This document shows, piece by piece, positions 1-64,000 of a DNA stretch of 64,000 nucleotides; the stretch's first letter is position 1, and the number at the start of each line of letters is the position of its first letter. The DNA is taken from NCBI GenBank assembly GCA_022478985.1, contig JAKSZP010006698.1:62001-126000 (forward strand), in the 5' to 3' direction. The DNA comes from Massospora cicadina. Lineage: Eukaryota; Entomophthoromycota; Entomophthoromycetes; Entomophthorales; Entomophthoraceae. Below the pieces are notes generated by a model. It searched no databases, was not told the origin of the DNA, and saw only the letters and a list, made by a program, of their open reading frames with translations. The position numbers and the translations under genes are program-made.

Positions 1-516
1 GATTCTGAGAATAATTTGGCATCTTTATGCCTTTTTTCATTAATTGAGTAATTCTCTCAATCCTATTGGTGAATTCTTGACATTTGGCCATCTGTCATAA
101 GTTCCGTCCAGTAAGCAATTGAAGTCCCCTTATTAAATCATTCTTTCTGGAATGTTCAAGTCAATATGTTGCTCAGAAACTCTTCCCTTTTGTCCACTTC
201 AGCAGGGGCATATACTGATATGGCCTGATATGATTGGTTTCTTATATAATGGCTAAGAACAAGAACCTTTTTTTACAAATGAGAGTATTAGTTGGTGATT
301 TTAATAGCAGCTGATTCTTTGACTACAAATCCACTAAAGCTGGTCCAGAATGTTTGTGAAGGGAGAAAGAGCCTGAACAACTCTTCATACTTTCCAGTGG
401 TGCACTTGCACTCCTGCAAGGCAAGCACGTCAACCGGTGGCTTTAGAAGGAGCCCTAGTTCTTATCCTGGTACTTAGTGGATAATAAACCTTCTACGTTG
501 AGAGACCCAATTGTTA
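1..516 (-). pseudogene. LINE ORF2, N-terminal APE-type endonuclease fragment (runs off left edge)
   Basis: Read on the minus strand from about 512 leftwards, broken frames give an endonuclease start resembling SLNVEGLL, then DVLALQECK at about 408-438 (carrying the Q-E catalytic glutamate motif of APE-like LINE endonucleases), then ISVYAPAEVD at about 200-228, matching the family's V-Y-A-P strand. In LINEs this domain nicks the target to prime reverse transcription. Stops and frameshifts show it is dead, and the rest of ORF2 lies outside the window. The ORF1-like relic at 517-1969 sits directly upstream in the expected order. The class is fairly sure; the exact family is not. Confidence 0.6.
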
Positions 517-1969
517 GCGATCCCAGCATGCCTGCTATGACTGCATAGGGCCTGGTTGGTCTGTGCATCTGAGTTGGCTTGCTTGCAATTGGACATAGTC
601 ATAGGGCCCTCATAAATGGTTTGGGCTGGTGATGTATTTGATTGCCATTCAGGTGGCCCAGAGTTCCAATTTGGGTTCTCCGTTTAGTGAGCACTATTGT
701 CTACATCCCGTTGAGGGTTGAGAAACTGTTGGTTTGTGTAATGAGTTTGTCGACTGAAACTTTAATGGGTTGATCTCTGTTGCGTACAGGTAGGAAGTGT
801 GCACAGTCTATTTATGATTAAAGATGACCTCTGCTCATTATCTTGCAGCTTCTGGGCTGTCTTAGGGGCGGTCATACTAGCAATGTGCACATGTTGTTGC
901 TCATTGTTGCACTTGGTTAATTCCTCATGATATGCTGCTTTATTTTTCCTCCTTCTGCTTCTTATACTTGGCCTTCTCCGCCGCCTTTCTAGTCATACTT
1001 TGTTTCTTTACGTTGCTCTAGTGAGACTGGTTGGATCACCTCATAGCTAGACTGTGATCCTCAGAGGTGGGCTGTTAATGCGTCCACCTGATCTATTTTA
1101 TTCTAACTTTCTTCACACTATATAAGCTTTCTTCCCTTCCATGTAGCCGGACATGCATTGTTTTAAGCCCTACTTTGTTGTAGCTCGTGCATATGAGCAG
1201 GCTCTTTTCTGGGCAGAATGCGAAAAGGAGAGACTGGTTCCACTTTGGGTCTAAGATGTACACTTTGTGTGGGATTGTGTTGATGTCACCCTCAGAATAC
1301 ATGCCTGGGAGTATCATTGCTTCAGCCTTGTCTGTATCCAGGTGAGGCAAGAGGCGGTTTTTCTCCATTTCAAAATAAATTAGTTCTCCATATGCGCTCT
1401 TTCCTCTTGTTAGTGCTGCCTCCAGGTAGTCTCGCTTTTCAGTGGTTGGAGTCCTTCTAGTACCACAAACAAATTTTTATCATCCCAAAAATGGGTGCGT
1501 GTGATTGGGATATTTGCTGTAATTTGCTCAGGCTCTTTGCCTACTCTCAGCTTAGTGAAGGTGACTACAAATGGGGTAGTGATAGAAGCGTCCGCGGCCT
1601 CAGCAGTAGCAATACTAAGGTCCAAGGTCCCCATTGTGTGTTTTTCAGTCAAGCTTACAGCTTCTGAGAAGCGTCCTGGGCTATATTGACAAACTGCTTC
1701 ATATCATAGAGGTTCTTCAACGCCAGAGTTAATGCGCACACCAAATTCACATGAGGACTTGGGTATGCAAGGCTGATGTTGCTTGTTAAGTAAAAATCTT
1801 TGACTATCTTTAGATAATTACTGTTTGGGACATATGGTACCTTTTTTGCACTAAGGATAAAGTTGAGCAGCTGAGACTTCTGGACCATGCTGTTCCCCAT
1901 CCTCGCTGCTGCATAGGTGTGTGAATGCAGTGGATTCAGCCGCTTTTTAATCCCCTGATTGGACGGCAC
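517..1969 (-). pseudogene. LINE ORF1-like relic upstream of the endonuclease
   Basis: Three consecutive minus-strand frames (1655-1969, 1410-1652, 1093-1368) join through short disruptions into one protein-like stretch that begins MPSNQGIKKRLNP. It runs through TPFVVTFTKLRVGK and the region MEKNRLLPHLDTDKAEA. A charged segment rich in Lys and Glu (roughly 880-1010) follows and looks coiled-coil. This fits a LINE ORF1 nucleic-acid-binding protein placed just before the endonuclease. A degenerate Cys/His cluster may sit near 1030-1075 but is too decayed to claim. At least two frame disruptions are needed, so it is a pseudogene. The identity rests mainly on position next to the endonuclease. Confidence 0.45.
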
Positions 1970-2310
1970 AACTAAAATAAGATGTGATTGATTAAATCTG
2001 CTTAATCACCTGTAAACAAAAGTGATTCTTAGGGGGAAAAAGCTCCTTTTTTAACTTACATTGGAGTTATATTGGGTTTAGGGGTAGGATAAAACGTAAT
2101 AGATTTGTAAGGCTGCAACCTTAAATATCATCGCTTCAAAAACTTTTTTAGCACTAATGGCTCCCAACCCAAAAGGGGGAGCCGCCACGCATCTTTATTT
2201 GCAAATGGGCCAAACACAGAAATTATTGGAAATTAAAAAATTCCTAATATGGCACCTCAACTAACAGGCTAGGAAGTCATATCAGTAGTGAGGATGCTTT
2301 GGGGGAAGTT
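1970..2310. other. Spacer between two LINE relics, no gene seen
   Basis: AT-rich DNA with no sustained reading frame. It separates the ORF1-plus-endonuclease relic on its left from a different LINE ORF1 on its right. I see no clear target duplication or poly-A tract that would mark the exact junction. Confidence 0.5.
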
Positions 2311-3960
2311 TTATCCAGCGCCCACTTTAGCTGGTGGACATGACGGACAACATTGGGTAGGAGCATTAGTGACATGAGGCATAAGGAGATATAATTGGGG
2401 GCTTTCTTTGTTGATGAGGCTGGCAGTGTCTATTGTCTCAACGTATTGATCAAGTTGATGCTCAGCAAAAGTGATGAAAGCTGGCACACAATTGAATGAC
2501 TTGATGTGCCAGTGGGTTTTGGGATAATTAGAAAAAAATAGAAGTTTTTGCAGAATTAATGCAAGCACAGCATTCACCAAAAGCAAGCTTCTCAATTTTA
2601 TACTTCGCATCTTCCTTAAATCATGGGGAAGTTGGGGGAAGGAATACCCTCAACAAGGGGCTCCATCATTCCATGAAGTTGTTGGTGAATTAGGGTGTTG
2701 GCAGAGCATGCTGTAGCATCAACTGCCATTTTATTAATATTTTTAAATAGGGAAACCGTTTCAAGGGCAAAAATGGTGGGGACACAAATTGTGTGGGTTA
2801 ATGAAAACTCCTCCAAAGCAAAATCCAGTTTTACATGGTACAACCGCTTCTCCTCATCAATACTTTTGAGAGACTCAAATGGATTGGATTTGGCCAGCAC
2901 TGGTTCAGCTACTGGAATTGGGGCGGTGGTAGGAGCAGATTGGCCATGTGCTATTGACCACGGCAGCTCAGCTGAAACTAGCTCAGTCATCAACTCAGGA
3001 TTCCATAATATGGTCAATTTTGATTCAAATTTCTAAAATTTTGTTTTGATTGCTTGCCGCTTTTAGAGCAGTGTCAAATTGCCCCAAGGTTGGGGGCAGG
3101 AGTATTAAGCCTCATTCAAAAAAGTGGGTAAAAATGGCCATGGGCCCAACTCCCAAGGAATTAGTGACGGAAGTGGCAGAAAGCAGAAACTGTGAAGCAC
3201 TTGTGCTTTGAGTGGTCAAGCTTGAAGCATAAGGGCAAATGGCATGGTTGTTTTTGACGCATGCCCAGAATGGGTGATCAGGAAAAATCTGATCATGATG
3301 GGGGGAAGGAAATTTTGAGATTGGTATTGCAATGAAATGAGTGGATCGTCTTAAAGGCACAAGGCCTGGCCAGAAGAATTAACCCATTTGGAACCACAAA
3401 ATGCAAAATGGGATCTGCGCTGTAAATGGCTAAACCCTCCGTGAGCTTGTGGTGGAGGCGTTCAGGGGAGAGATGGGAGGGCAACCAAGCAAACTGGACC
3501 ACTAAAGTGGCCTCATCTGGGAGCTAGGTTCAAATAGTGGGAATGGGAAGTTTTTAAAAATGATTTGCAGCTTGGCTGCTGCCAAGGCATCAGCTTCCAA
3601 ACAGAAGCTGAAACCAAAGTACCCCTTAAAAGGGAAGAAGTCAATAAAGCCAGTGGGCTTAAAAACCACCATGGCCATCTCAATGATGGCTGCACTAACA
3701 TATGGGAAGAGATTCCCATATTAAGCCCAGATACTGAAATGTTATTTGCTCCGTGGGAGCACCAAAAGATTCCAGAGCACCGCCTAGGAGTTTATGGGGT
3801 GGTGGGCCAAGTCCCCAGGGGGTACATAACGCCCGGTAGCACAGGAAGGTCTAGAAGAGCCAGCCCAAATGCACTTTGGCGGCAGCTGAAAGATGCCAGA
3901 TGGCGGCGCACCACCACCCCAAGCTGGGGCATTAGGCATCAATTGCATTTGAAATTGGTA
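2311..3960 (-). pseudogene. LINE family-2 ORF1, copy I (5' part only)
   Basis: Minus-strand frames between 3960 and 2311 give an ORF1-type protein: an N-terminal segment containing GFIDFFPFKGYFGF (about 3600-3660), a middle portion containing LHFVVPNG (about 3390), then FWACVKNNHAICP (about 3225-3290). The last piece runs into a Cys2-His-Cys knuckle (C-P-x-C-x4-H-x4-C) if one base is restored near 3225. Downstream is an Ala/Ser-rich helical region around 2695-2800. The same order occurs at 43.6-45.2 kb and 49.4-51.0 kb, which is the strongest evidence that it is a repeat family. Such proteins bind LINE RNA. No ORF2 follows; a different LINE relic begins at 1969. Confidence 0.6.
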
Positions 3961-4520
3961 AGTTTTGGCTCAATAAAGCTGTTGTCTTATATTTTTCTGA
4001 TAAAATCCGATTTGACCTTGATTTAGTTATCAAAGCAAAAGAGGCATCTTCGCTTGACTCACCAGAAACTCAAGTAACATACTTGAAATAATACTTTTCA
4101 TCCTTTGCAGTAACCAAAGATTTAAATTCTGAACTATTATTAGCTGGCAATCATAAATAGAAAATCCTTGTCATTGTCCGCTAGTAAATCTTAAGAAATG
4201 TTTAATGTAAAATATCCTTGGCTTTAGTTAACAGTATTTTATAAAAGACTTGTATTATAAATTATTGATTTCTCCTCAGCATTAGCCACCAGAAAAACGA
4301 AATATAAAATGCTATCATGGTTTACCATGATCCTTTGGCTTGACTGATACATCAAATTGGCCAATCTTTGACTGAAAGATCAAAATTGATACTGATCATC
4401 AAATGTCAAATTTAATTAAATTAAGTAAATTAGTTGGCAAGGGTTACTGTTATAACCGCAATACTCCGGAATTTATTGTAAAAATAAAAGTTAAAACCCT
4501 CATAATAGATAAATCAATCA
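3961..4520. other. AT-rich stretch, possibly LINE 5' end and remnant of a 5' LTR
   Basis: No reading frame. The left part resembles the sequence flanking the other family-2 LINE copy near 45.2 kb (both have a GCATTTGAxA stretch followed by GGTAA). The right part should contain the 5' LTR of the gypsy element whose primer-binding site follows at 4525, but I could not align it to the 3' LTR at 8582. A 7-bp hairpin, ATCATGG TTTA CCATGAT, lies at 4314-4331. Confidence 0.35.
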
Positions 4521-4524
4521 GAAG

Positions 4525-4542
4525 TGGTGCCCAATTAGAAAG
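4525..4542 (+). other. Degenerate LTR-retrotransposon primer-binding site
   Basis: TGGTGCCCAATTAGAAAG resembles the TGGTGCTCACTACAGGGG primer-binding site found exactly at 16744 and 30039. The first six bases match, then it degrades. It lies a few bases after a CA dinucleotide (4519-4520) that could end the 5' LTR, and upstream of gypsy coding relics. Confidence 0.4.
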
Positions 4543-7286
4543 AATTTAACTTTGTTGATATTAAAAAAGTCATATTTAATGGTTAACACTTCTCAACACA
4601 GGTTTCTAAACCCAAAGTTTATATTGTGAACTCTGAAATAAGAATGACTTGTTAATAGATTGGCAGAGTCCAACTGGTATTTTCTATATTCATCTCTCTC
4701 TAAAAAAACCTAGGTAAGAAGAATCCTTAAACATCCTTCCTAAAAATTATAATGATGAAGCGGCATCAAGTGTTACAACAATTTATAAAAGAGGATATGG
4801 TATTGATGACAACCCACATAAAAAAATGCAAGGCCAAGTTAGTGCAAGAAGTAGTTCTGAAGCCTTATAACAACATTTAAAGCAACAAGAGCATACAGTT
4901 CCCTCTGTCAACTTTAACAAGTTGAATGGGGCCAAAGTGGCTATACCCATTGCAATAATAAAGTAATCCAGCCCTCAATTAGGTAAATATATACAATAAA
5001 CTTAGCTCGTGGGAACACTTTGGATCTCAACGCAATAAATTCTTCTGATTTTTATTTTCTGGCTACCTATATTATTACTACAATGAATAAGCTCAAAGTC
5101 AACGCTGATATAGACAGTAGGGCACTAGCTACCATTGTGTCCACTATACTTGTATAACTGGGCTCAATCTAGATATAGATCATTATAGGACTATGGTAAT
5201 GCGGGCTTCAGACAACAACCTCTTAGTGAGCCTAAAGTGCATTGCCACCATATTTTAATCAATGGTGATTTCTGCTCCTGTCATCTTTTTCCTAAATCAA
5301 AAATTATGCATTCTTATTTGACCTCGTTTTAGAAAGCATATGGGGTCAAATTTTTTTTGAAGTATACACTTTAAGATACTAAGTCAAAAATTACATTTTT
5401 ATAATTGGAAAAATGGTCCCTATCGCCTCAAAATATGTGTTATGTTAACCTTGCATTTAGGGATAGCATAGTGCCATTGGTTATCAGCAGTATAAAGCCA
5501 TAATCAGAGGTTACATAACCAGAATTTAGCTTTTATTCCTCTACATGCTGATCAAATCTTATCCATTCTAATTAACAATAAATTATATTGTGGCAAATAT
5601 CAATTAAAAAAAATTCCTCATGGAATATATGGAGAGATTATTGCCCTTTCTGCCAATGAAACTTAAAAACAGTTGCTGCGTCTGTGTTTATCCTCACTGC
5701 ATATAGCGAAATCCAGGGGCATTAGCTAAAACTGTATCTCTATATCAAATCATGCCACATATTGTTGCTTTTGTCCAGAATTTATCAGTTGAGAAAGTAC
5801 TAAGTTCTATTATTTTAGTAATCTAGATGAACTTGGGCTTGATGGCAACAGCCAATTGGTACGTTCCAAGAACTTCAAGAAAAACCTCACGAGGTTAACT
5901 GAAGATGATAAGGACCAAGCGCTGGTCCTTTTTGAAAAGTATAGCGCATTATGCTAAAGATGGCTTTGATTTGAGGTATGAAAATGATATTTACACTATA
6001 TCAATTCTGGTAATCATCTACACATCTGCCTACATCCTATTAGATATTAAAATGTGGTGGATGAAAATATCAACAAAGAAATTAACCAGCTGATGCAACA
6101 CGGGATGTCAGCGCCTTCCAAGAGACCTTGGGCCTTCCTTTTGATGATTATCAAGGAAAAATTTGGTCTAATCATGTAAAAATTGATTTATAAAAAGCTC
6201 AACAACGTTGCTAAGAATGACTTAAATCCCTAAATGCATATTGTTATTTGCTAAACCACTTGACAGTGCGCAATACTTTACAGAAAAGGAAATAATTTCT
6301 GGCTTTGCCATATTGAGCTTCCCAAAGATGAGAAGTAGATAGCGCCAAAATTACGTTAAAGGCCTCTTCCAACCTACTAGAATGCCTCAAGGGCTGTGCA
6401 GTGCCCTGCAACATTTCAGTGGTCTATGGTCAGTATATTTGGCAAAATTAAAAATCGCCTATGTATTATTTTTTTGGACAATATAGATGTTTTTAATAAT
6501 GTTTCCTATACGTCTGTATTATTTGGAAGTAGTTTTATTCCAACTCTCCAAGCTGTTTTTAAAATCAAGCCATATAAGTGCAACTTTATCCAAGAGCAGC
6601 TTGAATATCTTGGGTTTTTTTATTGACAAGCATGACTTATGGCCCCATATGGCAAAATTTGAAGCAATTGAAAATACGATGCAGCTGCAGAGCAACTGTG
6701 ATATTCAGTTATCTTTTGATATTTTTCTATTACTTTTTATTCATTATAAAAAACTTGAAAATAAGTAAAATACTATCTTATCTCCTTAAGAAAGATTTAC
6801 AAACTAAGTGGACGGGGAATTATCAGTTAGCCTTTAAAAAGCCGATATTTTGCCTCACTAAAAGCTCTCACAAACATGAACCCCAATATTGATTAACAAT
6901 TTTAATTAAAGTAGACGCCTCTCTCAATTCCATTGGGGCTGTGGTATTATGGTTGACAATGCGGGATTTAACAACACAGTGGTTTATTAATTTTGGATAC
7001 AAATGCTCAAGTAAGAAACTTCACAGTAACTGAGAAGGAGTTCCTGACGTTCTATACCCATGTAAACAATGCTAGGTATATGTTCGTGTAGTGCATTATA
7101 CAGTAGTAACTGACCATGCCTCACTTCACTGTTTAAAAATATGAAGAAAAAGAAGGGCTGCTTCATAATGGGCTTTGAACATACAAGCACATGATTTATA
7201 AATTTCAGTGCCGCCTCAGTGTATATTATCAAATTGCCAATGATTTGCCTTAATGGACCAACATGCCCTTAGTGGCCAATGTGGCC

Positions 7287-7327
7287 AACAAAATCTTTTT
7301 TTAGTACTAGATGGTAACAAAATCTTT
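7287..7327 (-). mobile_element. Micro-insertion copy 1 with 12-bp target-site duplication
   Basis: A 17-bp insert (7299-7315, TTTTAGTACTAGATGGT on the plus strand) lies between perfect 12-bp direct repeats AACAAAATCTTT (7287-7298 and 7316-7327). On the minus strand it reads as a short unit ending in an A-run, the shape left by target-primed reverse transcription. Since T residues occur on both sides of the junction, the tail length is ambiguous by a few bases. It interrupts the decayed gypsy element G1, so it is younger than that element. Confidence 0.7.
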
Positions 7328-8570
7328 GACAAAATGATAACTCAACTCTATGATAACAAACTGTGGAGGTTCAATGCAGATTTATTAAAGTTGTGACTGT
7401 CTATCTTTGTGAAGAATGTGTGACTGTAAATGTTTTTGATGAATACGTCTTTTTGTTTTCCAGGATTACCAAATAAACTGTATTAATATTGCGCCCATAA
7501 GGAGATGTGGCACAGATAATAGTATTAAATGCTGGAACAATCATGAGCACAATATTATTGGAAGTTTGACAACTTCTTATTCAAAAAAGCTCAGCTGCTG
7601 TGAGGAATGACAAAGCTTAAGATCATACTTTAAGTTTACTTCATATCATATTGTTAACCCTAATGTTCCTGGCACACCATATCTATTGATGTTTTGGGCT
7701 CATTGCCCAACAGTGTTGTAAATATAAGTAAAAATCGTGGCTATTATTTACAATACCAAGTGAGTGGGGGTCAAAGTTGTCAGAGACTTAGGCTTATAAA
7801 CCAAAGATAAAAACGTTTTGGAGTATGTTTTTCATTGACATTAATGCGTGTTGTTTCTCTTAACGGAAAATGGGACTAACTTTACGTCTCAAAGTATCTC
7901 TTAGCTCATCTACTTGATGTATATCTGAGAGACATTAATTTAAGGCCTATAACCCTGAGAACAATGGCACTATGGAAGAAGTAAAAGGTAATCTTTTTAT
8001 TATCTATGTAAGTTGATCACTGCTGAGGCGTCCAGTTAAAAGCCTTTTCTTGCCCTCTGTTGTTATTATATATAATGTTGTCTATAACTAGGCAACAGGA
8101 ATCTCCATCATTCCAGTTTTTTTTGTAAGCATACAGTGCTACCTGACTTTATACTCAAGCATCAATGGAGAAAATATGAGTCCCAACTGATTAAAGGGAA
8201 AACTTAGCGCAGACTCTATCCTGTAAAAAAGCATACTCCTACTTGATGTCTTGAAAAAAAAAACTTAGGGATTGTGATGGTTGGTATCAATGGACCTACC
8301 TACCTTAGCCATAGGTTAATAGGACTTGTATTATGATAGCCATGATTTTAGTAGTACTAGTAATCTATAAAATGTGGAAAGGGCTATACAAAAATCATCA
8401 AAAGACATCCACTGATGCCTACACCTTGAAAGATCCTACTGATAGTCATCTAATTATTTGAGTAGATGCTATGTTCCATGAAAATCCAGCGAATTTTTGG
8501 CCCAATGGCCATAGGTTCTCAGTACCCTAGTCTGCCATCCCGCATCTTTTTTGTTCCTAATGTTTAGTCA

Positions 8571-8581
8571 AGCGGGGGATA
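8571..8581 (+). other. Polypurine tract of gypsy element G1
   Basis: AGCGGGGGATA lies immediately before the TGTTGCAATTG start of the putative 3' LTR. Such tracts prime plus-strand DNA synthesis in LTR retrotransposons. Position and composition fit. Confidence 0.55.
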
Positions 8582-9279
8582 TGTTGCAATTGTTTTGATA
8601 AAATATTTTTATACACACTTACTTAATCATCTTTAATAATACTTAGATACATGGATTTATTATTTATTATATATTGTTTTCCCCACGCGCCCCCACTTTA
8701 TAGCTAGTTTTCTAAAGTTGTATTTAATACTATTGGTAAACTCTCTTAAGCACATTCAATTACTATAAGTTACAAAGTTAGATCAAATCCTGAATCCCTG
8801 CGGATAAAAACTTCGAGATTGCTTAATTTCTGACCACTTTTGTCCATGGCCTTGGATTTCATATCATTTATATAAAATTTTCATCTTGTATTCTTACCTT
8901 GCCGCCACGCTGGCGTAAATTATATTTAAATAGGGTCCTTATTACTAAAGCCATCCAATGTGTTTAATTGTGACTGGGTCATTACTATTATGGAAATGCC
9001 TCTGAGCCCTAGACTTTTATTGCCCTAGTATAGTTTTGATATTAAGCCTCAATCTTACCATTCTTAAGTGCTGCTTAGTAGCCATAAGTGCACCAATAAA
9101 AATTCTGTGAGAAAGATGAGCATACCTGAGCGGTATTGCCATCTAGAGGAGTTTTTTCTACAAAGCCTGAAAGAAGCGTATTACAAGGCTTGCTATAATG
9201 TGCTGCTTAAACACTGTAATATAACTTACTGCGATGTTCTTCTTTGTTATCATTATAAAACCCTAATCCAATAAGAACA
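8582..9279 (+). repeat. Putative 3' LTR of gypsy element G1
   Basis: It begins TGTTGCAATTG directly after the polypurine tract. The right end is placed tentatively at ...AAGAACA (9279) because the preceding ATAAAACCCTAAT resembles the AAAACCCTCAT just upstream of the primer-binding site at 4525. AT-rich and without a coding frame. The 5' partner could not be aligned, so the right boundary is uncertain. Confidence 0.45.
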
Positions 9280-9728
9280 TTTTACTTTTTTGAAGTATTT
9301 TTCAAGCTTACTGTCCTCAAATAGTGCCTTTTTTGTGCTAATAACCTGTGCATCAAAATCTGACGCCCCTTCACCAAATGCAACAGTTAAATATGTAATG
9401 TTTGTAACTCAACTCAGCAACTCCAATTCCTGATTGGTACAGAAATAATAAGGTGTTAATCACCACCATTGCAACTCAAAATTGCTTAAAAGCTCAAATT
9501 ACTTTTCACGCAGGCCTGGTTTATATATCACCTATTACTTACAATTTAATATCAACTATTTTGCCCAATGGCAATGTATACTTTTCATTAATAGGTTTAT
9601 TATCAATCTCCTCAACTGTTCGCCAGGGTCTTAGTTCTAGTAATTTCTAGTCTGACGTAATTTACTCAAGGTCAATAACCAAGCTCCTCTTTTCTTTTTA
9701 ATAATTATTCTATTGACTGGAAATTCCT
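9280..9728. other. AT-rich stretch, nothing recognised
   Basis: No sustained reading frame, repeat or RNA structure that I can support. Confidence 0.4.
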
Positions 9729-10680
9729 TTGTGCTATCAAGTTATCAACTTTTTTATGTTTAGTCCTGAGGGACTTTTAGTGCAGCCAACTTTGCAGGAT
9801 GAAGGCTTGGGGTACTGCCTCCACCACACTAGGCTGAGTGAATCTGAGCACCACAAAAATATGATAACCACAAATGGGTGTAGCTCACAGTACCATTGGA
9901 CTGACAATTTCCCACCCTATTTTAGTCTTGGGAAGACCGTATACAGCAGCCTGGACAGCAGATATACATTAATCTCCCTTGCGGAAGAAATGCTCCAATG
10001 ACTACCCAGGTTTAAGGCCCCTGGGGGAGGAGCTGAGGCCCCTCCCATTATCACCTGATTTTAAGCGGAGTTTAGCTCTCCAGAACCTTTTTGTCCAGAA
10101 AAGCCTGTTGTCCTTTCAGCTCATTAATTATTTCCTTGAATAATCATGTTCGCCATCAGAAAGCTGATGCCAACTGACTGGCAGCTAAAAGAGCTTCTAG
10201 CCACCTGGTAAATTGCGGCATTTATTGTAGGCAGGCTCACCAAAGTGCATTTAACAAGGTTTTACCCATCCTTATCCAGGGTTCCACACCTGCGCAACCA
10301 CAGCTCATGGGAAAGCTATGTGACAGACTCTATGGCCAATTCTTACGCCCCCTTCTGGCCCTTACTCTTCATAAAGGGAGTTGTAGACACACGTGAGAAC
10401 AGGTTGCCACAGTCATCACCATTATCCCGCTCCAATTTCAGGACAATACAGGACACAGTCAGTATACTTCTGTAGTTTCTGGTGTTTTAACTCACCCATG
10501 TTTCCACAGGCATACCCCAGTTGCGACATGAGGAGGCGCCAGCTAACCTTATCTAGCTCCTGTTATCAAATATTTTCACAAATAGAACCAAAAACCAAAA
10601 AGAGAATATCAGAATGGGACTGGCATGGTGAACAGTATTTTTTATACTTTAGCTTGCCAAAAGCCAGAGACTATCAATAA
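9729..10680 (+). pseudogene. Unidentified coding-like relic, richer in GC than its surroundings
   Basis: Two plus-strand frames (9729-10001; 10245-10680) and the linker between them are clearly less AT-rich than the flanks. Another plus frame across 10090-10400 gives a protein-like stretch containing QLMGKLCDRLYGQFLRPLL, broken by stops. I recognise no conserved catalytic motif and cannot assign a family. The density of stops and the lack of a single frame indicate a dead coding sequence, probably another transposable element. Function unknown. Confidence 0.3.
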
Positions 10681-11146
10681 TACCCTCTGAGAGTCCCTTA
10701 GAGCCACTGTCAGCCTTTGATACTACAGTTGGATATTAATATAGTTTTTTATCCTTAATTTTTGATAGTTAAGGATTATTGTGTTAGTTTACAAAGGTCA
10801 CTGTCTTGATACAATACCTTATTTGTTTAAGTGCAAAACAACCTGTGATATTCGAATTTGATGCCTAGATATTGGTAGCCTAATAAGCCTGAAATGATTT
10901 AAAAGGGATAATGGTCACTGTGGAGATCTATTAGAGAGCATTCAAAAATTAAATATTGGCTTCCATAACTGCGGCTGATTTCAGAAAAAAAACCAGTCAG
11001 CCATATGGGTGAAAGTCAACACAGTAATTTAGAGATGCAAGGGGGCACGTATGAGATTTTTAGATGTTCATTGATAGAAGATTAGAGCAACAGAATATAA
11101 AAAACTTCTTTATTTCAGAAAATCATTATGTCTTGTTTTAAAATAA
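10681..11146. other. AT-rich stretch, nothing recognised
   Basis: Short frames only, no repeated or structured element that I can support. Confidence 0.4.
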
Positions 11147-11343
11147 TTTACAGCAGGGCACAAAAGATCTGAAACACATGGTGCAAAGAGGGATGGCGAG
11201 TACACCCCATTTTTCTGTAGTGAGTATAACGTAAAGTCATACAAGAAAACTATACAAAAACACAGTGGTGAGAAGAACTTAAACTTTAAAAAATGGCCAG
11301 CGCACCCAGTTAACGCTAAGAGAGAGCCCTACATGAGAACTTG
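11147..11343 (+). pseudogene. Possible C2H2 zinc-finger relic
   Basis: One open plus-strand frame across this stretch reads EYTPFFCSEYNVKSYKKT, then IQKHSGEKNLNFKK. The HSGEK linker, preceded by a Lys-rich helix, resembles the H-(T/S)GEKP linker between C2H2 zinc fingers, and a Cys precedes it at about the right distance. The second Cys and second His expected for the finger are missing or changed, and no start codon or second clear finger is visible. It could be a degraded zinc-finger or transposase-associated domain, or chance resemblance in Lys-rich translation. Confidence 0.25.
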
Positions 11344-12043
11344 CATGCATGTAATATATAAGGATGGTTTACTATTTTAATGAGAGACTCTGTATCTCTT
11401 ATGTTCCAATAGAGGTGATTGGAAATCTAAAATTAAAGAACCAGGAACTAAACTATTAAATTAATTTGAAATAAACGCCACAAACAGTTCTGGTACCAAA
11501 ATGTTCTAAGAATAATTATAGAATAAAAACCCTTAATTATCCTAAAAAGTTCACACATGTTGGACTCATTGTAAAAGTTCATGACAATTGAAAAATAGGA
11601 TCTGGCCTTTCAAAGCTTCAATCTAAAGCAGTCCAGAGAACCAATATTTAATTAAATCTTCATTTAATTATAAAACTAAATGATGGCTTTGTTGTTTGAG
11701 ATCTCCTTAAAGAGGTCCATGGAAAAATGCTGACCAAAAGATCATATAATAACGTATGAAAAGTTAAAAATCCATTAAGTAAAGTAGTTGGTCTAGCAGA
11801 AATGACTATAAAGAAGATTGGGGATATGATCTGGTCCTTTTGCTTTAAAGCTGAGGTAAATCAGGCCAATAATATCAAAATTTTAATGATAGTACTATAG
11901 CTTGGATACCAGAACACAATTTTTGATTTGTAGCTGTATGTTACCAAATATGGTAAAATTATATTCAAAGATTAGACTTTATTCACATTTGAAATATCAG
12001 ATGCAACGTCTTTTTTTACTGAATAACTCATAAATTGTAATGA
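11344..12043. other. AT-rich stretch, nothing recognised
   Basis: Roughly two thirds A+T by eye, no frame of note, no clear repeat. Confidence 0.4.
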
Positions 12044-12800
12044 TTGTTAATGAAATGCCGTAAACCCCACCATAATACCTTTTGGTATAAACTTGAGCAT
12101 ACTTGCGTATACCCAACGTTGGTCCAGGGTATGTCCAAGATCAGGGAGGGCATACTACATGATTCCTTTGTCCTTACTAACCTCATCCCTGTTTTTAAAA
12201 CTTGTGATAACGATTATGTTATAATACATGACAAGTATGGTTGGATATACATTTCAGGTGCATGGGACCACAAACAGGGCACTTACATTTTAGTGGTTTA
12301 GGGTCATTGACAGTGGTGGTAATGAGCTCACTCTACTAGAGAAAACAACGGCTAATCAGAGGAAATTTGAAGGCCCAACAGAAGGGTGCATGCTGTGTAA
12401 CACTGAGGGGTTGATGTATTATTTGTGTATGCACCCAACAGAGGACATGATATAAGGTGGAGTGCACCAAACCATGGTGATCATGCAGACCTCAGATGCG
12501 ACACATTGGTGGTGATAGCAAAAAAAGATATGGAAATAATGTTATGGAACAAAGCCCATTACATACCTTAACAATGGGACATGCAAAAAAAAACCAATAC
12601 AAGAAAAACCCCATGAATAGTATAAGACGTTTTAATTATAAAATGGACTGCAAAAATGTGGCTATGAAAACCAAATAAAATTAATGTATGGGGTTCTTTT
12701 GGTTTTGGTGGAGATTTTTATAATAAGTATTGGCAAATTGAATGCTTGGGAGAGGAACTTATCCTAGGATAGTTAAAATTCCAGCTGTGTTATCAGATTA
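12044..12800 (+). pseudogene. Unidentified coding relic
   Basis: A plus-strand frame at 12044-12301 (85 codons) reads in a protein-like way (HDKYGWIYISGAWDHKQG). Broken frames continue to about 12800 and include NKINVWGSFGFGGDFYNKYW near 12680. A W-G-x-F/G-x2-G segment occurs in Tc1/mariner-type DDE transposases, but no DDE residues or helix-turn-helix are identifiable here. I treat it as an unclassified, probably transposon-derived relic. Confidence 0.25.
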
Positions 12801-13178
12801 ATAAGCTAGTAATTTAATAAGCAGTCAGGCGTAACTGGAAGTCAGCGTTGCGCATTAATAGGAACTCTGACATTTAAAGAGATAGGTACATAGAGTTAAT
12901 GTATAGTTAAAATGCATTTGCTAAAAATTGGTCAAGTTGGCTTATAATAAACTGCTACCACAATTGTCTGTTAACATCTCTTGTTTATTAAAAATAATAC
13001 ATTCTAGAAACTTTTAATAAGTAAAACCTAGAGCTCATTTTCTTTCTACCAATAAAACGTTTAAAAGTGATTTACAATTTGTCACTAAATATGTATAAGC
13101 ATATGATTTTAATGCTCAAAAGAGGCTATGAACTTGTTTAGGATATTTTTGTTTTCTTTCCAAATTTCTATCTTTTAA
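12801..13178. other. AT-rich stretch, nothing recognised
   Basis: No supported feature before the micro-insertion that follows. Confidence 0.4.
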
Positions 13179-13232
13179 CATTAGATCATTACCTTTTTTT
13201 TTAGTACTAGATGGTCATTAGATCATTACCTT
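13179..13232 (-). mobile_element. Micro-insertion copy 2 with 17-bp target-site duplication
   Basis: A 20-bp insert at 13196-13215 (seven T, then AGTACTAGATGGT) is bracketed by perfect 17-bp direct repeats CATTAGATCATTACCTT (13179-13195 and 13216-13232). This is the clearest of the four copies because the repeat is long and exact. On the minus strand the insert is ACCATCTAGTACT followed by an A-run. A 17-bp duplication is in the usual range for LINE-endonuclease-driven insertion. Confidence 0.8.
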
Positions 13233-16071
13233 ATCATGTTGCAAGGCAACTATGAAAAATGAGCTTACGATATTATAAACTTCTTTATGCAGCTTTATAA
13301 TTTAATAAAACTACCTTCTTTTTTATTAAGGTAAATTTTACTAACATAAAGCTAATATTATATAGTTTAAATGCGCTTTCTTACATTAGGACTAGAAGCT
13401 ATTACCCATTGCAAAAATGATTTTGATTTCAATCCCTTAAAAGCGTAACAATCATCAGGCATAAATTAAAAATTGATGTTGTGACAGCGCATCCACATAG
13501 TATAGAACCAAGCACAAGGTAGTAATGATCCATTATGGAATTTCAGTTGTTGCATGTTAAGCTAGTATAATTATAGTGAAAGGATATATCAAGATAAAGC
13601 TTAAGTTACTGTATAAGGACACAAACAGGACTTAAAAGAATACTTTAAATGACAGCTTTATATAAGATAAGATACAAGACTTTACAATATGTCATGCCTG
13701 GGGTATAACCCCTCTTTCCAGATTGGCCGGTCAGCTGGAATATTCTCAAGTATTAGCCAAATTTATTGCAAATATGATATCCCAGAGTGCAAGTAAGTAT
13801 ATATACACTCAAGTCATAGACCAAGGTACCAGTTAAGGTTTAAAATGCCACTATAAAAGCATCTAGATACTGTATTAAAGTAACACAACCCTTGTTTTTT
13901 ATAATTTTTGGTATTACAAATAAATTTATAAAATCAATTTAGGATTAATTCATTAAGAGTTTGTTTAGGGCTCAAAATTCATCAAATCCTTTGACAGATA
14001 AAATCTTTACTTTGATTTCTCATTAAATGGTATATTAATTAAATATAGCACTATACTTTATAAGAATTAAAGTAAAGATAAAGTCAATACCCTTATGAAG
14101 TATATGAGGGAAACTGAACCCCAGGTATAAAGATGGCTAGAAAATCTAATTGACTGGTGGTAAGTGTTACATTTACTTATTAGGCATCAATTTAACAAAT
14201 CTTTGCGTATATGTTAAAACTATCATGTTAAAAAAATCAGCTGTGACATATTGTTAATAGTTATCTGTCTTGTTCTACTTTGATTGACTAACCAATAAGC
14301 AACCTTAATGGATGTTGGAGTTATAATTTTCAGTAATTTGTATAGGGATGCACTTCTATATGAAATTAAATTTAGTCTTAAATCAGAATTTAATATCAAT
14401 CTTAGCGTTGAATGACTTGTTTGAAATAATCATCAATAATGTAGAATTTGAGCTTTGTGTTGGTTTGAAAATTGACAATTAGCTTCCTTATATGGACAGA
14501 TCAGTATTGTCACAATTGATAGCGTTTGAGATTACTGAAGTGCTGACAACGCTTTTCTTAGCATTAACTTGTAATTTAGCCTTGGCGATGCAGCCGGCTG
14601 TAAAAGGGTAAATATGTCCCATTACTAAAGAACAGCCGCTAGCTTTAAAAAGATTGATATGCTGGGGTTGGTTAAAGGCGTTGAGACAAACTATTTTGGA
14701 GACTGACAAATATGAGGTCATAATCTAGTTGATGGTGGATACCAACTAGGTAGCTTTTATAATTGAATTAATCTTTGTTGGGGCAACTCTTAGAAATTGA
14801 GTTCTTTGGCAAAGGATGCTCTTTTCATTGGGGTTTCAACCAAAGTTTTAGGCGCCAAACTTTCATATCTAAAATCCTTAATATAAGAATAAAGACATCA
14901 TAAATAATCGTAAGAATCTGGAAGTTCCAGCTATTTTCTGAATTTTCTTTAGCTGAAAAGTGTGGCGTAGGTCCCTTGTTTGCTTCCTAAGTAACATGAG
15001 TGAGTTAGAAAACACTTGGTGTAAGAATATACCTGATTCTAGTTGGAATAGAATCTAAAGAAGGCTTGTTGGCTAGCTGTTATCATATAGCAGCTCTTCT
15101 TTATTTCTTAGTCAGAACATCCCTTATTTGTAGAGATATACCAAATTGATATTAAAATAATTATAGAAAAGACTGACTTGCTAGATGTTGCCAAACACTA
15201 ACACTTTTCTATTTCTTATAATGAGTTACATGAAATTTTACACTTAATATTATATTACTTGAATATAGATATATAAAGCTGAAAATAAATAGTTCAATAT
15301 TAGTTATACTTGTACTTCTTTGTTAGAGTTTGAGTGGTCAATTACCCTATATACTTCTCTCAAGTAATATAAATTGAGGTATAAATAACTTTCCTTTTAG
15401 AGTATACATGTTTGGGGTTGAAAGCACTTGTAGAAAATAGATTTAACTGGATAGTTGTCTTTATACAATTATTACTTTTCTTTATTTCTTTTAAAATTAG
15501 TTATAAGAACTGTGCAGTTGACTTGTAAAGAGTTCTATTATAAAGCTCAACTTATATAAACAGATCTATGGACCTAATAGTCATCAAAAAGTTCTATAAA
15601 AATTGTACTTAACAATTTAGTTTATTCAACTTCACAAATAAAAAAAGTATATTACTAGTAAGCAAAAAAAATTTATCACCATGAAATAGCTATTTGTTAA
15701 ACTGTATTGTTAAACTGTTTTTACTGACCTAACACTTAAGATGACAACTCTAGTGTTGTATATATAAAACTTGAGTAAAAATTTCTCAAAATATATTCCC
15801 TTTAGATTATAAAATGAACTAATATTCAATAAACAGACATCTTATCTAAAAACTATTTCTATATCAAGATTCTGCCAGAAGAGATATATAAGCCCAAGAA
15901 TCAAAATTATAAATTATATCTCATTTATATTACTTGCTTATTATATCTTTACTAACCATTTTAGAAACTTTATAGCAATTAATCTAATCATAGTGTTTTT
16001 AATTTTAGCTATTTTTTGTTATCATATATATCAGGGAAAAAAGACTTTTTTCCATGACAACATCAAGAGAT
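13233..16071. other. Long AT-rich stretch without a recognisable gene
   Basis: Very AT-rich DNA with only short frames. The longest, on the minus strand at 14488-14721 (77 codons), matches nothing I know and has no motif. A few promoter-like TATAAA strings occur, as expected by chance at this composition. It may contain elements decayed beyond recognition. Confidence 0.45.
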
Positions 16072-16076
16072 GATGC

Positions 16077-16741
16077 TGTCAGACAATTACAATTTAAATG
16101 TTGTATTGAGTGATTTAGGTTTTTCCTTAATTAAAGTTGGCCAAAAGACCCTGGCCAATTCTTGGTGAAACACTATGAGCTGGGGCAATACATTTTTTAC
16201 AATAAAACTTGGGCAAAAAGCTCAAGTTTGGGTAGCAGGGATACTACAAATTATTGGCGGAATCAAGGGAGCCACTTGGAGGTCTTTCCTACCATGAAAC
16301 AACTCCTAGTCAAGCTATGCCACAAAGACTGGTTTTTTTATAAGGTTGGAAGGGGTCCAATAAGGCGAAAATATTTTTCTGCCTTATGATTGGACTAAAT
16401 ATATAAAGTCCCTTCCTCACGGGTACATTTTACTAGTTGTCACTTCCCCATCTGCCCTCACATTGAAGTGAGGCGAGTCTTGACTAATCCAATAGGTCAA
16501 ATCCCAATAATCCCAACTTCAGACATTACTAATCCATATGAACTTAGAGCCTCAATGTTTAAATATTAAAACCAACTTGTTGATAGGGTTCATTTTTATC
16601 CCTTGCAGCTCTAATAAAACTATAATAAATACAACTTTCTAGTTTTAGTGGTTAATTATCATTAAAGGTTATTCAATCCCCCCATTTTTTGGAGTTTAGG
16701 CCTAGTTAGCACCAGTGAGCAAAAAAACCTTAAATCCAACA
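16077..16741 (+). repeat. 5' LTR of element G2
   Basis: It begins TGTCAGAC and ends ATCCAACA, directly before the primer-binding site. It aligns along its length with 21753-22427. A TATATAAAG string at about 16398 is a plausible promoter, followed within about 70 bp by CCTCAC ATTGAA GTGAGG, a 6-bp inverted repeat. The start of the 3' copy holds TCAGAC...GTCTGA, another short inverted repeat that has decayed in this copy. Confidence 0.8.
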
Positions 16742-16743
16742 AG

Positions 16744-16761
16744 TGGTGCTCACTACAGGGG
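16744..16761 (+). other. Primer-binding site of element G2
   Basis: TGGTGCTCACTACAGGGG begins two bases after the LTR. Its complement ends in ...GAGCACCA, the form of a tRNA 3' end (acceptor strand, discriminator base, CCA), so it should be where a tRNA primes minus-strand synthesis. An identical site occurs at 30039. Confidence 0.8.
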
Positions 16762-16792
16762 CCACTGTATACCAACAAAAAACCAGCTTAAG

Positions 16793-18010
16793 ATGACAAC
16801 TAACCCAGAACTAAGGCTGGCCGCTTTAGAGAAACAAGTATCCAGTGCTTTGTCTCACTTCAAAAGCCTTGAGCAGCACTTCTCCCAAGGCCCTTATGGG
16901 CTCTCCCTTATTGTACTTATACCTCCTTTCAGAGATAAGTTCATACCTGGTGAGGGCAGTGTTGCCTCCTTCCTTTATATTTATAAATCCTCGATGGAAG
17001 AGAAAACTGACATTCAAAAAACCAACTTTATCCCTCCCTTCTTAAGTCAGATGGCTCAGGAAATCATGGTTCCTTAAATGGCCACATTTAATACATGGGC
17101 GGAGGTTAACAAAGCGCTGATTGATGAGTTTGGTTCCAAGAAGAGTTTACAACGGCAAAAACAGGCCTTTATGTGCATTAGCCTGCAAGAGAGAGAATTG
17201 ATCCCCTCATTTGTTGAGCGATTCTTTACCAAAGCTCAACCTCTGTTGCTGGATAAACTGCTTCTTCTAGATGATGCAATTGCTGCAATTGTCTAGCTTG
17301 ACGTCTTATCCTTCTTTATCAATGCATATCACCGCAGTCAAGAACAGATTTCCAAATGTTACGGGATATCAAAGAGGCATTACTAGCAGTAGCTGACTTT
17401 TATGAACCTGAACTTCTGCAAAGAGCTCCAAAGCGAGAATCAACTCTGACCCCTCCAGCCTCTTCTATGGCTGTATCCTTCTGAAACCCAGCTCCTGCAG
17501 AGCTGCAGCGACAAGATACTCCTCCGCCAGTTGAGGATAGCCATAAAATATCGGTAGTTATGGGGCAGCGCTCCCTCCAGATTCAGGTTTAAAAACTCAG
17601 CTGGTAAAGTCAGTTTTCACTTTGCCTGGTCCCCCTATTGCCAAGTAGCTATTAAGGTGATTAAAGTATCACACCCATATAAGTCGCTGCCTCATTCCCT
17701 CTTAGCCTCAACTCAGGATGCCCTAGTTCAAAACCTGCCATTATGGGGCTGCCCACGCCAGTCACTTCTAAGGCAAAAGTCCCTGCCAATACACTTTCAA
17801 CGCCTCCCAAAAGTTGTTACAGCTACGATGCTCCATTCAAAAGTCAAAAGGGTAGATGAGAGCGAAAAATCCCTCCCCTGTGAGGAGATTAAGTCGGTTT
17901 CTCAGCCCCCTCTTAGTAACTCGTTGAGGTGCATTGAAAATCCCTCCAATGACGAGTCTGAAGAGGGTGGTGAAGATGCAGGAAAAATGTCCTTGGCGCT
18001 CCAATAGAAA
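16793..18010 (+). pseudogene. gag relic of element G2
   Basis: From an ATG at 16793 the frame reads MTTNPELRLAALEKQ, an N-terminal heptad-rich segment, and stops at 17077. It resumes at 17078 as MATFNTWAEVNKALIDEFG, continuing with a Phe/Glu/Arg-rich helical capsid-type region to 17294. This NTWAEVxxALxDxF pattern is typical of Ty3/gypsy Gag capsid domains. Further short frames at 17657-18007 are Ser/Pro-rich linker. I see no zinc knuckle. Gag would form the particle packaging element RNA. Confidence 0.65.
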
Positions 18011-18199
18011 TAATTCCAGATAGGTTAAGGACTGAAAGAATTGATATAGCCATGATACCACGACAAACCTATCTTCAACGGTTGTTGAGGTTTTCAGAGA
18101 TAATCAATACCACTAGTGATGCTGACCAGCTTATTGGGACAGTGATCCGATCCACCCAACAGGTTCATACCCTCCAATATATTAAAGACAAGTACCCTG

Positions 18200-20530
18200 C
18201 GATGGCTAAACGCCTGGCCTCCACTCTCAGTTTGAAAAAGGTTCTCGCCCTCCCCCTACTTTTGGTAACACAATAACTAATGTATAGGTTGTCATCAATA
18301 AGATGCGCGTTCTAGCCCTCCTTGATATGGGTGATCCAGTGAAAGTGGTCTCATCAAAGCCCATCAATAAAATTAAGTTGGCACCCGACCTGGACTATTC
18401 ACAAGAGTTTGGAACTGCAGGGCCTAACAATACGCGAGCTATTGGAGCTCACTCTCATTTACCCATATGGATTTGGAAGCTCATAACTGGCTTCCCCGGC
18501 TGTAGCATTAACCAATAACGCATATGACCTACTCATTGGCACTCAATTTATGATTGAGTATGACGGAATCATTAATATAAATCATGGATTTCTCTCCTTT
18601 TTAAATTTCTAAATCCCCTAGTCTTTACAACTGATGAGCTTAAGAAGAATGAATATATATGCGTCGTTGAGTATCCTTCATCCGCCCTCACTCCTACCTA
18701 TAGCACATCGGGAAGAAACACAAAAAAGCTGCCTGGCTCCGTGGATGCTTCAGAGTGCATTCCATTGCATGCGTTAGAGGATGTAGTAGTCAAAGCGTGT
18801 TAACAAAAGGGTATAGAAACCAAAATTACTATGCAAATCCCGCGCAACTGCCTCCTGAACTTAACAAGCATTAATGGAAAAAGCCCTTTGTAACCTCAGG
18901 TAATTCAAGGTATCCTGGACCCTGCTTATCAGCGACCTATTAATCTACTGACTTGAATCTCACTAACAAGGACATGGTTGTAAAGAAACATCAGGAGATT
19001 GAAAACTCTATTGATTCCAATTTAGGACATCCATCAAGTCCATTATATTAGGTCTATGCTAGATTAGATATTACCCACTGACCAAATGATATGCGCTTTG
19101 CCAACGTTCAGATTTCTGATGATCTAACTTCTGGTGAGCTTAATAAAGTTCATTATTTACTCAAGTCATATAGTGACAATTTCTCCAAATCAGATACTGG
19201 CTATGGACATATGAAGGGTTGGTGCCAATCCATTGATGTTGGTGATGCCAAGCCTTTTTGATCCAAGCCTTATCAGAAATCAAAAAAGTTGTTAAGCTCC
19301 ACATGAGGACGGAGCTTAAAAAGTTACTGAACGCGGGGCTAATTGTGCCTTCTCAAAGTCCTTGGTCATCTCACCTATTGCTCATAAAAAATAAGAATGA
19401 TGGGCATTGGGTAGTTATGGACTAACGCAAGCTGAATAACTTCACCAAGAAGACAGCTCCCAATCCCAAGAATTGATGACGCTCTGACCCAACTCTCTGG
19501 GTCCAAGTTCTTCTCCGCCATGGACTTGGCTAGCAGATACTGGAAAAATGACCTTTCTCCACAAGATCAAAAAAATGTACACTTATCTGCAGCGAGGGTC
19601 GCTTCCAACCTACCCAACTACCACAAGGGTTGTGCAATGTGCCCGCATCTTTCCAACGAGCCATAGACCACATCTTGCAGGATCTGAAGCTTAGTTTTGT
19701 AATTGTTTATCTTGATTATATCACCGTCTTCTCTGAACATTCAATGAGCACCTTTATTACTTAAAAAAAAGTTTTCTAATGCTTGCAGGCCTCTCACAAT
19801 AGGAGGAAGCCCTATAAATGAACATTCTTCCAAAGGGAGTAAAATTTCCTGAGCCACGCCATCTCCTTAGATGGGATCCAGCCTCTCCATGATAAGGTTG
19901 AGGCGAAATTCAAAATGCCTACTCCCTTAACTCTTTACAATATTCAGGTGTTTTTGGGCATGATGGGGTACTACCATCAATTCATCCACAAATTCGCTCA
20001 GCTCAGTGAGCCCCTCGTATGGCTTTTAACTTAAAAACCTCATTCCATTGGGGAGAGGGACAAAATTCTGCTTATGAGACGCTAAAGAATACTCCTGTAG
20101 CGACGGCCAATCCTACGCCACCCTGACTATAGTTAACCCTTCATGCTGTTTACTGATGAATCTGATTATGCAGTTGGAGCTATCTTGGCTCACCTGGATG
20201 AGCATGGGGTTGATCACCTCGTTACATAATTCAGCAAGATTCTCTCTAAGGCATAACGCAACTATAGCGTCACTGAGAAGAAATGCCTGGCCATCTTGCT
20301 CGCTGTTAAATATTACTGCTCTATCTTATATGGGACCTTGTTTGAAGTGGTTACTGACCACGCCTCTTTAAAGTGGTTACAAAATATGAAATATCCCAAT
20401 GGGCGATTGGCACGCTGGGCTTTGAAGCTCCAGTACTAAGATATGACCATTGTGCACCGATCTGGGATGAGCCACATGAATTTAGATGGGTTGACTCGAA
20501 TGCCCATCCTTCATTTAGATAATAGTGAAG
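18200..20530 (+). pseudogene. pol relic of G2: protease, reverse transcriptase, RNase H
   Basis: Protease: ALLDMGDPVKVVSSKPI at about 18310-18360, a degraded D-T-G-A active site. Reverse transcriptase: IDDALTQLSGSKFFSAMDLASRY (in broken frames about 19460-19540) and VIVYLDYITVFSE at about 19699-19737, where YLDD has become YLDY and the second metal-binding Asp is lost. RNase H: FTDESDYAVGAILAHLDEHG at about 20148-20210, then [13 protein letters not shown] at about 20347-20385 and HRSGMSHMNLDGLTRMP at about 20456-20506. Numerous stops and frameshifts. The protein style is closest to gypsy elements of early-diverging fungi, which is inference. Confidence 0.75.
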
Positions 20531-20699
20531 CAGAGCGGCTACATATTCTTCTAATGACCTTGATGCTTAGGAGTATGAAGACGAACCAGTCCAAAAAATC
20601 CTAGCTTAACATTCCTGTAACACTAAGGTTGATAATGGGAATCTATACAAAAAAGTAGGGGTGAACTGGTTACCCTACCTCTGACCCTCAGAGTGAGTC

Positions 20700-21739
20700 C
20701 CTGTCATTATGGAGTCTCATGCCCTCCCAGGGCATAGTGGAGTGCGGAAACCCATGAGTGGGTAAAAGAACGCTACTATTGGGAGGGAATCATGAAGATT
20801 ATCATCGAAGTTTTGGATGCCTGTCAAACATGTAAAAAGTAATCAAACTTCGAAACCTAGTAAGAAATACAATATACCACCCCTCAACAGCCTTTCCACA
20901 CAATAAGTCTTGATGTGGTTGGCCCTCTACGCCAAACTATGGGTGAAAATAAATATTACTTGGTAGGGATTGATCACTATAACAAATGGGTCGAGGATGT
21001 GGCTATCCCAGCTCAGATGGCCAAATCCACGGCCACTTTCCTCCACCAGTATATCTTCACTCAACACGGTTGCCACCAAGTTCTGCTCTGTGATAATGGT
21101 AGAAACATCACCTTCTGAGTGGTGAAGACTTTCACGACTTCCATGGACACGCAACAGATCTTTTCTGCCCCTTACAAACCTTCAACCAATGGTACCGTGG
21201 AAAAAGCCGATGGACCCTGATCTCTATATTATGGAAAATGGCCTTTTCAGACCCCCTTCACTGGGATAAGTACTTACCAAGTGGCCTCATGGCATACCAT
21301 ATCAGTTATCACCAGATCTTTAAGACGTCTCCTTTCTGTGTGCTATATGGACGGGAAACTGGGGTGCCAGAATTATTAGCCAAAGACATTTTCACTGATA
21401 GGACTGACTCTGAGCAAGCCATGAAGAAGGTGGCCCAACACATCATTCAGTTAAAATCAGAGGATATGACTAATTTGGTCAAAACTGTCACAAAAGAGTG
21501 TCAAGCCACTAATGAGCCCCGGCCCCCTCTTCCTTCCTTCCAAGTATCTGACATGGTGCTTTACTACCACAATTGTATCACCTCTTGTAAGGGAGAAACT
21601 TGGGTCTATTTTGGGAAGGACCTTTTGTAGTCACTTACAAGAGAGGAGAGGAGCACTCCATCAAATCCCTTGCTACTGAAGTTACTTTCTAACCAAGTTC
21701 ATGGCCGATTTCTGCAGCCTTATTCTCCACCAAACACTC
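20700..21739 (+). pseudogene. Integrase relic of element G2
   Basis: H2C2 zinc domain HALPGHSGVRK...CQTC at about 20722-20835. The catalytic core follows: ISLDVVGPL (first Asp, about 20905-20930), LLCDNGRNITF (second Asp, about 21085-21117) and STNGTVEKADG (Glu, about 21184-21215). All three D-D-E residues appear intact although frames change. The C-terminal part is open at 21238-21630, with LPSFQVSDMVLYYHN and then GPF-type motifs. Integrase inserts the cDNA and makes the 5-bp target duplication. In-frame stops indicate inactivity. Confidence 0.75.
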
Positions 21740-21752
21740 TTGAAGGTGGTGA
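21740..21752 (+). other. Polypurine tract of element G2
   Basis: TTGAAGGTGGTGA lies immediately before the 3' LTR start TGTCAGAC, the expected place for the plus-strand primer. Confidence 0.65.
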
Positions 21753-22427
21753 TGTCAGACGATTACAAGTCTGATGTTGTATTAAGAGTGATTCAGGTTT
21801 CAACCAAAATGAAATCAGCCAAAAGACCCTGGCCAATTATCGGTGGAACACTCTTAATTGGGGCAATATATCTAATAACAATAAAACTCGGCCAAAAAGC
21901 TCAAGTTTGGGTAGCAGGGATATTCCGATTCATTGGTGGAATTAAGGGAGCCATTTGGAGGTATCTTCCTGCCATTCAACAACTCCTTGTCAAGCTACAC
22001 CGCAAAGACTGGCCCCTAATATAGGGTTGGAAGGAGTCTAACAAGGGGAAAATATTTCCTGCCTTCTGATTGTACTTAATATATAAAGTCCTTACCTCAA
22101 TGGTACATTTTCTCAGTTGTCACTTCTTCATCTGCCCTCACATTGAAGAAAGGCGAGTCTTGACCAATCTAATAGATTGAATCCCAATATTCTTAAAATT
22201 TATACGTTACTAAGCCATATGAACTTCATGCTTTAATGTTTAAATATTATCATTGATTGACTAATAGGATATGTTTTTATCCCTCACAACCTTAATAAAA
22301 ATATTAAAAAAACTTTCTAGCTTTATTAGTTATTTATTTATATCAATAATGGTATAATCCCCCCATTTCTCTTGGAGTTTAGGCCTAGTTAGCACCAGCG
22401 AGTGAAAAAAAATCCTAAAATACAACA
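21753..22427 (+). repeat. 3' LTR of element G2
   Basis: It starts TGTCAGAC and ends TACAACA. It aligns with the 5' LTR at 16077-16741. The terminal segment TCAGAC GATTACAA GTCTGA forms a 6-bp inverted repeat at its left end. TATATAAAG recurs at about 22080. Confidence 0.8.
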
Positions 22428-22501
22428 AATGTTCATAATTACAATGAATGGAATATAGTAAGATTATTATAGATTTTCTTATATTACAACACTAAACAAG
22501 C

Positions 22502-24203
22502 TCAGGAAAACTTTTTTACCGTTGCAATCACTAATTGCAACTAAAACATTTCAATATTGGTAAGTTATATAATCCATTAGGGGAAATGAGTGTCCAACAA
22601 ATGCCTGGTAAGAGTTGGGCAAGCGTGGTGAGAGGCACAGGGTTTTTTTTGCACCGTCCAAAGTTAGAGGCTTCCCCAGTGACAATGGTGGCTAATTTAA
22701 AAATAAAAAATAGCGGTGAGTATCTTGCCAGAAATCTTAGCATGGCAAGCAAAGTGCAACCAGTACATCTAAACTCCGCACTCTTAGTCCATGTCATCAT
22801 GGAGCATGGTATTTGATTTTATTTGGATATAAATTCAACTGTACTTTGGGAGTAGTTCTGTGGTGATGTTCACACCCTTTTCCAGTCATCATGTATGTTG
22901 CATCGTATTCAATGACCCAAGGTTTGTTGGACTTAGGATTTGAAACCATGCAAGAAGCGGACGCCACTGCACAGGTGTGTGTGGTAGTTGTTTCCAGGAT
23001 GGTCAACAGGTGGTAAAAACAAAGTGCACGCGTTGGACCAAAATTTTTGATTTTTGTCACTTTTGATTTTTCTCCCTATGATGGTGAAATGTAAAGTTCT
23101 AGAGCGACATCTCTCAGATGAGCTTAAACACTATGGGGAAGTACACTCTTTTGAAATGCAGCACCTCAAGCTTATGCCAGTGAATAGCACAAGAAAAGAA
23201 ACTTTCAGTGATTACCCCAACCTCAGTAATTAAGGAAGTTTTAACTTGGATTCCACATACCACTGCTATTAATGTTGACAGGCAGGACTCCCACCTGTTC
23301 CACATTATGGTGGATAGCGCACCCCTATCTGAACCTATTGTCATGCTTTTGGCCATAAAGCTCAAACCTTCCCTTCCAGAGAGGGCACCATTCAACATGA
23401 AAATCTCTCAGATGCAATAGGAAGCGTCAATTTTCATTATGAGCCCACCATTAACACCAATGCCGCCTTTTTGTGGGGTGTGCAGAGGTGTTATATTCAG
23501 GTTAAATATGTGACCCCACATGAGTGCAAGAAGGCCAAACAGTCCTGTAAGGCAGCGGCTAAGGCTGTAGTAATGGCAGAATCTGTGATCCCACTTGCCT
23601 AGACCTAGGCTGACATTGAGTCATTCTCAGTCAAAGCAGCACGAGATTTTGTTCACCAATCAAATTGGGCTACCAACCTGCGGACAGCTGTTTGAGTCAG
23701 TAAAGCCTGTGCAAGTTTAATGTGCACTGATTGAAAATGACTCTCTAAACCCAACATCCCCCAAATTTTTTCAACCTCCGATGGTGCAACAAAGGAGCAC
23801 CTCAATGCAAAAAGTAAGTATAAAAAATCTCTAAATCAGATAAACATACAAAGAAGCTTGAAACAACCCTTAAGGACAGTACTTTGTGACACAAAGCACA
23901 CGTGTTGCCACCAAGGAGCGTTCTGCAAAAGCTGCAAAGAAAGGGCAAGGGGCCCTTCCCATTGCACCTAAGGTGTTAAAGGGGTCTCCTTCACAATAGA
24001 GACATTAAAATTCGCTGTACTCAAGGCCTCAGCATCCCAGGCTAAAAAACTGAGTTTCAAAAAAGATAAAATTTACCTGTGGACTTTCTGGCAATTCGGG
24101 AATACCACTGTCTACACTGTGCTGATGACACATGGGCAACCATGTTTCTCACCTCCCTTTCTTTTTGTCACCGCATAGTAGGGTGGTTATATGAGCAACC
24201 CAT
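22502..24203 (+). pseudogene. Family-1 LINE (copy AC), first part: 5' UTR, ORF1 and start of ORF2
   Basis: The 5' UTR aligns with that of copy B, including a GTTGCAAT/ATTGCAAC hairpin (22521-22541). ORF1 begins near 22595 as MPGKSWASVVRGTG, matching MSGSSWASKVRGAG of copy B. A zinc-knuckle region (YCHAFGHKAQTFPSREG, about 23338-23390) matches CTHCDAYGHKAHACPSKEG of B, with two of the Cys lost. The ORF2 endonuclease begins near 24000 and runs to 24203. There the element is interrupted; it resumes at 36012. It is riddled with stops. Evidence for continuity is direct: removing the two insertions restores alignment to copy B across the junction. Confidence 0.75.
24194..24203. repeat. Left target-site duplication of LINE copy B (AGCAACCCAT)
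   Basis: The same 10-mer recurs at 29481-29490, exactly beyond the 5' end of copy B. The pair brackets the minus-strand LINE and shows it inserted inside the endonuclease region of copy AC. Confidence 0.75.
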
Positions 24204-24341
24204 GTGTTTTTGAATTTATTGCGAGGAAGGCCGACCATGGGATGGACACTTCTGAATTTGACCTGAAAGAGACAAAACTTAGTAACAGGGAAGGCACCCC
24301 AGAGAAGCGATGCTATCTCTTGTTGCCAGCGGGAATGCCAT

Positions 24342-25372
24342 TTATGGGGAGGGGGAGGGAACGTGAGAAGGGGCCGTAGCCACAATTGAACACGTGTGGA
24401 GGAAAGAGTCTGATTTGATGAACCAAACTGGGAACCAGGAGGAGACCAGCTGTCGGCAACGCTGTGGGAGGTATCCAAACATCCATGCCTGAAAGTGGTC
24501 CACCAAATGAGACCGGAATCTGTTGACAGCTTCTGGGAGGGTGGGGGTGGAGCTTGCGATGGCATCCAAGACAATAGTGTGGATAGTCCACATGGCGATT
24601 GCAACCACCAGAGCACAGAGGGAGGGTGGAAGGGGGGAGGTCATTGACAAAGCAAACATATCTCTTGACAGAAAGAAGGGATGTGTTTGATCCTGGCCCA
24701 GCAGACGTTGAACTTCGCGCCATATCACTTTAGAGGTAGGACACTTCTCCAGGCGGTGGAACAGCGTTCCATAATGGCCACACATGATGCAGGATGAGTG
24801 TAAAGCGTTAGAGCGCTCATCCATATGGTACACCCGCCTCAGGCAGCGCCATACATGGGAACGGATTTGAGGCTGCAACAGAGGATGGTGTGCGTATTTC
24901 CAGATAGTTTTTTGGGTCTCAATGGAGTAAGGGATGTCCATCATGTCCAGGTAGTCCACCCTGGATAGGACATGGGGCCGTGTGGGGATCACGCCATCTT
25001 GGATGGGTAGCCCCTGTACCTCTTGTGTGAACTGAGGAGAGGGGCGGCCTATCTGGGCTGTGTGTCCGCTAATACAAATTCTCCACTCAGCGCTCCACAT
25101 GGAGAGGAGGATTCGTTTGTATTGGGTTCTAGTCCCGCGAGGACCTGTGGCCGATAGGTGTGAAGCCAGGTCTTTCATCAGGGAGTGAGGGTTCGATGGA
25201 TTGTTGAGGCCCATGGTGTGAGAGAAGTTGGAGCGGGCTGTGCGGGTCTAGCGTTGGGAGGGGGGCGTAGGGGCAGTGACGGCCACAATCCAGGTGCCCA
25301 GGATCTTGGCAGCATGGGCTTTGAAGTCAAGCAGGCCCATGCCACCATGATGATGAGGGCCAAACATGACCT
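24342..25372 (-). pseudogene. LINE copy B ORF2, C-terminal domain with C-C-H-C motif
   Basis: An open 290-codon frame (25214-24342), extended upstream in the same frame through FGPHHHGGMGLLDFKAHAAKI (about 25300-25370). It carries CIMCGHYGTLFHRLEKCP at about 24740-24793, the C-x2-C-x7-H-x4-C zinc-binding motif that closes ORF2 of many LINEs and assists RNA binding. The rest is helical and Trp-rich with no further motif. It is frameshifted relative to the adjoining RT segment, so it could not be made as one polyprotein from this copy. Confidence 0.8.
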
Positions 25373-26800
25373 CTACCATACTGGTGGTGTGCGGGCTGAC
25401 CAAAGCCATCCTTTCAGCAGGGCATACAAGGATTTAAAAAATCTTGGGGAGAAGGGGATGGCGTGGGCTCCAAACCAGACTTTGGAGAGGAGCATAGAGT
25501 TGGCTAAAACAACCCTGCCAGAAAGGGAAGTAGGGTGGGCTCTGAGGGATGCGATGCGCTTCATCACGTTGTCTAGAATATGACTCTCCATTACTGCTGA
25601 TGTGTACCCGCCTGCCTCCACCCACATGCCCAGATGGCGGACTGGCCCTATGGTAGGGCGTGGCACGAAGGGGAGCACCAGTGGGGCGGTGTGGGGTGAG
25701 CTGGGAGGGCGAGCACATGTGCGAGCAGATGGGCTGGGCTGGGCACTGGTTGCTGGGGCCAGCAGGTTTGGTACCGACCAAGAAGGATGATTTCAGTTTT
25801 GGAAGCATTCAGTGCAGCGTTACTTACCCGGGAATACTCCTGGATGAGAGCTTCAAGTGCGCGTGCATCTTTATTATTAGACACCCCAACCACACAGTCA
25901 TCTGCAAACGCCATCATTTTGACTGGGGCTTGGCCTGGCACATGGACCCCAGTGAGTTGTTCATTCACATTTCGAAGTATTGGGTCAAGGGTGAAGTTGT
26001 ATAAGAGTGGGCTAAGGGGGTCCCCTTGTCGCAAGCCCCTTTGAGGGCGGACTACTTCTGTTAGGAAGCCAGGGCCACATACTGCCATTGTTGCAGATTC
26101 CATGAGCAGCATCACCCAGTTGATGAAGCGAGGGGGTAAGCGGAATTGATGGAGGCAGGCCCTGAGGTATTCCCAGTTTACTCTATCCTAGGCCTTCTGT
26201 TGGTCCAAGAATACAAGTGCCCCAGAGGCTGTGGACTGGCATGTGTTAGCCACAGATTGCACGTTGCCCCAAATCGACCTTTTGGGTATGAAACCTAATT
26301 ATTCTGGGGAGATGGTGGCATATGCTACAATCCCTAGACAGTTAGCCATGATTTTTGTTAAAATTTCTGTATCCTTGTTAGTTAAATAAATGGGGCGCCA
26401 GTTGGCTAAGTCTAGCTTGTCCCCTTTCTTGAAGAGTGTGACGGTGAAGGCCTCTTGTCCTCCTGGTAGGAGGCGCGTTTCCAGAAGGCTCAGGTTAAGT
26501 GAGGCAAGCAGTAGTGGGGATATATATTTGAAGTACTTTTTATAGAATTCATATGGAATGCCATCTGGACCTGGGCATTTCCAGTTTGGTGCACCATGGA
26601 CGGCTGTCCATAATTCGTTCAGAGTAATCAAACTAATTATTTCTGGGTATTGGGAAATGGTGTGGATGTGGGATCAGTTGAAAAACTTCGCCACTTTGGC
26701 TGGCTGAATTGGATCAAATTGGTATAGCTCAGAGTAATATTTTTGTGTTTTGATTGCCACTTCAGCTGGCATATCCACAATGGAATCATCTGATCTTCGC
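25373..26800 (-). pseudogene. LINE copy B ORF2, reverse transcriptase domain
   Basis: Minus-strand segments 26631-26299, 26115-25648 and 25678-25373 in two frames. Motifs in order: CPGPDGIPYEFYKKYF (RT motif 1, about 26530-26580), NWRPIYLTNKDTEI (about 26355-26400), QRGLRQGDPLSPLLYNF (about 25990-26045), MMAFADDCVVGV (about 25885-25920, both catalytic Asp intact) and HLGMWVEAGGY (about 25595-25630). Reverse transcriptase copies LINE RNA at the nicked target. A frameshift near 25700 and stops near 26190-26300 inactivate it. Classification as APE-type LINE RT is secure. Confidence 0.85.
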
Positions 26801-27958
26801 ACCTATGTGCAGGCCAAGCTCTGGCATGGTGTGAAATTTTTTAAAAAAAATATGCGGTGTACTTGTCGCCCTCTGTAATGTGCTTGGCCCTGTACTGAAC
26901 ACAAACCCAATGTTTGTGTTGCCTTTTGAGTGTGTTGAGGTGGGCGGCTGCCTCCGCCCACTTCTGGCCCCATGCAGGGCTGTATCCTGTGGCTGGGATG
27001 TTGGACTCCAGGTGTGCCAACTCTGCCAGAGTGCGCAAGATGACAGCTGATGTGGCTCGTGAGTGTTGGGAGGAGAGGTGGTGAGAGTGGCGGATGGTAT
27101 CCTCTTTGAAGGCTGCCCACGTGGAGATGGGGTCTGCGCAAAATGGTGAAACAAACTCTTTTTCCAAAGTTGCTGATTCCACCCAAGTGGAAAATCCTGG
27201 CGACACAAGTTCAGGAGGGTGGAGTTTGCAACAATGTGGGGCCTTAGCCACTGTGACAGGTAGGTGGTAGGTTATTGAGACCAGCCAGTGGTCGGAGAAT
27301 TCGATTTTTGTTGTTTTGAAGTGGGAAATGTGGGGTTGGAATTTCGCCGGTGTAAGGATAAGGTCTATGCGGGTCATGGACCTTAATTGGTCAAAGTGGA
27401 TGTGGGGTCACGTCATGTTTTTGAGCAGCAGGGCTCGCCGCGGCAGCGCATCCATTAACCCAAGGGTGGCCTTTAGAACGCGAAGTTCTATGTGACCCTG
27501 GGGGGTGTGGGAGAAGGAAGGCCAACGGTCCGTTGATGTGTTTAGCCAACAGTTCATATCGCCAACTACAAAGGGGTCTGGGGTAACAGGAGGGATTTGA
27601 CTGATGAGAAAAATTCCTGACGTTCTCATGCACAGGTTGGGGCGTAGATGTTGATGATAGCATGTGCCACATCAGCCCATGAGAAAGTGACAATGAGGAC
27701 TCAGCCATTGAGGAAGGATTCTGATAATAAAATATTTGAAAAAATTGTTTTTCTGAACTAGCACCCCACAGTGCTCTGACCAAAAGGATAGGGATGGGAG
27801 GAGCATGGTTTTCCAAGCATCCTCGGAACCTCATGGACAGTGGGACTCCTGGATGGCCATGATATCCATGGGTAAAGTTTTTGTAAAAAACTCAGTTTCC
27901 TAGCCCGGGATGGCAAGGCCTTAAGTCCGGCGATATTCAAAGTCCCTAAAGTGAAGAT
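26801..27958 (-). pseudogene. LINE copy B ORF2, APE-type endonuclease domain
   Basis: Reading leftwards from 27958: LGTLNIAGLKALPSRARK (the catalytic Asn strand), DIMAIQESHC (catalytic Glu, about 27850-27880), AIINIYAPT (about 27640-27665), VVGDMNCWLN (D-x-N pair, about 27535-27570), MTRIDLILTP (about 27350-27377) and FSDHWLVSI (terminal Asp-His, about 27275-27300). Every hallmark APE residue is present, although the frame shifts around 27630-27760. This domain makes the first-strand nick that defines target duplications. It continues into a linker containing AHLESNIPATGYSPAWGQKW before the RT. Confidence 0.85.
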
Positions 27959-29390
27959 TTCCCCCTTCGCACCTTAGGTGCGAGGGGTGGGCACCCAGGC
28001 CCACTAGCCTCCTCTAGATCCCCACAGGCCTTCACGGCAGCATGGGTGTTTGCAGCAATGCTATTGGTAGTTTTGTTGATTTTAGCAGAAAGGTTCGCGT
28101 TGACTTTTGCCTTCACTTTTTTTTCCCCAACGTCAAACGAATTTTTGTGGTGTGGATGAGTTTGGTGCACCATCAAGTGTGTCAAAAAAATTTTCAGGTA
28201 GGTTGAAGACCAAGTCGGTTTCAACTGGAGCTTGGTTGCAAAGATCAGGTGAAATCGAGTCACTCATTGGATCCTCAGATTGGGTGGCCCAAATGGCATG
28301 GGCTTCCCAATCTGATTGGTTGATGGATTCCTGAGTTGCTTCTGCCACGAAGGTTTCGATGTCCTCCTGGCGTTGGGAGTGTGGGATAGCAGTGGTGACT
28401 TTGGCTGCTTCCTTGGCTGTGGCCCTGCGGGCCTGCTTGGCCTTCTTCCACTCTTGTGGGGAAATAGGTTTTACCAGTAGGTAGCAGCCTTGTGCTCCCC
28501 ATGGGAAAGCCTCTTTGGTGCTTGCAGTTAGTTCATAGTGCGCCTCTCAGCTGGCCATGACTGCTGAGGGGTGCTCTTGGAATGGGATGCCCTCCTTGGA
28601 GGGGCATGCATGTGCCTTATGGCCGTACGCATCACAGTGGGTACAGATGGGGGGCGCACTGTCCACGGTTACCCGGAAAGGGTGGGTGGTATGCCCTTCA
28701 ATATTGATATATGTGGAGTGCAGGATCTGGGTTAGGTCCTTCACAATCTCCTAAGTTGGGGTCAGAACTGTGATGGCTTTGCCGGTGCACAGATGTGGCA
28801 TCAGCGTAAAGTGGTGCATTTCAAAAGATTGTATTTCGCCATAAACGGTGAGACCATCTTTCAGGTGTTGCCCCAAAATGGCACGTTTTACTGTAGTAGG
28901 CAAAAAGTCAAACGTGAGGAAAATTTGGTTGGATTTTGTCCATCTGGTGCATTAGGTTTTGATGACTCGTTGCCCTTTAGGGAGGTCAATCACTATGTGC
29001 ACCACAGCAGCTTCGTCTGCTGCCTCCTTGTTTTTGAAACTGAGGTCCAGCCAACCACGTGACATGGAGTGAGGTGCAACGTACACCACAGTCAGGAAAA
29101 AAGTGTGCACATCCCCACAAAATTTTTCCACTGAGCTGTTTGTTGGATGTCCAGAAACACACGGACTCCATATTCCACTGACGAGAGTGGTTGGGAGTGC
29201 GGCGTGTTGATGTACTGGTTACATCACGCTTGCCAAGCGAGGATTTCTGGGGAAATAGTGACCGCCAGTTTTTAAGATATTTTTCTATTCTATCAGTTTC
29301 TACGGGGCGTTTTTGTACTTTTGAGGCCGCAGGCCTACCACCTGCTCCTCTTACCTTGCTTGCCCAACTGCTCCCTGACATGGGCGCAGA
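27959..29390 (-). pseudogene. LINE copy B ORF1 (CCHC RNA-binding protein)
   Basis: It starts at an ATG at 29381 (MSGSSWASKVRGAGGRP) and continues in broken frames. Around 28640-28700 lies CTHCDAYGHKAHAC, an intact C-x2-C-x4-H-x4-C zinc knuckle (frame 28744-28547). The C-terminal part (28263-27960) is Lys/Ala/Asn-rich and heptad-like (KVNANLSAKINKTTNSIAAN) before stopping just ahead of the ORF2 endonuclease. ORF1 proteins coat LINE RNA and aid strand transfer. The same N-terminus and knuckle appear in copy AC at 22.6-23.4 kb. Frame disruptions near 28990 and 28500 make it a pseudogene. Confidence 0.8.
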
Positions 29391-29480
29391 CTAATCTCCT
29401 CTGTGAGATTATCAAATTAGAATCAGACTTGAATTGAATAAGTTGCAAAAGTGATTGCAACGAGAGAGAACTGTTTTTTT
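29391..29480 (-). promoter_or_regulatory. 5' UTR of LINE copy B with hairpin
   Basis: Ninety bases between the target duplication and the ORF1 start. On either strand it has GTTGCAA...TTGCAAC, a perfect 7-bp inverted repeat (29442-29461) with a 6-base loop. Copy AC has the same hairpin at the same place, extended to 8 bp. It may be an internal promoter or RNA structure element; that is inference. Confidence 0.5.
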
Positions 29481-29490
29481 AGCAACCCAT
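29481..29490. repeat. Right target-site duplication of LINE copy B (AGCAACCCAT)
   Basis: Partner of 24194-24203. Its last four bases also belong to the CCATA duplication of the gypsy element that starts at 29492. Confidence 0.75.
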
Positions 29491-29491
29491 A

Positions 29492-30037
29492 TGTTGAGAT
29501 TCTAATATGACTGTATGATAATCCCTTAAGAGTTATGTCAGAATGGTGAGAATCTGATAACTAGGATATTATTTATGCATATTCAAGCGCATTAAGATGA
29601 GGCAATATTGGGCTATAATGGGTTGTGATTGGATCGCCTCCAAATAAGGTAATAAGGCAATGTCAATATTTGATGAATATTATTTAGATCGCCTCAAATT
29701 AGGGTAATAGAGAATCAAAGAATACCAGCTGAAAGCAATGATTCAGCAGAATAGAATAGTCTAAGCTATGAAATTGGTATCATCTGAAGTCGCTGATATA
29801 TAAGCAAGATGGGTGATTGAATAAGGGAGGCTGTTAATAGGAGAGAGCAGAACATCGAAGAGTTGCTGTATTTATTCAAATAAAAGAAAGTGTTGTCAGG
29901 GCAATTGCTCCTACTTTCTTATATTTTTAGTGTGTTCAGAGGACCAATGGTCCCCATATCATCTGTCTGTTGTTCAGTGGGTTCGACCTGTGCGACCCTT
30001 ATGGCAGATCCCAGCGATACAACCTAAAATTATAACA
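29492..30037 (+). repeat. 5' LTR of element G3
   Basis: TGTTGAGATT...TATAACA, 546 bp, aligning with 35454-36006. It contains ATCGCCT (29633-29639 and 29688-29694) and the near-complementary AGGTAAT and AGGCAAT (29647-29661), so hairpins are possible. A GATATATAAG string at about 29795 is the likely promoter. Confidence 0.85.
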
Positions 30038-30038
30038 T

Positions 30039-30056
30039 TGGTGCTCACTACAGGGG
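30039..30056 (+). other. Primer-binding site of element G3
   Basis: TGGTGCTCACTACAGGGG, identical to that of element G2, one base after the LTR. Confidence 0.85.
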
Positions 30057-30103
30057 GCCCATTGAGTAACCACTAAAAAAATTAAAAACTCCAGTCACTG
30101 GCT

Positions 30104-31530
30104 ATGTCTCATAAAGCCTGCTTTGATGAGGAATCTTTACAAAGCACTGCACCAGTATAATATGGTTAACTCAAACTCACTTTAGACTCAGTGATCAAGA
30201 AACAGGATGAACTTCTTTGGGAATGGAACATTATGCACCAGCTCAATAGCACATTTATTGAAATGCAAATTCTGGGACGACAAAACAAGGAACTTGCTAA
30301 TTGCTTGGATGATACCACCAAACAACTGCATTGTGCTAAGCATAAATTAGCCAGTACCTCCCAGTTCTCTCATTAGGACTAGGAAGAATGCCAAGGGGGT
30401 ACAATATGATGAGAAATATAACGCTTGTCAGAGCAACTACAGCCAGGAGGGTAGCTCTGGATATGGTATGAATTGGAGCGCCAATTCTCTCAAGTGATGG
30501 CAGTGCTACTAAAGCAGAAGGCCACGCTACCTCCAAATAAGCAGAATCTAACCTTCACTGGACCAGTACTTCATTGAGAGACTGTTTTTGGATCACAACC
30601 CAACTCTCAGTATGCCTCAAAAAGTCAATTCTATGATCAGGAAGAGGAGGTCAATATTGAGAAGCTACCTCTGTTCAATCAAAATGGGTGTATCAATGGC
30701 TTTTTCAAGCGGTTTGAGATTCCAAAGAAGGTGCATCTGATTGACATAAAGCAAAACTGTTGATATCTGCCTTGGATGTTGGTAGTGCCAATCAAGTCAC
30801 CTGATACCTCCCAAGCAGCTCCATTACCAACCAAGATGTAAAGGAAAATGTACTTTGACTTTTGGGGGAACATACAAGGTGTTGCAGTAAAAGACTGAAT
30901 TCTTGACTATTGGGTTCTTCCATAATGAGACCCTCACGGAGTTAGATGATTGATTTATGATGGATGCTCACATGCTGATTTGGGCAGGATATTTGGTGAA
31001 ATCTGATGTGTGCATCACAATGACCTCTGCGGTGAATCCATACCATGAGATTCACAATGTCATTTCGCCAATTCTAGATAACGATGCTCCACTGCTCAAA
31101 ATTGCGCAGTTCTTGTGCCACATATCCCCTAACTTCCCACCGCCAAGTATGGAACAAAAGAATACCGCCTCCACTGGACCCTCTTATTTGGGGGAATATG
31201 CTCATCTAGCCCACATTCCGCCTAGCAACCCCCAACCCTACTATAATTCTGCGCCTCATCCTCGGCCTGTTATTCACAACTGTTTGACTACTGTCCCAGG
31301 GCCATTTACAAAAATTGTCAGCAACCTAACTACTGACCCAGAATAGTTATGTCAAATGCCAGCAATCATCTTACTGACCTGTCCTGGTTATGCCAAACAT
31401 CCCCTAAAATTCCTGAACTGGAACCTCTTATGAAAACGAAGGACATGGTCCTTAAGGGGTAGTCACTATGAACGTGGTCACCCTGGCCACTTGGCATTAA
31501 GATGCCCTAACCGTCGTGTGCACTACATGC
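30104..31530 (+). pseudogene. gag relic of element G3
   Basis: ATG at 30104 (MSHKACFDEES). A heptad-rich region follows at 30191-30376 (QILGRQNKELANCLDDTTKQ), which looks coiled-coil. The capsid-like region is broken; a long open frame at 30957-31346 is Pro-rich near its end. A degraded zinc knuckle, ERGHPGHLALRCP (about 31468-31506), sits where nucleocapsid should end. Gag assembles particles and binds element RNA. Confidence 0.6.
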
Positions 31531-31939
31531 AACAAGAATGATACTACCAGGGAAATGATGAAGCGGAGTAGAGATGGGGCTTTCTACCTCAACGATCCCA
31601 AACCCAAACATTCTTATATCAATAGTATTATAATGAGTAAGTCCCTCAATAGGATAATGGGATTATATACAAGAAACCAGTTGGAGGAATGAATGTAGTG
31701 ACATGAGCGCAAGCCAAGGCCGTGGCAGATGAAGGACTCAGGAGCAACCAAAGCCATATGCCTGCCAAATGCTTAATCAAGATTCCTCAAACAGACTGGA
31801 TTCCCCTAAAGATGCACCAACTCTGAAAGGAGTAAGTGTTGCTCTTCTGGTAGACACCATTGTTAAAGAATACCTCAAAGTCAGTGAGGAGGTAATGAGT
31901 TTCTCAAAAAAAGAGATCCCGTAAATGTCCACATAATAA

Positions 31940-34230
31940 AAAGTCAATATTATTCATCTTCTGAGTGTACATATTGTGATATTTCTGTAGCAAAAATAGA
32001 GTTTGCACTATAATAGATACAGGAGCTCCAGTCAACATAGTTTTCACTAAGTTGATGGCGACGTTGACGTTAAAACCTGATGTGGACCATCGAATGGTGT
32101 ATGGGACCATTGGAGCAGAAAACACCATCTCTTAGGGAGCGTACAGTGCATTACCTATGAGGTTTGGGTCCATTGTTGTTGTATGTCCAGAGATAGTACT
32201 ACCAAATAACAATTATGAATTGCTAATCAGAACTACTTTCCTGCAACATTTCAGGGCTGTTGTTGATATGATGGTGGAGACCTTCGCAATTTTGGGACAG
32301 CGGATCCCAATTTACTTTACCTCTATAAGAGTGCTTAAGGATCTGGTGCACATGGGCCATATCAACCTTGCATATAGTGATGGGGTGATTCCAGTTATCT
32401 ATCATTTACAAAAAAGCAAGACTTGGCCCCTTCCACAGTAGATATATGAATACCATGTGCTACCTCTCCAAGCTGCAGGGCCTATATCTGTTCCTTCCAG
32501 AAACCAAGTCCTAGTGAGCACCTAGTTAGAGGTGGAAGTGAATCCTGGGCTTTATGGGGAGGTCATTGGGCCCTATTAGCAAACGCAGCTTGAGCCTCAT
32601 GTGGCTCCAGGGATTATACTCCCAGGGCATGGTGAGATCAAGGTTTTGTTAGAAATTCTCCAGAGCGAACCAATGCAAATCTACTGACACCAAAAAGTGG
32701 CATATTTACACTTGACCCCAAATTGAGTAGGTCCTTCAGGTTCATGAGCTCAGTTCATTAAATAAATTTTCTCTAACCTCCAAGTCGCCACCCAGCGTAA
32801 TGACAGTGGTACCCAAGAAGAACTTAATAGGGCTATCAAAAGAATGAAAGACCAAGTGATAGCTTTATTTCAGAAATATAAGGAGATTTCTGCTGTCAAT
32901 GACCACAATTTAAGGCGTGCTTAGATGGTGGTCCATTGATTGGACACAGGAGATCATCACTCCATAATGTCTCAGACAATCCACCAATTAAGGGCAGTGG
33001 AATACATTTTCACTGAGGAAATCAATAAGTTGCATGAGCAAGGGATGCTCAAACCATCAAAGAGTCCATGGGTTCGCCCGTTCTGATTGTAAAAAAGAAG
33101 GATGGCACCAACCACGTAGTAATAGAAACCAGAAGCTCAATAGTATTACAAAAAAGTACATATACCCCTTTCCACGGATTGACAAAGCTTTGGATCAGTT
33201 AGGGGAGCTCGTTACTTCCCAGCGATGGACTTGATATTGGGTTACTGGAAAATCGAGTTGCCCACAGCAGAACAAGAGAAATGTGCCATAATCAATTTAA
33301 AAGCCTCCTTCAACTGATCCCTATGCCCCAAGGGTTGTGATACCCCAGCTACTTTCTAACGAGCCATGAACACTATCTTGAGTGACATGAAGCTGTCATG
33401 TATCCTTGTATACCTTGACAATATCAATTTTTCTCTGAAGCCTTTTTTGAGCACATCGATCATTTAGAAGCAGTAACTGCTGGCTTGCTGAGGTGAACGT
33501 AAAAATTAAGCCAAAGAATGTAACTTCTATAAAGATCAGTTGTAATACATGGGATTTGTGGTAGACTACAATGGCTGAAACCACAGCCAGCCAAGGTGGA
33601 GGCCATCCAAAAAATGACTACACCTATTATTAAACGTGACAGAAAGGTATTTTATGAATGATCGGTTACTACCAGTGGTTCATACCTAACTTTAGCTGAT
33701 TGGGGGCCGATATTTGAGTTGTTAAAAAAGATCATGTGTTTGTATGGACAGAGCGTCATCAATAGGCCTTTGATACACTTTGGACGGCGCTGATAAGTGC
33801 ACAGTGCTACGCTATCTAAACTTGATATGTACTTTATTGTTAAGTCAGATGCATTCCTTTCTGCTGTTGGAGCGGTAATTTCTCAGAAAGACAAAGAGGG
33901 AGAGGAGCATCCCATCACATACTGCAGCAAAAGTCTGAACTGCCATGAGCGTAATTATACTGTGACTGAGTGGGAGTGCTTAGCAGTGATTTACGCATAT
34001 AAGCAATTTAGGGTCTATTTGCATGTTTAAAGTTTAAATCTGTAACGGATCACGCGTCATTAGGTTGATTGCAGAACCTCAAGGAGCCTGAAGGGCGTTT
34101 AGCTCAATGGGATCTTAACCTGCTGGCTTACGACTTTGTGATCCTCCACCACCCAAGAGTAAAGCATCAGAATGTCAACTTTTTATCTTAATTGCCAACC
34201 ATTGCCATGATGGTGGATCTCAGAAATGTG
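31940..34230 (+). pseudogene. pol relic of G3: protease, reverse transcriptase, RNase H
   Basis: Protease: IIDTGAPVNIV with intact D-T-G-A (Asp codon at 32016), then an open frame 32157-32441. Reverse transcriptase: QGMLKPSKSPW (about 33040-33072), IVKKKDGTN (about 33090) and LVYLDNIN (about 33405-33428), where YLDD is YLDN through GAT to AAT at 33420-33422. RNase H: an open frame 33797-34030 with VKSDAFLSAVGAVIS and HERNYTVTEWECLAV, then SVTDHAS at about 34041. Stops and frameshifts throughout. Domain order and motifs make the assignment secure; function is lost. Confidence 0.8.
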
Positions 34231-34395
34231 ATATACAATATGATGATCAGCGGAATTTTGCAACAAAGCACCACAAGTGATCAAAGCATTAAATGAGATG
34301 CGAGCAAATAACTTTAAATGGAAGGGTAAATGTACAAGCAGATTGGTAATTCTACGGTGAATCTTCCATGACCCTCAGCACATCCTGGGATTATT

Positions 34396-35380
34396 ATGAG
34401 CGCTCACAAGGCGGTCAGACATGGTGGTGTGTGCAAGAAAATGGATCTGTTGCGCCCTCGGTACTATTGGGAAAGCACGAACTTTCATATGCTAGAAACC
34501 ATTTCTGTTGCCACCAGTGCAATTGGAAAAGCCATTCCACAGAAGAATTATTACTGGACAGCGAAACCACATTTTGCTTGGCATACAGTTTCCCTTAATG
34601 TTGTTGGGCCTCTGCCAACAGGAGCCAACTGGTGTAAGTATATTCTGGTGGATATTGACCACTTATCAAGGTGGGTTGAAGTGCGGGCAATACAGGATTT
34701 GGGGGTGATCACAGTGGCCAAGTTCATAATGGAATGTATTATCCAGCGACATGGCTGCCCTCAGTTCATTCTTACCAATAATGAACCCAACTTCACCTCA
34801 CACATTCTCCCCAAATTGAATGAGCTTATGGACATCCGCAGGGTTCAGATGACTTCATATCACCCAAGTCCAATGGAATAGTAGAACAGGTTAATGGGAC
34901 CCTGGTGAACATCCTTAGGAAGCTGGTAACCATAGACCCTCTGATTTAAGTTCCCGCCTTTCTACTGTCATCTTTGATTACAATATCGGCTATCATCCCA
35001 CCATGGGGAAGAGCCCCTTTGGACTGTTATATGGATGAAACCCCACTCTTCAAGCATTGCTATATTTGTATGTAGGACATACTGGAGTAGCGAATCCCCA
35101 CTGATACTTGAAAAAAAATTAGCCAACACATGAAATCAAGTTGCAAATAAAAGCATACTCATTCAGCTTGGCCAAGAATATTAGGAATAGGGCCACTGAT
35201 CAGGTATGACATAGCGGGTTGACCCAGTTCCAAGAAGGTGAGATGGTTTTGTTCCATGAACAGCACAGGTTTTGACGAAAACACAAGCTGATCAACATCT
35301 AGGTAGGTCTGTTCAAATTAGTTGAGAAAACTAGCATCGACGCCTACACCATCTAAGACCCAGCAAGTGGTCAAAAATAT
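34396..35380 (+). pseudogene. Integrase relic of element G3 with both catalytic Asp changed to Asn
   Basis: An open frame at 34396-34881 starts in the H2C2 zinc domain (HKAVRHGGV; the Cys pair is lost) and enters the DDE core. The first catalytic Asp is Asn in VSLNVVGPL (34597-34599), the second is Asn in FILTNNEPNF (34777-34779), and the next Gly is Glu; all fit G-to-A change. One base is missing near 34868, after which NGIVEQVNGT keeps the catalytic Glu. Downstream frames (to about 35360) resemble the gypsy C-terminal GPF region. Catalytically dead twice over. Confidence 0.8.
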
Positions 35381-35441
35381 TAATTGTGTACATGTAACTT
35401 TTCTCTGAGAATATAAACAACAGGAGACTTATTGTCCAGTC

Positions 35442-35453
35442 AAAGGAAGGTAA
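35442..35453 (+). other. Polypurine tract of element G3
   Basis: AAAGGAAGGTAA ends immediately before the 3' LTR start TGTTAAGA. Confidence 0.65.
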
Positions 35454-36006
35454 TGTTAAGAATCTGATGTGACTGGATAATAATCACTGAAGAGTTATGG
35501 AAAGATGGTGAAAGACCGCTGGCTAGGATGATATTTATTAGTATTTGAGCACCTTGAGATGAGGAGAATTTGAGTTATAACAGTTTTAAATTAGATCACC
35601 TCCAATAAGGTGATAAGGCGATGTTAACATTTGACAAAAATATAATTTTTATCGCCTTAAATTAAGTCGATAAATAATTGAAGAATACCAGCCAAAACCA
35701 ATGAGAAATAGGCAGAATAATATAGTCTAAGCTATGAGCACAGTATCGTCAGAAATTGCTGATATATAAGCAAGATGGTCATTTTAAAGAGAAAGGTTGT
35801 TGATAGGAGAGAGAGAGCAGAACAGAAATGAGTCTTTGTATTTATTAGAATAAATAAAAGTATTTTCAGGGCAATTGATCCTATATTCTTATATTTTCAG
35901 TTTTTTGGAGGACTGACGATCACCATATTGTCAATCTGTTGTTCAATGGGTTTGACCTGTGTGACCCTTACGGCGGATCCCAATGATACCACCCAAAATT
36001 ATAATA
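35454..36006 (+). repeat. 3' LTR of element G3
   Basis: TGTTAAGAATC...TATAATA. The terminal ACA of the 5' LTR is ATA here, a C-to-T change. It carries ATCACCT (35595-35601), AGGTGAT (35608-35614), AGGCGAT (35616-35622) and ATCGCCT (35651-35657). The first two are perfect inverse complements, as are the last two. Confidence 0.85.
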
Positions 36007-36011
36007 CCATA
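36007..36011. repeat. Right target-site duplication of element G3 (CCATA)
   Basis: Exact match to 29487-29491. It is followed at 36012 by the resumed sequence of LINE copy AC. Confidence 0.8.
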
Positions 36012-36943
36012 GTTTCAAGTTTTTATCTAAACAGACATAGCTTGATTGTCATGTGCTTAGCAAGTCCTTTTTGTGAGATGATTAAGTGTATACAATAGTT
36101 AATGTTTATGCCCCGCATGTGCATGGGCTTGCTGGGATTTTCTCTCAGCTGTGTTATCCTTTCTCTTCTCTTAGATGCCTTTGTGGTGAGCTACCCGAAC
36201 TGCTGGTCCAACCCAGCCTCCAATCACTGGCCTTCAGCACCTGCCCCACAGCAGGGCCGCAATGAATTCCATGTCCTGTAAGCCACATTGGTCATTGACA
36301 CCCTCATCAAAGCATGCACCGTTGTTTCCCAACATGTCCCATCCCCATGTGCACAACAGTCAGCTGAGGTCTATGTCCCAAATCAACTTCATTCTTGCCC
36401 TGCTGAATTTTCGCCCCTAAATCGCACACTTCACAATGATGAAAATTGATTTCTCTGACCACAGCATGGTGTCATTATCCTTTACTTTGTCAATCCCAGT
36501 GGCACAGACGCCAACATGAAGCAAACTTTGCCTGGGTGAAATAGCGTCGCCCATGTTTTTGGCAAGTGTGGACACCAAAACTTTTGCACCAGACTTTTCT
36601 ACTCCGTTGTGTGCTGATGCCCTCTCAACCTGGTCCGCCTTTAAAGCAAATACCATCCTTCAGGCACACCACATCTATTTTGCAGAACTCTCAGGCTGCC
36701 TCAGCAGTCATTAATTGCACTCTAGCAGAGGTAACTAATCTCAAGTCTAATGTCCCCACTGCAGGGTACAGTTGTGCCTGGGGATTAAATTGGGAAGAAG
36801 TGTTGCTCATCTCAACGCGATGGTAAGACAACACAAAAATCATGTTTGTGTTCAGTATAAGCCAAGAAAAAATCACGGCAGGTGAAGTGTGCTCCACCTA
36901 CTTTTTCCAAAAATAATTCACCCTGTGACAGCACTTGGCCTGT
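36012..36943 (+). pseudogene. LINE copy AC, second part: rest of the endonuclease
   Basis: It continues the endonuclease interrupted at 24203. It has IVNVYAPHVHGL (about 36090-36130), corresponding to AIINIYAPT of copy B, then SQINFILALLNF and KIDFSDHSMVS (about 36440-36475), corresponding to RIDLIL and SDH. It then runs through NCTLAEVTNLKSNVPTAGYS (about 36715-36775), matching LAELAHLESNIPATGYS. It stops aligning at 36943, where the TG...CA insert begins. Multiple stops; pseudogene. Confidence 0.75.
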
Positions 36944-38369
36944 TGTAAGTCCGGGGAACGTCCCCTATGCATTGATCGGGCTCTTTTCCCATTTCTGAGT
37001 AAGAAGGTATTGAAGAGGGTGGCTGTAACTCTAATTACCCAGGCTGACCTCGCCCATGTGGTAGACAAATGCTGGGTAACAGCTCTCCCACTTCAGATCC
37101 CTCCCCAGTGCCCACACTCACCTCAGCAGAACTAGTACATCTAAACAGGGAAATCTGCACCGAGATTGCCAAAATGAAATTGATTGGTCCAAAATCAAGT
37201 GGGAACAAGCCTGATGATCAGTTCACATATGATCAAAAAGGGACGAATTTTGATTCATTGGCCAGAATTGCTGACAGTAGCAATTCAGCTAACACTGCAA
37301 TCACAAAAATTAACCCCCTCCTAAAATCATCAGGGATGATCCCCGACGTGCAGGTAGTAGAATTGGACACCATCAACAAGGGTATGAAGCTCCCTTCCAG
37401 CAATTCAGATGTTGCAGCCAACACAACGCTTTTGACCAAACTTGGCCCAGTGACTGGGCATCAGCGGGTTGGGCATCCCAAACCTGTTCCCAACCAATTG
37501 GGACTGCCCCTATGTGGGGTGGCCTTAGGGGATTCCCACTGCTCATTGGGCCAAACGCCATTGCGCCAACCATCAGAAACATAGCTGAGCCTCAGTTTGG
37601 GCGTTCGAGGTCAAGCTGGCAGTGACTCAGTCTGCTGTTGAATTCTTTAATGTCAGTTCCCAATACTCATCCGCCTCCATTCCCGAATAATTCGCCAGTT
37701 AGGTCAAAATTGAGGGTCTTTATCCCAGCTTGTCACCGCATCAATTGAACACAATTTAATAAGTTGCATCGCACTGAGAAAATTGTTGGTTATTTTTCTT
37801 TACTCTCCTTACAATAAAAATTTGCCTCAAAATTTATCAATTTTAATTTTGTTAATATCTTTCTGGCCGCATTCCTGATGACTTTTCTCTAGTGGCCCGT
37901 CGGCCCTTATACTGGATGGGCTCTACCAGTACTAATGGTCACTATGGACCCCGCCTTTGTAAACTGGATTCAGCGATTTAGATACTTCTGGCAATTGTAC
38001 CCTGTCATTGAGAACTTTCGCCAACAATATACCAGGATCCTGTGGCCCTACATCCACCATCTCTAAGCAAGGATCCGCCGCCTTGTCTCCTCATTCAAAA
38101 CAACCCACCTACCAGCGAGCTTGTAGAAACCATATCTGTGGTGCCACCCCCTGCAGCAAGACCTCCAGTGTCTGGGGCGGTCTCTTTTTGGTTTGTTCTC
38201 GGGTTTTTATTAACCATTGCCCTGCACCAACGATTTATTTTTTCCCAATGCCTGGCTCCATACAACATCATATGTGCGGCAATGCCTCTGGCATTCTGGC
38301 TTGCTTTTTGGGTGCTTACGCATCCCAACTGGCATGTCAGTCTAAACTTCTTCTGCCATTTTCATAACA
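36944..38369 (+). mobile_element. 1.43 kb TG...CA insert with 5-bp target duplication (solo LTR or unknown non-autonomous element)
   Basis: The insert starts TGTAAGTCC and ends TTCATAACA, flanked by CCTGT at 36939-36943 and 38370-38374. Removing it and one CCTGT restores alignment of LINE copy AC with copy B (CTTGGCCTG then CACGGATGAGG). TG/CA ends with a 5-bp duplication are the signature of LTR-retrotransposon integration. No internal primer-binding site or obvious terminal repeat pair is seen, so a large solo LTR is the simplest reading. It is odd for an LTR because it carries an open 171-codon frame and a Pro-rich, two-hydrophobic-segment frame. Confidence 0.6.
37069..37584 (+). CDS. Open frame of 171 codons inside the TG...CA insert, function unknown
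   Basis: It begins at an ATG (37069), MLGNSSPTSDPSP, and reads without a stop to 37584. The middle (about residues 20-110) is Asn/Ser/Thr/Ala-rich with heptad-like spacing (FDSLARIADSSNSANTAITK) and likely helical; it has some resemblance to the Ala/Asn-rich C-terminal segment of LINE ORF1 proteins. No catalytic motif. An open frame of this length stands out against the stop-ridden surroundings, but an old coding relic that has escaped stops cannot be excluded. I do not recognise the product. Confidence 0.35.
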   Translation: MLGNSSPTSDPSPVPTLTSAELVHLNREICTEIAKMKLIGPKSSGNKPDDQFTYDQKGTNFDSLARIADSSNSANTAITKINPLLKSSGMIPDVQVVELDTINKGMKLPSSNSDVAANTTLLTKLGPVTGHQRVGHPKPVPNQLGLPLCGVALGDSHCSLGQTPLRQPSET

Positions 38370-38410
38370 CCTGTACACGGATGAGGCGGCTGGACAAATT
38401 TATCAAATAA
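38042..38410 (+). pseudogene. Pro-rich frame with two hydrophobic segments, unknown
   Basis: A plus-strand frame without ATG at its start reads HPPSLSKDPPP, then VVPPPAARPPVSG, then two hydrophobic stretches (about residues 47-67, SFWFVLGFLLTIAL; about residues 75-95, ICAAMPLAFWLAFWVL) that could be membrane segments. It overlaps a competing frame (38008-38367), and its last 13 codons run past the insert into LINE sequence. Which frame was coding is unclear. No family recognised. Confidence 0.25.
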
Positions 38411-40960
38411 ACTCTAGACAAAGTGGCAGTTAGGTTCAGATCTAATACTTTGATTTGTAATAGTCCAAACCAGTCAAACCTGATACAATTGATGAGATTC
38501 TTGATGGCGCACATATCTTCTCCATTTCCTGTTACCCACAATTAATAAACTTGTATAACTTGTGACAAACGCTGTCCGCCATTTGTGATGCATCACACAA
38601 AAGAGCCCAGGTCCAGAAGAGATTCTTAGTAAGTTCTACCAAAAATATTTTTCTTTCTACTCCTCACTAATGCTTGCCTCAATGAACAAAGTCTCCTAGA
38701 AACACGCCTCTATACTGAGGGCCAGGAGGCCTTTATGATAAAGTTGTTTTAGAAGGGGGATAAGCAGGACTCGGCGAACTGGCGCCCCATTGCACTTACT
38801 AATACAGATACTTAGTTATTTAATAACATAATAACAGCCCGCCTAGAGATTAGCCTTTGAAGTGATTTCCTCTGAGCATTTTGATTTTATCTTAAGAGGT
38901 CAATATGGGACAACATACACACCGTGGCTAATGTCTGTCAATCTCTGGCTACTGGGGCGCTTGTGTTCTTAGACCAGCAAAGAGCTTATGATAGGGTCAA
39001 CTGGTATCACCTCAAAGCCTGCCTTTTCAAAATCCATCCCCCTGGTGCATAATTTTGGTGCTTTTGTTCACGGAATCTGCCACAATGGCAGTGTGTGGTC
39101 CAGGTTTCCTCACTGATGTTGTTTTCCCTCAAAGGGGTCTCTGCCAAGGGGACCCTTTAAGTCCACTTTTATACAACTTCAGCCTTGACCCACTTCTCCA
39201 CAATGTGAATGCACGCCATACTGGTGTCCATGTGCAAGAGCAAGCACATTTTAGGATGCTTTCATTTGCTAACGATTGTGTGGTTGGGGTGTCTAACAAC
39301 TGTGATGCATGTGCACTGGAGGAAACTATCTGGGGATACTCAAGTGTCAGTAACGCCGACCATGAAGCCTCCAAAAACCGAAATCAATCTCCTCAGCTGC
39401 TACCAAGCCCGCTGGTCACTGGCGCCCCTAATCAGAATGAACCTGCAGCAGGTCTCTTGTTTTCTTGCCTCGGACACCTCATTTCGCCCTCTTGTACTCC
39501 CTTTTGTATCAAGACCAAATGCTGATCTGGTGCGCCATCTGGGAGTGTGGCTGGAGGCGGGAGGATTTACCTTGTCAGTAATGGAGCACCACATTTTGGA
39601 CAATGTCACAAAGCGCATCGCTTCCCTCAGAGCCCATCAGACTAATATCACAGGATGGGTAGTGCTTTCTAACTCCATGCTCCTGTCAAAAGTTTGGTTT
39701 TTGGCTTACGCCATCGCTTTTTCTTATCCTTATTTGCTCCTTTGTATACTCTCCTCCAAGGGTGGCTTTGGTTATCCCGCCCTCCCTCTGTGCGTCTGGA
39801 TGTCACGTTTGGCCCTCGCCATAGTGGTGGTATGGGCCTGCTCAACTATGAGGCCCATGCCTCAAAATACTTGGCACATGGATTAATACAGTCATTGGCC
39901 CCACACTCTCAGGCCAGCACTGGTTGTATGCAGCCAGATCCTAGTTTTTTTCCTGCGTCCTCTCCTTCACAACAAAAACCACCCCAATTCTCTGCTTATC
40001 AATCTAGCTTCTCACCCCTCTGCCGCAGGCTCGCTTGGGGCACCACCCCACTTTAAAATAATTCTCCACTCTATGTGGAGCGCTGAGTGAAGAATTAGCA
40101 TTAGTGGGCGCACCGCCCAGAGGAGTCGCCCTACCCCCCATTTGAAGCAAGAAGTCCATGGGCAAGTCGTTTTTATTAATCTTGTACCACAAATGTCCTC
40201 CCATCATTGCCCATGCAGACTACCTTGAGAAGCTGGTCATCCAGTACTCTTTGGAGAAAAAAAGGACATTTGGCGGTATGAATACCATCCTTTGTTTCAT
40301 CCCCAGATTTGCGCCCATGTGTGGAGATTCCTGAAGAAGGTGTACCACACTGTTGAGCAGTTCAATGCTTCTCAGTCTTCATGCATTGTATATGGTCAAT
40401 AAAGGTCATTAGTCCATTGTTTGTAAGATTGCCCGCCTTCACAGGCAATCTGGTGGAATGTTATGCATCTCTTTTGCCAGGGAAGAGTACAGACTTTCAG
40501 CCTGTCTATTAACACCTTTGAGTTTTCCATGACCTTCCCAATTTACCATTCTCTCCACGCCTTAGTAGTAGCAATTGCATTATGGATAATCCACACTATT
40601 TTCCTTGACGCTCTTTCTGGCAATACTCCAACTCTCAGAGAAGCTGTACAACTCTTCCACCCTCACCTTGTGGATCACTTCCAAGCCTGGTTGTTTGCCA
40701 CCTGCCATCCGCCAATGCTGGTTGGTGTCATTCTGGTTCCCCATCTGGTTCCTCTCGTCAGACCCTTTTATTCATTTGTGCTTGGTTTTGGCCCGGGCCT
40801 CTTCTGATCCCCCATATTCCTTCAACTGGCAGTCCTTCTGGCAACAGGAGGTAGCTTCAGCTCCTCTGGGGTGCTCTTATGGTTACTTGGTGTTCTTTTG
40901 TTGATGTTTATTGGAAGAGTCAGTCCTATGGTCACCCTTCCCAAAATAAAATTAAAAAAT
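38375..40960 (+). pseudogene. LINE copy AC, third part: reverse transcriptase, C-terminal domain and 3' tail
   Basis: It aligns with copy B from the pre-RT linker onward. FYQKYFSFYSSLMLASMN (about 38632-38690); RT core open at 39055-39525 with GLCQGDPLSPLLYNF (about 39140-39185) and MLSFANDCVVGV, where the first catalytic Asp of FADD is Asn (39271-39273). RHSGGMGLLNYEAHAS at about 39820-39870. The C-terminal C-C-H-C motif near 40380-40440 is degraded (second Cys is Tyr). The A-rich tail at about 40940-40975 has AATAAAATT. It is more decayed than copy B. Confidence 0.8.
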
Positions 40961-41254
40961 TTAAAAGCATTAAATACGCTCATAATCAAGAAAAGTTTGC
41001 CCTATTATCATGATTATTATTTCTAAATTACTATACCTAATAGTATGATATATACATATATAAGAATTTTTTTACTCTCTTAATATATAATAAAAGATAT
41101 GTACTAATCTTACTTGTACTTAGTACCCTCTAAAATAAGATTTTTTATATTAATGATTATATGTGCGACTATATGGTGGACTTATTAAATTGTACTCTAG
41201 ATAACCCTATAGTAGTCAATTTTTTGCAAGAAGACAAAAAATAATAGCAGAAAC
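40961..41254. other. AT-rich spacer
   Basis: No feature recognised between the LINE tail and the miniature LTR element. Confidence 0.4.
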
Positions 41255-42212
41255 TGCCAAGTACTATTAAATTTTAACCAGATTGATTCTTACCAAATTT
41301 TTTTCCAAACCACTGTTTGTATTAGTTGAGAACAGTGCAAATAAATTACCAAAATTTGATGATTTTAGTATCAACAGTCCTGACTTTAGCTCCTTGTTTG
41401 ATTCAGTGAGCTATTTTTTACGTTCAGCCATTTCAATACTATTGGGCCAGATTCTCAATAAAATTTGTGTTTTTTTGATTTTACTGACAATAGATGATGA
41501 TGATAAATTGAAGGTTTTCATAGTTTGTACTTAATGAGATTTACCAACAATTGATGCTGAGGATAATAGATTATTTTGTATTGGGCATTTATTATGATTT
41601 ATCAGTGACTGATGCTGCGGATAATTGAATTATAAATGCCAGCGTTGAATGATAAGAATAACTTGGTAATGTTTGTTTGTGACTGATCCTGAGGTTTTTT
41701 ATTAACCATGCATTTGATTGCATTTTGTCACCCAAGTATTTATACCCTAATCCCACTTTAACAAGTATATCTCTTTTACTATTTATTTTGTTTTTAAGTT
41801 GAGTTCTATTATGGAAATTGAGGATAGTATTAAAGAGCCCCAAAAAATAGATGCAGGGTGAGTGCATGAAAGGAGTAGTTGGTGCCACCACTCCAATACC
41901 TGGGGCTACAGGTAGCTTTGCATAGAGTTACCTGATTGGATAAAGACAACGAGCAACTAAATTGATTAACATCAATGTACTAAGTGTGATGAACAGGACA
42001 GAGATGGCCGCCCAGGTGGATGTAGTGCTCTGGGTCTGTTACTTTAAATAATCATCTAAGGTGACATTGTTGGCTATGCTGTGGCAGGTTGCTGCTGCAA
42101 ACATTTAGTGAAAGGTAGCCAGCGAAGGAAAATGAACAAGGGTCAGTGGTCTTCATTCTGTTGCGTGGAATACTAGTAGAGTTCTGAATGTATGTATTGC
42201 AAGAAAAAAACA
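41255..42212 (+). repeat. 5' LTR of the miniature element
   Basis: The right end is fixed by the primer-binding site; the left end (TGCCAAGTAC) is placed by alignment to 42511 and is uncertain by tens of bases. On the minus strand both LTRs encode a related short peptide (VAPTT..M..SP and LG.FN..LNF), which weakly resembles the start of a LINE endonuclease. Confidence 0.5.
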
Positions 42213-42213
42213 T

Positions 42214-42231
42214 TTGTGCTCACTACAGGGG
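42214..42231 (+). other. Primer-binding site of the miniature element
   Basis: TTGTGCTCACTACAGGGG differs from the G2 and G3 sites only at the second base. Confidence 0.8.
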
Positions 42232-42333
42232 ATCTGTTAGTGTCTTTCTTGATTATCTAAAGCAATTTGTTAGGATGTTAGGTGTAGCGTAAACCCTTAT
42301 TACTTTCAGATAGGTTTGCCACCCTATTTACCC

Positions 42334-42480
42334 ATGGCACTGTCATCAGCTTCTGCATCAATAAATACCGCTGATCCTTTTTTGTTTCCAACTCCACTTG
42401 GAGAAAAGGGTGATACCAATGACCTCACTCTTACTGTGGTGAAATATTGTCCCGCCAAGTATTTAGGATTTAGTCTGTAA
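42334..42480 (+). CDS. Intact 48-codon frame in the miniature element, probably a residual gag start
   Basis: ATG at 42334 to TAA at 42478-42480 without interruption. It encodes MALSSASASINTADPFLFP and then a TPLGEKGDTND-type stretch ending KYLGFSL. It fills most of the internal region between primer-binding site and polypurine tract. Position right after the primer-binding site is where gag begins in LTR elements. Too short to judge coding pressure; it may be chance or the remnant of a truncated gag. Confidence 0.35.
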   Translation: MALSSASASINTADPFLFPTPLGEKGDTNDLTLTVVKYCPAKYLGFSL

Positions 42481-42510
42481 GAATAAATTCTGGTTAAATT
42501 GGGGGAACGT

Positions 42511-43605
42511 TGGAACTTAAATATAAAAGGTTCTTCTCACAGTTTTTTAAATTTAGGGTTTAAATTAGTTGGGCTTAATTGAAACTAAGTTAACTAAATT
42601 TTGATGATTTTTTCATGTTTAGTGCCTGTTTTAGCTCTTAATTTGATTGTTTGTAGCTATATTGATGTAAAGATATTTCCAGACTATTGGATCGAATTTC
42701 ATTAGTATTTGATCTTTCTTAAATACCAACGATTGATTATGAGGTTAGATAGTTATTTTAGCAACTAAGTAATATGATTTATTTGCTACCAATGTCAATG
42801 ATAATTATCAAATGTTGCTGTATATGATGCTAAAGATTTTTGATGGCTGGGCATTATTTGACATTCATCGCCTAGGTTTTTAGAATTACCAGTGATTGAG
42901 GATGTGATTAATCAATTTTTTGTATTAGGTCTATTAATTTTATCAGCAATTGATTCTGAGGATAAATTGATAAGTTTATCTATTTTATACTTAATAGGAT
43001 TTTATGGTGACTGATGTCAAGGATAGTTGATTTAGAGTTGCCACGATAAAAGCTTAGATTATTGTGTGAATGTCTGCCAGTGACTATTGCTGAGGTTAAT
43101 TGATAGGCAGGTATTTTTACATATGTTTAACTCTAAACACCAAAATTTCTACTTTATTAAAGATTCTCCTTCACCTACTCCTTATATTTAAGTTTAGTTT
43201 ATCCTGGAAATTCAGGGTCATATTAAAGATCCCCAAAGTAGAGATTCTGGGTGAGCGCATCATATGGGTGGTTGGTGCTACCACTAAATCTGGAGCTAAA
43301 AGGAAACCCTGTGTGAATTTACCAAACTTGCTTCTGACAAGACTAAAGGCGATTAACCTCATGATACTGGGGGTGGTGAACAAGAAAGAGCCAGACTGCT
43401 CAGGTGGGTGTAGACTCTGGCCCTGCCACTGTAGTTAATCATCTGAAGGTGAAGTTGTTTGCTATGCCATGGCAGATGTTGCTGCGAGAACTTGTTGTGT
43501 TAGAAAGTTGGTGAATGCAAAAAAAGAAAGAGTCAACAGATTTCATACTGTTTCCAAGGCATACTAGTGTATTTCCAAATGTATGTAATGCAAAAAAATG
43601 AAACA
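42511..43605 (+). repeat. 3' LTR of the miniature element
   Basis: Starts near TGGAACTTAAAT after the polypurine tract and ends AAACA. Aligns with 41255-42212 with many substitutions and indels, so insertion is old. Confidence 0.5.
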
Positions 43606-45230
43606 TGGGGTTAGTGGGTTCTTGTTTATTGTGTACTGAAGCTGCATGTCAGAGCAGGAAAGATGAAAGTAGCGCATTGTCAGAATTTACCATAAGGGAG
43701 AAGAACTTCAATTTGCCTTTTTCAATAAACCTATAGTGATCATCGCCTCAATGTACTGGATGCGCTCAATTTTAACGTTATTAAAAATTCTGGTTTACAG
43801 GCAAATTCTTTTACTGAATTCAGGTTATGGGTTGTGAGGGTTGAACAACAGCATGACAGCATCAGCGTGAATGCAGCATGTGACAATTGTGTGATCTATG
43901 ATGTCACCTCAGACTTCCTCTAGTAAGTCAGACATAATTTTTAGACAGGGAATCCCTAAATGAGGTGACTCCATGGATGCATGTAGTGGGTTTTCAAAGA
44001 GGGTAATTAGTGGGGGTTGCACCCAGGTTGATGGCTAGAAGATGGTGTGAATAGCATTCAGGGAATCACTTGAAAGGGCTGAAGGGGCGTGGAGGTGCTG
44101 GTATTGTAAGCTGGAAGTGTTTTAGAAATAAAACTCAGGGCTGACAAGGAAAAGCTGATTATCTTAAATTACCCACTTGATTATTTTAATGGGTTTTAAG
44201 AAAAACTGTGCAATATACTAGAGTTGATTGTCTTAATGCAGGAGCAGTTGTCCTTCAAACCTCCAACCAGAGGCATTTTGACATAATCAAGAACATAAAT
44301 TAGCTCTTTCATAGTTTATGAAGATAGCTTTTAATTGACTGCCGTAGTTGGAGCTACAACTGCAGTGATTGAGGGGAGCAGTGAGCATTATACCCCTTTT
44401 GAAAAAGCCCACTAGATCATAGGCAGGACCAACGCTGGAGGGAGGAAGGGCGGAGGCTTCAGAGTTAACAAGGAAGGGCACTTACACTTTTAGTGGTAAA
44501 AGCTTCCAAAAGCAAGCAGTGAGGCATTCTCCACAAAGAACCATAATGGGTGGATTGGCAGTGAGAATCATGGCATGGTGGATGGAAAGTTGGATATCCA
44601 ATTGGAAGGTGAATTGTTGCAAATGCACAAGGCTGGAGAGTCAGCTTACCCCATTAGGAACTTTAACGTGTAGTTTGGATAAGCAACTTTAGTGACTCAA
44701 CCTTTCTAAAAACTCATGAAAAGCTGCTTAGGGGAGAGATGGTTGGGAAACCAAGAAAAATAAATAACCATAATGGCGTCAACTGCAACTGAGTTCAGGC
44801 GGTAGAAATAGTGTATAAGAATTAGCGTCATCATTGCTGCAGCCATGGCCAGGCTTTACTAGAGAAGTCAAGGTCAAAGGACCCTTTAATGGATCAGAAA
44901 TTTCTAAAAACTATTGGATTAAACACTCCTGGGCTTTCTTAATAATGGTGGCACTCGCATAATGGAAGTTTACATAGTTAACCCAAAAGATTAGGTGCAG
45001 TTTGCTCTGGGATGTCACCAGAGGCTTCTAAGCACCGTTTGGGTATATGTGAGGTGGTTCAGTAGGTCTAAGGCGGAACAAAGAAACCATCGTGACTAGT
45101 AAGGCATCAGAGACATCAATTGCATTTGATAATGGTAAATTCTGCATGGAGGTGGTGCACCACTACCCCACATGGGGCAGCAGGCGTCAAAATTTGACTA
45201 CATTTGAAACTCAAATCATCTAGAAGACTA
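43606..45230 (-). pseudogene. LINE family-2 ORF1, copy II (fragment)
   Basis: It aligns in the same orientation with copies I and III. Near 45120 GCATTTGATAATGGTAA corresponds to the 5' part of copy I (about 3950). GGGGAGAGATGG (about 44738) corresponds to 3467. A degraded knuckle region with KCKCPS lies near 44480-44520. A frame at 44287-44481 is the segment following it. Many stops. The fragment ends at the 3' LTR of the miniature element, which may have inserted here, but no ORF2 is found beyond it. Confidence 0.5.
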
Positions 45231-46078
45231 TTGTGGAGCATTTTTTACACTTACAAATTATTAATTGATCAATATAGTTTTTGAAGCAAAAAAGAGAAGA
45301 AACTAAGTTATTTCAGATTAAAAATAAAATCTTGATTATCTCACCACTATTAATGATAGCTCTTACTTCAAGGTTATAAAGAATTTTTTATCAATTTGTA
45401 CTTTAGATTCTATGAGTCAGCTAAATTGATTGAATTGACATCTAGAGCATCAGCTTGTTCTAAGTAATACTTTAGGTCTTTGCATAACAGAGGGCTTGAT
45501 TACCTCAAGGCTGGATAGTGGTGGCCACATGGACCTCATCTAACTTGCGGGCATCACCATAGGTGACTGGAATCTCATGTTTTTTTATTATCACTAGTGG
45601 CTTAGCCCAAGTGGGAGCGGCAACGAGTTTTATTTGTGTGTGACAAATAAAATTGAGTATTAAAGAAATCCCAAATAGCACTGCAGCAGTAAGCCTAAGC
45701 GGCTTAACAGAAGGGCAGGAGGTTGGGGATATCCTTCTGTGCTGACCTGCCACGTATGATGGCAGAAAGTATGAGATTAAGGGCACTAGCAGAATAGAGA
45801 TGTAGATATAAAAGTTTTATATGATCTAAATGGGTCTTTTTGGTGATCAGAGCCCTGACATAGTTGGCAAGTGGAGATTTAGTGTATCATATCTAACATG
45901 ACAAATAAAAAAAACTTTATGTATGTTGGCGGGATCTGGGTTAGTGGTTGCTGGACAAAACTTCTTGGCAACATCATCTTGTAAGCATCCTGTAGAAAAT
46001 GCAAGCACTTTGATTTTGTTCTAGTTTTTTATGGAAGTCAAATGGTAAATTTAGACATTTAATAACACCTATTAGAGG
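45231..46078 (-). other. AT-rich stretch with one unassigned minus-strand frame
   Basis: A 93-codon frame at 45505-45786 has a hydrophobic segment (LTAAVLFGISLILNFIC) followed by KLVAAPTWAKPLVIIKKHEI. It matches no family I know. It may be part of a decayed element; no other feature seen. Confidence 0.25.
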
Positions 46079-46128
46079 CTCCATGACTTCTTTTTTTAGT
46101 ACTATATGGTCCCCCTCCATGACTTCTT
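46079..46128 (-). mobile_element. Micro-insertion copy 3 with 14-bp target-site duplication
   Basis: A 22-bp insert at 46093-46114 (five T, AGTACTATATGGT, CCCC) lies between exact 14-bp direct repeats CTCCATGACTTCTT (46079-46092 and 46115-46128). It differs from the other copies by one base in the core (C-to-A on the minus strand) and by four extra bases, GGGG on the minus strand, at its 5' end. Confidence 0.75.
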
Positions 46129-47139
46129 GAAGGGCTTGAATGAGGGGCTTTTGATGGGGGTCAGCATCTACTTTGATGACAAGCTGATAGTGTGGCTTAT
46201 ACTTCAGGAAGCCTTTTCAAAGGCAGAATTGGTGCTGAGGAAAGGAAGCAGAAGTGGGAGGGGGAATTAAAGAATTTGATTTAACCAAATTTGGGGCTGA
46301 GGTCTTAAGGTTGTTCAGAGTCAGACACCCATTTGAGAAACTCTAAATGATTGAGGACGAGTAACAGTGGCCAGAAACGCAAACTGATTGCTGGGGCAGG
46401 ATCAGTTAGCCTAAAAACACCATTTATGGTGATTTGACTGGGGAAAGAACTTCAATTTGCTCTTGGATATTTTAATGAAAGTTATTTGATTTTCTGGAAG
46501 CTTATGTTGTTTTATTTTCTGAAAGTAAGGCTATATCTAATTTTAATGCTTACATAACGCCGCTTTTTATTAGCAATAAGTTAATTCCACTACCACATTT
46601 TTGGTGATTACTAAAGAAAACACTTGTTAATAAACACTATGGGTTTCCTTTTGCAACTTGTTTGTGATAGTAAACAGTCAAATTTGGCATTATTTTATAT
46701 TTTACAAGAGTCAGCGTGATTAGATATCCCATTTTTATAATATAAACATTTTTTGCGAGTCATCTTCATTTATCTTGGCTATTACATAAGTTGTAGGTTT
46801 CACAACAATAGCAGGGTAATTGAATGAATAGTGCCCTAGCTGGATGCATATGTGACAAGTATCTAAATAACATCTAACTTATTGGAGTGCAGCTGGTAAG
46901 GACAGGTTAGATATTGTTTGGAAATACAGATTTAAACTCATCATGCAAGGCTCCTGTTGACTGGGGTTGAGAGACTTAAAACTGACGGCTCATTGGAAAA
47001 GATAGTTATTCATTTGATTAATGGTATGTTCATGATCATGCATCAGTAATTATACCTAAGATAGCTCTTTTTAGTGATCACAGCCAAGGCTAAGGGCAAT
47101 CTGAACTTTAAAGACATTTGAAACCTGTGCCTCATTTAC
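46129..47139. other. No gene; weak coding relic at the left
   Basis: A minus-strand broken frame near 46130-46260 reads QLVIKVDADPHQKPLIQALQEVM, which looks protein-like but is unassigned. The rest is AT-rich with no supported feature. Confidence 0.3.
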
Positions 47140-47178
47140 ACACACACACTTACAATAGACGCTTTTAGAAAAAAACCA

Positions 47179-47249
<71 letters not shown>
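47139..47249. repeat. Compound simple repeat: (AC)n followed by a run of 34 G
   Basis: A short ACACACACAC tract near 47142 is followed by an uninterrupted AC run at about 47181-47210 and, five bases later, 34 consecutive G at 47216-47249. The G run should favour G-quadruplex structures and replication slippage, and its length is prone to sequencing error. Confidence 0.9.
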
Positions 47250-47250
<1 letters not shown>

Positions 47251-47549
47251 CTTTGAGTAGTCATTCTTTACTCTCTACCAAACCCTGAACAAAGAGATTT
47301 TAGCGATATGGTAATTTATAGCAACTTCCTTTTGCTTTGCCACTCTAGTGTGACTTTCAGATTACTGGGACTTATTAAGGTTGCCAACTTAGCTATCTTA
47401 AGGGCACCCTCATGGTTAACTTAAACAAGAACATAAGGTTGTGTATATTCCAATTTTTGCTTTAATTAAGGAAGTTAATAAGTATAGAAGGAAAGTGGCA
47501 CCCATTTGCACATTGCCTTGAATGCAGCATTAATTTCATTAAATTCTAG

Positions 47550-48279
47550 GGGTTAACAAAAGAGCAGGAAGTTACAACTTTGAGCCTGAGAAGCAGCAGG
47601 AGACGAAGTCTGCATACTATAGCCAAGGGCTCCAAACAAATAGAAGTCAGTGGTGAAATAGACAGTAATGATAAATTTGCTATTAGTGATTATCAATAAT
47701 ATTGTTAAGCTTAGAATTAACAGAAGTAAGAAATGCAGTAATATAATATGCATTTGCCATACAAACAGCGCCTCTGTGCTTTTGTTCTCATATTCTGAAA
47801 GTTTGATACTATTTAACTCTTGGATTACATGGTTTGACATATTCTTAAAGTGACGGTCCTAGGCTGTAGATTATGTCCAACCTTCTCAAATTTTGGTTAA
47901 AATTCAAGATACTTGCCTTGAATTTTTGATTTTCTGCTCTTTGTAGTGGAATATGATAATCTGGTATTTGATCTTCCCATAAAAGTCCGTTAGAGAGGTA
48001 AGGGCCCTTCAAGGCTTGATCAGGGTCATCAAAGCAGCGTTTATAGACATTATATTTATTAGTGATTTTAATAAAACAGAGGTTAATGCCAGAAGGTAAT
48101 CTGAAAGTTGGACTATATGACCGTTCTTTTGTCACTAAGTGATGAATGGATTGCACAAATTTTTACAGGGACTTGTGGTCAGCCACATCAGCCTTGGTAA
48201 GTTGCTCTAGTACAGCACAATAATGATGCACCATCGAAGTTATTATATTAATTTTGGTGTCCAGGGTTGCACTAAGTTC
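47550..48279 (-). pseudogene. gag-like relic of a minus-strand LTR element
   Basis: Directly inside the minus-strand primer-binding site at 48280-48296. Broken frames read GELSATLDTKINIITSMVHH, then (48156-47845) SYSPTFRLPSGINLCFIKI and QALKGPYLSNGLLWEDQIPDY, then 47840-47553. Position immediately downstream of the primer-binding site and protein-like composition support a gag origin. No zinc knuckle or pol domain is visible to the left, where the simple repeat lies, so the element is truncated. Confidence 0.4.
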
Positions 48280-48296
48280 CCCCTGTATGAGCACCA
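48280..48296 (-). other. Primer-binding site of a minus-strand LTR element
   Basis: Reading the minus strand gives TGGTGCTCATACAGGGG, the shared primer-binding site with one base missing. Two bases to its right the plus strand begins TGTTGATCC, which on the minus strand is a CA-terminated LTR end (GGATCAACA). Confidence 0.65.
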
Positions 48297-48298
48297 AA

Positions 48299-49150
48299 TG
48301 TTGATCCTGGCACTTAGGCTTCAAACCTCGACAGCACAGGTCATATGCACTCAACAAAAAAGTGTTCTGTATAATGACAGAACCTTAAACACACACAAAT
48401 TGACCCTTTTGGTATTCATAGGCTTATTTTTATGAAATAAAGCTTACTATAGTTTCTCTATACTTACAATATCTTGAAGCTCGTGGTGCATTACTGGGGC
48501 TTTCTGTTGGCTTAGTTAAAGAAATTTATTAAAAAGACAGATCCTTTATCAAAATGGTAGTCTCTTAAATGCAAGAACAAAATTCTTTTCCCCATAGGTT
48601 AAAACAATGGATAACTTAATTTACTTAGGGATATGGGACAGCTGCATAATTGTTGAAAGACAGGGACTTATAGCCTTATACTTTGGTAATTTGATCTTTA
48701 TAGCAACCAGACTATTAGGTGAGATGCTAATAAATTATGAGGAGATAAAAAAGTGCACTATAACATTTCATTAACGGTGGAAATGATGAAGGGAATAATT
48801 AATTGTTAGATTTTGAGAAAACTCGCAGGAAAATTTAAATCCTTCTCATATAAGTGAGAAGAAATTCAAACAAAACCTTGATTTTTGCCAAATGTCTAAT
48901 GGTATTATGACTTATCAGAAGCTCAACCTGATAACATATTTATATGTGACTCTTTTGGTCTTCTATGATGATTTGTCCCTAAAAAATTGGGAACTTTTTC
49001 TGACACAGTCAAAGGCCTAGCTGGAAATCCCTTACCAAACAGCTTTTGGTCACTACTAACAGAAATTAAAAAATTTAATTTTTATGGTGTATTTAATTTA
49101 ATTTAATTTGAGTTACGCCAACTAGCAGACCGACATTACTGAAGCTTGAA
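48299..49150 (-). repeat. Probable LTR of the minus-strand element (outer end not located) and AT-rich flank
   Basis: The inner end is set by the primer-binding site. No second copy is found to mark the far end, so the right limit is arbitrary. AT-rich with no frame. A short (ATTTA)n-like run sits near 49088-49110. Confidence 0.35.
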
Positions 49151-49163
49151 GAGCTAAAAATGA

Positions 49164-49403
49164 ATGAAAAGAATAGCTGAAGAGAAGAATGACCGCCCAA
49201 AAAAGAGAGGTGAAACACAACTGAACAATAAACAACTAACCAGGTGGGACAGCGATGAGTTGCTCAACCCACCACGGTGGAAGTGGAAGGGGGATTGGGT
49301 GACACACCCTTGGCATCAGAATTCATATAAAATGCAAGAGTGCGGGATATGGCGGAGAGCAATGGTGTGGGGTGATCAGCGGCATGGTGAGTGTGTTGTC
49401 TGA
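49164..49403 (+). other. Unassigned 79-codon frame, probably not a gene
   Basis: A Lys/Arg/Trp-rich plus-strand frame without a recognisable motif. It overlaps the downstream edge of the minus-strand LINE fragment and may be its antisense. Confidence 0.2.
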
Positions 49404-49439
49404 CGGTTGTCTGGCCACTGAGATGACCTATATCAAAAA

Positions 49440-51035
49440 TAGCACCTAGGTCATGGAGAAGCAGTTTTCCGCATGAAGGCAGATGGAAGGAAGCTGTGAA
49501 AATAGAGCTACGTTGGCATGGGTGGTTTTTATCTTAGCCTGTGAAGCGATAGCAACTCTCTGGATGGCGGCATTTGCTTGTTTGTATAGGTTTAGGATGT
49601 CCCATTTGCTCTGCAGGGCTATGGTCAGAGCAAAAATGGGGGTAGGGATACCTTTGGCAAGTATTGCTACTGACGCCTCGTTCATCTCATAGATTTTGAT
49701 GCTATTTGGGTTTCAGCTGCAGCAACAGTGATCTGGTGTTCAGAGTGGAATGCAGATGAATTTGGTCAGGGGTGTAAAAATTCTGAGGGACCTGAATGGG
49801 AAACCATACCTGTATGAATTCTTCAATTGGGTTATTTGATTCTGCAATAACATTGCCCATTTAATCAGTTTAATCCAATGAAGTCCAGGGACTCAAGTCA
49901 AGATAAAGCAGGGTCAGTTAAATTTTGGGTTGTGGCTAATGATTGAAGAATTATGTGGGAATGAACTGTTGAGCCAAGTCAATTTCTGATTTTCTGAGGC
50001 GCAGGTGGCACTGGATTGAGGAGGGGGCTGTTTAGCCATTGGCAGCTCTGTAGTGGCAGCAGGCTTTGGGGGAGGGGGGAAGGATTGTAGTCCAAACTGG
50101 AAAGGCCGTGGGGTGTTGGGAAAGTGGTGACAATATGGAGACAAACAGATCCAGCAGAAGCATCAAGAGAGGGGCATTTACGCTTTGAGTGGTCTAACTC
50201 AAAGCAGGATGGGCAGATTGTCCACCCGCCCTTGATGCAGGCCCAGAATAGGTGGTTGGGGACTGAGGGAATGACGGCATGTGGTGGAATTGACAAAGCA
50301 ATATTATTTGAATTTGGGATAATCGTGGAAAATGCCTGAGGCCCTGCAAGATGAGCAGCCCCATTGGGGACCACAAACTGAAGGGTGGGGTTGGAGCTGT
50401 ATGCAGCCAAGCCTTACATCAGCTCATGATGAAGCACCGCGGGGGGAAGGTGAGTGGGAAACCCACAAACTGAACCACCTTAGTGATGGTGGTGTGGAGC
50501 TGGGTGCATGTTGTGGGGATAGGGGTGCCCTGGAAAACCAGGGGTACAGTGGCCGCAGTGGTGGCATCAGCTTTGCATGTGAAGCCTAGTTTAAAATACC
50601 CTTTATAGGGGCAAAAATCTATGACCTCAGCTGACAGTATCACTGCCTGGGCCAATTAAATAATGGCTTTTCTTCATATGGGAATAATTTTCCATATTTG
50701 ACCCAAAGGCCAAAATGCAGATGGGATTGGTGGAGAATGAGAGGGCTGCAAGGCACTGCCCAGGCACATTCCAGGTGGATGGCGAGATCCTTAGGCGGAA
50801 TGAACAGACCTTATGATTTAGGGGTACTAGCCAAGCCAATCTGAGAGCATTTTCCCATCAGATGGAAAATGCTGAGTGGGGTTTCGGTGCTCCACATGGG
50901 AGCAGCTGGCGGATAATCTGAGGTCATCAGGGAGTGAATGGGGAGGTTGGCGTCGGCTAGCAGGCACTTTTTACTTTTTTCAAATAAATTCTCTAAAAAT
51001 TTACTCCAAGCGGAAAGAAAAAAAGAACTAAACAA
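49440..51035 (-). pseudogene. LINE family-2 ORF1, copy III (best preserved)
   Basis: The N-terminal part reads through 51035-50627 in two frames. VIDFCPYKGYFKLGFTCKADA (50550-50640) matches the GFIDFFPFKGYFGF segment of copy I. LQFVVPNG is at about 50365-50390. FWACIKGGWTICPSCFELDHSKRKC (about 50170-50250) contains an intact C-x2-C-x4-H-x4-C knuckle. A Pro-rich linker follows, then an Ala/Ile-rich helical end (49685-49446). This is an RNA-binding LINE ORF1 by motif and by similarity to the two other copies. No ORF2 follows on the left. Confidence 0.65.
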
Positions 51036-54000
51036 TTTATAGTGTTAAAAATAAAAATTAAGATAATATAGTTCTTTATAAAAATATATAAACATTTTTC
51101 CTTTATGGCCAGACGCTGTTATTATATAGCTCTAGGGCCTCTCTTAACCACTATCTTCAGGTTCATACTTGTATTTTTCCCAGGTTATCAAACCATTAGT
51201 TCCTCACATTAGTGGCTTCTTGGACTATTATATAGAAAACAACTGTTTCTGCCTGATTAGTGGCATATTACTCTCATAAAAGGTATCGTCTTTTGTATAA
51301 TAATAAGACTTCAAGGTGCATAATTGCCCTAGATCAAGCTAAACTAGAGTTTTGTCATTAGTTGACAAAACACAAATAGTGAAGAAAAGTAGACTTCTAC
51401 TAATGTTATTTTAGCATAACTTAGTATAGGATGTTGGTAGGCCTTTTGATGGCATTTACACTCCCTATACAGGGCGCCCTTGTTTAAGTGCTATCACGAC
51501 AATTATGAGGATTAAAATAAAAATCTGCCTCAGTGTGCAAAACTGATTTAGGATAAATTTAAGCAGCTTAGTATGAACTATTTAGACTTAATTAGATTTT
51601 TGGCCTTCACTATTGGGCACACATGTAAGTTAATTTTAATACTGCTATTACTAATTGGGAAGAGTGAGCTAATAAAACAGTTTCATAAGAGCACTTATAT
51701 CCATAGTGTGATGGTTAATCATAAAGAATTAACAGAACCATTTATAGGGTAATTGTCCAGACAAGAATGTTTTATCAGTTTTTATTTTTGTGTTTATCAC
51801 CAAGTCTAACAATACTAAAAACTTAGTGACTCTTTTTATTTATGAAATGATGAAAGATAATTAATCTATAGTGATCAAAAATTTTAGTGCTACCAGAATA
51901 GATAGAAAATAAACGTCAATAGGAACAATATTTTTAATTTTCCTTGGTCATGCAGCTTGAATAAATAAAGTAAATTGCCCTATATATTAGCATTGTTCTT
52001 GTGCAAGGATAAGTTAGTGTATAGTAAATTAAAAATATAGTGACCCAAGAAATCAATCACAAAATTAATTTTACTGATTAATGATGCTGCTGGGGTGAAG
52101 AATTTGTAAAGCCTTCATTATTAGTTACATATAAGATTAAGTATATACTTGAGATATTCTGTATGGTTTTTCAGACCAAGTTTCAACAATATATTAGGAT
52201 CATAACTTGAGTTTCTGGTTTTACTTAACTTTTAAATTGTCTTGTCTGAAATTCTTTTGCATGAAAGCACACCATTCTAGGGACATCTTGTGTAAACGAC
52301 TAACAACTACGCCTTCTATTTTTCTTAGAATTAAACTCTGCTCCTCTATTTATATAGCTCTTAAAATCCCTTAAAAGATATTGTGAGATTGGATATGAGT
52401 CATATAATCTAATAGTGGAAACATTTAGACTTTTTTTCAATGATATATCAACAAGAACTATACTTACAAGCGCCTTATTGTATAGCTGAGGTTCTTTATG
52501 TCCCTTGGCAATCCTAGAATGAGAAGCCGTGGCTTGAAACTAAATCATCTCATTAATAGTTTTCTTTGAACCAATTCAGCTATCTTGGGATTCTTTTGAT
52601 TCTTAATGGATTAGAAATCATTTGTAGTACAGGTTCTCATCAATAAAGGTCTTGAAAAGGGACATTATAAAATCTCACTGATTTATTTTCTAGACTATTT
52701 TAGAGCTGAGTAGTTACCAACTCTATCAGCAAAGCGGTAAGGTCCTTTTTAAGTATAGACACAAATATTCAAATGTGCTCTAGCTACACCCAATCAGTAT
52801 CAAGGTGATATGGAGAAACAAAATTTGTTTGTTTAAACACTTTTTCTGGTATATAGGTCACTTATGAGGCAGAAGTAAGCTATATATTACTTTGAACTTT
52901 TGAGTAATTAGGTTAATAATTCTTTAGTGGAAAAAATGTTTATTTTTAGTACTAGCTTATATGAAGGTGGCTTAAACCAATTTAGTTACCTGATCAATGG
53001 CTAAATCTAAAGCCAATGTCCATAATAAGCTTTTAAAAGATTCAAACATATATATGTTAACTATATAGCCTCCCTTTGCTCTATAAACTAATAATAGAAC
53101 CATATATGATGATTTACAGGATTTTCTAGTGCAAAAGCGCCTCTTTTCACGTCATGAAGCACTATCAAATTTCTTTTCTATAACACTGACCTTATAACCA
53201 TAGATTAGCTTTTTTAATCTATCATATGATTTAATGACTTTAACTACTACATAGTATGCTTCAGAAAGGATTAGTGTATGACTTGTATAATGTTAAATGG
53301 ATTAAATGAAGACATTAATTAGATATTACTCTTTAAATTAGGTCTAATTTCCTAAGTCTTGAGCCCATGTATTTAACTCCAAAATATTGAGTAAAATTGA
53401 TAGATTAATGATACCTTTTATCTGATGTCACTTGAAAATGGGGGCGCAGGACTCTCATAAATCCAAATTGCCTCAAACCAATAACCCAGCCATGGGGTCT
53501 TGGTATTAAGAACTGAAAAATTAGATATTAGTTAATAATATATAAATAAAATCAATTAATAATATACTTTCAAATCGCTAACCCAAATTACATGGGCGCC
53601 ATATTATTGATATGTTAAAAATGAGAAAAATGATTAACTAAACATAATAATGCACCTTAAATTTGATGTTGTTAATTTATAAATGACATCCTAAGAAGTA
53701 CATAATAGTTCAAACGCTTGAAGGTGAAATGTAGCCGATTTACAGCATGATGGCTCCTGTGCAGAGCGTATATTTTAGATGTCTCGCCATGAGCCATTAG
53801 TTAAGTGGAGGTGCAAGGAAGGGAAAATGGATGATGGTGCAAATAGCTTCATAATTAGACTTATAAAAACCTATTGGAATAAAACAGGTTTTATTAAATC
53901 CTATCATTTTGAGAATATTATCAGTATCTCGTCAAATCTTTATTTAGTTGTCAGATAAAATTCTCTAACTTTGATCAAGAAACAAAACTTTATTGATTAA

Positions 54001-54569
54001 GAAGATCATATGGTGGGTCGGTATAACAACATAATGATGAGAAGAATTTTGCTGTAGTTGCTAACACTAGGGAAATTTTATACAAGTGTAACATTTGTTT
54101 AGTCTATTTTCTTTATTTAATAGATAAACTAAGCTCACATGTCTTTATAAAGAGAAAAATATGCCTCTTGTATTTGATGACTTCACAACCGCATGGAAGC
54201 CAAGCTTCTCCTACTTTCTTGTATAGATATTATTGCTATATCTGTAATAATAGCATTCTTTATAGGTTCACTTTAGATGTCATCTTAAATTTTGTATAAT
54301 TTCTCATGCCTCACAACTAAAACTAAGAGTGTTTATAATTCAGGATCAAAACAATATGAAAGATATTAGCAATAGTATATGAACATATAAGTATAAAGCT
54401 TCTGCTTGGTGTACATTAGGAAGTTCTATAGGTTTTAGCTTCACTGTCTAGTGTTATAAGTCCATAGTGTACTTAATCTGTTATGATATCTTATCTAGAG
54501 TTAATGATAGTAAAGTGTTGATCAATAACAAAGGTTATATATGCTTAGTAACCATTAGTAATTATATTT
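51036..54569. other. Long AT-rich stretch, no recognisable gene
   Basis: Only short frames. By position it should hold integrase of the minus-strand gypsy relic whose RNase H lies at 54570-54700, but I could not identify its motifs. AGTACTAG near 52948-52955 resembles the micro-insertion core but lacks flanking direct repeats. Confidence 0.4.
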
Positions 54570-54820
54570 GTATGCGTTCAGTTACACTGTTGTATTATTT
54601 TTCTTTAGTGAGCTTTTTGCTAAACTATGTAATATGGTAATCACCTTCATCATGTTGAGTGAAGATAACACCAACTTCTACATTACTAGCATCTGTAAAA
54701 GAAAGAGAAAATCACTAAATTCTGATGAAAAAAGAAGGAGCTTAATTGTTTCTATACAGTAAATAAAAATGTGTTGTTATTTTATGCAAAAAACATCTCA
54801 TTTTGAACAAAAATCTTGGA
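54570..54820 (-). pseudogene. Gypsy RNase H fragment
   Basis: Reading the minus strand gives TDASNVEVGVIFTQHDEGDYH followed by FSKKLTKEK and NSVTERI. This is the start of Ty3/gypsy RNase H (consensus D-A-S-...-G-A-V-L and F-S-K-K-L...Y-S-V-T-E-R-E). The linker before the catalytic Asp is at about 54700-54760. One stop falls within it. The rest of pol is not recognisable, so this element is older than the others. Confidence 0.6.
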
Positions 54821-55405
54821 AAGGTCTGTCTCAGAAAATTGAGAAGCAAGATGGCTAATACCCTGTTGCACTCTAAAGTTTTTTATGGTATACAATCTTT
54901 TCTATTTTTATTATTAGGTCCCAAATCAAGAAGGGGATGTCATGGGTTTTAACTAAATGAGGCTTCCAAAGAGTTAAAAATCAATATATAAAATAGGCAT
55001 GTTGATGCAGAGATGAAATTAAGCAGTGATTCCAAATGAGAAATAAGAGTTGAAAAATTTTTGTTCAGGGCAGAGCTCTGCATAGGCTTTTTTATTACCA
55101 TATCATTTATGGATTAGTAATTATACAAAGTAGGAACCCATATGTCTGACTTTAGTATAAGATACCTTTATACGCTTGAAGAAAAAGCATTTCAAATTTT
55201 GAGTCTTAATATCTTTGTAAAACAATAAAACGCTTATGTAAACGTTCAAATAGAATCAACGTTATAAAACTGTTATTTTGTTCAAATTAAATAGCAAAAA
55301 AGACAACTTTAATTCTCCCAAATGTTCTCCCTGACTCTCAAATATTTTACTGGTTCTCAAAATAAAACTTTAGGTATTCTTATTGGTTAATCGCTCTTTA
55401 AAAAG
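54821..55405. other. AT-rich stretch, nothing recognised
   Basis: May hold the rest of the gypsy reverse transcriptase but no motif is legible. Confidence 0.35.
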
Positions 55406-55452
55406 AGGCAGATCCTTTTTTAGTACTAGATGGTCAAGGCAGATCCTTTTTT
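55406..55452 (-). mobile_element. Micro-insertion copy 4 with 10-16 bp target-site duplication
   Basis: AGTACTAGATGGTCA lies between exact direct repeats AGGCAGATCCTTTTTT (55406-55421 and 55437-55452). Because the insert is expected to bring its own T-run, the duplication could be as short as AGGCAGATCC (10 bp) with a 21-bp insert. On the minus strand the unit has TG before the shared core. Confidence 0.75.
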
Positions 55453-55726
55453 GTTTCTGAGTTTAAAAAGATAGAATATCATTCCAGTAGCCACTTTAAA
55501 AATTCGAAATTCAAAAGAAATAGGGCTTGCAAGGAATATAAAGAATGAAAATTTATAGAAGAGAAAATAAAGGTAATTATGGATTATATACTTTAATAAT
55601 TGGCAGTCTGATACTACATAAAGTATGCCTAAACTTTTAATTAAGCTACAGAGGTAAGTTTAAGGAATCTGATGGCTGGATAAAAAAGCTGCAAAAGCTT
55701 CTATAAATAGTTACCTAAGCCACTTC

Positions 55727-55741
55727 AGTTTTGAAGCTTTC
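55727..55741. repeat. Left target-site duplication of the SINE
   Basis: AGTTTTGAAGCTTTC matches AGTTTTGAAGTTTTC at 56046-56060 at 14 of 15 positions; the single difference is a C/T transition. Confidence 0.8.
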
Positions 55742-56045
55742 ATTTTTTAAATTTTTAATTTTTTTTAAATTTTATTTGAGGTGGGCTGACCTGGGGATGA
55801 TACCGCACCAATTAGGGAAGTGAAGAAAATGGGAAAGAAGGATAAAACCCAGAAAAACTCCATGCGCAGCGTATGATAGGCCAGGAACTCCATGGACCAC
55901 CTTTGGTATTCGCTATCTCAGTTCAGGGTATTGGTGCACAAAACCAACACAGTCAAAATTGTCCCCTACTCAAAGTCCATTACCTGGATCAAACTCGGGA
56001 GGCAGCGGTAGAGGGTCCATACTCTACCACTGGGGTATCCTCCCT
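55742..56045 (-). mobile_element. tRNA-derived SINE
   Basis: A 304-bp minus-strand element. Its 5' head (about 56045-55975 read leftwards) begins AGGGAGGATACCCCAGTGG and has an A-box-like TACCCCAGTGGTAGAG followed, about 30 bases later, by a B-box-like GAGTTTGATCC, the split RNA polymerase III promoter of tRNA genes. A roughly 200-bp unrelated body follows, ending in CCACCTC and an A-rich tail (55742-55778). Near-perfect 15-bp target duplications flank it. SINEs are copied by LINE proteins in trans. It does not fold as a proper tRNA, so it is not a tRNA gene. Confidence 0.75.
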
Positions 56046-56060
56046 AGTTTTGAAGTTTTC

Positions 56061-57250
56061 TATACCTTACCAAAAAGCATATATAAAAAATATCCAAGCT
56101 CTATTTCTATAATATTTCTAATCACTTTAGGCATTTAAAATTGCACATACACTTATCAATCAAAACTTGAAATATCAGATTTTTGTTTATATAATTTCTT
56201 TATTCTTTAATTTCCAAGTGGATATAGGGTCCTTTCCATAAATCCATATCACTAACAGTACAGCATGATCACATTTAATTTTTCTAGTTTGGTGGCAAGT
56301 ACACATAACACATAGGAGTAGATTGCCTGGTTTATTAAAGGGCCACCAACACTTAGTTAGTTATTTTACTCGCAGAAACAAGAATTTATACAAGCAAGAA
56401 CTATATTAATGGATGTTAGCAATACCAAATATAGCAGTATACTTCCCGTGGTAAGAGTTCTGTCTTTGCTTTTTGTTTCCATAAAATTAGTGTGAGTGGG
56501 AAGATATGCATCCTTAGAGGGCATAACTAGGTATGCCACTATCTGCATTTTATGATAAAGGAGGGAATAGTGTTTTTCTTTTAGAACAAAAGTTTTCAAC
56601 TTTTCATAATAATTGCGTGCTATTATGCAGCTTTTAACTACATACTTTCACAAAAATTGTTCCGGTAAAGAAGCTTGATTTATTTGTAAATATGAGCTTT
56701 ATCTTAGCAGTGATATCCCTAAATGTCAGCACTTTAGATAGCATGGCAAGGTGAAGAGATAGTCTTTGTTGCTGTATGAGGACAGATGTGTTATCTTCAA
56801 AAAATACAGCAAGGGGCCATAAACCACTCAGATGACCAAGGCTTGATTTATAGCCCTAATAAAAGTTTCTAAAGATAGTAAGCTTATCTAATACCATATA
56901 AATGTTAAAATTGATACTTTTTAATATGAGACATGTGATATTTAAAGGGTAATTTATGTTTTTTACACATCTGTTCCTTGTTGGACCAACGATCAGGTTG
57001 TCCTGGGATTTCAGTAAGAGGCGCATGAAAAGATGTATTTTTGTGTCATGATAGTCTCTAGAATTAATAGTGTGGCCTCTTTGTTCCCTTGGCTAAAATG
57101 GCATAAGAAACTCTTCTGCTTCCATCAGATTATTTGGGGGCTGGTGCTATTGTTAAATTAGGAGTCAAGATTGAATAAACGGTAGGTAAGGGTGTTTTGA
57201 GTTCAACTTTACTCAAATTATCCTCATCTCTGGTGCAAGTTCTGACTATG
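56061..57250. other. Mostly non-coding; probable 3' part of the neighbouring gypsy relic
   Basis: No clear LTR. A minus-strand stretch near 56980-57030 reads LTEIPGQPDRWSNKEQ and could be the end of the gypsy pol. A 77-codon frame at 56366-56599 on the minus strand is unassigned. Confidence 0.3.
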
Positions 57251-60200
57251 CCCCCAATGGTATCCTGTCAAGGGTACAAAAGATCCTAGAAATTGCCCTT
57301 GTAATTGGTTGATGACATTACCTCTATCAGAGCTGTTATAGAAGATTATGCCCATGTTTATGCAGGACCTTATATGGACCAGACCAAGACATGCAAGCTT
57401 TCTGGTACTTCCTTAGGGGAAAAGGTGTAGAACAATACTGAGTTACCTGGTTAATACAATTAATAAGGAGAGTTTATGTAAAATTCTCTTTCTCATCCCC
57501 TTGGTCATGTCATGTACCAAAGCATCCATGGCCAAGCACTTCAGGCATATAATCTCATCCATTAAGTCTCATATAGTGATTTCAGAAGTTTTTAAAGTTG
57601 TTGATATCAGCAATGATTGTGAACTAGTTAGTGAGAGAGATTCACTTCCATATAGTGCCTTAAAGGAGGATTTTTTTATCACCCTGTGATAGATGACCTG
57701 ATAGGCAAGTTGAGCTCTAGGAGAAAGTGTTTCCATCATAGTGGTCAGTGGTAACCATGCTTCTCACATTTAAGATAAAAGTGTCATTATCCTTACTACA
57801 TCGCCATTAGTGGAAGGGTTGTAGGGTGCTAAAAATCCTGATGAGCTTTGAATAGGGTCACTAATTCTCAGATCACCTCTGAGGTGAAATTTAGGCTGTT
57901 GTCGGATAGAAGCTCTCTTGGACTACCATATTGAGTGAAGAGTTTTTGACACAAAAATAAGGTGGTTGTTCAGTTAGTGGCCATAGGAACAGTGCTTCTT
58001 TAATCCATTTGGTAAGGTGATCCATGGCCAACATGATATATTGTTAACTGAGGACTCCTGTAGGCTACGGACCTATGATATCAATGCTTACCATATGAGA
58101 AATGAGTAAAAGGAGAAACTACATGGTGTTGAAACTTGGGTTGGAATTTATCATGCTGGAGACAGGTGACTCTGGCATCCAAAACATCTTGGACTGAGAT
58201 GAGCATTACATACCAGAAATATCAAAATTTCATTCATTGGTGAGTTTTTTTGTACTACAGCAAATCTAGTAATTTATGAACTTCCATAACGACCTTGGTA
58301 TGATCATAGGAGCGACATAAGGGGAGCCATTTTTCTTTATTAGATTATAGAGCATGCCATCTTTACTTAATTACTTGCCTCTTGGCAAATAGGTCCCTCT
58401 GGAATTCAGGAGTTTTTATGACAATAAATTAGAGCGTTTAAGGAGGTCATATAGGCATTCCTTTTCTGTGAATAGAACTTTCAGGACTGGTAAAAGACGA
58501 CCATCAGCTTTTTGATTATAGCGCTGAGTCAATATGCAATAAAAATTATAGTATTGTAATCATATACCCCACTAATATAATCAGCGATCAGGATCTTGCA
58601 TCTGTTGTGACCAATGAAGGGAGGCGTGATTAGTCATTAAAAAAGTGTGTTCCATAAAGTAAGGTACAGAAATGTTTAAATGGCAAAATTATCACTAAAC
58701 ACTTGCTCTCAGTATGCTATAATTACATTCAGTTTCAAGAAATTCTTGCTAAATATGCTATTGGGTGTCTGCCTTATTGTCATGTTGCGCCAGAATGTCA
58801 CCAATGGCAACTGTCTCTGGCATCAGTGAAAAGCAGGAAAGGCTTAACAAATTTGGGATGCATTAAAACATTAGATTTAGTTAATGCCAATCATAAGGCA
58901 TTAAAGGTTTGTTCTTGTAAAAATTCCAGTGGAAAGGTTTTGTTTCTGTAACAACTAGACCAATGGCTTCTTGAGTTTATTAGAATAAAGGATAAATTGG
59001 TAGTAATAACTGACCATACACAGATATATATTTATGTACATTGGACCTTTTTAAATAAGAATATATTGTTTATGGTCATAACTTTATCTTGCAGTCTCTT
59101 GATACTTTTGTTGGTTAAATTATAGTACTTGGCATAGGTGGTCAAGATGAAGCCAAAGTTGATGAGACATTACTATCTTCTGAATACACTAGGACACATG
59201 ACATTTTCGAGTCCTCTAGGATGCATTTATGGCTTTTTAAACGTAGAAGAGGCATTGCACAGCCTCTGCAGCGTTCAGTTAGTTTAAACAGCTCTCTTTA
59301 GCATTGAGTGTGAATTTCTCTTTGTCCTCCTAGGCACAATATATTTGCCAGTGTCCACTGGTTAGATCCTTAGTGCAGAAGAATTGAGAGACAGCCTGCA
59401 TCCAAAGGGAATTCTCAATTTTAGGTAAGGGATAGCGCCTATCAGAGATGGAATTCAGTTTTCAATCATATGTCACCACTTGATGCATCCCATCTTTCTT
59501 TTTATCTAACAGCAGAGGCAAAGCCCAAGGGCTTTGTGAATGTTTTTATAGACTGCCTTCTATATGTTGTTTTAATTTAATGGTTACATAAGCTTTTTCC
59601 ACTTTAGATTTACAATAAGGCTTGTTTTATTATCAGTGATTCATCTCCAGTGTCTATCCAATGGGTCACTAATAGTTTCTCTAAGATTTGTAAAGTCCAG
59701 AGAAAAAAGATATTGAAATACTCAGCTAATAGTTACTCAACGGCCTCTTGTTGTAGCTTAGTAAGGTACAAAACAATATCATGTTTAATGGTGATATTGT
59801 AGGAGGATCCTCAAGTTTAGAACCTTGGAGAGTACCCAATTTATGTAAGCTATGTAATTCATCAACATGTAATAGGCGAACCTAAGGTTTTTGGTCCCTT
59901 TTCCAAAGGATGCGAGTGAACGAAGTATGATTATCTATCAAAAGCTAGAAAGTCCTTGAATAGGTTGGATAGAAAATCTGGGCAGGCAAGATATCAATGA
60001 TGGGTGGATCATCTACCCTACGAACTTCTAGTATATGTCTTGGGTTTTACTTGGATGTGGGTATCTACTAAAACTTACTTCTAAGCTGGGACTACAACTT
60101 GAGATGGAGCATATAGCAGCATTGCTTCTCAAGGATTAGAGGACTAAATAGCCATTTTTAAATGAGTCCCAACTACAGGATACTTGATTTGGTATGGAGT

Positions 60201-61250
60201 TATGTTGTCTTACATAAACTGATTCTTTTATTAATAGTGTTTTTTGTTGACCGGCGTTTGGAAGATAAGAGAGACCCAATAGCTGATTAAAGATAAATAG
60301 GACTCAGATAAGGAAACAATCCCAGAATAATCACGCAGAAACTGCGTATAGCAATTATTCATAGCTCTAAAACTCATGAACCATAATAGATTCATTAGTA
60401 AACTTTCCAAAAACATGAAGTAAGGACGAATAAGCACCAAGGGACCTAATGCAATTAGAACCCGCTATTCTGTACTCAATACTATGTTGGATGTCAGGTG
60501 CAACTTTAAATCAATTGACCAGTTAGAAGATATAACATTCAGTGGGGATCCAGTGTCAACAACGAAATAGACTCTAAGTTTGTACACTCAAACTTCCACC
60601 TTAGTAGCTGAGTCCCAAAACTGAGGCTATAGGGTAAAGAATGAAGTTAGGGGAATACTGAGGGAATAAAATAATCCGAAACACTGTTTTTATTTTCAGT
60701 AGACATATTGATGACATTGCTAGAAGAAGGGACAGTAAAAAAAGTCTAAGAAGTAGATGGTTGAGGCATAGGATAGTTTGTCAACAAGAAGAGTTTCTAC
60801 CTTCATGTTGAAAGGGCTTTCCCTCTTTATTAGTGATTTTTATTTAACATTCTTCAAAGGTATGCCAATGTATTCCACAGTAACTTCATTTATAAACTTT
60901 CTATTAGCCCTTTTCTTTTAAAAAGTTTTAATATGGGGCTTCAGTTAAGAGACAAGCTAGGCTTAGAGTCCTTCTGGTGTAGACTTGCGGGAACTTCTAT
61001 GAGAGCCACTTTGATATCCAAGATGCTTGATGAATGTTTCTTTACAGTGTTTATATGTATCTGTAAGTCAGGTAATATCCCAAGGAAGAGATGAAAGAAG
61101 TAATGGCGTCTATTGGGATTTTCCCAATGCAAGGTGTAAGCTTTGTCATGAGGATGAGGTTGATATATACTGCTGTGTGGGACTCAACCTTCAAGCTATT
61201 CGTATGGTCCCAAGTCCCAAATTAAAGTTTGATCTTACATAATCTTTTTG
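57250..61250 (-). pseudogene. Ty3/gypsy pol relic (element G4): protease, RT, RNase H, integrase
   Basis: Minus-strand domains in order from right to left. Protease FVVDTGSPLNVIS with intact D-T-G at about 60540-60580. Reverse transcriptase SPWALPLLLDKKKDG (about 59490-59530), KLNSISDRRYPLPKIE (about 59405-59465) and FFCTKDLTSGHWQIY (about 59350-59390). RNase H MTNHASLHWSQQMQDPD (about 58590-58640). Integrase QYGSPRELLSDNSLNF (about 57885-57935, second Asp intact) and PYNPSTNGDVVRI (about 57795-57835), where the catalytic Glu has become Val. Many stops. No 5' LTR or primer-binding site is seen at its right end. Confidence 0.75.
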
Positions 61251-61389
61251 GTTTCAAGTTTAAACTATTTACAAATTACTCCAAATTCAAAAACAATTAT
61301 TTTAATCTGACTCGCAATTATTTACCTTGTTCCAGGGCCACATTCATTTGAATCCATTACCTGTAGCCCAAAGCTCACAATTTCTTTAT

Positions 61390-61862
61390 CAGCTGTTCAT
61401 TCTGGAAGCTAGCTAATTGGACTTCTAAACTTGGACTACTGGAAGAGCTCATACTTATGGTTGATACTAATTTATCTTATTATATGAAACTATCACCAGG
61501 AGATTAAGAAGCTCAGCTGACCTCCTAGGTGGGACTTAATGAAGGAAAAACACGTGGGAATCAATAATGACTGATAAATCACTCTTCACCATTCCCAATG
61601 AATTATGATTCCCTTTTACTTTTCAACAGTACTATAAATAGTACTGTCTTGTTTATAATAAAGCACTTTTTCAGCAAATAAGCTTATATATATTTATCTC
61701 TTATTTAGTAAGGTTTGCACATTGTGGAAAACACTGCTTCTCGTCCATCTTTGCGCCTATTGAAGCCCCTGTCCTCTTGGCTGACTAAAGCCTCTTGCAG
61801 TCAGCCTTTAGTCTTGATCTCCAGCGTTAGCACCTGCAAGTGCAACTGACAGAGTTGCGACA
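61390..61862 (+). repeat. 5' LTR (left end approximate) of element G5
   Basis: The right end GCGACA lies two bases before the primer-binding site. A TATAAA at 61634-61639 sits inside the inverted repeat CAGTACT/AGTACTG (61627-61646). AATAAAG at about 61660 could serve as polyadenylation signal. The left boundary cannot be set without the 3' LTR, which would be outside the window. Confidence 0.5.
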
Positions 61863-61864
61863 TC

Positions 61865-61882
61865 TGATGCTCACTACAGGGG
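61865..61882 (+). other. Primer-binding site of element G5
   Basis: TGATGCTCACTACAGGGG, one G-to-A change from the shared site. Confidence 0.8.
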
Positions 61883-61943
61883 CGCTTCTAAGACGCACTA
61901 TTAGGAGATCCCCTCACTTTTAACCGAAAATAATGAATCTACC

Positions 61944-64000
61944 ATGAGCACTCCAGATCCTGTTCTTCTAACCTACTTCCTCTGGAATTGCCAGGACACA
62001 GTAGCTATAGGGGCCAAGTTTACAGAAATCCTTTAAGTTTGACCCAGAAGACTTTGTGCACTTAAGAACTCTCAGACAGCTGAAGCCTTTGCTTAACCTG
62101 GAAAATGCCTTAAGAAAGTGAAAAATATGTTAACGAGCAAAAATGCCAACAACTTAAATTAAAATGATTAATGAAAACAATATCTTATTTCAAGGATTAA
62201 TGGTCATGTTTTAGGAGGATTTGGGATGCTAGGAGAGGAGAGGCTTTTGAGTATATTACACAGTATAATGTCTATTGGATGCTAAGACCTGTCTATATTG
62301 ATAAAAAAGCTATGTTCAAGCTTCATTTGGCCTTGAATAACAACAAAAAAATTGGCCAAGCTATTACACATCTTCCAGCTGAAAAGAGAAGATCAAAATA
62401 ATCAGAGTGCTCGAAATTGATCAAAATAATTTAATTTCAATAATAACACTAATATTTATTTAGTTAATTAAAACAAATTTCACCTTTCAATGTAAATTTA
62501 CACTCTGTTGCTTCAAAGCAGAAATTTGAAATGAAGCTCATATCCAGTTTGGGCTTAAAGGTGTTGAGCAAAAAATCATGTTTGGTTGGTGAGCATTGAT
62601 AACAACAGACCAATGAAATTGGGACAAGTTGAAATGCAGTTTCTTAAACTCAACAATGGGATTGAGCCTTGAGAGCCTTATGAAAGCTCCAAATACCTCC
62701 AGCTCCTCAAAATGACAAAAGAGCTGGATGAAACACTTGGGACTTACCTTCTCTCAAGTAGCAATAGCACCAAGCTTGATTTATTGCCGGCAAGCCTGTC
62801 ACTTATCAATTTTGATGGCTCTCCTCCAAAAAATGTGCCTAATATTATTAAAAAAATTGTCTAGATTACCTAGTTCCACCCTCAGCTTGGGATAGCTCCA
62901 GTACTGAGAAATTAGGGCCCGCTCTGAATTTAAATCAACCCTAATTAAAGAATAAATGACGCGGTCTCTTTAAACCTGATCCTGAAATTAACTTGAGTGT
63001 CCTGAAATCAAAGGCTGACAAAGTACTAAATTTCAAAAGTTGAGAACTCACCTCAAGATGGCCTTAACCCATTTTTCCAACCAGCCAGGCATACAAATCC
63101 ACCATTGGACAGGCTCTCTGTAAGCAACTCGCCACCTAGGCTGCTTGCTAGAGTGCACATGCTGTTGGCGGTGTCAAAAAGCCTAATTGTTTTAGACCTG
63201 GAATAGTTGCTTGTCACGAAATTACTCAAGATAATGAAACTAATCTCTGTTCTCAAACTCTGCTATCGTTGCCCTTCAGGAGTTTACTAAAGCCTACCTC
63301 TTTGAACTACTCAAAGGTTACAAGTGGTCTTTCACAAAACTCAAGAAGAAGCTCTCACATTGCAATCACAAGTTAGTTAAAATGTAAAAATCCATAAAGA
63401 GCTGTCACAATGATCTGCTGAAGGTCAAGATGAAGTTTTGGACCCTGGCTTGAAACGCCCCACGAAGCATTCTTAGGTTGCCTGTGACACCCTCACTAAC
63501 CTAGCCGCCATGCCTGAGTGTAAGATTTACACTCTTGACGCTATCAACCAATAAAGTTCGAGATCAAAATGTTTTCAGACTTGAGTACTCCATCAACTCC
63601 AACTCCCAATCTCGCACCTCATATGATGCCACCACCAACGCCTCCAGTTTGAGGCTGTTGATCTAGTTTAACCGTCAGAGTTGGAGAGAAGATCACTGAT
63701 ACCTACTGCACTATGGGGCCAGAATTGGTATGCCTTGCAAATCATTCTAAGGTTGATAGCGACGCCATTGCTGTATTCTCCCACAACCTTTGTCAGTTTA
63801 AGGATTAAGATTGAGGTGAAGGCCTGCTGATAATGATTAGCCTCCATAAGGTGATAAGATTTTGCTTACTTGCCCCAGTGCTGCACCACCTTACCATTTT
63901 TTCTCAACTGTTTGCTGGTAGAACTGATGACCTCCTGACGTTTTTACAATTTATCTATTCTTCATGCGCAAATCAGGATCATCTCATATTTAGTCCCTGA
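61944..64000 (+). pseudogene. gag-like relic of element G5 (runs off right edge)
   Basis: ATG at 61944 (MSTPDPVLLTYFLW) is followed by broken frames. Protein-like fragments include MLGEERLLSILHS (about 62228), NFDGSPPKNVPNIIKKI (about 62810) and, near the right end, a Pro/Ser-rich piece with APHMMPPPTPP (about 63615-63650). No zinc knuckle, protease or RT motif is legible inside the window. Position after the primer-binding site argues for gag, but the length without recognisable pol suggests an unusual or non-autonomous element. Confidence 0.4.

Follow-up and report, generated by a model that had tools for sequence, protein, structure and literature searches.

Target-primed reverse transcription (TPRT) by a LINE-type enzyme leaves a recognizable signature, consisting of target duplications that differ in length, an A-run on one side of the insert only, and a nick that follows T residues and precedes a purine. 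5′-truncated LINE inserts can shrink to little more than a poly(A) tail and are usually truncated at scattered points. In therian mammals, TPRT of parts of RNAs gives rise to tailless retropseudogenes, which are surrounded by target duplications; their preferred 3′ endpoints lie at internal single-stranded sites which are often A-rich and are complementary to the target (PMC5322556). Here we describe a genuine family of micro-inserts, with four members (U1 to U4), found in a 64-kb stretch of DNA, hereafter called the window; all counts given below rest on these four copies within the window.

The family is recognized by a 13-nt core, AGTACTAGATGGT, which is present in the window in three exact copies and one copy with a single mismatch, all of them on the plus strand and each adjoining a T-run, so that the four loci and their common orientation are as an earlier note on this DNA had described them. 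The inserts and their target duplications are as follows, with net A denoting the part of the A-run assigned to the insert.

7287..7298, unstranded: U1 target duplication, copy 1; exact repeat of 12 bp, AACAAAATCTTT
7299..7315, minus strand: U1 insert, 17 bp; sense ACCATCTAGTACT plus 4 net A, A-run of 7 in total
7316..7327, unstranded: U1 target duplication, copy 2; exact repeat
13179..13195, unstranded: U2 target duplication, copy 1; exact repeat of 17 bp, CATTAGATCATTACCTT
13196..13215, minus strand: U2 insert, 20 bp; sense ACCATCTAGTACT plus 7 net A, A-run of 9 in total
13216..13232, unstranded: U2 target duplication, copy 2; exact repeat
46079..46092, unstranded: U3 target duplication, copy 1; exact repeat of 14 bp, CTCCATGACTTCTT
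46093..46114, minus strand: U3 insert, 22 bp; sense GGGG plus ACCATATAGTACT (one substitution) plus 5 net A, A-run of 7
46115..46128, unstranded: U3 target duplication, copy 2; exact repeat
55406..55421, unstranded: U4 target duplication, copy 1; exact repeat of 16 bp, AGGCAGATCCTTTTTT
55422..55436, minus strand: U4 insert, 15 bp; sense TG plus ACCATCTAGTACT, the entire A-run of 6 being assignable to the target
55437..55452, unstranded: U4 target duplication, copy 2; exact repeat

On the minus (RNA-sense) strand, with the duplications in brackets, the four loci read:

U1: [AAAGATTTTGTT] ACCATCTAGTACTAAAA [AAAGATTTTGTT]
U2: [AAGGTAATGATCTAATG] ACCATCTAGTACTAAAAAAA [AAGGTAATGATCTAATG]
U3: [AAGAAGTCATGGAG] GGGGACCATATAGTACTAAAAA [AAGAAGTCATGGAG]
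U4: [AAAAAAGGATCTGCCT] TGACCATCTAGTACT [AAAAAAGGATCTGCCT]

The bracketed duplications are maximal exact repeats, and the identity of the paired copies is therefore given by construction. Their sequences are mutually unrelated from locus to locus, indicating four separate insertions; both the claim of exact direct repeats that differ at each locus and the claim that one sequence was inserted on four separate occasions are thereby borne out.

The distinctness of these loci was apparent in every comparison made within the window. At up to two mismatches, the core has six matches (the four units plus two others), as opposed to a mean of 1.38 and a maximum of five in shuffled sequence. Among exact repeats of at least 10 bp within 300 bp of each other, listed after low-complexity words had been dropped, the three longest pairs in the window are those of U2, U4 and U3, and the repeat of U1 is one among eight 12-bp pairs. 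With the length raised to at least 12 bp and the distance restricted to 60 bp, the window yields six exact repeats, four of which are those of U1-U4, while 100 dinucleotide-preserving shuffles gave a mean of 0.24 and a maximum of two; the longest repeat in these shuffles was 15 bp, found in one of them. Tolerating mismatches and extending the distance to 600 bp brings in further pairs, among them a 13-bp exact pair separated by 559 bp and two imperfect ones, at 41552 (16 bp, one mismatch) and at 29632 (23 bp, three mismatches). An additional search, made independently of the core, returned 56 short inserts in the window flanked by exact repeats of at least 8 bp. Only the U1-U4 family has 9-mers common to three loci among them, with no single 9-mer being present in all four of its inserts, and no second micro-insert family emerged from the 56, as other 9-mers were common to two loci at most. 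When A-runs of at least 5 nt were collected from both strands of the window (n = 432), six had their end 11-mer repeated within 500 bp upstream, and U1-U4 account for four of the six. At random positions, with the U1-U4 loci left out, a flanking repeat of at least 12 bp occurred in 1 case out of 19651. Prokaryotic matches to the 17-mer ACCATCTAGTACTAAAA, used as a negative control, had flanking repeats of 0-6 bp in 17 out of 17 cases; the number of such matches does not exceed the chance expectation, which simple arithmetic puts at about 30. An 18-mer of the unit had no match in viral contigs.

The duplications vary in length (12, 17, 14 and 16 bp, all exact), within the range of about 8-20 bp adopted for TPRT, and the A-run on the minus strand, measuring 6-9 nt, lies at the nick-side end in all four cases, as TPRT would have it. 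The second duplication copies all end in TT (about 1e-4 from the TT frequency, a post hoc figure), which means that the primer strands end in two to six T residues before a purine; indeed, all four end in C-T(2-6), with the nick on the plus strand, and the four nick sites read Y/AAR in the sense orientation. In the same orientation the duplications begin with A(2-6)G at each of the loci, and the base after the A-run is invariably G, for which the local frequency of 0.31 gives a post hoc probability of 0.009 for four. The total A-run amounts to 7, 9, 7 and 6 nt in U1 to U4, while the target supplies 3, 2, 2 and 6 A, respectively. Its length is thus held at 6-9 nt regardless of what the target supplies, which is how it would behave as part of a template within which the primer pairs, and not as a tail added to the target; in U4 the net A is zero, and the tail is ambiguous. 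Taken together, these features make TPRT very probably the route of the four insertions, in agreement with the earlier proposal that a minus-strand unit followed by an A-tail is the form left by this process. DNA transposons and MITEs were rejected as candidates: the duplications are not of a fixed length, and the insert ends, ACC...AAA, do not form terminal inverted repeats.

We sought further or longer copies of the unit and its possible source. No other copy with up to three mismatches of 19 is present in the window. At up to six mismatches of 19, the four units are accompanied in the window by many weak matches with 4-6 mismatches; a 10-mer repeat in the flanks, sought with one mismatch tolerated, is present only at U1-U4 and at none of these weak matches. 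The best weak match (52942-52960, minus strand) has 13 contiguous bases in common with the unit, CTAGTACTAAAAA, and was rejected as a copy since it has no duplication. No longer copy of the unit was found within the 64 kb. When the units, together with about 700 bp of flanking sequence in either direction, were compared with the rest of the window, they matched only one another (E 0.01), so that no paralogous empty site came to light. The window does contain two LINE copies of one family, which are 65% alike, and a probable SINE:

24207..26576, minus strand: LINE copy; reverse transcriptase match above the Pfam cut-off
38605..40958, plus strand: LINE copy; reverse transcriptase match below the Pfam cut-off
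55742..56045, minus strand: probable tRNA-headed SINE; tail resembles both LINE tails

In the comparison of the SINE tail with the LINE tails, 0 of 300 simple shuffles reached either score, to which A-rich stretches contribute. The unit was compared with the 3′ end of either LINE copy and of the SINE, giving scores of 12, 14 and 16; of 300 shuffles, 163, 79 and 32, respectively, did at least as well, and derivation of the unit from the window's LINE or SINE is therefore not supported. The unit was also rejected as a SINE in its own right, since an insert of 15-22 bp leaves no room for Pol III promoter boxes and a body. There is no matching LINE 3′ end and no frame longer than 301 aa in the window, indicating that the acting LINE is not in view. 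RNA genes were not found in the window either by Rfam at the gathering threshold (0 matches) or by ARAGORN (0 genes). Remains of an LTR element are suggested by a weak integrase match below the Pfam cut-off and by the reading of frames, and the CpG observed/expected ratio of the window is 0.33. Together with the LINE, LTR and SINE content and with similar reverse transcriptases known elsewhere, this ratio may point to a large eukaryotic genome rich in repeats, perhaps that of a fungus.

Our preferred reading, to which we give about an even chance, is that the four loci represent separate TPRT insertions of one short stretch of RNA, on a template whose genuine 5′ end coincides with ACC or adjoins it. 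The enzyme, its endonuclease type, the direction of copying and the nature of the template are what we infer from the arrangement of the inserts. The template would be ACCAUCUAGUACU followed by 6-9 A. An enzyme of the LINE type would nick the plus strand after C-T(2-6) and before a purine, and the T-ending primer would pair with the A-run of the RNA and, presumably, with the G after it. The enzyme would then copy about 20 nt, reaching the end of the template at ACC or one base before it, and joining would occur at that end with 0-4 further, mostly G, bases, after which fill-in of the 12-17 nt stagger would give rise to the target duplications. The left end would most likely be a genuine RNA 5′ end, either of an RNA about 20 nt long or of a longer RNA with an inner A-run that is entered by the T-primer. 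Since the A-run resembles part of a template and is followed by G, internal priming is indeed possible, and the inserts would then correspond to the first 20 or so bases of the longer RNA. Of the two kinds of template offered in the earlier note, an RNA of very small size and a transcript with a block, neither is established. The note omitted a third, priming inside a longer RNA at an A-run close to its 5′ end, which would be as good an account as either; this is the route described for the tailless retropseudogenes of mammals, where priming takes place at internal A-rich sites complementary to the target (PMC5322556). It appears unlikely that the mobile unit is itself a stable RNA some 20 nt long, made up of ACCAUCUAGUACU, a short A-run and perhaps G as the last base. 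A LINE enzyme would have to copy such an RNA in full at many sites, four of them in these 64 kb, and the resulting family would, to our knowledge, be the smallest retroposed one known.

Several alternatives have to be considered. The units could derive, by extreme 5′ truncation, from a longer LINE or SINE that has ACCAUCUAGUACU-A(n) at the end of its RNA, with a strong block, such as a stable stem-loop or a G-quadruplex, stopping the reverse transcriptase nearly always at 13 nt before the tail; we regard this as a real possibility, if somewhat short of probable. A-runs and duplications of 10-20 bp are usual in several LINEs (PMC4245944), and the GGGG preceding ACC in U3 could mark the point where copying of a G-rich block began, but truncation has against it the lack of any longer copy in 64 kb and the dissimilarity of the unit to the tails of both LINE copies and of the SINE in the window. 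The 5′ junctions bear on the same question. In the sense orientation, the 5′ ends lie at 0 relative to ACC in U1, at 0 (or +1, owing to an ambiguous G) in U2, at +4 (GGGG) in U3 and at +2 (TG) in U4, and hence fall within about five bases, as had been noted before. The bases just before G-ACC differ between U3 (GGGG) and U4 (TG), which also counts against truncation: barring mutation, at least one of the two carries bases that did not come from a common longer template, and such probably untemplated bases favor run-off at a genuine terminus of the RNA, which permits the addition of bases. Canonical L1 insertion counts 5′ bases without a template among its hallmarks (PMC5860796). In the zebrafish LINE Nimb-2_DR, most truncated inserts (95%) have extra bases or microhomology at the 5′ junction, and full-length inserts show mainly direct joining (82%), while in ZfL2-1 extra bases or microhomology are seen in truncated and full-length inserts alike (PMC4245944). 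Judging from these data, the extra bases in U3 and U4 could equally mean truncation, so that the junctions do not decide; the evidence on the 5′ end is equivocal and leaves a genuine RNA 5′ end at even odds. A source containing (G)ACCATCTAGTACTAAAAAAAG would be informative: an inner A-run, with ACC at the start of the transcript, would speak for internal priming, and ACT followed by poly(A) at the end of a LINE or SINE would speak for truncation.

An assembly or library artefact, in which contig ends with a residual synthetic oligonucleotide were joined and overlaps of 12-17 bp remained unmerged, would account for a single constant sequence at four junctions. We consider it quite improbable, because random overlap joins would not give TT by the T-run in all four second copies (the same post hoc figure of about 1e-4 applies), one copy of the unit carries a substitution, and the unit matches no adapter sequence known to us. 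Repair of staggered double-strand breaks with capture of an identical short DNA fragment each time is very improbable: fill-in of such breaks is generally known to yield duplications of variable length as well, but repair leaves unexplained the common core and the nearly fixed left end, the invariable position of the A-run on the nick side, and nicks after CTT. Finally, the likelihood that chance or ordinary local duplication produced the four loci is negligible, since, in spite of local repeats elsewhere in the window that have no common insert (at 15694 and 62391, and at 41552 and 29632), it is contradicted by the shuffle, family and random-position tests and by the 17 of 17 control matches without flanking repeats longer than 6 bp.

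If the density seen in the window holds genome-wide, a large genome would contain thousands of inserts of 15-22 bp with exact duplications, which are expected to be too short for ordinary repeat annotation. Such micro-inserts would show the minimal RNA template needed by a LINE enzyme, and would provide a natural record of primer-template pairing and 5′-end joining; if their source is a blocked transcript, they would point to a naturally fixed stop of reverse transcription that could be tested in vitro. Among known RNAs, the unit may resemble the 5′ end of U4atac and, in antisense and with two bases more, the plant-type 5S rRNA segment AGTACTAGGATGGG; the plus strand could presumably also be read as a polypyrimidine-AG, a 9-nt exon and GT. 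The letters of the core, sought in six forms in open-licence papers, occurred in one paper, inside a PCR primer (PMC6389151). The few phrases searched in open-licence papers returned no description of a mobile unit of comparable size, which leaves the earlier statement that none this small has been described uncontradicted, on evidence that a search of so few phrases makes weak. Two phrase matches were set aside, as they concern a 1.9-kb LTR element in rice (PMC7498076) and a 107-bp SINE B2 (PMC10881587), neither of which is a micro-insert.

Comparison of U1-U4 with known systems shows that they share with 5′-truncated LINE inserts the A-run, duplications of 10-20 bp and a T-rich nick, whereas all four stop within four bases of ACC, unlike LINE truncation points, which are usually scattered. 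They are similar to SINEs with a LINE-like tail in being short, non-autonomous and repeated in copies with identical ends, but neither a Pol III promoter nor the body of a SINE fits into 13 nt plus an A-run. Among human L1 inserts, duplications as short as 1-9 bp occur more often in the truncated ones (PMC4245944); those of U1-U4 are longer. Tailless retropseudogenes share with U1-U4 the target duplications and the probable origin by TPRT of partial RNAs, and U1-U4 may also have in common with them preferred, often A-rich endpoints at sites complementary to the target (PMC5322556). They differ in that their sources have been identified (tRNA, 5S, U2, 7SK, mRNA and others), in that the copied part in U1-U4 is only about 20 nt, and in the target motif, which is TT/WAAAAWW in tailless retropseudogenes and, from four sites only, Y/AAR in the sense orientation in U1-U4. 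The micro-inserts are thus probably a variant of known retroposition, and not a new kind of mobile element.

The window contains the following retroelement copies:

24207-26576, minus strand: decayed LINE copy, reverse transcriptase still recognisable
38605-40958, plus strand: decayed LINE copy, reverse transcriptase weakly recognisable
55742-56045, minus strand: probable tRNA-headed SINE of 304 bp, flanked by 15-bp repeats with one mismatch

The LINE copies, which lie in opposite orientations, share 65% likeness. Sequence comparison within the window revealed similarity between the 3′ end of the SINE and those of the LINE copies and, because of this resemblance, the SINE and the LINEs may be partners. 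The SINE also carries an exact AGTGGTAGAG box, which by itself is not beyond chance there.

Two other loci are of note beside the micro-insert unit, a 13-nt core followed by an A-run:

52942-52960, minus strand: CTAGTACTAAAAA, with 13 bases in common with the unit
62391-62430: 12-bp exact repeat enclosing a 16-bp insert without an A-run

The flanking-repeat check detected no target duplication around CTAGTACTAAAAA, which is either a chance match or a decayed relative. The second locus could be a further micro-insertion or else have arisen by local duplication.

A further motif recurs in surroundings that are otherwise dissimilar:

16747, 30042, 42217 and 61868, all plus strand: exact copies of TGCTCACTACAGGGG

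Three of the four copies are directly preceded by G, and two of those three by TGG, so LTR elements may use the motif as their primer-binding site, which would match a tRNA ending 3′ in ACCA.

Simple repeats include:

47216-47249: run of 34 G adjoining a CA microsatellite

Across the whole window, the observed/expected ratios are 0.33 for CpG and 1.20 for TpG, values such as a heavily cytosine-methylated genome shows.
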